Shown piece by piece: positions 1-35,132 of a stretch of 35,132 bases of DNA (within the stretch, counting starts at the first letter, position 1; the number at the start of each line of letters is the position of its first letter). The stretch is from Bacteroidales bacterium (GTDB lineage: Bacteria > Bacteroidota > Bacteroidia > Bacteroidales > UBA932). The translations under genes were made by a program, and so were the position numbers. The notes beneath the pieces were generated by a model. It saw nothing but the letters and a program-made list of their open reading frames with translations, made no database searches and was not told the origin of the DNA. Location of the stretch: positions 1-35,132 of the forward strand of contig JAFZWD010000019.1 in assembly GCA_017617495.1 (NCBI GenBank). The letters are read 5' to 3'.

Positions 1-1776
1 GATAATCACCACGTCACCGGTATAGGTGCTGCTGAGAAGTCCGGCCCAGTGACCGTTGGTGATGAAGGACTTGGTGCTTCTGCCGCCTACTGCAAGGTTC
101 ATGACTTCGGCGTTGTTGCCGAGCTGTTCCGCAAACTTCTGGCCCCAACCTGCCCTCGGATACTCGCTGGATGAGTTGGTGCGGCAGACAGAGTCGCTGG
201 CGAGGAGGAACTTCTTTTTGCCGGCCGGATTGACGGGGTTGTTCTCGTCGGATATCCAGTAGAAAGGCCAGTAATGTACCTGGGCGGCGGTGTGGTACAG
301 GTATACCGTAGCGGCTTCGTCGATGCCTGCAATATCCTCCTCGGATACTGTCATGGTATTCCAGTACTTGGCCCAACCGTCGGAATTGATATTTGAGTCG
401 GTGCGGTTCTCGGTAACGGACGCATCCGCCACTTCCGTGGGAGTCAGTGTCTGCACGACCTTGGCGGTGGTAACGCCGTCGACGGTCTTGACTACTGCCA
501 GCGAGAAAGTGGGAATCGTGCCGCCCCAGGGCGCTCCGTAGAACTTGATTCTGCCGGGCCTGTTGATCTTGAACGAGATGTAGCGGTTTGCAGGAACGAC
601 ATTGGGATAATCTGTGCTCCAGGTAGTAAACTTCTCGCAGGACATGCGGTTGCCGTAGAAACTCAGTCCGGGTCCTCCGTAGGTGACATTGTTTGAAATG
701 ACGGGTTTGGTGATAGTCCTGTTTTCCGCGGCGCTGGTTACGCCATAATCCTTAAGTTCTTCGGTGTCGTATGATGCTCGGCGGGATACACCGGGCTGCA
801 GGCCGTAGTCGAAGGCGGTAGCCTCGCTGGGCCAGGGATCTGCCGCTGCTGGTGTCGGTTTGACGTTCGGGAGCGTATGAGCCACCGCAGTGAACTTTCC
901 GCGCACGATGACCATCTCGCCGGGAAGGCTGACGGTGAAAGGCTCGAGCGAATTTGAACCATCTTCATCTTTGGCTTTAGGGTCTTCCTTAAAGGCGGTA
1001 ATCGTCAGTTTTACGTTGTGGTAAGTACCGGGAAGCATGCCTACATAAACGTAACCGGGTTCGTAGGTAACCCCGTTCTTGTTTGCATAGCGTGTGTTGG
1101 CGGTAATGCTCTTTACGCCGTCCGAAACTATGCTGGCAACAGGATCCTTGCCGGAATAATCGATGCTGATCTTGCCGGCGAGATTCTCGTCGGCAGAAAT
1201 GGTGACGGATTTGATGGCTGCCGAGACGCCGTCCGGGAACTTGCCGACACTGTAGCGCAGATATCCGAGCACCGAACGCATCTTTTTGTCGCCGGGCTTC
1301 ATCACCGCGATGCCCGTGGTGGCGTCGAACGAACTGCTCATGCTGGGCGCCTGGGTGGTCTTGATCGCGAGACTCTCGCCGGAAAGCGTCCATCCGTTGA
1401 GAACCGACTTCTCGCTGCTCGAGCCCTTGCCGGACCAGAGGACCATCTTTATCTTTGCATCGGTGGGCCAGGTGCTGCAGGAGAAACTGCGCGTGGCCGA
1501 TGCCGACGTAGCCGTGCTCGTGAAGTCGTAGCGCTTGCCGGACTCGTCGAACACATAGATAATCTTGTCGGTGCCGGAGGAACTCCAACGGATCTGGGCG
1601 TTGTTCGCCAGATAGGTCTTGGAAGCGTCTGCGTTGTCTTCACTGTCCTCAAAGCCGACCTCGATGGTCTTTGTGATGTAATCTCCCTTTGCTGCCTGCA
1701 CTTCTTTTGCGCAGGAGAAACCGGTCATCATTGCGATGGCGAGGGATGCGATGGATATAGTTCTAAGTTTCATCAT
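1..1776 (-). CDS. Surface lipoprotein with C-terminal SGNH (rhamnogalacturonan acetylesterase-like) domain, 3' end outside window
   Basis: The reading frame is open from ATG at 1776 to the left edge (592 codons), so the protein continues beyond the window. The N-terminus is a lipoprotein signal ending FSC-AKE, which predicts a lipidated Cys and probably surface export. Roughly residues 25-290 are beta-rich and resemble fimbrillin-type N-terminal domains; residues about 300-510 look like a second beta domain. From about residue 517 an SGNH fold begins: KKKFLLASDSV, then YPRAGWGQ and AVGGRSTKSFI, all typical of carbohydrate esterase family 12, which removes acetyl groups from pectic rhamnogalacturonan. 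The last visible residues, YTGDVVII, lead into the expected GHND block, which is not seen. The usual GDS is SDS here. It has its own promoter 15 nt upstream and follows the MBOAT gene by 51 nt. The SGNH assignment is firm; the substrate is inferred. Confidence 0.8.
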   Translation of the reverse strand, partial: MMKLRTISIASLAIAMMTGFSCAKEVQAAKGDYITKTIEVGFEDSEDNADASKTYLANNAQIRWSSSGTDKIIYVFDESGKRYDFTSTATSASATRSFSCSTWPTDAKIKMVLWSGKGSSSEKSVLNGWTLSGESLAIKTTQAPSMSSSFDATTGIAVMKPGDKKMRSVLGYLRYSVGKFPDGVSAAIKSVTISADENLAGKISIDYSGKDPVASIVSDGVKSITANTRYANKNGVTYEPGYVYVGMLPGTYHNVKLTITAFKEDPKAKDEDGSNSLEPFTVSLPGEMVIVRGKFTAVAHTLPNVKPTPAAADPWPSEATAFDYGLQPGVSRRASYDTEELKDYGVTSAAENRTITKPVISNNVTYGGPGLSFYGNRMSCEKFTTWSTDYPNVVPANRYISFKINRPGRIKFYGAPWGGTIPTFSLAVVKTVDGVTTAKVVQTLTPTEVADASVTENRTDSNINSDGWAKYWNTMTVSEEDIAGIDEAATVYLYHTAAQVHYWPFYWISDENNPVNPAGKKKFLLASDSVCRTNSSSEYPRAGWGQKFAEQLGNNAEVMNLAVGGRSTKSFITNGHWAGLLSSTYTGDVVII

Positions 1777-1791
1777 ATGCGGATTAACCCA

Positions 1792-1799
1792 CAAATATG
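1792..1799 (-). promoter_or_regulatory. Probable -7 box for the SGNH lipoprotein gene
   Basis: Read on the minus strand the sequence is CATATTTG, one mismatch from the Bacteroidota consensus TAnnTTTG, ending 15 nt before the ATG. The 51-nt gap after the MBOAT stop codon holds no other recognisable signal. Confidence 0.5.
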
Positions 1800-1827
1800 C
1801 GAATTATTCCGCACTAATGCAAGAGCA

Positions 1828-3756
1828 TTAGAACTGGAAGTAGATGAAGCTCTGGAGCCCTGCGGTGATGAACTGATAGATGATAAAGACCGCCAGCAGC
1901 ACTGCCAGGGCCATCAGTCCGACAGGCATCCGCGAGAACCAGATGCGGTAGCGGCGCTTGAAGCGGTCGGGCAGCCAGTGCACCAGCATGCCCAGCGCGA
2001 ATACGATGAGCACCGCCGCGTGCTGCTTCGCCATCGCCGGAATCAGCGACAGGTCCCACGCTCCGCCGATGCGTTCAATCATGTTCTTGGCGGTATTCCA
2101 GGCCGTTTCGTTGGCTATTGCCGGGTCCAGGTTCGACCCGCTCCGGAAGAACAATCTGGTAAACGTTATAAACACGAAGGTTTGCGCCACCGCCCAGGCA
2201 TTGCCCAGCCATCCGGCCGCCGCAGCGCTGGCCTTTCGGGACGGCAGGCGTTTTGCCTGCCAGCAGCCCTTCGGCTGCATTATTAGGGGTTCCTCCCCTA
2301 ATGTACCCCGTTGCCCTTTGCCCAACGCGGAGGGGACGAGGCGGCAGGAAGCTTGTAACAGCGCTCCAAGCGTAGTGATGAGCATCCAGACGAAGAAGAT
2401 GTTCCAGACGGGAGCGGGGAAGTAGCGGGCAATGAGCCAGAGCGCAAAGGTGACGGCGGCGGAGATGAGGACGCGGGTGCGGGGCGACCAGCCGCTCCAG
2501 AACTTGTAGATGATCATTCCGAGCCCGTTAAGCCCGCCCCAGATCATAAAATTCCAGCTCGCCCCATGCCAGAGCCCTCCCAGCAGCATAGTATTCATCG
2601 AGTTGACATTGGTCACAATCTTGCGGGTATTCTCCTTCGAGCGCCGCGCGGCAATAACCAGCACCAGCGCGATAACCGCTACAATCACCCCGACAACGGG
2701 CATGCCGCTGAGGAACACTCCGATGAGGGTAATGGCGCCGATACAGATCCAGGTGGCCGGAGTGCCGTTGCGGTTGCCTCCGAGAGGGATGTAGAGGTAG
2801 TCCTTGAGCCAACTGGAGAGCGAGATGTGCCAGCGCTTCCAGAACTGCCCGGCGTTGGTGGCCTTGTAAGGAGAATTGAAGTTGAGCGGCAGCCAGAAGC
2901 CGAGGAGCATCGCCACGCCGGTGGCAATGTCGGTATAACCCGAGAAGTCGGCGTAAACCTGCAGCGAGTAGCAGAACAGCGCGCAAAGATTCTCGAAGCC
3001 GGTGTAGAGCAGCGGATTCTCGAACACCCGGTCGCATAGGTTTACCGCAATGAAGTCGCTGAGTATCAGCTTTTTAGCAAGACCGTTGAGAATCCAGAAA
3101 ACTGCGATTCCGAACCAGCGCCGGCTAAGGTTGAACGGCCTGTGCAGCTGCGGGATGAACTCCGGCGCGCGGACGATCGGCCCCGCCACCAGCTGCGGGA
3201 AGAAGCTCAGGTAAAAGCCAAAATCGAGGAAGTTCCGTACGGGCTCGACCTTCCCCTTCTTTACATCCACCACATAACTTATCGCCTGGAAGGTAAAGAA
3301 AGAGATGCCTACCGGCAGGAAAATGCTTCCTCCGGTGAAGATGTCCTTGACCTGCAACTCCAGCCCGAAGAGGCTGTTAACCGCGTCCGCGAAGAAGTAG
3401 GCGTATTTGTAGTAACCCAGCACCAGCAGGTCCACCGCCACGCTGAGCACCAGCAGCGCCGTGCGAAGGCGTTCCCGCCGGATGCGCGGCATCAAATGAG
3501 CCGCAAAATAATTATAGGTAATGACGAACAGCAGCAACAGCAGGAACACTCCGCTGGTCTTGTAGTAGAACCAAAGGCTGCAGCCGAAGAGCCATGCGTT
3601 GCGGATGTGCAACTTGTCGCGGCGGATGAGCGAGAAGCCGCCGTAGACCAGTGCCAGGAAGGCCCAGAACCAGAACTGCGTGAACAGCAGCGGATGGGCC
3701 TGGTCGAAGCCGAACAGGCGGTGGCAGAAATCCGTTATGAGGGCTCCGTCGTTCAT
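1828..3756 (-). CDS. MBOAT-family membrane O-acyltransferase (AlgI/DltB-like) with in-frame palindromic insert
   Basis: This 642-aa polytopic protein matches MBOAT enzymes that move acyl (usually acetyl) groups across the membrane onto extracellular polysaccharide. Family signatures are visible: FLPVGISFFTFQAISY (about 147-161), SFFPQLVAGPIVR (about 184-196), YADFSGYTDIA (268-278), FWKRWHISLSSWLKDYLYIPLGG (about 305-327) and GGLWHGASWNF (393-403) with the catalytic His398. ATG at 3756 overlaps the upstream SGNH stop by ATGA, indicating translational coupling. Residues about 469-519, in a hydrophilic loop before the conserved FVFITFTRLFFRSGS segment, do not fit the family and coincide with hairpin-rich DNA (2200-2352); without them the length is the usual 590 or so. 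The frame remains open, so the gene is probably functional. The acyl acceptor is unknown. Confidence 0.93.
   Translation of the reverse strand: MNDGALITDFCHRLFGFDQAHPLLFTQFWFWAFLALVYGGFSLIRRDKLHIRNAWLFGCSLWFYYKTSGVFLLLLLFVITYNYFAAHLMPRIRRERLRTALLVLSVAVDLLVLGYYKYAYFFADAVNSLFGLELQVKDIFTGGSIFLPVGISFFTFQAISYVVDVKKGKVEPVRNFLDFGFYLSFFPQLVAGPIVRAPEFIPQLHRPFNLSRRWFGIAVFWILNGLAKKLILSDFIAVNLCDRVFENPLLYTGFENLCALFCYSLQVYADFSGYTDIATGVAMLLGFWLPLNFNSPYKATNAGQFWKRWHISLSSWLKDYLYIPLGGNRNGTPATWICIGAITLIGVFLSGMPVVGVIVAVIALVLVIAARRSKENTRKIVTNVNSMNTMLLGGLWHGASWNFMIWGGLNGLGMIIYKFWSGWSPRTRVLISAAVTFALWLIARYFPAPVWNIFFVWMLITTLGALLQASCRLVPSALGKGQRGTLGEEPLIMQPKGCWQAKRLPSRKASAAAAGWLGNAWAVAQTFVFITFTRLFFRSGSNLDPAIANETAWNTAKNMIERIGGAWDLSLIPAMAKQHAAVLIVFALGMLVHWLPDRFKRRYRIWFSRMPVGLMALAVLLAVFIIYQFITAGLQSFIYFQF
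2200..2352. repeat. In-frame palindromic element (type 2) inside the MBOAT gene
   Basis: Three perfect hairpins stand next to each other: GGCAGGC/GCCTGCC at 2243-2261 (loop 5), GCAGCC/GGCTGC at 2263-2278 (loop 4) and ATTAGGGG/CCCCTAAT at 2282-2302 (loop 5). A weaker dyad CGTTG/CAACG follows near 2310-2328. On the gene strand the block encodes VPSALGKGQRGTLGEEP and a basic tail, about 50 residues absent from typical MBOAT proteins. A neighbouring frame has a TAG stop here, so the frame used is one that keeps the gene open. The outer limits are estimated from where family similarity stops. Confidence 0.75.
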
Positions 3757-5189
3757 TCGCTGCGCAGGTATTCTTCTGCCGCGCTCTCGCCGAGCTGTCG
3801 GCGCAGGCGGTAAAGGTCGTAATAAAGAAGGATGGCGTCCGCAAGCTTGCGGCCCATTATATCGGCCCCGGCGGGGGTGAAGTGGATGTAGTCCTGCCCG
3901 GCGAGCGGCGGATTATGGGCCACCCACTGCTTCATCGAGCCGCTTCCTCCCATAATTGAGAAGATGTCCCAGTAGGCGTCGCCGTGGCTGAGCGCAAGGT
4001 TGCGCAGGGAGTCCACGACCTCGGGCAGACGCTTGTAGGAGAGGATGCGGCCGTCCGAGTCGCGGCACATGTCCGAGGGGCCGATGAAGAGGATTTTAAC
4101 TTCGGGCGCTACCGCCTGGAAGTAGTCGAGCTGCCGCCGGAGCTGGTCCATATAGTCCGCGATGCGCTTGTCGCTGCGCAGATAAGGCATGGAGTTGCCC
4201 CCGAACTGCAGGATCAGCAGCCTGGTGCCGCCTATGCGCAGGGCGTCACCGATGGAGGCCTTGTCAATGGCGGTAAATTCCGTGCCGGAGGAGCCGCGCA
4301 GGGGCATATTGTCCACCGCGATGCCACCGGCCGCATCGTCCAGCATTATGCCGTAGATCTCTGCCTGTCCTTCGAAGCGAAGCGTCCCCTTCCTGGCGGG
4401 CCGGGGCAGATTCCAGGAGAGAAGCTTGACCCCGCTCTCGCCGGCGGGAACAGCCTGCGGCGCGAGCCTGAAAGTATCTACCTGGAGCCTTGCGCGGATG
4501 CCGAATCCTGCCTTGGGCGCGAGCAGCACGCTCACTTTGGAGAAGTTGCGCACGTTGTCGGCGGTGCTGCGCTGCATCGGGGCGCGGAAGGTAACCGCGG
4601 CGCTGCCGTGCACCTCGCAGAGCTGGGCCATCAGGCCGTAACGCCGGTGAGGAGCCTTGCGGGTGGTGGAATCGCCATACATCGTATAGTGCACGATATT
4701 GCCCTCCGCCGAATGGAAGACGGAGGCCGACGGCACGTTGCTCATTGCCGGGAAGATGCCGGTGCCGCTGCCGCCGAAGCGCTCCTGGAGCGCGGTGCGA
4801 AGGTTGGCCGACATGCGGTCCATCTCGATCTGGGAGTCGCCGTAGTAGCTTATGCGCAGGGTGGTGCTGTCGCGGGCGGCCGTCTCGAAGGCCTCGAACA
4901 CGCCGTCCAGCCAGCGCCAGTCGCCGTCCGGGAAATAAATTCTTGCAGGATTGCTGCGGATGAATTCGCGGCAGCCCGAGAGGCTCGCCGAGTCGGCCCC
5001 GCTGATGCTGCGCAGGGCCGCTTCGAGGTCGGGAACATCCTCGCCAAGGCGCTCAAGGTCGGCTTCGCGCGACAGGAAACGCCAGGTCCTGCCCGCCATC
5101 CTTACCCCCGAAGCCGGAAAAACCGCCCACGCGATTCCCATCAGCGCCAGCACGGAAAAGATGAAGGCGAGGACCCCGGAGCGGTTCAT
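3753..5189 (-). CDS. SGNH/GDSL hydrolase-fold partner of the MBOAT acyltransferase
   Basis: The 478-aa protein has an N-terminal membrane anchor or signal segment (residues about 5-25) and an SGNH hydrolase fold. Visible blocks are YYGDSQIE with nucleophile Ser119, LQFGGNSM (327-334) carrying the oxyanion Gly/Asn, and DYIHFTPAG with Asp433 and His436 of the catalytic triad. SGNH proteins encoded beside an MBOAT (as AlgJ/AlgX beside AlgI, or PatB beside PatA) transfer acetyl groups in the periplasm to polysaccharide. The stop codon overlaps the MBOAT start by 4 nt, and the ATG lies only 12 nt after the carbamoyltransferase stop with no TAnnTTTG box between, so it is probably carried on the arginine deiminase transcript. 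Enzyme class is well supported; the acceptor glycan is unknown. Confidence 0.88.
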   Translation of the reverse strand: MNRSGVLAFIFSVLALMGIAWAVFPASGVRMAGRTWRFLSREADLERLGEDVPDLEAALRSISGADSASLSGCREFIRSNPARIYFPDGDWRWLDGVFEAFETAARDSTTLRISYYGDSQIEMDRMSANLRTALQERFGGSGTGIFPAMSNVPSASVFHSAEGNIVHYTMYGDSTTRKAPHRRYGLMAQLCEVHGSAAVTFRAPMQRSTADNVRNFSKVSVLLAPKAGFGIRARLQVDTFRLAPQAVPAGESGVKLLSWNLPRPARKGTLRFEGQAEIYGIMLDDAAGGIAVDNMPLRGSSGTEFTAIDKASIGDALRIGGTRLLILQFGGNSMPYLRSDKRIADYMDQLRRQLDYFQAVAPEVKILFIGPSDMCRDSDGRILSYKRLPEVVDSLRNLALSHGDAYWDIFSIMGGSGSMKQWVAHNPPLAGQDYIHFTPAGADIMGRKLADAILLYYDLYRLRRQLGESAAEEYLRSE

Positions 5190-5201
5190 TATAAGTTTGT
5201 A

Positions 5202-6203
5202 TTAGTCGCCGAGCGTGGCAACCATCACAGCCTTGATGGTGTGCATGCGGTTCTCGGCCTCGTCGAACACTATGCTCGCCGGGCTTTCGAACACGTCCTC
5301 GGTAACCTCAATGCCGTCCAGGCCGAACTTTTTATGAACGTCGCGGCCGGCCTGCGTTTCGAGGTTATGATAAGAGGGAAGGCAGTGCATGAACTTGCAG
5401 TCCGGGTTGCCGGTGCGCTTCATCAGCGAAGCGTTCACCTGGTAGGGCAGAAGCATTGCGATACGTTCCTTCCAGACCTCGTCGGGTTCGCCCATCGACA
5501 CCCAGATGTCGGTGTACACGAAATCGCAGCCCTTCACTCCGGCGTCCACGTCGTCGGTGATGGTGATGCGGGCCCCTGTCTCTTTTGCCACCTCGCGGCA
5601 CTGTGCCACGAGTTCAGAGGCGGGCTGCAGGGGCTTCGGAGCCACGATGCGCACATCCATTCCCATCTTCGCGCCGCCTACCAGCAGCGAGTTGCCCATA
5701 TTGTAGCGGGCGTCGCCCAGATATGCGTAGGTGACCTTTTCAAGCGGTTTTCCGGCATGCTCACGCATGGTCAGGAAGTCCGCCAGAATCTGCGTGGGAT
5801 GGAACTCGTTGGTGAGGCCGTTCCAAACCGGCACTCCGGAATACTCCGCAAGTTCCTCCACGGTCTTCTGCGCGAAGCCGCGGTACTCGATGCCGTTGTA
5901 CATACGCCCAAGCACTCGGGCGGTGTCTTTCATCGACTCCTTGATGCCGATCTGCGAGCCGGTGGGGCCCAGATAAGTGACGTGCGCGCCCTGGTCGTAA
6001 GCCGCCACTTCGAAGGAGCAGCGGGTGCGGGTGGATGTCTTTTCGAAGATGAGGGCGATGTTGCGGCCCTTCATTTTCTGCACTTCGGTGCCGGCCTTTT
6101 TAGCCGCCTTGAGCTCGGCGGCGAGGTCCAGCAGGTATCGTATTTCTTCCGGGGTAAAATCCAGCAGCTTAAGGAAGCTGCGGTTCTTGAGATTAACTGC
6201 CAT
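5202..6203 (-). CDS. arcB: Ornithine carbamoyltransferase, probably catabolic (arginine deiminase pathway)
   Basis: The 333-aa enzyme catalyses ornithine plus carbamoyl phosphate to citrulline, or the reverse phosphorolysis in arginine catabolism. Residues 57-61 (STRTR) bind carbamoyl phosphate, HPTQ is at 135-138, the ornithine loop D..VSMG is at 232-238 and HCLP is at 273-276. Length matches the family (about 334). I place the start at ATG 6203, giving [16 protein letters not shown]; an upstream in-frame extension has no family similarity. It lies 11 nt after carbamate kinase and third in an amidinotransferase-kinase-transferase cluster, which argues for the catabolic role (arcB) rather than biosynthetic argF. 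Bacteroidetes often make arginine through the acetylornithine or succinylornithine form instead; this enzyme has the ordinary ornithine SMG loop. Confidence 0.92.
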
Positions 6204-6214
6204 TGTATTGATAA

Positions 6215-7231
6215 TTAAGGGATTATTCTTGTTCCGCAGGCGCTGTCGCCAAGCTTGCCCGCCTCGGTTATTATGCACTGCCGGCCGCTTTCGCGCACGA
6301 ACCTGATGCCTGCGCGCACCTTGGGGGCCATGGAGCCTTCGGCGAACTGGCCCTGTGCCAGATACTCTTCAGCCTCGGCCACGGTCATGGTATCGAGAGC
6401 TTTCTGGCCGGGTTTGTTGAAGTTGATGTACACCTTCGGTACGTCCGTCAGGATGTAGAATTCGTCGGCGCCTATGCAGATGGCCGCCAGCGCGCTCGCC
6501 AGGTCCTTGTCGATGACCGCCTCCACTCCGTCGTGGCCCTCGGCCGTCGCCACCACCGGTATTCCGCCGCCCCCGACCGTCACCACGATGTTCCCCTCGC
6601 GTGCTAGCTTCTGGACTATGTCAATATTGTTGATCTTTATTGGCTTGGGGCTGGCAACTACTTTTCTCCATCCGCGACCTCCAGGGTCTTCGCGATAGGC
6701 GGGGGCGCCATTGCCCAGCGGGAGGGGAATGCCGGAGTCGGGCTCCCCTTGCGGGACCCGGACCGGCCCTTTTCCCGACGCGGAAAGCCTTGCGGGTGCG
6801 CCCCCGACAGGGCATTCCTTGTAGTAAGGCCCTACCGGCTTGGTGGGATTGGCAAAGCCGGGGTCGTTGGCGTCGACTTCGACGCGGGTGACGAGCGAAA
6901 CGACGGGGCGGTCGAGCCCGGCGAGGCGGAGCTCTTTTTCGAGCCCGGTCTCGATAAGGTATGCTATCGAACCCTGCGTTTCGGCACCGCAGAAATCCAT
7001 CGGCATGGCCTGAAGGCCGTGCAGCTGGCGGCCGGCATCGTGCCGCAGCAGGGCGTTGCCTACCTGGGGCCCGTTGCCGTGACCGATAACTATGCCGTAT
7101 CCCTGTTTGACAAGGCCGCAGAGCTGGCGGCAGGCGTCGCGCACATTGGCGAGCTGCTCTTCGTAGGTGCCTTTCTGTCCGGCGCGGAGCAGCGCGTTGC
7201 CGCCGAAGGCGATCATTGCAAGTTTATCCAT
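6215..7231 (-). CDS. arcC: Carbamate kinase with in-frame palindromic insert
   Basis: The 338-aa protein makes ATP and carbamate from carbamoyl phosphate and ADP, the energy-yielding last step of the arginine deiminase pathway. Family signatures are IAFGGNALL at the N-terminus, GHGNGPQVG (50-58), [10 protein letters not shown] (128-137), [13 protein letters not shown] (185-197), [11 protein letters not shown] (217-227) and DKDLASALA (241-249). Usual length is about 310-315; the excess lies at residues about 140-179, between PYYKE and [10 protein letters not shown], where family members have about 16 residues. That stretch is encoded by GC-rich repeat-like DNA (6695-6814) and falls in the protruding lid subdomain rather than the core. 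It starts 1 nt after the amidinotransferase stop. Catalytic segments are intact, so activity is likely. Confidence 0.92.
6695..6814. repeat. In-frame palindromic element (type 2) inside arcC
   Basis: The block is bounded by a perfect 9-bp inverted repeat, CGGGGGCGC at 6700-6708 and GCGCCCCCG at 6798-6806. On the gene strand it encodes [10 protein letters not shown] and, further on, GIPLPLGNG, both resembling the VPSALGKG motif of the element in the MBOAT gene and read in the same frame. The DNA match is TTGCCCAGCG-GGAGGGGA here against TTGCCCAACGCGGAGGGGA in MBOAT. Limits are estimated from where carbamate kinase similarity breaks off. Confidence 0.65.
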
Positions 7232-7232
7232 A

Positions 7233-8147
7233 TCAGTCGCGCCTTAAAGGAAGGGTGGAGCAGCGCAGAAGGCCGCCCATCTTGGAAATCTCGCGGTAAG
7301 GAACCGTCTCCACGGTCATGCCCCAGATATTGCGCAGGTGGTCGTTCAGGCGGGTGAAATGCTCCTCGGTCACAACCACATCTTCGGAAATTGAAAAGAC
7401 GTTGCTGTTCATCCAGTACATCTCGTCCTGGGTGAGTTCGAACACATTCTCGGGCCCGAACAGGTTCACCAGATGCTGTACGTCGCGGGGGTTCATGAAG
7501 CCGTCGCGGTAGATTATGGCCTTGTCGCGGCCCACCGGCATGAATGTGCAGTCCAGATGCAGGATGCCCTCGCGCGGGTCGGTATCGCTCTTCTTGAGGT
7601 TGAGGGGGATAATCTTCTTGTCGGGGAAGATCATCTTAAGATAGTCGACGGCCAGGCGGTTGGTGCGGGCGGTCTTGACCGACGGATAGTCCGCAAAGTC
7701 GTACTGCCCAAGGAAGATGAAGTCGTGCCAGAGAATGACGTCGCCGCCCTCAACATGCACGGTTTCGGGCAGGTTGTAGATATTCTTGTAGTGGATGCGG
7801 CTGTAGATGCTGCCGTAGGCGTCGATCTCGGCCTGACGGTCGGGGATTATGTTGGAAACGATAATCTTGTCGTCGATCACAAAGCCCACGTCGCGGGCGA
7901 ACACCTGGTTGCAGTCGGGCACCAGTTCGGGGCGGTAGACCGCCACGTCGTATTTGTGGAGCACCGCCAGGAAGGCGTCCATCTCGTGCACGATATCTTT
8001 TTCGGCGGGGTATACGCCGTTCGCTACGGATTCGTAGGATTTACTGTCGAAGGTTTCGTCAAGTGTCGGAACCGGACCGTTGGAATACGGCAGGCCAAGA
8101 ACAACTTCGCGCAGCCTTCCGGTCTCGGATGTTACATGCAGTTTCAT
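7233..8147 (-). CDS. Arginine deiminase-type amidinotransferase-superfamily hydrolase
   Basis: The 304-aa protein belongs to the guanidine-modifying superfamily (arginine deiminase, DDAH, amidinotransferase). It shows FARDVGF (83-89), VEGGDV (132-137), HLDCTFMPVG with His197, and the nucleophile Cys296 in LRCSTLPL. It is much shorter than classical ArcA (about 400 aa) and matches a compact Bacteroidota family usually annotated only as amidinotransferase. Its place one base ahead of carbamate kinase and before ornithine carbamoyltransferase implies arginine deimination to citrulline and ammonia. The start is ATG 8147 (MKLHVTSETG); the TTG at 8156 overlaps the -7 box and is unlikely. Transcription should begin at or within a few bases of this ATG. 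Substrate (arginine against a methylated or other guanidine) is inferred from context. Confidence 0.85.
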   Translation of the reverse strand: MKLHVTSETGRLREVVLGLPYSNGPVPTLDETFDSKSYESVANGVYPAEKDIVHEMDAFLAVLHKYDVAVYRPELVPDCNQVFARDVGFVIDDKIIVSNIIPDRQAEIDAYGSIYSRIHYKNIYNLPETVHVEGGDVILWHDFIFLGQYDFADYPSVKTARTNRLAVDYLKMIFPDKKIIPLNLKKSDTDPREGILHLDCTFMPVGRDKAIIYRDGFMNPRDVQHLVNLFGPENVFELTQDEMYWMNSNVFSISEDVVVTEEHFTRLNDHLRNIWGMTVETVPYREISKMGGLLRCSTLPLRRD

Positions 8148-8153
8148 AGAATG

Positions 8154-8161
8154 CAAAGATA
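8154..8161 (-). promoter_or_regulatory. -7 box of the arginine deiminase-type operon
   Basis: Minus-strand TATCTTTG matches TAnnTTTG exactly and ends only 6 nt before the ATG at 8147, so the transcript is leaderless or nearly so. The opposing ispD box is only 13 nt away, and the upstream parts of the two promoters must overlap. Confidence 0.75.
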
Positions 8162-8174
8162 AGATAAAATAACG

Positions 8175-8182
8175 TATCTTTG
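8175..8182 (+). promoter_or_regulatory. -7 box of ispD
   Basis: TATCTTTG matches the consensus exactly and ends 10 nt before the ispD ATG, giving a leader of only a few nucleotides. Confidence 0.75.
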
Positions 8183-8192
8183 CCTACGGCAT

Positions 8193-8900
8193 ATGGAAAG
8201 GAAGAAGTATCTGATCGTCGTTGCCGGAGGGCGCGGTACCCGCATGGGCGGGGATGTCCCCAAGCAGTTCCTGCTTCTGGGCGGGATCCCCATTCTGCAG
8301 CGCACCATCGCCGCCTTTGTGGAGGCGGTGCCGGAGCTCGAAGTGATAACCGTGCTGCCCCGCGACCAGTTCGCCGTGTGGAAGGAACTCTGCGTGCAGT
8401 ACAGCTTCAACGTGCCCCAGAAGCTGGTGGCCGGAGGCATCTCCCGTTTCCATTCGGTAAAGAACGGCCTTGCGAAGGTGCCCGCCGGCGCCATTGTGGC
8501 CGTTCACGACGGAGTGAGGCCGCTGGTGGGGAAGGATTTCCTGCGCAGGCTTTTCGCCTCCATCGCCGAAGGCAACCCCGTCACCCCCGACGGCAGGCCG
8601 CTGGAACGGGGCGTCCGGGCCCTTATCCCGGCACTCAAGGTGACGGACACCCTGCACAGCACCGCCGGCCCCGACCCCGACCGCAGCACGCTGCTCGCCG
8701 CTCAGACTCCCCAGATCTTCCTCTCGGAAGACCTTAAGGCCGCTTACGACCTGCCTTACGATGTTCGCTTCACCGACGACGCGAGCGTGGCGGCGGCAAA
8801 AAAAATTCCCCTCACCTTCGCCGAAGGAGAGAGGATAAATATCAAGATAACTACTCCGGAGGACCTGCCCCTCGCGGAGCATCTACTTCTTCTTGGATGA
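8193..8900 (+). CDS. ispD: 2-C-methyl-D-erythritol 4-phosphate cytidylyltransferase
   Basis: The 235-aa enzyme joins CTP and methylerythritol phosphate in the non-mevalonate isoprenoid pathway. The CTP-binding loop is at the N-terminus (VVAGGRGTRMGGDVPKQF, residues about 9-26), followed by VAVHDGVRP, AAQTPQIF, FTDDASVAAA and the C-terminal NIKITTPEDLPLAE, all diagnostic. Length is standard. The start ATG 8193 follows a perfect -7 box by 10 nt. The 3' end overlaps the convergent lrp gene by 18 nt, so the two mRNAs would be complementary at their ends unless terminated inside coding sequence. Confidence 0.96.
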   Translation: MERKKYLIVVAGGRGTRMGGDVPKQFLLLGGIPILQRTIAAFVEAVPELEVITVLPRDQFAVWKELCVQYSFNVPQKLVAGGISRFHSVKNGLAKVPAGAIVAVHDGVRPLVGKDFLRRLFASIAEGNPVTPDGRPLERGVRALIPALKVTDTLHSTAGPDPDRSTLLAAQTPQIFLSEDLKAAYDLPYDVRFTDDASVAAAKKIPLTFAEGERINIKITTPEDLPLAEHLLLLG

Positions 8901-9389
8901 GGCGCGGCCCTCTTTCTTGAACACGTTGTCCTTTACCCACACCTGGCGCTCGAACACTTCTTCGAGCGAGATCATCGTGTCGGTGCTCTGGATGTAGGGG
9001 ACCTCGCGCAGCTTGTGCATAATCACGTCCATCAGGTGGTCGTTGTCCAGGCAGTAGACCTTGACGAGCAGGGTATAGCGGCCGGTAACAAAGTGACATT
9101 CAACCACTTCGGGAATCTTCTTAAGCGCTGCGATAACCTCGGGGCTCTTGTTGGACTCGGTCACCACGATGCTGATGAAGGCGCATACGTTCAGTCCGAT
9201 GGCGCCGGGCTTGATGAGCAGGCGGGAGCCGGTGATTATGCCGCTCTCCTCGAGCTTGCGCATCCTCTGGTGGATTGCCGCGCCGGACACTCCGCACTCC
9301 CTCGCGATTTCGAGGTAGGGTTTGCGGGCGTCGTTCACCAGGAAGAAGAGAATCTTCCTGTCGATGTTGTCGAGTTTCAACTTTGCCAT
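8883..9389 (-). CDS. Lrp/AsnC-family transcriptional regulator
   Basis: The 168-aa protein has an N-terminal winged helix-turn-helix (LDNIDRKILFFLVNDARKPY through SGAAIHQRMRKLEESGIITG, residues about 6-54) and a C-terminal RAM ligand-binding/oligomerisation domain (GLNVCAFISIVV to about 150), then a basic tail ending SSKKK. Lrp-type proteins bind DNA as octamers and sense amino acids. The ATG lies 3 nt after the topA stop, so it is cotranscribed with topA. An arginine catabolic operon lies close by across ispD, which makes it a candidate target, but nothing in the sequence proves that. Confidence 0.93.
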   Translation of the reverse strand: MAKLKLDNIDRKILFFLVNDARKPYLEIARECGVSGAAIHQRMRKLEESGIITGSRLLIKPGAIGLNVCAFISIVVTESNKSPEVIAALKKIPEVVECHFVTGRYTLLVKVYCLDNDHLMDVIMHKLREVPYIQSTDTMISLEEVFERQVWVKDNVFKKEGRASSKKK

Positions 9390-9392
9390 GGG

Positions 9393-11672
<2,280 letters not shown>

Positions 11673-11700
11673 TTCGTCGGAAGTTTATCAAAATCGCATG

Positions 11701-11708
11701 CAAAGTAA
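11701..11708 (-). promoter_or_regulatory. Probable -7 box of topA-lrp
   Basis: Minus-strand TTACTTTG is one mismatch from TAnnTTTG, 28 nt before the topA ATG; a TTTTG lies 20 nt further upstream at the expected -33 position. Confidence 0.5.
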
Positions 11709-11752
11709 CACACAAACTGCCGAATTTTCAAAATATGTAAGAGGAAATTTTT

Positions 11753-11760
11753 TACATTTG
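11753..11760 (+). promoter_or_regulatory. -7 box of the PBP1A-ddl-prmC operon
   Basis: TACATTTG matches the consensus and lies 23 nt before the ATG at 11784; the leader is A-rich (GATTAAAAAA) with no Shine-Dalgarno. Confidence 0.7.
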
Positions 11761-11783
11761 TAGACTAATCGAAGATTAAAAAA

Positions 11784-14123
11784 ATGGACATAGCGACCAA
11801 GAAAAAAATAATCCGCATATTCTGGCTTCTTTTTGCCGCTCCGTTCGTGCTGGTGTTCCTCCTGCTGGTCATCGTATGGCTGTTCGCAAAGATTCCTTCC
11901 TTCGAGGAACTGGAGCATCCCGACAACAAACTGGCTACCCAGGTGCTGGCCGAGGGCGGCGAAGTGCTCACCACCTTCCATATAGAGAACCGTACCTATG
12001 TGAGCTTCGAGGATCTGTCCCCGAATCTCGTGGCCGCGGCCATCTCCACCGAGGACGTGCGCTTCCGCAAGCACTCCGGCGTGGATACCAGGGGTCTTGC
12101 GCGCGTGGCGGTGAAAACCCTGCTGATGCACGACAGCAGCCAGGGCGGAGGCTCTACCATCACCCAGCAGCTTGCAAAGACTCTCTACCCCCGCGGCGAG
12201 AACCAGGGCAAGCTCGGGATGGTCTGGGTAAAGCTCAAGGAGTGGATTACCGCAGTAAAGCTCGAGCGCAACTATACCAAGGACGAGATCCTGGACATGT
12301 ACCTCAACTCCATCTTCTTCGGTAGCAACGCCTACGGAGTCAAGGCTGCGTCGGAAACCTTCTTCGACAAGGAACCGGCCGACCTCACAGTCGAGGAGGC
12401 GGCTACGCTCATAGGCATGGTCAACAAGCCCACGCGCTACAACCCGGTGCTCAACCCCGAGAAGAGCCTGGCGCGCCGCAACTTCGTCATCGGCCGCATG
12501 CGCAAGCACGGTTATCTCACTAGGCATCAGGCCGATTCCATCCAGGCGCTGCCCATCGACCTGCACTACCGCGTGCTGGACCATAACGCCGGCCTGGCGC
12601 CCTACTTCCGCGACATGCTCCGCCGCGACATGAACGCCAAGAAGCCCCGCCGCAGCGACTACCAGTTCCACGAGGACTACACCGCCGATTCGCTCCGCTG
12701 GCGCGACGACAACATCTACGGCTGGCTCAACAAGAACAAGAAGCCTTCGGGCGAGCGCTACGACCTCGACCGCGACGGCCTCCGCATCTATACCACCATC
12801 AATTACAAGATGCAGAAGTATGCCGAGGAAGCGGTGGCCAACCATCTGGGCAAGCGTCTGCAGCCCGCTTTCAACAAGGAGATCAAGTGGAAGCGCTATC
12901 CTCCCTTCGCTTCGGATACCGAGAAGGCGGTGCGCGACCGCCTGATGAGCAATGCCCGCAAGTGGAGCGAGCGCTATCGCACCCAGGCCAGGGCGGGTAT
13001 CCCCGAGGCCGAGATCCTGGAGTCCTTCAAGAAGCCCGTCAAGATGCGCATCTTCGCGTGGAACAAGCAGGGCTACATGGACACGGTGATGACGCCCAAC
13101 GACTCCATCCTTTATTATAAGAGTATACTCCGCGCCGGATTCGTGGCGGTGCAGCCCAACACCGGGCATATCAAGGCTTACGTGGGCGGCCCTAACTACC
13201 GCTATTTCAAATACGACAACGTGCGCCAGGGCAAGCGCCAGGTGGGTTCGACCATCAAGCCCTTCCTTTATACACTCGCAATGCAGGAGGGTATGAGCCC
13301 CTGCGACAAGGTGGTCAACGTGCCGCAGTCCTTCATTGCAGGCGACGGCACCGACTGGACGCCGCGCTCAACCGACAAGGACGAGTGGATCGGCAAGACC
13401 GTCACCCTCAAGTGGGGCCTCACCCACTCCTCCAACAATATTTCCGCCTACCTGATGAAGCAGTTCGGCCCCGCGGCCATGGTGGAAATGATGCACAGGA
13501 TGGGCGTGAGCAGCCATCTGGACGAGGTGTATTCGCTCTGCGTCGGCCCTGCCGACATCGCCCTCTACGAGATGGTGAACGCCTACAACACCTTCCCTTC
13601 GGCTGGCGTGTATGTGTCGCCCATCTATGTCACCCGCATCGAGGACAACCAGGGCAACGTGATAGGCGAGTTTACCAACAAGAAGCGCGAGGCCATCGGC
13701 GAGCGCACGGCCTACCTCATGGTCAACCTGATGCAGGGCGTGATCAACCACGGAACCGGTTTCAATCTCCGCGCAAAGTATAAGTTCAAGGGCGAAATCG
13801 CCGGCAAGACCGGAACCACCAACGACAACTCCGACGGCTGGTTCATCGGTTACACCCCGGTTATCACGGCCGGCGCCTGGGTAGGTGGCGAGGACAGGCA
13901 GATTCACTTCAACTCCATCGCCCTCGGAAGCGGCGCCAACATGGCCCTGCCCATCTGGGGTGACTTCATGAAGAAGTGTATCGAGGACGGCACCCTGGGC
14001 ATTACCGACAGCGAGGCGTTTATCGGCCCTTCGGGCTTCTCGCCCAATCTTGCCTGCTCCGGCGGCGACATGGACGAGGGCGACGGGGGCGAAGTCAGAT
14101 CAGAAGATTACTATTTCGAATAA
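11784..14123 (+). CDS. Class A penicillin-binding protein (PBP1A-type transglycosylase/transpeptidase)
   Basis: The 779-aa bifunctional enzyme polymerises and cross-links peptidoglycan on the outer face of the inner membrane. A cytoplasmic KKK stretch and one transmembrane helix (about 11-36) precede the GT51 transglycosylase domain, with AAISTEDVRFRKHSGVD (catalytic Glu near 89) and GGGSTITQQLAKTLYP (near 120-135). The transpeptidase domain has SxxK in GSTIKPF (near 486), SxN in SSNN (near 548) and KTGTT (near 674). It is the first gene of a run whose stop and start codons overlap: TAATG couples it to ddl. The C-terminus ends in an acidic tail. Family and domains are clear; which paralogue it is cannot be told. 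Confidence 0.95.
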   Translation: MDIATKKKIIRIFWLLFAAPFVLVFLLLVIVWLFAKIPSFEELEHPDNKLATQVLAEGGEVLTTFHIENRTYVSFEDLSPNLVAAAISTEDVRFRKHSGVDTRGLARVAVKTLLMHDSSQGGGSTITQQLAKTLYPRGENQGKLGMVWVKLKEWITAVKLERNYTKDEILDMYLNSIFFGSNAYGVKAASETFFDKEPADLTVEEAATLIGMVNKPTRYNPVLNPEKSLARRNFVIGRMRKHGYLTRHQADSIQALPIDLHYRVLDHNAGLAPYFRDMLRRDMNAKKPRRSDYQFHEDYTADSLRWRDDNIYGWLNKNKKPSGERYDLDRDGLRIYTTINYKMQKYAEEAVANHLGKRLQPAFNKEIKWKRYPPFASDTEKAVRDRLMSNARKWSERYRTQARAGIPEAEILESFKKPVKMRIFAWNKQGYMDTVMTPNDSILYYKSILRAGFVAVQPNTGHIKAYVGGPNYRYFKYDNVRQGKRQVGSTIKPFLYTLAMQEGMSPCDKVVNVPQSFIAGDGTDWTPRSTDKDEWIGKTVTLKWGLTHSSNNISAYLMKQFGPAAMVEMMHRMGVSSHLDEVYSLCVGPADIALYEMVNAYNTFPSAGVYVSPIYVTRIEDNQGNVIGEFTNKKREAIGERTAYLMVNLMQGVINHGTGFNLRAKYKFKGEIAGKTGTTNDNSDGWFIGYTPVITAGAWVGGEDRQIHFNSIALGSGANMALPIWGDFMKKCIEDGTLGITDSEAFIGPSGFSPNLACSGGDMDEGDGGEVRSEDYYFE

Positions 14124-15139
14124 TGGCAGCATACAAGACAATCGCGGTAGTTTACGGCAGCGACTCTTCCGAGTGGGAGGTTGCATGCCGCAGCGGTGAG
14201 TTCACCGCTTCCCGCATCGACGGCTACAAGTACGACATTTACGAGATTTTCGCCCGTTTCGGACGCTGGCAGCTCGTGGCTTACAAGAAGAAGGACGCCA
14301 TGCGCGTGCCGCTTCCCGAGGGGGCCCGTCCCGAGGTGGACAAGACCGATTTTTCGGTGAACGTGCTCGGCGAGAAGGTCAGCTTCGACTATGTGTATAT
14401 AATGCAGCACGGCGCCCCTGGCGAGAGCGGGCAGCTGCAGGGCTACTTCGAGATGCTCGGCATCCCGTTCAGCTCCTGCTCTTCTTCGGTTTCGGCCATC
14501 GCCTTCGACAAGTATGCCTGCAAGAGCTACATCCGCGACCTGGGTATTGTCAAGTGTGCGCCCGACGCCTTTGTGCACAAGGGGGCAGATATCGACGCCT
14601 TCGCCGCGCAGATTGCCGCCAAGCTGCAGTTCCCGGTCTTCGTGAAGCCTACCATCGGCGGTTCGAGCTTCGGCGTTACCATGGTAAAGGATCCTTCCGG
14701 CCTGGCTACTGCGGTTAAGTTCGCCTTCTCCGAGGGGCCTACCGTCCTCGTGGAGCAGGGCATCCACGGGCGTGAGCTTACCTGCGCCGCCTACCGTACC
14801 GGCGGCGTGGTGCATACGCTGCCCATCATCGAGATTATCTCCGACAACGAGTATTTCGACTACGACGCCAAGTATAACGGCCACAGCCGCGAGGTCTGCC
14901 CGGCCGACGCCACCCCCGAGGTCGTAAGGCTGGTGCAGGAAACCACCGCCCACATCTACGAGAATCTGGATTGCTCCGGCGTCGTCCGGATGGACTATAT
15001 CCTCGCCGAGGACGGGCTGTACTTCCTCGAGGTCAATACCATCCCCGGTATGACGAGCGCTTCGCTCGTTCCCAAGATGGTGCGGGCCGCCGGCCTCGAT
15101 ATGACCGATTTCCTCTCTGATATCATCGAAAACGGCTAG
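14123..15139 (+). CDS. ddl: D-alanine--D-alanine ligase
   Basis: The 338-aa ATP-grasp enzyme forms the D-Ala-D-Ala dipeptide of the peptidoglycan stem. Key segments are QHGAPGESGQLQGYFEMLGIP (substrate loop, near 94-115), VFVKPTIGGSSFGV (ATP-grasp lysine and Gly-rich loop), and the metal-binding end FLEVNTIPGMT. The start is ATG 14123, whose A is the last base of the PBP1A stop codon; a longer in-frame extension upstream would lie inside the PBP gene. Placement between PBP1A and prmC couples precursor supply to polymerisation. The variable N-terminal part is typical of the Bacteroidetes branch. Confidence 0.94.
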   Translation: MAAYKTIAVVYGSDSSEWEVACRSGEFTASRIDGYKYDIYEIFARFGRWQLVAYKKKDAMRVPLPEGARPEVDKTDFSVNVLGEKVSFDYVYIMQHGAPGESGQLQGYFEMLGIPFSSCSSSVSAIAFDKYACKSYIRDLGIVKCAPDAFVHKGADIDAFAAQIAAKLQFPVFVKPTIGGSSFGVTMVKDPSGLATAVKFAFSEGPTVLVEQGIHGRELTCAAYRTGGVVHTLPIIEIISDNEYFDYDAKYNGHSREVCPADATPEVVRLVQETTAHIYENLDCSGVVRMDYILAEDGLYFLEVNTIPGMTSASLVPKMVRAAGLDMTDFLSDIIENG

Positions 15140-15990
15140 TGCTGCTTAAAGATTTAATACATCAGGGCGTAAAGGCCTTGGAATCGTTGTACCCCGCTGC
15201 CGAGGCGCGGAGCCTCGTGCTGATGCTGTGTCAGGAGCGGCTGGGGGTGATGTCGTGGACGCACGTCGTTGAGCCGGGGACGGTGGTGTCGGAGGAGGAG
15301 TTGCCGGGCCTGCAGGACGACCTGGCGCGCCTTGCCGCCGGCGAACCTATCCAGTACATCCTCGGTTACACCGAATTCCGCGGCCGCATCTTCAAAACCG
15401 ATCCCCGCGCCCTCATCCCCCGCCTCGAAACCGAACTCCTCGTTGATGAAGTCGTAAAGCATTGGGCGGGCGGGGCTGGCACGACTATTCTCGACCTCTG
15501 CACCGGCTCCGGCTGCATCGCCTGGAGCCTGGCGTATGAGATGCCGGGGGCGGTGGTGACGGGAGCGGACATTTCCGAGGACGCCCTGGCGCTGGCGCGG
15601 AGCCAGTTCAGGAGGCTGCCGAAGGGCGTTGTGCGGCCGACGTTCATGAAGGGCGACATACTGGATTTCGATACGCCTTTTCCGAAGTGCGATATACTGA
15701 CGGCAAATCCGCCGTACATTACCTTGCCGGAGAAGCAGTATATGCGGCCGAACGTACTCGACTGGGAGCCGGAGGTCGCTCTCTTCGCTCCCGAGAGCGA
15801 CCCGCTGGCCTTTCACAAGGCCATCGCGCTCTGGGCGCGCCGGCTCCTCAGTCCGGGCGGCTTCGGCATTGTCGAAATCAACGAAGACCTCGGTCCCGAG
15901 ACGCTGGCGGTCTTCAAAAGCTTCAAAAACGCACGTCTGATAGAAGATTTTGCGGGTAAATCCCGCTTCGTGGCATTCGAAAACGAATAG
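15139..15990 (+). CDS. prmC: Peptide chain release factor N5-glutamine methyltransferase
   Basis: The 283-aa enzyme methylates the Gln of the GGQ motif in release factors RF1/RF2. It has an N-terminal helical domain, GEPIQYILGYTEFRGRIF, LIPRLETELL (usually IPRPETE), the SAM motif ILDLCTGSGCIAWSLA (near 117-132) and the catalytic NPPYI (near 188). It starts at GTG 15139, sharing one base with the ddl stop (TAGTG), so translation is probably coupled. A terminator follows about 60 nt after the stop. Confidence 0.94.
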   Translation: MLLKDLIHQGVKALESLYPAAEARSLVLMLCQERLGVMSWTHVVEPGTVVSEEELPGLQDDLARLAAGEPIQYILGYTEFRGRIFKTDPRALIPRLETELLVDEVVKHWAGGAGTTILDLCTGSGCIAWSLAYEMPGAVVTGADISEDALALARSQFRRLPKGVVRPTFMKGDILDFDTPFPKCDILTANPPYITLPEKQYMRPNVLDWEPEVALFAPESDPLAFHKAIALWARRLLSPGGFGIVEINEDLGPETLAVFKSFKNARLIEDFAGKSRFVAFENE

Positions 15991-16050
15991 TTTTCCGTAT
16001 AAAATAAAAATTAAAAACGGCCCCACGGTGTGCTCTGTCGGGGTGGTTTG

Positions 16051-16073
16051 AATGTAAACGATTACATTTTTTT
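16051..16073 (+). terminator. Rho-independent terminator after prmC
   Basis: Perfect stem AATGTAA/TTACATT (16051-16057 and 16062-16068) with loop ACGA, running directly into a T tract to 16073. Outer arms GTTTG/CAAAC extend it with an internal loop. It closes the PBP1A-ddl-prmC operon and lies just before the next promoter. Confidence 0.75.
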
Positions 16074-16092
16074 ACAAACGGATAAATCTTGT

Positions 16093-16100
16093 TCACTTTG
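16093..16100 (+). promoter_or_regulatory. Probable -7 box of the lipoprotein gene
   Basis: TCACTTTG, one mismatch from TAnnTTTG, 15 nt before the ATG at 16116. Confidence 0.5.
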
Positions 16101-16115
16101 CAAGAAAAATGCGAT

Positions 16116-17339
16116 ATGGACAAGATTCGTTTATTCCGCGATTCGTTCGCGACGATTGCAGGCCTCGCGCTGGCCGTCTCGCTGGGGTCCTGCACCAAAG
16201 ATTCAACTCCCGTGCGGGCACAGCTGCCCGCGGAGCCTTCCGGTTTCACGCTTAAGGACGTGGCGGTGATGCTGTCCGCCCTGCCGATGGAAAGCACCCA
16301 TCTGGACGAAGTGCACACTGCAGTCACATCCTCGTCCGGCAACGGTTACGACGAGGAGTATATGATGCGCGACCTGCTTTCCGACCCTGGTGCGGGCGTG
16401 GGTGACGATGCCGCAACGCGCGCTGCCGTGCGTTCGGGTTTTTCCAATCCGCTGCGTAATCTCATCGAGGATTATTTCGCCAACAATCCGTCGGCCCGCA
16501 AGTCGGCGAGCAGCAAGGCGGGAGGGCCGGATGACGTGCAGGCGTGCATAGATGCGCTGTGTTCTTCCCAGATGCAGATTTACTGGCCGTATTCCGAGGA
16601 CTGGGACGGCGAAACCTTCCCCGTGATTACCTTCGACCCCGGCTATGGAGCGGAGTCCAATTACGGCTATCTGCTGGCCCGTGGCGACGACGGGCTGATT
16701 GTGGTTGACTCGGTTTATGTGGACGAGAACCTTGCGAAAAGCCGCCCGGTGTGGGTAGTGAACAGCAACGACGACAGTTCGATGACGCCTCTGGAACTGG
16801 TAATGGACGACGAGGCCGGCACAAGGTCCGCCCTCCCGGTTGCATCGCCTCGCGGCGCCTTCTCGAAACAGCGCAACCTTTATCTGAAAAACTTTACGAT
16901 GCTTCGCAACTACGACTCCTGGTTCGCAGGGGCGTCGGAGTTCTGGGTAAAATGCGGCTCGGTAAAGGGCTTCAAGGCCACTGTGGAAAGCGACCTTCAG
17001 CATTATACGCCTTCCATTACCGACCTGGTAGTGGTGGTAAAACGCAAATATCTCGGAGTGGCGGTGCCCTTCCAGGCCATACTTGTGACCGATTTTACGG
17101 AGCAGCTGGACAAGCTGGCCTTTCTCATTACCGAGGATGACGGCGGCAAATCCACCACCTGGAACTGCTCTGCCACGGTCAAGATCAAATCCAAGTCCTA
17201 CGGCTTCGAGATGTCCATTCCCTATCGTCAGAACGACGACATCGTCTGGCGCGGCCAGCTCAGCGCGGGCTATTTCACCCAGGATAAGGAGGTTTCCGGC
17301 CGCTTCGGTGACGTAATGGTCACTTTTGCCCTGGAATAA
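16116..17339 (+). CDS. Hypothetical lipoprotein
   Basis: I do not recognise this 407-aa protein. It begins with a signal peptide and lipobox (SLGSC), followed by TKD, so a lipidated and probably surface-exposed protein is predicted. Residues about 60-140 are acidic with an Ala/Ser-rich linker; the middle contains MQIYWPYSEDWDGETFPVITFDPGYG and YGYLLARGDDGLIVVDSVYVDE; the C-terminal third is beta-strand rich with alternating hydrophobics (ITDLVVVVKRKYLGVAVPFQAILVTDF), suggesting a beta-sandwich. The start is ATG 16116; a TTG at 16089 lies upstream of the -7 box. It has its own promoter and is the only gene of its unit. No catalytic motif was seen. Confidence 0.85.
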   Translation: MDKIRLFRDSFATIAGLALAVSLGSCTKDSTPVRAQLPAEPSGFTLKDVAVMLSALPMESTHLDEVHTAVTSSSGNGYDEEYMMRDLLSDPGAGVGDDAATRAAVRSGFSNPLRNLIEDYFANNPSARKSASSKAGGPDDVQACIDALCSSQMQIYWPYSEDWDGETFPVITFDPGYGAESNYGYLLARGDDGLIVVDSVYVDENLAKSRPVWVVNSNDDSSMTPLELVMDDEAGTRSALPVASPRGAFSKQRNLYLKNFTMLRNYDSWFAGASEFWVKCGSVKGFKATVESDLQHYTPSITDLVVVVKRKYLGVAVPFQAILVTDFTEQLDKLAFLITEDDGGKSTTWNCSATVKIKSKSYGFEMSIPYRQNDDIVWRGQLSAGYFTQDKEVSGRFGDVMVTFALE

Positions 17340-17373
17340 TGCTTGCACTATTGTAAATATGATAGCATTTTTC

Positions 17374-17381
17374 TACCTTTG
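17374..17381 (+). promoter_or_regulatory. -7 box of the toxin-antitoxin pair
   Basis: TACCTTTG matches the consensus and ends 6 nt before ATG 17388, so the antitoxin mRNA is leaderless from that ATG or has a short leader to ATG 17400. Confidence 0.65.
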
Positions 17382-17387
17382 CTGAAA

Positions 17388-17717
17388 ATGCTGTCGAGTA
17401 TGAAAAAGCAGAAAGAAAAAAGAGTTGCTGTTATGATCAGGATGAGCGAAGATCTCCGTGAGCGCCTGAAAATTCAGGCGAAAGCCAATCATATGTCTTA
17501 TAATGCATATGTGGTCAGCATTCTGGAAAAGGCTGTGGAGCCGGAATGGCCGCATATCAGCCCGGAAGAACTGGAAGCGATTGGGAAGGAGCATTTCGCA
17601 TGGCTGGACGAGCTCAGGGCCCTGTTCCCGAAGGGTGAGGGCGTTCAGTTACCGGAAGACTTTGATTGGAAAGCAGCAAAAGGAGCTTATTTAGAGGAAA
17701 AATGGAAAGGACAATGA
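17388..17717 (+). CDS. Ribbon-helix-helix (Arc-like) antitoxin
   Basis: The 109-aa protein (105 if ATG 17400 is used) starts with a basic stretch and an RHH DNA-binding motif: the strand KRVAVMIRMSEDLRERLKIQ and the helices around SYNAYVVSILEKAVE. The C-terminal half, acidic and aromatic (PEELEAIGKEHFAWLDEL to the end), would be the toxin-neutralising tail. It overlaps the PIN gene by ATGA, the usual antitoxin-toxin arrangement, and probably represses its own promoter. The module is visibly AT-richer than its surroundings. Confidence 0.85.
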   Translation: MLSSMKKQKEKRVAVMIRMSEDLRERLKIQAKANHMSYNAYVVSILEKAVEPEWPHISPEELEAIGKEHFAWLDELRALFPKGEGVQLPEDFDWKAAKGAYLEEKWKGQ

Positions 17718-18151
17718 AAAGAAGTCTAAAAATATATTGCGATACCAATGTCTATCTTGATATCTTGAAGGATGACAGGGAAGGATCAGAGGTCAGCCGG
17801 AGGATTATGGGTTTGATGCACTCCCTGGGGATAACACCCTGTTTGTCCACGCAGTCGATTATTGATGCCTCGTACATAATGTGCAAAGGCCATAATTACG
17901 GTATTGATAAGTTTATTGCAGCTTTTCACATAACCAAAGCACACTTCGATGTCGTGAGTATAACACCGTCGGATATAATGGTTGCAGAAGAAAACCCAAT
18001 TGGAGACTTCGAGGATGCGGCCCAGATAGCATGTGCCGAAAGGCTTGGCTGCGAAGTTATCCTTTCCTCCGATAAGAATTTTAAAATCAGATCGAAGATT
18101 CCGGTTTATTCGCCAAGAGAATTCCTGGCAAAGCTGACTTGTGCTAATTAG
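17714..18151 (+). CDS. PIN-domain toxin (VapC-like ribonuclease)
   Basis: The 145-aa protein has the PIN fold that cleaves RNA with a magnesium-binding acidic cluster: Asp10 in YCDTNVYLD, Asp51 in SIIDASYIM (where many VapC have Glu), the Asp98/Glu100/Asp101 group in GDFEDAAQIACAERLGC, and Asp120 in SSDKNF. Length is typical. The start ATG 17714 overlaps the antitoxin stop by 4 nt; an upstream ATG at 17702 is possible but less likely. Two 60-nt lines counted by hand within the pair are about 30% and 40% GC, against about 60% in a line of the PBP gene, which suggests recent horizontal gain. Its stop codon interlocks with that of the U32 gene. Confidence 0.87.
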   Translation: MKRSLKIYCDTNVYLDILKDDREGSEVSRRIMGLMHSLGITPCLSTQSIIDASYIMCKGHNYGIDKFIAAFHITKAHFDVVSITPSDIMVAEENPIGDFEDAAQIACAERLGCEVILSSDKNFKIRSKIPVYSPREFLAKLTCAN

Positions 18152-19893
18152 TCCGCCAGGACGCTCATTTCGCAGGCCTTGCAGTCGAACTGCAGCGCAA
18201 GGCGGCGGCCGTTGTTAATCAGGAACAGCTCGCCCGTGGGCTTGGCGCCCTGATGCTTCGGGCAGAGGTTAAGTTCGTATTTTATGCAATATTTGCTTCG
18301 CAAGAGATTGCCGGTCGCTGCCGGCAATGACGGTGGAACGGTCGGCACCGCCTCCGTCATGCCCGACCTGATCGGGCATCTCTGCATCGGCACGATGCCG
18401 CAAGGCATCCGGTCCAGGTCCTCAGCCAACAAACGTCTCATACTGTTGATGGTGGAGGCGCTGAGCAGCGGCAGGGATGCGCCGGCGGTGATGTCGCCGA
18501 CGCGGAAGCTGTAATGCAGGGCGCGCTTGCCGAGCTGCTCGCGGAGCATCGCCTCGGCGCGCTCGCGGTTCTCGGCCTTCTCGACATCGGCCTTGTAGCT
18601 GCTGGAGAGCGTCCTGCCGTCCTCGGTGGTGGCCTCCAGCACTATGGTGAACGCCCCGGAGATGCGTACGTTCAGCTCGACTGATATCTCGCGGCGGCAG
18701 GCGTTGCGCTCGAGCTCCCGTTCGAAAGCCGCGTTCACGTTGCGGTAGAGAGTCATTCCCTCGCGAAGCTCCGGCACATCCTTGCAGCAGATTTCGCTGC
18801 CGCTGGCGGTATCGGCCCGGAAGCCTACTATCGCGTTGCCGCTCACGAAAGCAAAACCGTCGCCGTTATTGAACTGCGCTCCGCCCTTCACGCGCACGGT
18901 CATGGTCTTGCCGCCGCGCCTGACGCTTGCGACAGTGCCGACGCATTCGCCCATCGACTTGGGAGCGTCCATCGAGGACCACTTACCGCGCTTGCCGTCG
19001 AAGAACAGCGAAGTGTAGCCGCGGGTGAAGGTCTTGTCGGCGTCGGGCTTGAACCCTCCGCTCACGCGGCCGAAGGACCCGCGGCACCAGCGTTCAGGTG
19101 CCGCGCCCACCAGCGCGTCAAGCGCCTTGCTGTAAAGCCTGGTTATATTGCGGACGTAGGAAATGTTCTTGAGGCGGCCTTCTATCTTAAAGGAACAGAC
19201 ACCCGCCGAGGCCAGTTCTTCCAGGCGGTCGTGCAGGTCGAAATCGCGCAGCGACAGAAGGGCTTTGCCGCGCACCAGGGTGCGGCCGTTCCCGTCTACC
19301 AGGTCGTACAGCGAACGGCACGCCTGCACACACTCTCCGCGGTCGGCGCTGCGCCCGTTGAGGTATTCCGACAGACGGCACTCCCCGCTGTATCCCACGC
19401 AGAGCGCACCGTGCACGAAGCATTCGACCTCGCAGCTCACGGCGTTGCAAATCTGCTTTATCTGTTCCAGGCTGAGTTCCCTTTCGAGCACTATGCGCGA
19501 GCAACCGGCGGCCTCGTACCGGCGCGCGGACTCCACGTCGCGGATGGCGCACTGGGTGGATGCGTGGAGCGGCACAGTAATGTCGTCCCAGCCGCAGATG
19601 CGCATGTCGCGGATGATGAACGCGTCGGCGCCAGCCTTCTGGGCATCCAGCATAAAGGCATGCACCGCAGGCAGTTCGTCGTCGCGCAGAATTATGTTTA
19701 CGGTAACGAAAATGCGCGCTCCGAAGCGGTGGGCGTAGTCGCAAAGCCTCGCGATATCCTCTACGCTGTTGCCCGCATCCTTGCGCGCCCCGAACGCCGG
19801 CCCCGCGATATATACGGCATCGGCACCGCAGTCAATTGCAGCGATGCCGATGTCAGCGTTCCTGGCGGGAGCCAGAAGTTCGAGATACCCCAT
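18148..19893 (-). CDS. U32-family peptidase-like protein (RlhA/YdcP type) with in-frame palindromic insert
   Basis: The 581-aa protein belongs to the U32 family, whose members hydroxylate RNA (RlhA acts on 23S rRNA, TrhP on tRNA) or were described as collagenases. It shows LELLAPARNADIGIAAIDCGADAVYIAG, a TIM-barrel N-terminus, the Cys-containing segments CFVHGALCVGYSGECRLSEY and RGECVQACR, and FKIEGRLK. The C-terminal KYCIKYELNLCPKH and FDCKACEM complete the conserved cysteines. Residues about 504-530 (near RCPIRSGMTE), just before KYCIKYEL, are foreign to the family and lie on a palindromic repeat. The start ATG immediately follows the TPR stop (TAAATG). RNA hydroxylation is the favoured role, by family only. 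Confidence 0.9.
   Translation of the reverse strand: MGYLELLAPARNADIGIAAIDCGADAVYIAGPAFGARKDAGNSVEDIARLCDYAHRFGARIFVTVNIILRDDELPAVHAFMLDAQKAGADAFIIRDMRICGWDDITVPLHASTQCAIRDVESARRYEAAGCSRIVLERELSLEQIKQICNAVSCEVECFVHGALCVGYSGECRLSEYLNGRSADRGECVQACRSLYDLVDGNGRTLVRGKALLSLRDFDLHDRLEELASAGVCSFKIEGRLKNISYVRNITRLYSKALDALVGAAPERWCRGSFGRVSGGFKPDADKTFTRGYTSLFFDGKRGKWSSMDAPKSMGECVGTVASVRRGGKTMTVRVKGGAQFNNGDGFAFVSGNAIVGFRADTASGSEICCKDVPELREGMTLYRNVNAAFERELERNACRREISVELNVRISGAFTIVLEATTEDGRTLSSSYKADVEKAENRERAEAMLREQLGKRALHYSFRVGDITAGASLPLLSASTINSMRRLLAEDLDRMPCGIVPMQRCPIRSGMTEAVPTVPPSLPAATGNLLRSKYCIKYELNLCPKHQGAKPTGELFLINNGRRLALQFDCKACEMSVLAD
18304..18382. repeat. In-frame palindromic element (type 1) inside the U32 gene
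   Basis: Two perfect 8-bp hairpins bound the element: ATTGCCGG/CCGGCAAT at 18307-18328 (loop TCGCTG) and ATGCCCGA/TCGGGCAT at 18359-18379 (loop CCTGA). Between them GACGG/CCGTC and CGGTG/CACCG form a third dyad. The 27 bases 18355-18381 recur exactly at 33412-33438. On the gene strand the element is read with codon boundaries AGA-TGC-CCG, giving RCPIRSGMTE and onward. Confidence 0.85.
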
Positions 19894-20832
19894 TTACTTG
19901 AGGTTCTTCAGGAGTTCCTGGGCCTGCACACCGAATTTCGGGTCGCCCACGGCCTTCTGGTAGTATTCCTTTGCCTTGGCGTTGTTGCCCTGCTTCTGGT
20001 AGATTGCACCTACGGTGAAGGCAATCTGTCCGGCGTTGCCGGCGGTAGGAGCAAGCTCGAGGTACTTGTCGAAGTACTGGATTGCGTCGGCGTTCTTGCC
20101 CTGGATCTGGCTGGCCTGTCCTGCAATCTGGTATGCCTTGGCGTTCTCGAGATACTCGTTGGACTTGAGGGCGTTGGCAACTGCGTCGGCAGGCTTCTTG
20201 GCCTTGAGTTCAGCGGCGGCTTCCTTAAGGTAGAAGGTGCTGAGCTGCTTGTTGGCGGCCTTCTCCTGTCCGTTCTCGACAGCCTTCAGGAAAGCGTCTA
20301 CCGCACCCTCCTTGTCGCCGGCGGCGTTGAGGGCCGAACCGAGACGCAGGTATGCGAGTCCGTTGGCGGGAGTTTCGGCCACAACTGCCTTGTAGGCCTC
20401 GGCTGCGCTGCCGAAGTCCTTGGCCTGAAGGAGAGCGTTGCCCTTCTGCATAAGAACCTGAGGGATCAGGTCCTTGGCCTCGGTGGCAGTGGTTTCGTCC
20501 TTGAAGGCCTTTGCGGTCTCGATGGTCTTCTGGAGTTCGGCAACCGCGTTGTCGTAATCGGCTGCGTTAACGAAGTCCTTCGCAATCGAGAACTGCACTA
20601 TGGGGATGTGCTCGTTGCACTTCTCTTCGATGTCTTTTGCCTGGGCATTGTCGGGCAGCGCCTTTGCAAGCTCGAGGGCCTGCTGGAAGAAGGAGATTGC
20701 CTCGGATTTCTGGCCAAGCGAGAGGGCGGTGGCCCCATTGTTGTAAGTTTCGGTAAGAACCTTAACGTCCTGTGCGGAAACCATCGCGGCTGCGATGATT
20801 GCGGCAAAGACTGTCAGCATAAGTTTTTTCAT
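19894..20832 (-). CDS. Secreted tetratricopeptide-repeat protein
   Basis: The 312-aa protein has a cleavable signal peptide (MKKLMLTVFAA...MVSA followed by QDVK) and several TPR units made of paired helices, for example ALSLGQKSEAISFFQQALEL, ANGLAYLRLGSALNAAGDKE, SNEYLENAKAYQIAGQASQI and AFTVGAIYQKQGNNAKAKEY. Such proteins are periplasmic scaffolds. It is first in a two-gene unit with the U32 gene, which starts at the next base after its stop. The partner is unknown. It is Ala-rich with no catalytic motif. Confidence 0.88.
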   Translation of the reverse strand: MKKLMLTVFAAIIAAAMVSAQDVKVLTETYNNGATALSLGQKSEAISFFQQALELAKALPDNAQAKDIEEKCNEHIPIVQFSIAKDFVNAADYDNAVAELQKTIETAKAFKDETTATEAKDLIPQVLMQKGNALLQAKDFGSAAEAYKAVVAETPANGLAYLRLGSALNAAGDKEGAVDAFLKAVENGQEKAANKQLSTFYLKEAAAELKAKKPADAVANALKSNEYLENAKAYQIAGQASQIQGKNADAIQYFDKYLELAPTAGNAGQIAFTVGAIYQKQGNNAKAKEYYQKAVGDPKFGVQAQELLKNLK

Positions 20833-20865
20833 CTTTCAGAGTTTTTACTTAAACAATACGAGTGG

Positions 20866-20873
20866 CAAAAATA
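20866..20873 (-). promoter_or_regulatory. -7 box of the TPR-U32 unit
   Basis: Minus-strand TATTTTTG matches the consensus exactly, 33 nt before the ATG at 20832; TTGC lies about 20 nt upstream. It is 13 nt from the opposing box at 20887. Confidence 0.7.
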
Positions 20874-20886
20874 GCAATTTTTATTG

Positions 20887-20894
20887 TAATTTTG
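20887..20894 (+). promoter_or_regulatory. -7 box of the M16-like gene
   Basis: TAATTTTG matches the consensus exactly, 14 nt before ATG 20909. Confidence 0.7.
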
Positions 20895-20908
20895 CAACCC
20901 AAGGTATT

Positions 20909-23494
20909 ATGAAGCGCGATTCGATAAAATATTTCCTCGTTTTTCTGCTGTCCTTCGTGGCTCTGCAGGTCTTCGCGCAAGGGCTTCCGACTCTGAAAAG
21001 GGCACCCGAAATCAATGCCGGGAAGCTTCCGGACGGCATATCATATTACCTTGTCACCAACTCTTCTTCCAAAGGGTATGCCAATTTTGCTCTGGTGCAG
21101 AAAGGCGCCCTCTCCCCGTCGGTGGCCGCACGCAACCTGGCGAGCCTCCCGCACTTCCCCGGAAAGGCCCCCTATAAGTTCCTGGCATCCAAGGGAATAG
21201 GCTATACCCGCGACGGTTATGCGGTGTGCCGCGACGGCGCCACCATATACAGTTTCGAGAACGTGCCGACCTTCGATGCGCACGCCCTCGATTCCACGCT
21301 CCTGCTCATCTTCGACATCGCTTCGACCTACGACTCCGAGCAGGCGATAATAGTGAGCGGCGAGTACAACCTCGCGGTGATGAAGGACCGCCTCCACATG
21401 CTTTCGCTCAACATCCCCGCCGTGCGGAAGATGCGTCAGCCCTACGGCTACGAGTGGAAGCCTTCGGAGGAGCCTGTGCTGGTGCAGACCGCCAACGGAT
21501 GCCGCAATGCAGCCACCCTTACGGTGGATTACTCCGCCCCGCGCACCCCTCTGGCCAGGATGAACACCCCGCAGGTGCTGGTGACGGACATCTTCGCCCA
21601 GGAAATGGGCTACCTGCTGTGCAAGCGCGTGCAGAGGGGCTTCCTGATGGCGGGCATCCCCCTCGCGGACGTCAGCTACAAGTATCTCGACAGTTCGCTT
21701 TCCGACTCGGACGAGCATCACCTGCTGAGCATTGTCACGGACGCATCGCAGCTGCTGGAGGCCAACGGCAAGCTGGCGGAAATCCTGGCGGACATCGACA
21801 CCCACGGGCCGGCGGCGGACGAGTTCAAGGACGCCAAGGACCGTATCATGACGGAGGCGGGAGTGCAGGCGCGGCGCATCGACGTCAGCAACAGGGAATA
21901 CGTGCGCAGATGCATCTCCTCGTATCTGCTCGGGTCCAACCTCGCAAGCTATTCCTCCGTCGGCGACTTCCTCATCGGCCGCAAGATCGCTCCCGAACGC
22001 GAGCTTGCGCTCTTCAACAGCTTCGCTTCGGCGGTGCTGGACCCGCGCAGGGCCCTTACGCTCAGGCTGGAAACCCCTTCGGGGGATGTCTCCGGCGTGC
22101 TTGAGGCCTTCGACAGCGCATGGCGGGCGGCAGCGGCCAGGCCCCGGGAGGATGTCTCCTACCATGTGCATTATGCCGATACGCTCACGCTCCTTCGCCC
22201 CCGTGGACACAAGGTCAAGATAACTTCCACCTCCAGGGAGCCCGTCACCGGCGGCAGCGTCTGGAGCTTCTCCAACGGCATGAAGGTAATCTTCAAGAAG
22301 GCCGGCAGCAAGGGCGAATTCCACTATGCGCTGATGCTCAAGGGCGGTTGCGCCGACGTGCCGGACCTCTCCTACGGCGAAAGCGCGTTCGTGGAGGATA
22401 TGCTCCGCCTCTACAATATCGGCGGGATGAATTATCTGGATTTCCGCAACATGCTGGAGGCCAACGGGGTGATTTTCGATCCTGCGGTGAGCCTTACCGA
22501 CATGCGCATTTCCGGGCGAGCCCCTGTGGAGAAGATTCACCTGCTGTTCAAGGCGCTGGTTTCGCTGATGCGCGACCGCAGCGTCAATCCTTCGGCGATT
22601 TCTTACTACCGCACGGGCGAGGCGCTCCGCCAGGAGTGCGGGAGGTTTGCGCCCGAGGCGATGCAGGCGGTGATGGACAGCATTATGTGCCCCGGCTATC
22701 TCTATCCCGAGACCAAGAACGTGGCCTATCTGCGCGACGACCTGCCGCAGCGGGTAGAGCAGTATGTGGCCAGGCAGTTCTCCAAGGCTAACGACGGAGT
22801 GCTGGTGATAGTAGGGCAGTTCGACGAACTTGAGCTCCAGAAGATCCTGACGCGCTACCTTGGCGCCTTCATGACTTCGGACGCCTTCGCGGTGAGGCCC
22901 AAGGTCAAGTATGTGCCCGGTTCCGGCACTTCCACTTGTTTTGTGGACGCTCCCGGCGGCAACAGTGAGCTGTGCGAGGTAAACGTGTCGCTGGCGGCCC
23001 TGAGACCCTATACCATGGATTCGTACATAGCGTTCCGGGCGGCCGTGGCGGCAATCCGTAAGGAGGTGATCGCCCATATGGCGGATATCGGAATGGAGGC
23101 CGAGGTGAGGCCTTCGATGCAGCTCTTCCCGGAGAACCGGATGGGGGTGTACATAAGGTGCAAGGCATGCAATTCCGACGGGCTTCCTGACGGAGTGGCT
23201 CCCGCCGACCCGTATTCCGGCCTGGCCGCGGTGCGCAATGCGCTTGCAGCGGTGTCGTCGCGCAGCATCAGTTCCACCGACCTTGCAGGCTATAAACAGA
23301 TGGTCTCGGACGAAATCGTTACCGAGAACAAGATTCCCTCGAATATGATAAGGTCGGTGCTGGTACGCAATTCGGAGGGTAAGGATTTCGTGTCCAACTA
23401 TAAGGAGCACGTTTCGTTCGTCACGGCAGCGGACGTCATGGAAATAATCAAGGCGCTCTGTTCCGGAAGCAGGGTGGAATATGTAGTCAAATAG
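20909..23494 (+). CDS. Secreted M16 peptidase-like protein lacking zinc motifs
   Basis: The 861-aa protein has a signal peptide ending VFAQ and two M16 (insulinase-like) halves, each opening with a typical strand: GKLPDGISYYLVTNSSSKGYANFALVQKG and, near residue 450, WSFSNGMKVIFKKAGSKGEFHYALMLKGG. Active M16 enzymes have HxxEH soon after this strand. Here the first half reads NLASLPHFPGKAPYKFLASKG and the second AFVEDMLRLYNIGGMNYLDF, so neither has the zinc ligands. It is most likely an inactive M16 homologue acting as a binding or chaperone subunit in the periplasm. The start ATG 20909 follows the -7 box by 14 nt. It is coupled to DUF3109 by TAGTG. Confidence 0.87.
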   Translation: MKRDSIKYFLVFLLSFVALQVFAQGLPTLKRAPEINAGKLPDGISYYLVTNSSSKGYANFALVQKGALSPSVAARNLASLPHFPGKAPYKFLASKGIGYTRDGYAVCRDGATIYSFENVPTFDAHALDSTLLLIFDIASTYDSEQAIIVSGEYNLAVMKDRLHMLSLNIPAVRKMRQPYGYEWKPSEEPVLVQTANGCRNAATLTVDYSAPRTPLARMNTPQVLVTDIFAQEMGYLLCKRVQRGFLMAGIPLADVSYKYLDSSLSDSDEHHLLSIVTDASQLLEANGKLAEILADIDTHGPAADEFKDAKDRIMTEAGVQARRIDVSNREYVRRCISSYLLGSNLASYSSVGDFLIGRKIAPERELALFNSFASAVLDPRRALTLRLETPSGDVSGVLEAFDSAWRAAAARPREDVSYHVHYADTLTLLRPRGHKVKITSTSREPVTGGSVWSFSNGMKVIFKKAGSKGEFHYALMLKGGCADVPDLSYGESAFVEDMLRLYNIGGMNYLDFRNMLEANGVIFDPAVSLTDMRISGRAPVEKIHLLFKALVSLMRDRSVNPSAISYYRTGEALRQECGRFAPEAMQAVMDSIMCPGYLYPETKNVAYLRDDLPQRVEQYVARQFSKANDGVLVIVGQFDELELQKILTRYLGAFMTSDAFAVRPKVKYVPGSGTSTCFVDAPGGNSELCEVNVSLAALRPYTMDSYIAFRAAVAAIRKEVIAHMADIGMEAEVRPSMQLFPENRMGVYIRCKACNSDGLPDGVAPADPYSGLAAVRNALAAVSSRSISSTDLAGYKQMVSDEIVTENKIPSNMIRSVLVRNSEGKDFVSNYKEHVSFVTAADVMEIIKALCSGSRVEYVVK

Positions 23495-24069
23495 TGCCCG
23501 GGGAATTCGGAACCATAATCGAGATTGACGGCATCCTCGTGAGCGAGGATGTGGTGTGCGAGTATTTTGCCTGCGACTACCCCGTGTGCAAGGGTGCCTG
23601 CTGCGTTGTGGGCGACAGCGGGGCTCCGCTCGACGAGTCCGAGCTCGAGGGCTTGGAGCGCGATTACCCCAAGTACTGCGGCCTGATGTCCGAAGATGGC
23701 AGGCGCGCAATCGATGCAAAGGGCTTTTTCGAGATCGACCGCGAAGGCGACCTGGTTACCACTCTGGTGCCCGGTTCTGAAGCCTGCGCCTACTGTGCCC
23801 ACGAGGGGGATTCGCTGCTCTGCGCCATCGAGAAGGCGGGCTGCACCAAGCCCGTTTCGTGTTCGCTCTATCCTATCCGCGTGACGCGCCTTACCGGCGG
23901 GGGCCTCGCGCTCAATCTGCACCGCTGGCATATCTGCGGCCCTGCCTTCGAGAAGGGCCGCCGTGAGGGTATCCGCGTCTATCAGTTCCTGCGCGGTCCC
24001 CTCACCTCCCGCTTCGGCCCCGACTTCTACGAAGCCCTCGACGCTGCCGCGCAGCATCTAGGCTGTTAG
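23494..24069 (+). CDS. DUF3109 family cysteine-rich protein
   Basis: The 191-aa protein matches the Bacteroidota DUF3109 family: IEIDGILVSEDVVCEYFACDYPVCKGACCVVGDSGAPLDESE at the N-terminus, then ACAYCAHEGDSLLCAIEKAGC, CSLYPIRV and LNLHRWHICGPA. About a dozen Cys residues, in CxxxxCC and CxxC-like spacings, point to metal or Fe-S binding; the family is related to the YkgJ-type CxxCxxCC proteins. It starts at GTG 23494, sharing a base with the M16-like stop codon. Its function is not known. Its stop codon lies in one arm of a 10-bp inverted repeat. Confidence 0.88.
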   Translation: MPGEFGTIIEIDGILVSEDVVCEYFACDYPVCKGACCVVGDSGAPLDESELEGLERDYPKYCGLMSEDGRRAIDAKGFFEIDREGDLVTTLVPGSEACAYCAHEGDSLLCAIEKAGCTKPVSCSLYPIRVTRLTGGGLALNLHRWHICGPAFEKGRREGIRVYQFLRGPLTSRFGPDFYEALDAAAQHLGC

Positions 24070-24108
24070 CGCCCTTCCGCTCTGACCGCCCTCGCCCCGG
24101 GCGCTAAC
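24065..24108. terminator. 10-bp inverted repeat between convergent DUF3109 and hemW, possible bidirectional terminator
   Basis: GTTAGCGCCC at 24065-24074 and GGGCGCTAAC at 24099-24108 form a perfect 10-bp stem with a 24-nt pyrimidine-rich loop. The left arm contains the DUF3109 TAG and the right arm overlaps the hemW stop codon. There is no T tract on either side, so intrinsic termination is uncertain. Confidence 0.45.
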
Positions 24109-25127
24109 TATATCAAGCCGCTAATAATATCGTCGGCGACGAACCAGTCGCCTTCGGGGATGGCGAGGTGCCGTCCGTCGATGTCGACGCCCTCGCGGGT
24201 ACGGAGGCCGAGCATAATGGTCTCCTCGCGGATTTCTTCGGGGGTCAGGAGTTCGCCGTCCCGCGTCCAGCCGCTCTGCACCTGGCTGTTCCAGCTGCGG
24301 TAATCGGGGTTCAGCGAAAGCGAATGCGCCCCGGGTCCCAGGCCCACGTAGGGCCGCCTGGTCCAGTAGGCCGAATTGTGCACGCTGCGCTTGCCGGGGA
24401 GCGCCCAGTTGGAGATTTCGTAGTGCTCGTAGCCGGCATCCGCAAGCATGCGGCAGACCATCTCGTATTGCGCCCGGCACTGTTCCTCGGGGAGTTCCTG
24501 TTCCTGCCCGGATGCAATCAGGTCGGCAAGGTAGCTGCCTTCCTCGATGCTGAGCTGGTAGGCGGAAATATGGTCGGGATGCCAGGATATAATCTCCTCC
24601 AGGGTTTCTTGCAGCACATCGTCGCTCATGCCGGGGACACCGGTAATTATATCCACGCTCACATCGAATACCCCTTCGCGAAGCATTGCGTAGGCCTTTC
24701 TTGCCTCCTCGGCATCGTGCCTGCGGTTCATCCAGCGCAGGATACGGTCGTTCAGGCTCTGCACCCCCATGCTGATGCGCGTCACCCCCAGACGGTTAAG
24801 AGTCTGCAACCATTCCTGGCCGTTCCCGACAACATCGTCCGGGTTCACTTCGAGGGTAAACTCTTCGTACGGCCCGTAGGGGAGCGCCTTGACAATGCGC
24901 TCCAGGAAATCGGAAGGCATAAGGCTGGGCGTACCCCCTCCTATATATAAAGTATTGAGTCCGAGAGTGGCTTTTATCTCGTCGCGTCGGCTTTCGATTT
25001 CGGCGCAGAGTTCATCGGCGTAGCGCCCGAAGACGGCCTCGGCATCCTGTCCGCAGCCGACGGCTTCGGAATAGAAACTACAGTATGTGCAGAAACTCCC
25101 GCAGAAGGGGACGTGGACGTAAATCAT
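24108..25127 (-). CDS. hemW: Radical SAM heme chaperone HemW (coproporphyrinogen III oxidase-like), short C-terminus
   Basis: The 339-aa protein has the radical SAM cluster motif CGSFCTYCSF (Cys9, Cys13, Cys16), then GGGTPSLMP, FTLEVNPDDV, RISMGVQSLNDRILRWMNRRH, DIITGVPG and HISAYQLSIEEG, and HNSAYWTRRPYVGLGPGAHS. The Cys pattern fits HemW (heme insertion chaperone) rather than true HemN. HemW proteins are usually 370-390 aa; here the segment between MLGLRTREGVD and the final EGDWFVADDI is about 30-40 residues shorter. The start shares one base with the coiled-coil gene stop (TGATG), so the two are cotranscribed. Confidence 0.9.
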   Translation of the reverse strand: MIYVHVPFCGSFCTYCSFYSEAVGCGQDAEAVFGRYADELCAEIESRRDEIKATLGLNTLYIGGGTPSLMPSDFLERIVKALPYGPYEEFTLEVNPDDVVGNGQEWLQTLNRLGVTRISMGVQSLNDRILRWMNRRHDAEEARKAYAMLREGVFDVSVDIITGVPGMSDDVLQETLEEIISWHPDHISAYQLSIEEGSYLADLIASGQEQELPEEQCRAQYEMVCRMLADAGYEHYEISNWALPGKRSVHNSAYWTRRPYVGLGPGAHSLSLNPDYRSWNSQVQSGWTRDGELLTPEEIREETIMLGLRTREGVDIDGRHLAIPEGDWFVADDIISGLI

Positions 25128-26041
25128 CAGCGAAGCAGGGCTTCAGCCTTGCCAAGCAGACCCTGGGCGGTGTAGGCCTCGACCGTGTAGATGCCCTTGG
25201 AGAACGCTCCGGTGTTGTTCACGAAGACGCTGATCTCCACATCCTGGCCCTGATAGTCGATTTCGCGCGATGCCGTGGCGGGAAGCGCCTCGCCGCCGAA
25301 GCTGAAGCTGGCGTTGGTGCCGTCCAGCAGGAGCATCCCCTCGGGATCCTTCACGCGCACAAAGACGCGCACGGGGCCCTTCTCGGCAAGGTCGTTTTCG
25401 AGCAGCGTCATACCGACGACCATCCTCACGACGCGGCTGCTGCGGTCGGTCTTCTTGTCGGAGCCGTTGAATGCGGTGAGGCTGAGGCCGCGGGCCTTGA
25501 TGACAGAGCCTACAGCGATGCGGCTGGACAGATTCTCGACCTTCTCGCTGAGCTCGACGTTCTTGCGGCCCTGCTCCTCGGCGGAGCGGCGTGCCTCGTC
25601 GCGTTCGGCGGCAAGCTTATGGTTGAGGGTGTTGAGGGAGTCTATCTGCACGATGTAGTTGCGCATGATGCTGCGCAGGGTACCGAGTTCCTTCTCGTAC
25701 TGGCGGATTTTTGCGCGGTCCACGGCCTGGGTGCGCTTGATGCGTTCCACCAGCTGCGACACTTCCTCGCGGGAAGAATCCAGCTGCGCGTTGATGCTGT
25801 CGTATTCGCTGGACAGGGAGGAGTAGTCCTTCTGCAGGGCCTCGATCTGCTGGGTGAGCTCCTGCTTTTCGGTCTCCAGCTCGCCTACCAGCTCGCTCTT
25901 CTGCAGCCACACATATCCGAGCAGCGCCGCCAGCGCCAGCGCGATGACCACCAGTATCCATACGGTGCTCCTGAGGCCGCCGTTTTCTTTACGCTCCGCT
26001 TCTTCGCGGGCTATTCTCTCGAGGGGATCTTCTTTTGCCAT
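25127..26041 (-). CDS. Membrane-anchored coiled-coil protein, hypothetical
   Basis: The 304-aa protein has a charged cytoplasmic head (residues 1-24), one transmembrane helix (about 25-46, STVWILVVIALALAALLGYVWL), a long coiled coil rich in Glu, Lys, Gln and Leu (about 50-185) and a C-terminal beta-rich domain (about 190-304) with VRMVVGMTLLENDLAEKGPVRVFVRVKDPEG and IYTVEAYTAQGLLG. Similar proteins occur across Bacteroidota without assigned function. The geometry suggests a periplasmic spacer or cell-envelope linker. It is first in a unit with hemW. Confidence 0.85.
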   Translation of the reverse strand: MAKEDPLERIAREEAERKENGGLRSTVWILVVIALALAALLGYVWLQKSELVGELETEKQELTQQIEALQKDYSSLSSEYDSINAQLDSSREEVSQLVERIKRTQAVDRAKIRQYEKELGTLRSIMRNYIVQIDSLNTLNHKLAAERDEARRSAEEQGRKNVELSEKVENLSSRIAVGSVIKARGLSLTAFNGSDKKTDRSSRVVRMVVGMTLLENDLAEKGPVRVFVRVKDPEGMLLLDGTNASFSFGGEALPATASREIDYQGQDVEISVFVNNTGAFSKGIYTVEAYTAQGLLGKAEALLR

Positions 26042-26058
26042 AGTATCAGTTATTTCTC

Positions 26059-26066
26059 CAAATATA
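26059..26066 (-). promoter_or_regulatory. -7 box of the coiled-coil/hemW unit
   Basis: Minus-strand TATATTTG matches the consensus, 17 nt before ATG 26041. Confidence 0.65.
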
Positions 26067-26070
26067 GAAA

Positions 26071-26088
26071 TAATTTTGTGTATATTTG
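26071..26088 (+). promoter_or_regulatory. Two tandem -7 boxes before the small membrane protein gene
   Basis: TAATTTTG at 26071-26078 and TATATTTG at 26081-26088 both match the consensus; the second ends 22 nt before ATG 26111 and is the likelier one in use. Confidence 0.6.
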
Positions 26089-26110
26089 ACCTCGAAAATC
26101 ATTCTGAGCC

Positions 26111-26584
26111 ATGAAATACATAGTAAGAGTCATAAAATATTTCGTATATCTCACCGTCATTCTGGCGCTGTTCATCGCCGTGCTGATGGCTTTCCACCTT
26201 GTCGGCAACACCGTCGACGAAATCTTCAAGAACGGGGCCCGTTCGCTCTGGCAGGTCGCCGGCATCGTGGCGGTTTTCGCCGCGGTTTATCCGATGCTCG
26301 GCTTCACGCGCCGCAGCGCGACTGTTCCGGGAGATTACCCCGCGCTCAGGCAGGGCATAGTGGACGTGATGCACGACCGCGGATATGTGCTCGAAAGCGA
26401 GAAGGCCGATGTCCCCGGCGAGGAGCGCCTGACCTTCCGCAAACGCTCGCCCCTCCTGCGCCTCACCCGCATGTTCGAGGACCGCATCACCATGACAAAG
26501 GACTTCGGAGGCTTCTCCCTCGAAGGTCCCTCCAAGGATCTGGTTCGCGTAATCGGTGCCCTGGAATACAAATTCCGCAATTAA
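26111..26584 (+). CDS. Small membrane protein, hypothetical
   Basis: The 157-aa protein has two predicted transmembrane helices (about 7-32, YFVYLTVILALFIAVLMAFHLV, and about 46-66, LWQVAGIVAVFAAVYPMLGF) and a soluble C-terminal domain of about 85 residues with ALRQGIVDVMHDRGYVLESEKADVP and EDRITMTKDFGGFSLEGPSKDLVRVIGALEYKFRN. This layout matches a conserved Bacteroidales membrane protein of unknown function; the C-terminal domain looks like an alpha-beta fold facing the cytoplasm. Its TAA interlocks with the stop codon of the convergent aminopeptidase gene. Confidence 0.82.
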   Translation: MKYIVRVIKYFVYLTVILALFIAVLMAFHLVGNTVDEIFKNGARSLWQVAGIVAVFAAVYPMLGFTRRSATVPGDYPALRQGIVDVMHDRGYVLESEKADVPGEERLTFRKRSPLLRLTRMFEDRITMTKDFGGFSLEGPSKDLVRVIGALEYKFRN

Positions 26585-28377
26585 GCCGCCAGCGTTTTCT
26601 GGCGCAGCCAGGCGGCGACCTCAGGCGGCAGAAGATCCTTCAGCTGCTGATACACAGATTCGTTATAACTGTTCAGCCAGGCGAGCTCGTCGGGCGTGAG
26701 CAGTTCCGTGTGAAGGATGGAGGTGTCGTAGTGGCAGAGGGTGAGAGGCTCGAAGCGAAGCCAACGGCCGAACTCGTTCTCGCCGGCAGGCACGCACAGC
26801 AGCAGATTCTCGTGGCGAACGCCGTGCTGGCCCTCACGGTAGATCCCCGGCTCGTCCGACACGATCATTCCGGCCATCAGCGGCTGGGGGTTGAGGTTCT
26901 GGCGGATGTCCTGCGGCCCTTCGTGCACGCCCAGGAAACTCCCCACTCCGTGGCCCGTGCCGTGCCCGAAATTGCGCTGATGTTCCCAGAGCGGTTCGCG
27001 GGCAAGCGCGTCGATCCGGCAACCGGGAGTGCCTTCGGGGAAGACTGCCCTCGCCAGGGCGATGTGGCCCTTGAGCACCAGGGTGTAGTCCTCAGCCTCG
27101 AGCTCGCTGCAAGGGCCAAGGGGTATTGTGCGGGTGATGTCAGTAGTGCCGGGGGTGTTATACTGCCCTCCGCTGTCGCAGAGATAGAGCCCGTGCGGTT
27201 CCAGCACCGGAGCGTTCGAGCGGGGGGTGATATAATGCGGGAGTGCCGCGCCGGGGCCATAGGCCGAGATGGTCTCGAAACTGTCGCCAAGGTACTCGGA
27301 GGCCTCCTCGCGGTAGCGACCAAGCTGCACTGCTGCATCCCATTCGTTCACCGTGCGGTCATTGTCCAGCGATTTCTCCAGCCACCAGAGATACTTTTCC
27401 ATTGCAACGCCGTCAAGCAGATGCGCGCGGCGGGCCCCCTCGATTTCGACGGGATTCTTTACCGCCTTCCAGAGAGCGACGGGTGAGGGGCTGTCCACCA
27501 GGCGGCCGGGGCCTGCCAGCGAGCAGAGATGATAATTCAGCACGCCGGAATCTGCCAGCAGACTGCCGTCGAGCTCGCTCAAGGCGATTTCAATCTCCTC
27601 GTAATAACGAAGGTTAATGCCATCCTCGCGAAGCGCTGCAAAAGCGGCCTCGGTCTGGGGATCCTCGACGGGCTCCTTGAGCACGAACCAGTCGGCAGTT
27701 TCGGCGCCGACCAGCAGCCAGGATATGACGAGCGGGTTGTATTCTATGTCGGAAGCACGCACATTGAGTGTCCAGGCAACCTCGTCCAGCGAGCCCAGCA
27801 GAATGTAGTCGCAGCCCTTTTCGGCCAGATGGTCACGCAGCCGGCCGAGCTTGCTGATGCGGCTTTCGCCGGGGGACACTTCAAAGATAGGAGTCTGGGG
27901 TACCTGGGGGCGGTCCGTCCAGAGCGCGTCCAGCAGGTTGGGCATACTTACGGTATGGCAGGCCGTGCCGAGCGCATTGAGCCCGCCCTTGATTTCCGCC
28001 ACGGTGGCGGCGCCTATGCAGAGACCGTCCACGGCAATGTAGACTTCGGCCGAACCGTCGAATTTGCCGGCAATCCATTCGGGAATGGGAACCTGCTCGG
28101 GAACTCGCATCTTGTGAAGCTCCACTCCGGTGCCGTCCAGTTGCTGAACGGCCTGGATAAAGTAACGGGTATCGGTCCAGAGTCCCGCGTGGTCGAGGGT
28201 GACGACCACGTCGCCGGCCTCGCCGGTAAAACCCGTGAGCCATTCCACCTGCTTCCAGCGCCCGGCTGGATATTCGCTGCCGTGAGGGTCGCCGCCGGTG
28301 AGCACCACAGCGTCCCAGCCGTGGCTCCGCATCATTGTGCGAAGCGCTTCGATTCTGCCTGCAAAAACATTGTCCAT
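26581..28377 (-). CDS. Xaa-Pro aminopeptidase (M24B, three-domain aminopeptidase P)
   Basis: The 598-aa enzyme removes N-terminal residues next to proline. It has the long three-domain layout seen in eukaryotic XPNPEP1: two creatinase-like N-terminal domains (about 1-300) and a C-terminal pita-bread domain. Dinuclear metal ligands are visible: Asp in LYLCDSGGQY, Asp in GTTDITRTI, His in HGTGHGVGSFLGVHEGP, Glu in VSDEPGIYREG and Glu in GVRHENLLL. The transcript starts almost at the ATG: a perfect -7 box ends 5 nt upstream. It is a single-gene unit, cytoplasmic, with no signal peptide. Confidence 0.95.
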   Translation of the reverse strand: MDNVFAGRIEALRTMMRSHGWDAVVLTGGDPHGSEYPAGRWKQVEWLTGFTGEAGDVVVTLDHAGLWTDTRYFIQAVQQLDGTGVELHKMRVPEQVPIPEWIAGKFDGSAEVYIAVDGLCIGAATVAEIKGGLNALGTACHTVSMPNLLDALWTDRPQVPQTPIFEVSPGESRISKLGRLRDHLAEKGCDYILLGSLDEVAWTLNVRASDIEYNPLVISWLLVGAETADWFVLKEPVEDPQTEAAFAALREDGINLRYYEEIEIALSELDGSLLADSGVLNYHLCSLAGPGRLVDSPSPVALWKAVKNPVEIEGARRAHLLDGVAMEKYLWWLEKSLDNDRTVNEWDAAVQLGRYREEASEYLGDSFETISAYGPGAALPHYITPRSNAPVLEPHGLYLCDSGGQYNTPGTTDITRTIPLGPCSELEAEDYTLVLKGHIALARAVFPEGTPGCRIDALAREPLWEHQRNFGHGTGHGVGSFLGVHEGPQDIRQNLNPQPLMAGMIVSDEPGIYREGQHGVRHENLLLCVPAGENEFGRWLRFEPLTLCHYDTSILHTELLTPDELAWLNSYNESVYQQLKDLLPPEVAAWLRQKTLAA

Positions 28378-28382
28378 TTCTA

Positions 28383-28390
28383 CAAAGATA
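28383..28390 (-). promoter_or_regulatory. -7 box of the aminopeptidase P gene
   Basis: Minus-strand TATCTTTG ends 5 nt before ATG 28377, implying a leaderless or near-leaderless mRNA. Confidence 0.7.
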
Positions 28391-28422
28391 GTAATTTTTC
28401 CGTTTTTGTTAACTTATTATCC

Positions 28423-28499
28423 ATCAACTACTTATACAAAATCGATGCTCCAAAATGGAGCATCGATTTTCAGGAAATGACTATAAATCAACAACTTAT
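28423..28499. repeat. 15-bp perfect palindrome flanked by direct repeats in the divergent pepP/dus region
   Basis: Arms AAAATCGATGCTCCA (28438-28452) and TGGAGCATCGATTTT (28456-28470) are perfectly complementary with a 3-nt AAA loop. On either side lie 13-bp near-identical direct repeats, ATCAACTACTTAT at 28423-28435 and ATCAACAACTTAT at 28487-28499. The 157-nt region between the two start codons holds these and two promoters and nothing else I can see. The stem has A4 and T4 ends, like a bidirectional terminator, but both neighbouring genes point away from it. Confidence 0.85.
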
Positions 28500-28519
28500 G
28501 AAAAACGCTAAAAACTTAC

Positions 28520-28527
28520 TATCTTTG
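28520..28527 (+). promoter_or_regulatory. -7 box of dus
   Basis: TATCTTTG ends 7 nt before ATG 28535, giving a very short leader. Confidence 0.7.
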
Positions 28528-28534
28528 CGACACC

Positions 28535-29533
28535 ATGAAAATCGGAAATCTGGATCTGGGCGAGAGGCCGCTGCTGCTGGCGCCGATGGAGGATGTGACG
28601 GACCGTTCGTTCCGTATTCTCTGCCGCGAGCAGGGGGCGGACATGGTCTACACCGAGTTCGTGCCGTCCGACGGGCTGGTTCGCGACGCGGCCAAGGCGC
28701 TCGACAAGATGCGCACTCTTCCCGAAGAAGCCCCTGTGGGCATCCAGATTTACGGTCATATCCCCGAGGCGATGGTGGATGCCGCGCGTATGGCGGACAA
28801 GGCGCAGGAGCTGGTCGGAGGCCATGGGGCCGATGTCATCGACATAAATTTCGGCTGCCCGGTGAGCAAGATTGCGGGGCGAGGCGCAGGCAGCGGAATG
28901 ATGCGCGAGCCCGACAAAATGGTGGCCATCACAAAGGCCATCGTGGAGGCCGTTCCGGACAAGCCGGTAACTGTCAAGACCCGCCTCGGCTGGGACGAAT
29001 CTTCCAAAATCATCGTTGAACTCGCCGAACGGCTGCAGGACGCCGGCATCAAGGCTCTCACCATCCACGGTCGCACGCGCTGCCAGATGTATAAAGGCAG
29101 CGCCGACTGGACTCTCATCGGCGAGGTCAAGCGCAATCCGCGCATGCACATCCCCATCATCGGCAACGGCGACATCACCGACGGACCGTCGGCAAAAAGG
29201 GCCTTCGCCGACTACGGGGTGGATGGCATAATGATAGCCCGCGCAAGTTTCGGGCACCCCTGGATCTTCAAGGAAATCAAGCATTATCTTGCCCATGGCG
29301 AGCAGATGCCCCCGCTGAGCGTGGCGGAGAAGGTGGCTCTCGCCAAGAGGCATCTAACCCTGTCGCTCGCCGAGAAAGGCGAGCACCGCGGCGTATACGA
29401 AATGCGCCGCCATCTGAGCTGCTATTTCAAGGGACTGCCGGAGTTCAAGGAGACCCGCATCCGCATGGTTACCACGCTGGACGTCGCGGAGCTCTACAGC
29501 ATTCTGGATTCAATTGCCGAGCGCTGGGCCTAG
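28535..29533 (+). CDS. dusB: tRNA-dihydrouridine synthase (DusB-type)
   Basis: The 332-aa flavoenzyme reduces specific uridines in the tRNA D-loop. Signatures are LLLAPMEDVTDRSFR (13-27), the catalytic Cys108 in DINFGCPVSKIAGRGAGSGMM, VTVKTRLGWDE, ALTIHGRTRCQMYKGSADW and the FMN phosphate site IIGNGDI plus DGIMIARASFGHPWIF. The C-terminal helical tRNA-binding domain is complete. Exact position specificity (DusB against another Dus) is inferred from overall length and motifs. It ends interlocked (CTAG) with the stop of the convergent Big2 gene. Confidence 0.93.
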   Translation: MKIGNLDLGERPLLLAPMEDVTDRSFRILCREQGADMVYTEFVPSDGLVRDAAKALDKMRTLPEEAPVGIQIYGHIPEAMVDAARMADKAQELVGGHGADVIDINFGCPVSKIAGRGAGSGMMREPDKMVAITKAIVEAVPDKPVTVKTRLGWDESSKIIVELAERLQDAGIKALTIHGRTRCQMYKGSADWTLIGEVKRNPRMHIPIIGNGDITDGPSAKRAFADYGVDGIMIARASFGHPWIFKEIKHYLAHGEQMPPLSVAEKVALAKRHLTLSLAEKGEHRGVYEMRRHLSCYFKGLPEFKETRIRMVTTLDVAELYSILDSIAERWA

Positions 29534-31710
29534 TAGTACAGTATCGGCAGAACGTAGTAGCCCGTGGAGTTGGTTTTGGCGTCGAACTTCATCTGGGCCT
29601 GGCCGCTGTCGGGGGCGATGAAGGCAAGGCCGTTATTGGTGTCGTACTGTTGTGCGCACCAGAGCCAGTGGGAATAATCCAGGGTTTCGCCGCTGAATTT
29701 TTTTGCCGCCTTCTTGAAGGTGGCGAGCCTGTTCTGCGTTTCGGTTTTAAGGGCCGGGGCAGTCACAATCACGAGGAAGTGCAGAGTTGAACTGATTTCC
29801 TGTTCAAACTCATTGTAGCCGGGCATCCTTCCGCAGAAAATCGAGAACAGGTCGGCCCTGGTGGGCATGAGCCAGTAGGACGCCAGCCTGGTGGGGAATG
29901 TGTTGGGTGCGGTGGCGTTGAGCTCGGTGGAGGTGGTAAGGCCGTAGTACCATCCCGAACCGCTGGAACTGGGCGTGCTGCGGTAGTCGCAGTAGAAGTT
30001 TGGCATTATCTGGTAGCGCCAGTTGTTACCGGCCCTGGCATCGTTCCATGCCCGGAGTTCCACGCCGTTGGAATAGGCGGTGTGCTTGTCGTTTGCGTAC
30101 TTGAGCAGGTCGCTCTGCGCGCCGATGTCGGAAACGTTGAGGCTGAACGGCATGCCTCCGGTATGGTTGGTGCCGCCGCCCGATGCATAGATGTACGATG
30201 CATTTACCGGGATGGCGATGCCGTGCCGGAACTCGTCGGGAGCCTGATAGACGCCGTCCCACATAGCCGCGCCCTGGAAGTTGTGGGTGCCCGTATCCTC
30301 CTGGTACCACTCGCTGCCAACGTGCCCGATCATAGCGATAACACTGTTATTGTAGGTGCTGGCCGAGACGGAATTCTCCCAGATGTCGGCTCCGCGCCAG
30401 CCGGAATCCTGGTTGCGCAGGCGATTGCTTCCCGCGATAGTTGCGTAGTAGAGGCCGTCGCCCGGTTTTGGCAGATAGGGGTCGTACTCCGAGATGTAGA
30501 AATTAACCGTATGCTCGACTCCTCCGGCGAGGAACCTCACCACTGCGCCCACCTTGTCGGACGCCGTACTGGTGGAAATGCCGGTTTTGGCAGTTACGGT
30601 GAGCGTATTGTTTTCGAATTTGCAGTTGAGCGTGCTTGACCAGCTCTGCAGGTTCAGTTTCTGGCTTGCCGTGTTAGGCAGGGCGCTCACGGAGTAAACC
30701 TGCGTGGCTCCCACACCGATATATTCCGAAGGTCTGGTGGCCCCGTCCTTCACCGCAGTAGTTGTCTTGGTTGCGGAAATCGTCAGCTGGAGGCCGGTCA
30801 CGGCGTTGTAGGGCTGAATCTGGATTATCTGCTCTTCCGCATTTTTGGTCTCGCATCCCACATAAATCTTAACGAGTGAAGAAGAATACTTGACGGCCTC
30901 AATCACTCCGTCCTCGCTCACCCGTACACAGTCGGGAGCGCTGCTGCGGAAGGTGAGTTTATCGCCGGCGGTAGCCGGAAGGGTAGTCGCACGAACCTTA
31001 ATGGTCTGCCCCGGGCTGAGCTCGTAATAACCGCCGTTCTTCGCCTGATATCCCTCGGTGTTCTTATTGGGCCAGTCGATGCTGATGGAAGTGAACGGTT
31101 CCACGACCTTCACTGTCACAGAAGCCGAAATAGTTTTGTTCTCCTGGCTCGTAGCGGTAACGGTGACGGTGCCGTTCTTGATGCCCGTAACCACGCCCGA
31201 CTCGTTCACCGTGGCGATACTTTCGTTGCTGGAATGCCAGCTGACCTTGCGCTGCGTAGTGCCGGAGGGAGTGTAAACCAGGCTCAGCAGGGTGGTCGAC
31301 CCGGCATTCACCAGATATTCGTCCTTTGCAAACGACAGCCCTGTAATGGGAACCGGCGTCAGCACCACCTGCACCTCGCAGGTAGCGTAATGCTCCGGAT
31401 TCGAGTCGGACTCGGCTTTAATGTATGTGGTGCCGGTACTCTTGCCGGTCACCACGCCGTTCTCGTCCACCGTGGCCGCCGCCTTGTTGGTCGAGCTCCA
31501 ATTAACCTTTTTATTATATGCGTTGTTCGGAGTAACCTTCGCGACAAGCTGCTCGCTGTCGTCTTTTATCAGCACCATACTGTCGGTGTTGAGGCTGATG
31601 CCGGTCACCTTTATATATTTGGTGCCCTTGCTGTCGATTTCCTTCTTGCAGGAAACGGCGGTGAAGCACAGCAGAGCTGCAGCAATCGCCAGGATACTCT
31701 TAGTGCGCAT
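29530..31710 (-). CDS. Surface lipoprotein with bacterial Ig-like (Big2) domains
   Basis: The 726-aa protein starts with a lipoprotein signal (CFTAVSC then KKE). Two clear Big2 domains follow (about 35-117 and 118-203), each with the W-S-S-x-N/D...A-T-V-x-x-x-G-V-V-T-G pattern (VNWSSTNKAAATVDENGVVTG and VSWHSSNESIATVNESGVVTG), then a diverged third (about 204-295, LTFRSSAPDCVRVSEDGVIEAV). The remaining 400 residues have no domain I recognise; they are Asn, Ser, Tyr and Gly rich (GDGLYYATIAGSNRLRNQDSGWRG) and suggest an adhesin or glycan-facing surface module. The start is ATG 31710; GTG 31716, overlapping the lpxK stop as GTGA, is an alternative. It is last in the pyrH-frr-lpxK run. Confidence 0.88.
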   Translation of the reverse strand: MRTKSILAIAAALLCFTAVSCKKEIDSKGTKYIKVTGISLNTDSMVLIKDDSEQLVAKVTPNNAYNKKVNWSSTNKAAATVDENGVVTGKSTGTTYIKAESDSNPEHYATCEVQVVLTPVPITGLSFAKDEYLVNAGSTTLLSLVYTPSGTTQRKVSWHSSNESIATVNESGVVTGIKNGTVTVTATSQENKTISASVTVKVVEPFTSISIDWPNKNTEGYQAKNGGYYELSPGQTIKVRATTLPATAGDKLTFRSSAPDCVRVSEDGVIEAVKYSSSLVKIYVGCETKNAEEQIIQIQPYNAVTGLQLTISATKTTTAVKDGATRPSEYIGVGATQVYSVSALPNTASQKLNLQSWSSTLNCKFENNTLTVTAKTGISTSTASDKVGAVVRFLAGGVEHTVNFYISEYDPYLPKPGDGLYYATIAGSNRLRNQDSGWRGADIWENSVSASTYNNSVIAMIGHVGSEWYQEDTGTHNFQGAAMWDGVYQAPDEFRHGIAIPVNASYIYASGGGTNHTGGMPFSLNVSDIGAQSDLLKYANDKHTAYSNGVELRAWNDARAGNNWRYQIMPNFYCDYRSTPSSSGSGWYYGLTTSTELNATAPNTFPTRLASYWLMPTRADLFSIFCGRMPGYNEFEQEISSTLHFLVIVTAPALKTETQNRLATFKKAAKKFSGETLDYSHWLWCAQQYDTNNGLAFIAPDSGQAQMKFDAKTNSTGYYVLPILYY

Positions 31711-31712
31711 AT

Positions 31713-32813
31713 TCACAGTTTTATAAGGTTAAACAGTTTGGTTTCGAACAGTTTGCGGTCCTCCTCCAGGAGAAATTCTGCCCGGATGGGGAATTCCACC
31801 AGGCGTTCGCGCAGGCCGGCGGGCAGGTCCCTGCAGTCGCGGATGCGCTGGGCGTCCTTCTCCGTAGTGGCCACGACAGCATCCGGATGCCTGCGGGCAG
31901 CCTCTGCAATGCGCGCGATATCCCCTGCGCCGTAGGCGTGATGATCGGCAAAGCGCAGATGTTCCACCACCCGTCCGCTTTCGGCCAGATGCTCTGCCAG
32001 CGGCCCGTCGCCCGCGATACCGGTAAACAGCACAAACTCCTTCCCTTCGAACGGGCGTGCCTTCCCCTCGGCATACACGGGCCTCGGGGTGTCGTAGGCG
32101 ATGCGCGTAAACAACACCGGGAGCTCCTTCTGCGAGCCTTCGGGAAGATACTTACGCGCTTTCGCGCTGATAGCCTCGCGCTCTTCCTGCCCCAGGTCTG
32201 CAGGGCATTTTGTGATGATGACGATGTCGGCGTCGGCCAGGCGCTCCGGCAGGTCGCGCAGCCTCCCGAACGGCAGCAGACAGTCTTTCCAGACGGGGCG
32301 GTTGTAGTCCACCAGCACTATGTTGAGGCAGGCGCGGAGTTTATTGTACTGGAAGGCGTCGTCCAATACTATAATGCCGGGAGATTGCCGATCAAGATAC
32401 CCCACAAATTTGCAATTTGCGGGGGCCCCATATGGTCGGCAATGACGCCCGTCACTCCCGGCTTGACCGGGAGTCTCGGCTGCAAGCCGTGTGCAGCCCT
32501 CGACGCGGTCCTTGTCGACGGCGACAAGGACCTCCGGGAACTTACGCTTGATCTGCAGCGGTTCGTCGCCGGCGAACGCGGCATCCGAGTCCGGTTCCAC
32601 ATACTGGAAACCATTGCTCTTGCGCTTGTATCCGCGCGAAAGCACCGCCGCCTGCACACCTGCAGGCAGCATTCGCAGTATCATTTCGGTATGCGGGGTC
32701 TTGCCAGTACCCCCCACGGTTACATTCCCCACGCAGACCGTAGGGACATCCGCGCCCGGAGCACTTTGCCACTTCCTCGCGCGGTGACGGAGTATGGCTT
32801 TGTATATAAGCAA
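31713..32813 (-). CDS. lpxK: Tetraacyldisaccharide 4'-kinase with in-frame palindromic insert
   Basis: The 366-aa inner-membrane enzyme phosphorylates lipid A precursor at the 4' position. The P-loop GNVTVGGTGKTP (29-40), LSRGYKRKSNGF (58-69), GDEPLQIKRKFPEVLVAVDKDRVEGC (82-107) and VLDDAFQYNKL (149-159) are family-typical, with FTGIAGDGPLAEHL and FADHHAYGAGDI further on. Residues about 113-145 (ETPGQAGSDGRHC to DRQSPG), directly before the conserved LDDAFQ, are not found in the family and coincide with a palindromic element. The start is TTG 32813, 1 nt after the frr stop; no in-frame ATG lies ahead of the P-loop, and the N-terminus LIYKAILRHRARKW is a plausible, short membrane-associating helix. 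Confidence 0.92.
   Translation of the reverse strand: MLIYKAILRHRARKWQSAPGADVPTVCVGNVTVGGTGKTPHTEMILRMLPAGVQAAVLSRGYKRKSNGFQYVEPDSDAAFAGDEPLQIKRKFPEVLVAVDKDRVEGCTRLAAETPGQAGSDGRHCRPYGAPANCKFVGYLDRQSPGIIVLDDAFQYNKLRACLNIVLVDYNRPVWKDCLLPFGRLRDLPERLADADIVIITKCPADLGQEEREAISAKARKYLPEGSQKELPVLFTRIAYDTPRPVYAEGKARPFEGKEFVLFTGIAGDGPLAEHLAESGRVVEHLRFADHHAYGAGDIARIAEAARRHPDAVVATTEKDAQRIRDCRDLPAGLRERLVEFPIRAEFLLEEDRKLFETKLFNLIKL
32379..32477. repeat. In-frame palindromic element (type 1) inside lpxK
   Basis: Three dyads: ATTGCCGA (32384-32391) pairs with TCGGCAAT (32436-32443); inside that loop CCCACAAATT (32401-32410) pairs with AATTTGCGGG (32414-32423) with one mismatch; and ACTCCCGG/CCGGGAGT (32454-32474) closes around CTTGA. 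The layout and the GGCAATGACG...GTCA spacer match the U32 element, but the reading phase differs by one base (GAG-ACT-CCC here against AGA-TGC-CCG there). Confidence 0.82.
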
Positions 32814-32814
32814 A

Positions 32815-33384
32815 TTAAACCGTGAGGATTTCTTTTTCCTTGGCGGCCACGATGTCGTCCACCGACTTCACGTTCTTGTCGGTAATCTTCTGCACCTCGC
32901 CTTCGCCTTCCTTCTCGGTGTCCTCGCTCATGCCCTCGTTCTTCTGGGCTTTCTTGAGCAGGTCGATCGCGTCGCGGCGGGCGTTGCGGATGACTATCTT
33001 GGCATTTTCGCCGGCTTCCTTGGCCTTCTTCACAAGGTCGCGGCGGCGCTCCTCGGTAAGGGCGGGCACCGTGCAGCGGATAACTTCGCCGTTGTTGGAA
33101 GGGGTAAGTCCGATGTTGGCGTCGAGGATGGCCTTTTCTATCTGCGGGATAAGGCTCTTGTCCCAGGGCTGGATGGCCAGCGTCTTGGCATCGGGGGCGG
33201 TGACGGACGACATCTGCGCAAGCGGGGTGGGCGCTCCGTAGTAATTGACTATCACGCTGTTGAACACCGACGGATTGGCCTTGCCGAGGCGGTAGTTCTT
33301 AAGATCCTCTTCGAGGTAGAGAACGGCTTCCTGCATCTTCTCGTCTGCGCCGTTCAGGATTTCTTTCGCTCTGTCTGTTAACAT
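32815..33384 (-). CDS. frr: Ribosome recycling factor
   Basis: The 189-aa protein splits post-termination ribosomes with EF-G. It has the family hallmarks AVLYLEEDLKNYRLGKANPSVFNSVIVNYYGAPTPLAQMSSV, PWDKSLIPQIEKAILDANIGLTPSNNGEVIRCTVPALTEERRRDLVKKAK and KNVKSVDDIVAAKEKEIL, and a length close to the usual 185. It follows pyrH after 52 nt, which contain a palindromic repeat but no TAnnTTTG box, so it is probably read from the pyrH promoter. Confidence 0.97.
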   Translation of the reverse strand: MLTDRAKEILNGADEKMQEAVLYLEEDLKNYRLGKANPSVFNSVIVNYYGAPTPLAQMSSVTAPDAKTLAIQPWDKSLIPQIEKAILDANIGLTPSNNGEVIRCTVPALTEERRRDLVKKAKEAGENAKIVIRNARRDAIDLLKKAQKNEGMSEDTEKEGEGEVQKITDKNVKSVDDIVAAKEKEILTV

Positions 33385-33411
33385 ATCTTATTCCTTATAA
33401 TTCTAAGAATA

Positions 33412-33438
33412 CGTCATGCCCGACCTGATCGGGCATCT
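33412..33438. repeat. Intergenic copy of the type 1 palindrome between pyrH and frr
   Basis: ATGCCCGA/TCGGGCAT at 33416-33436 with loop CCTGA is a perfect 8-bp hairpin. All 27 bases of this interval are identical to 18355-18381 in the U32 gene. Its edge supplies two of the three bases of the pyrH stop codon (33437-33439). Confidence 0.9.
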
Positions 33439-34162
33439 AAATATGGACTAACGTCCCTATTTTTTCGCCCTTCAGTACGCGCAGCAGCGCGCCGGGCTCG
33501 TTGACATCAAAGACCACCAGGGGAATGGGGCCCTGCTCGCAAAGCGCGAAGGCGGTTTGGTCCATCACCTTGAGGTGGTTCACGAGGCACTCGTGGAAAG
33601 TGAGTTCGTCGTACTTGCGTGCGTCGGGGTCCTTCTCGGGGTCGGCGGTATAAACGCCATCCACGCGGGTGCCCTTCAGAAGGGCGTCTGCACCCGTTTC
33701 AAGCGCGCGCAGGGCTGCTCCCGAATCGGTGCTGAAGAAGGGGTTGCCGGTGCCTCCGGCGATGAGCGCGACTCCGCCTTCGGACAGGACCTTCACCGCG
33801 GACTCGCGGACGTAGCCCTTTGCGATGGGCTCCATAGGCGTGGCGGTGAACACTTCCGCCGCAATGCCTTCGCTGCGAAGCGCAGAAGCCAGCGCCAGCG
33901 AGTTGATGACGGTGGCGAGCATGCCCATACGGTCGCCGGTTACCCTGTCGTAGCCCTTGCCGAGTCCCTGGATGCCGCGGAAGATGTTTCCGCCTCCGTT
34001 CACGATGGCAATCTGGTACCCGGCCTTGACGGCCGCTGCTATCTCCTTTGCAAATCTCCTGAGGCTTTCCTCGTCGATGCCCTTTCCTGCAGGGCCGCCG
34101 AGACTTTCGCCGCTAAGTTTCAACAGAACTCTCTTATACATAAATCGTGGTTTGAATTTCAT
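33437..34162 (-). CDS. pyrH: UMP kinase
   Basis: The 241-aa hexameric enzyme phosphorylates UMP to UDP. Motifs: KRVLLKLSGESLGG (10-23), IAIVNGGGNIFRG (51-63), GDRMGMLATVINSLAL (76-91), ALIAGGTGNPFFSTDSGAALRALE and LLKGTRVDGVYTADPEKDPDA. The frame allows ATG 34162 (MKFKPRFMYKR) or ATG 34141 (MYKRVLLK); the former is 11 nt from the -7 box and I use it. The C-terminus GTLVHI is normal, and the TAG lies at the edge of a palindromic repeat, which suggests the repeat landed exactly at the end of the gene. Confidence 0.96.
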   Translation of the reverse strand: MKFKPRFMYKRVLLKLSGESLGGPAGKGIDEESLRRFAKEIAAAVKAGYQIAIVNGGGNIFRGIQGLGKGYDRVTGDRMGMLATVINSLALASALRSEGIAAEVFTATPMEPIAKGYVRESAVKVLSEGGVALIAGGTGNPFFSTDSGAALRALETGADALLKGTRVDGVYTADPEKDPDARKYDELTFHECLVNHLKVMDQTAFALCEQGPIPLVVFDVNEPGALLRVLKGEKIGTLVHI

Positions 34163-34173
34163 TCAACAGTCCA

Positions 34174-34181
34174 CAAATATA
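34174..34181 (-). promoter_or_regulatory. -7 box of the pyrH-frr-lpxK unit
   Basis: Minus-strand TATATTTG matches the consensus, 11 nt before ATG 34162, and is 11 nt from the opposing sdhC box. Confidence 0.7.
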
Positions 34182-34192
34182 CAAATTATCGC

Positions 34193-34200
34193 TATATTTG
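34193..34200 (+). promoter_or_regulatory. -7 box of the SdhC-type gene
   Basis: TATATTTG matches the consensus, 20 nt before ATG 34221; the leader is AT-rich. Confidence 0.7.
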
Positions 34201-34220
34201 CGGAGCAAACAGTTAAAGAG

Positions 34221-34943
34221 ATGTTCATTTTTACTTCATCAATCGGCAAAAAATTCATCCAGGCGGTGAGCGGTGCCTTCCTTGTGATTTTCCTTCTGCT
34301 TCACGGCACCATCAATTTCTTTTCGGTAATCGACAGTTTTTTAGGTAAATACGGCGCGGTGGCTGCGGACGAGACGCTGTTCTCCGCAGGAGACGGGCTG
34401 TTCAAGCTCGGGTGCGACTTCATGTCCACGCCCTTCATCAGCATAATGGTTCCGGTGCTTGCGCTGGGATTCTTCGTGCACATCGCCTACGGCTGCTGGC
34501 TGACCATCCAGAACATCATCGCCCGTGGCGGAATCAAGCGTTACGAGGTGTCCAGCCGTGCCGCCGCCGATTCGTGGAGCGCACGCAACATGTTCATCCT
34601 CGGAATCGTGATTCTTGGCGTCATTTTCTTCCATCTCACGCACTTCTGGGCCAAGATGCAGCTGCCCGAGATGTTCGGCATCGGCGCCTTCGAGAACAAC
34701 CCTTACCTGCTTCTGAACTTCACCTTCGGAAAGTGGTGGATCCTGGTTATCTACCTGATCTGGTTCACCGCAGTGTTCCTCCACCTCACGCACGGCTTCT
34801 GGAGCATGTTCCAGACTGTCGGCTGGGATGGCGAGACTTGGTTCAAGCGCCTCAAGGTCATCGGTGTGATTGTCGCCGCGATCGTGTTCCTGCTCTTCGT
34901 TTCTACGGCGGTGAATGCCTTCATTCAGGCAAACTTCATATAA
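34221..34943 (+). CDS. sdhC: Succinate dehydrogenase/fumarate reductase cytochrome b subunit
   Basis: The 240-aa protein has five predicted membrane helices and the histidines expected of diheme b558-type subunits: FLLLHGTIN (helix 1), FFVHIAYGCW (helix 2), VIFFHLTHFWAKM (helix 3) and FLHLTHGFWSMFQT (helix 4). Such subunits anchor SdhA/SdhB (FrdA/FrdB) in the membrane and exchange electrons with menaquinone. The start ATG 34221 follows a good promoter. The usual flavoprotein and iron-sulfur genes do not follow; rplM comes next after 75 nt with its own promoter, so the partner genes must be elsewhere. Confidence 0.9.
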   Translation: MFIFTSSIGKKFIQAVSGAFLVIFLLLHGTINFFSVIDSFLGKYGAVAADETLFSAGDGLFKLGCDFMSTPFISIMVPVLALGFFVHIAYGCWLTIQNIIARGGIKRYEVSSRAAADSWSARNMFILGIVILGVIFFHLTHFWAKMQLPEMFGIGAFENNPYLLLNFTFGKWWILVIYLIWFTAVFLHLTHGFWSMFQTVGWDGETWFKRLKVIGVIVAAIVFLLFVSTAVNAFIQANFI

Positions 34944-34968
34944 ATTTTGATAAATAACTAAAATTATC

Positions 34969-34976
34969 TATCTTTG
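34969..34976 (+). promoter_or_regulatory. -7 box of rplM
   Basis: TATCTTTG matches the consensus exactly; the transcript should begin around 34981, inside the first arm of the leader hairpin. Confidence 0.75.
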
Positions 34977-34977
34977 C

Positions 34978-35018
34978 GGCCCCTATTAAAGTAGGGGCCT
35001 AATTTTTATTAAAGTTTT
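34978..35018 (+). promoter_or_regulatory. rplM 5' leader hairpin, candidate ribosomal protein leader
   Basis: GGCCCCTA (34978-34985) and TAGGGGCC (34992-34999) pair perfectly around TTAAAG, followed by an AT-rich stretch to the ATG. Because the -7 box ends at 34976, RNA starts within the first arm, so the mRNA carries a hairpin at or near its 5' end. L13 leaders have been reported in Bacteroidia; assignment here is by position and form only. Confidence 0.55.
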
Positions 35019-35132
35019 ATGGACACACTCAGTTACAAAACAGTTTCGCTCAACGAGGCGACTGTGAACAAGCAGTGGGTTTGCATCGACGCAACTGACC
35101 TCCCTCTGGGACGTCTTGCTTCCAGGGTTGCC
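35019..35132 (+). CDS. rplM: Ribosomal protein L13, 3' end outside window
   Basis: The first 38 residues (MDTLSYKTVSLNEATVNKQW, then VCIDATDLPLGRLASRVA) match the N-terminus of ribosomal protein L13, an early-assembling component of the large subunit; DATDLPLGRLAS is the conserved entry to the fold. The frame is open to the right edge. In Bacteroidota rplM is usually followed by rpsI and rpsB. Confidence 0.93.
   Translation, partial: MDTLSYKTVSLNEATVNKQWVCIDATDLPLGRLASRVA

Follow-up and report, generated by a model that had tools for sequence, protein, structure and literature searches.

Short palindromic repeats in a Bacteroidales genome are best understood as CGTC-tagged REP elements that have multiplied in one genus of this order, within genes as well as between them, with survival inside genes filtered by the reading frame; we give this reading a probability of about 0.84. 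According to this reading, the repeats would be short non-autonomous hairpins that multiply in the genomes of the genus. The tag CGTC stands at one end, the stem has 8 bp and the loop 5 or 6 nt, and a copy inside a gene would persist if the frame is kept and if the protein receives the encoded peptide where it is tolerated, in a loop, a linker or a terminus. From this condition it follows that genes should gather 27-nt hairpins and head-to-head dimers, and that single 26-nt hairpins should predominate between genes. The analysis started from a window of 35,132 nucleotides (contig JAFZWD010000019.1 of assembly GCA_017617495.1) in a fragmented draft genome of 1.51 Mb, 74% complete and divided into 61 contigs.

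When 150 of 1865 first-look candidates had been scored with a covariance model, 112 hairpin copies were found in this genome, spread over many contigs, and a stricter pattern gave 58 matches genome-wide compared with 0 in a reversed control. By our own gene calls, made with a simple caller based on codon usage, 85 of the 112 copies lie wholly within genes, 22 are intergenic and five are at gene edges. The original prediction of a protein-invading palindromic repeat, made from the window, holds for the genome, and the repeat is neither confined to about five copies nor the product of a single artefact, since the 112 copies lie on many contigs and the family is present in 79 of the 121 genomes of the genus. 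The accompanying estimate of hundreds of affected proteins was too high: 54 genes are decorated by hairpin copies in the assembled part, and perhaps 70 to 75 when scaled by completeness. Among the decorated genes are those for UvrA, UvrD, IleRS, FtsY, LpxK and RdgB. That assembly or gene calling could have created the pattern is suggested by the draft state of the genome, by the simplicity of the caller and by the coding label being tied to an open frame. Such an artefact is extremely improbable, being already contradicted by other assemblies that carry the same family with different flanks, and by Pfam family matches (E ≤ 0.001) in 47 of 52 decorated genes scanned, 46 of which exceed the family's own cut-off.

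The form of the element identifies it. The CGTC-tagged REP superfamily is defined by an unpaired end tag CGTC (or TGTC, CCTC), and here the tag is CGTC in 103 of the 112 copies, TGTC in seven and something else in two. The first two stem pairs are AT/AT in 98 copies. Among 28 distinct variants, picked by the stricter pattern, 99.6% of 224 stem cells are paired and 39 cells have both sides changed, and none of 500 shuffles reached either this pairing percentage or the number 39; five stem pairs show two-sided change, a count equalled in 49 of the 500 shuffles. The copies come mainly in two lengths, 26 nt with a 5-nt loop (65 copies) and 27 nt with a 6-nt loop (45 copies), with two others, so that the 65 copies fit the superfamily's loop of 4-5 nt and the 45 have one base more; other loop lengths are reported for a few species of the superfamily (PMC3733652). 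The unpaired tail of the superfamily is 3 nt long and mostly CCA, and the tail here is CTC in 67 copies, CCC in 23 and CCA in one. When two copies lie close together, they are head-to-head in 19 of 21 pairs, and all 19 of these are heterodimers, with stems that differ by at least one base; head-to-head predominance is typical of the superfamily, and CGTC-2 units are reported as heterodimers (PMC3733652). Several copies are trailed by tandem half-units (TCGGCAATGACGG with spacers).

In the window, one 27-mer, CGTCATGCCCGACCTGATCGGGCATCT, is present in identical form at 18355-18381 and again at 33412-33438, and 0 such repeats are expected from 100 shuffles. A loose 15-mer pattern is by itself not significant, with five matches against 2.49 expected by chance and five reached in 12 of 100 shuffles. 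The hairpin model finds five units, with E-values from 8.7e-7 to 4e-12, and a sixth row is the last unit read in reverse (E 0.29). Two units form an in-frame head-to-head dimer in a gene for a U32 peptidase with DUF3656 (18148..19893, minus strand): the left half is of the 27-nt form (18305..18331, minus; 30.7 bits, E 2.5e-7) and the right half of the 26-nt form (18356..18381, plus, with its tag from 18355; 45.9 bits). They encode residues ~505-530, C-terminal to the DUF3656 match (382-494). A second head-to-head dimer lies in lpxK (Pfam LpxK; 31713..32813, minus), which starts at 32732 by our caller or at 32813 as the longest open reading frame. One half of it, found by the hairpin model (32382..32446, minus), has a loop enlarged by about 38 nt, which contain another palindrome, CCCCACAAATTTGCAATTTGCGGGG; the other (32451..32476, plus), found by pattern and model, has a different stem, CTCCCGG/CCGGGAG. 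The fifth unit (33413..33438, plus) sits in the gap between frr and a gene with a Pfam amino acid kinase match, probably pyrH, that ends in the hairpin (33437..34162, minus). The gene count first proposed for the window, four of 30, comes down to two of 27 called genes, those for the U32 peptidase and LpxK; the final two bases of the unit in the frr-pyrH gap fall within the pyrH stop codon (33437-33439). Three perfect hairpins in window genes (15774-15802, 19080-19105 and 32507-32532) were dismissed as single, since none of them recurs, even when up to 3 mismatches are allowed, in the 60 stretches fetched from the same genome. An intergenic hairpin at 28439..28469 (no strand assigned), AAATCGATGCTCC-loop-GGAGCATCGATTT, is unrelated to the CGTC units and belongs to a family with 11 sites in the genome, which also flanks the Y1 transposase gene of contig C8.

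That genic copies are insertions is supported by comparison with relatives and with solved structures. The CGTC peptide is absent from all 29 aligned rows of three repeat-free genomes, covering 10 of 11 chosen genes, and the protein of the repeat-rich genome is clearly longer in seven of these 10. The inserted segment is also missing from the solved structures of RdgB, IleRS and LpxK; in the last case, residues 81-112 fall at a point that is flanked by residues 123 and 127 in the solved protein (4ehx). For an aminotransferase, TruB, ManC (site 2) and FtsY, loops of different lengths occur in any case, and insertion is therefore not proven at these sites. FtsY failed as a clean empty-site test, its linker length differing among 28 aligned of the best 80 relatives (231 in total). 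All the best 80 belong to Bacteroidales, Bacteroidia or families within, on which ground an alphaproteobacterial origin, at first guessed from the motif, was rejected. Could the inserted peptides have been retained for some benefit to their proteins? The same gene classes are hit in other species, namely UvrA, UvrD, TruB and a tRNA synthetase (PMC3733652), as a benefit would suggest. A benefit is nevertheless very unlikely, when the inserts are read on both strands and in several frames to give unrelated peptides, and when the relatives' rows lack them.

Frame-filtered survival makes a prediction about length, with which the genic copies agree. The 27-nt form accounts for 42 of 85 coding copies and three of 27 others (p 2.9e-4), and dimers for 41 of the 85 and none of the 27 (p 5e-7). 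The length signature is partly a product of the labelling, since the coding label demands an open frame through the copy and a gene that its insert had disrupted would score as non-coding. Of the 84 coding copies with one of the two main lengths, 42 are of the 26-nt form, and 17 of these 42 are single. Seven of the 27 non-coding copies lie in gaps shorter than 130 nt between same-strand genes, where both neighbours are established as whole genes for frr-pyrH only. The concentration of 27-nt hairpins and head-to-head dimers in genes is a possible mark of frame selection, and we infer that the hairpins lie where they do through purifying selection and not through targeting. Alternatively, this REP lineage could itself have become adapted to proteins, so that most copies in some species of the genus are intragenic: one extra loop base makes the hairpin nine codons (27 nt) long, by which it could enter a gene without frameshift. 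We regard such adaptation as rather unlikely.

The number of copies per genome varies from 0 to more than 100 between species of the genus, which, as comparative evidence from sequence, suggests that the repeat is mobile. In three relatives (G097, G107 and G110) most copies examined are intergenic. One way to spread would be without any transposase, through replication slippage, template switching or gene conversion at hairpins, and the tandem half-units are what slippage would give; the local tandems are accounted for in this way, but not the more than 100 copies that share a conserved tag and are scattered over unrelated genes, and we consider this route unlikely. We infer that the hairpins are moved as single strands by an enzyme, which could be a Y1 (HUH) transposase that works in trans. 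As originally predicted, the repeat has no visibly attached transposase gene. The further suggestion was to search for a Y1 transposase flanked by the same hairpins. The genome has four Y1 genes, and their flanks, where read, are without bracketing CGTC hairpins. Own, unrelated hairpins stand on both sides at four of seven Y1 loci with flanks read. Among 85 Y1 hits in 37 genomes (Y1 family only), 72 were checked, and at none do CGTC hairpins enclose the gene instead of its own ends, not even at the seven whose fetched flanks contain a CGTC match (E ≤ 0.01). One locus (L105), with a single weak match on each side, outside the gene's own 38-nt hairpins, was taken as chance.

Resident Y1 transposases of the RAYT/TIRYT type, which are bounded by unrelated hairpins of their own, could move the repeats in trans, and stem covariation together with a fixed tag would suit an enzyme that recognises both the shape of the hairpin and the tag. 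A Y1 gene is present in 69 of 79 repeat-bearing and 20 of 42 repeat-free genomes (p 6.6e-6, uncorrected for relatedness or completeness), and the association is weaker, again with relatedness ignored, when the threshold is set at 10 copies or more (p 0.026) or at 30 or more (p 0.013). Against this stand the 72 unbracketed loci and five genomes with at least 10 copies and no Y1 hit, one of them 95% complete (G130), and we place the trans-acting Y1 a little below even odds. The same standing, short of an even chance, belongs to a mobiliser from another enzyme family, or one that most genomes no longer have, an idea put forward for CGTC REPs by Di Nocera et al. (2013; PMC3733652). No dedicated transposase is known for the superfamily according to their account, in which transposase genes flanked by CGTC units are few fortuitous cases only, and the 72 Y1 loci agree; the big copy-number gaps between congeneric species suggest a fairly recent spread, which speaks against this reading.

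CGTC-tagged REPs are found in several phyla. A genus of more than 100 sequenced species, in which genomes have between 0 and more than 100 copies and the intragenic share seems to depend on the species, makes direct tests possible: which gene tracks the repeats, which protein sites tolerate them, and how a selfish hairpin becomes coding sequence.

Compared with known systems, the repeats are closest to the CGTC-tagged REP superfamily (PMC3733652), in which CGTC-2 is the nearest by stem and loop length. The superfamily, as that source describes it, has in common with them the CGTC tag, an 8-bp stem starting with A-T pairs, a short tail, the 5-nt loop of the 26-nt form, head-to-head heterodimers and Bacteroidetes hosts, and no attached transposase was found for the present repeats either at the Y1 loci checked. 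The repeats differ in being mostly intragenic in this genome, in having a second form, with the 6-nt loop, concentrated in genes, and in a tail that is mostly CTC or CCC and not CCA; none of the 27 non-coding copies belongs to a dimer. CGTC REPs are usually extragenic, with R. conorii named as rich in intragenic units (PMC3733652). REPs mobilised by RAYTs have a GTAG tag and flank RAYT genes; here the tag is CGTC, and the Y1 loci checked are not bracketed by this hairpin. The likeness to RAYT/TIRYT transposons, and to Y1 subclass 2.6 of Bacteroidetes, which has on its flanks atypical secondary structures that also occur as copies at other places (PMC6006769), lies in the Y1 genes with flanking hairpins, one family of which occurs in the window; those hairpins are not CGTC. 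PARCEL (PMC2996958) is also coding palindromic DNA, but consists of 25-residue tandem repeat domains of surface proteins, whereas the present inserts are short and lie in housekeeping genes. RPE-1, which is longer than the present hairpin, WPE (Wolbachia of Brugia) and the palindromes of Methanocaldococcus jannaschii are protein-coding as well, with sequences that differ, by description only (PMC3733652, PMC2996958), and Wolbachia CGTC-4 units are unrelated to WPE (PMC3733652). The original prediction named Rickettsia and Wolbachia as precedents and knew of no description for this lineage; the superfamily, as presented in PMC3733652, lists Bacteroidetes and contains RPE-4, a CGTC-4 element, and RPE-6, a CGTC-1 element. 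Like the present repeats, these two lie in frame inside many unrelated genes, sometimes with two inserts per gene; they differ in phylum and subfamily, and in having obligate intracellular hosts rather than a gut or rumen Bacteroidales genus. New here is a Bacteroidales genus with 0 to more than 100 copies per species, mostly intragenic in some species and with a possible mark of frame selection, by which the natural genome-wide in-frame insertion of palindromes, known above all from Rickettsia, is extended to the Bacteroidales of gut and rumen.

A pattern for the CGTC hairpin that tolerates at most three mismatches matches 58 sites in the draft genome (1,510,885 bases in 61 contigs, 74.3% complete, the window being its contig C50), versus none for the reversed control. 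When a covariance model is made from the 28 distinct variants found at these 58 sites and 150 of 1865 first-look candidates are scored with it, 112 sites pass E ≤ 0.05, with 0.003 as the weakest value; the stronger model scores arise partly by construction, since the model was built from the same genome. In the 28 variants 99.6% of the 224 stem cells pair and 39 stem cells are changed on both sides, values not reached in 500 shuffles, and the number of stem pairs with two-sided change is reached in 49 of the 500. The stem positions thus change in compensating pairs. The tag reads CGTC in 103 of the 112 copies; 65 copies are 26 nt long (5-nt loop), 45 are 27 nt long (6-nt loop), one has 25 nt and one 65 nt. 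Some intergenic copies are trailed by half-units such as TCGGCAATGACGG, separated by short spacers (loci L084 from 298 onward, L077 from 2390 and L078 from 2501), which look as if made by slippage.

The covariance model and the gene calls together place CGTC hairpins at three sites of the window: a head-to-head dimer at 18305-18381 within the U32 peptidase gene, a second at 32382-32476 within lpxK, and a single unit at 33413-33438 in the frr-pyrH gap, the final bases of which overlap the pyrH stop codon. The original prediction had four window genes with inserts, a number that falls to two of the 27 called genes. The CGTC hairpin of lpxK at 32382-32446 has another palindrome nested in its loop, of which the fetched DNA contains no further copy.

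When genes are called by codon usage on 60 fetched stretches surrounding the non-window copies (coding density 0.89), 85 of the 112 copies lie wholly in genes, 22 are intergenic and 5 are at a gene edge. This in-gene share is below chance (binomial p = 1e-4), and it is far above expectation for repeats described as mostly intergenic. The decorated genes number 54, and in a Pfam scan of 52 of them (all except the L048 gene and a 96-residue one) 47 have a match at E ≤ 0.001, 46 of these above the family cut-off, and the insert falls within domain-matched residues in at least 22 by our reading of the Pfam tables. The families include UvrA, UvrD, the SRP GTPase (FtsY), TruB, RNase H, the ATP synthase gamma and a chains, a formyl transferase and GATase_5; the names RadA, MalY, ManC, TsaB, RsmE and PurL, drawn from Pfam families, are putative. 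Copies are unusually dense at L074 and L075 (contig C41), L065 (contig C29) and L042 (contig C7); on C41 a beta-ketoacyl synthase, LolA, MMPL, a FabA-like protein and an acyltransferase each carry an insert.

Eleven genes were compared with three genomes (G009, G033 and G128), all outside the 79 genus genomes that match the repeat, and 10 were aligned, PurL being left out with one match. The CGTC peptide occurs in none of the 29 relatives' rows, and extra length in the source genome is clear for seven of the 10 genes (IleRS, MalY, RsmE, RdgB, TsaB, RadA and ManC site 1) but uncertain for the aminotransferase, TruB and ManC site 2. The inserted segment is missing from the solved structures of RdgB (1k7k) and IleRS (8c8w), LpxK query residues 81-112 map to the interval between positions 123 and 127 of the 4ehx chain, and the FtsY insert sits in a linker of variable length. 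LpxK of G009 (L245) has its own longer, unrelated SGDARGR..PSPPLPP repeats at the place of the insert, and RsmE of G128 (L237) has the unrelated peptide HSREVA, twice, in the insert's loop. Since sister species carry unrelated repeats where the source genome has its inserts, several families of repeats may share these loops as hot spots.

The 27-nt form accounts for 42 of the 85 coding copies versus 3 of the 27 others (p = 2.9e-4), and, among copies with no other copy starting less than 120 bases from their own start, for 28 of 45 coding versus 3 of 27 others (p = 2e-5). Close pairs are confined to genes (41 of 85 coding versus 0 of 27 other copies, p = 5e-7, a figure that measures the gap rather than start to start and hence includes an additional copy). 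Of the 21 pairs 19 are head-to-head, every one of these a heterodimer whose stems differ by at least one base. Since 27 nt equals nine codons, and dimers can reach a multiple of three with flanking bases, we read the 27-nt form and the dimers in genes as a possible mark of selection for frame. Most dimer spans by themselves leave a remainder of 1 or 2 on division by three, and would be completed by one or two flanking bases. Since the coding label depends on a reading frame that stays open across the repeat, any gene that a copy has disrupted would be scored as non-coding; seven of the 27 non-coding copies lie in gaps shorter than 130 nt between same-strand genes, where a broken gene is possible, and the remainder are in larger gaps, between opposite-strand genes, or without a called neighbour on one side.

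The repeat occurs in 79 of 121 genus genomes, at least 39 of them with 10 or more copies, where high counts are lower bounds because 63 candidates were scored per genome; with 126 scored, G019 has at least 119 copies and G003 at least 105. Among the best-scoring copies, a part of each set, the in-gene share is 12/20 in the source genome, 6/18 in G104, 5/20 in G110, 1/2 in G132, 2/15 in both G097 and G107, and 13/20 in G019, where two pairs share context and leave 11/18 distinct. A sample of 296 Bacteroidota genomes contains 42, counting the source genome, with a match at E ≤ 1e-5. The host lineage is an uncultured Bacteroidales genus. Among the best 80 of 231 FtsY relatives, the top records come from draft genomes of rumen and gut origin, the nearest being UBA2861 at 86%, and those of Candidatus Cryptobacteroides match at 72-76%; the host probably belongs in or near Cryptobacteroides.

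As mobiliser we considered the Y1 (HUH-type) transposases, with four Y1_Tnp genes in the source genome and 85 hits in 27 of 37 sampled genus genomes. At none of 72 loci examined among the 85 do CGTC hairpins bracket the gene in place of its own ends, and a CGTC match reaches E ≤ 0.01 in the fetched flanks of seven (L033, L105, L106, L111, L250, L267 and L279). Of seven loci with flanks read (L031-L034, L105, L106 and L111), four (L033, L034, L105 and L106) are bordered on either side by unrelated hairpins of their own. The contig C8 gene is flanked by the hairpin AAATCGATGCTCC-loop-GGAGCATCGATTT (L033, 816-848 and 2002-2030), a family with 11 genome sites, one at window 28439-28469; the contig C23 gene (L034) lies between two identical hairpin repeats containing GGTGGGGACCTCGCCCACC, at 153-179 and 1660-1686, and similar GGCGAGGT sequences are found near several intergenic CGTC hairpins. 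Y1 is present in 69 of 79 repeat-bearing versus 20 of 42 repeat-free genomes (p = 6.6e-6), with a Spearman correlation of 0.35 across the genus, relatedness and completeness being uncontrolled in both. Five genomes that carry at least 10 copies show no Y1 hit. A Y1 enzyme may thus act on the hairpins in trans. The Y1 genes here may belong to a Bacteroidetes subclass whose atypical flanking structures, according to PMC6006769, also occur at other sites.

The publications listed in our literature searches include no report of the CGTC hairpin in this lineage. Protein-coding palindromes are also described in Wolbachia and the archaeon Methanocaldococcus jannaschii (PMC2996958). According to Di Nocera et al. 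2013 (PMC3733652), CGTC-tagged REPs are defined by tag, stem, loop, tail and head-to-head dimers, their hosts span five phyla, Bacteroidetes among them, they lack a dedicated transposase, and most REPs are intergenic, R. conorii being the species richest in intragenic CGTC units (RPE-4 and RPE-6). The present hairpin agrees with these REPs in tag, stem and dimers, but differs from them in tail, partly in loop, and in location.
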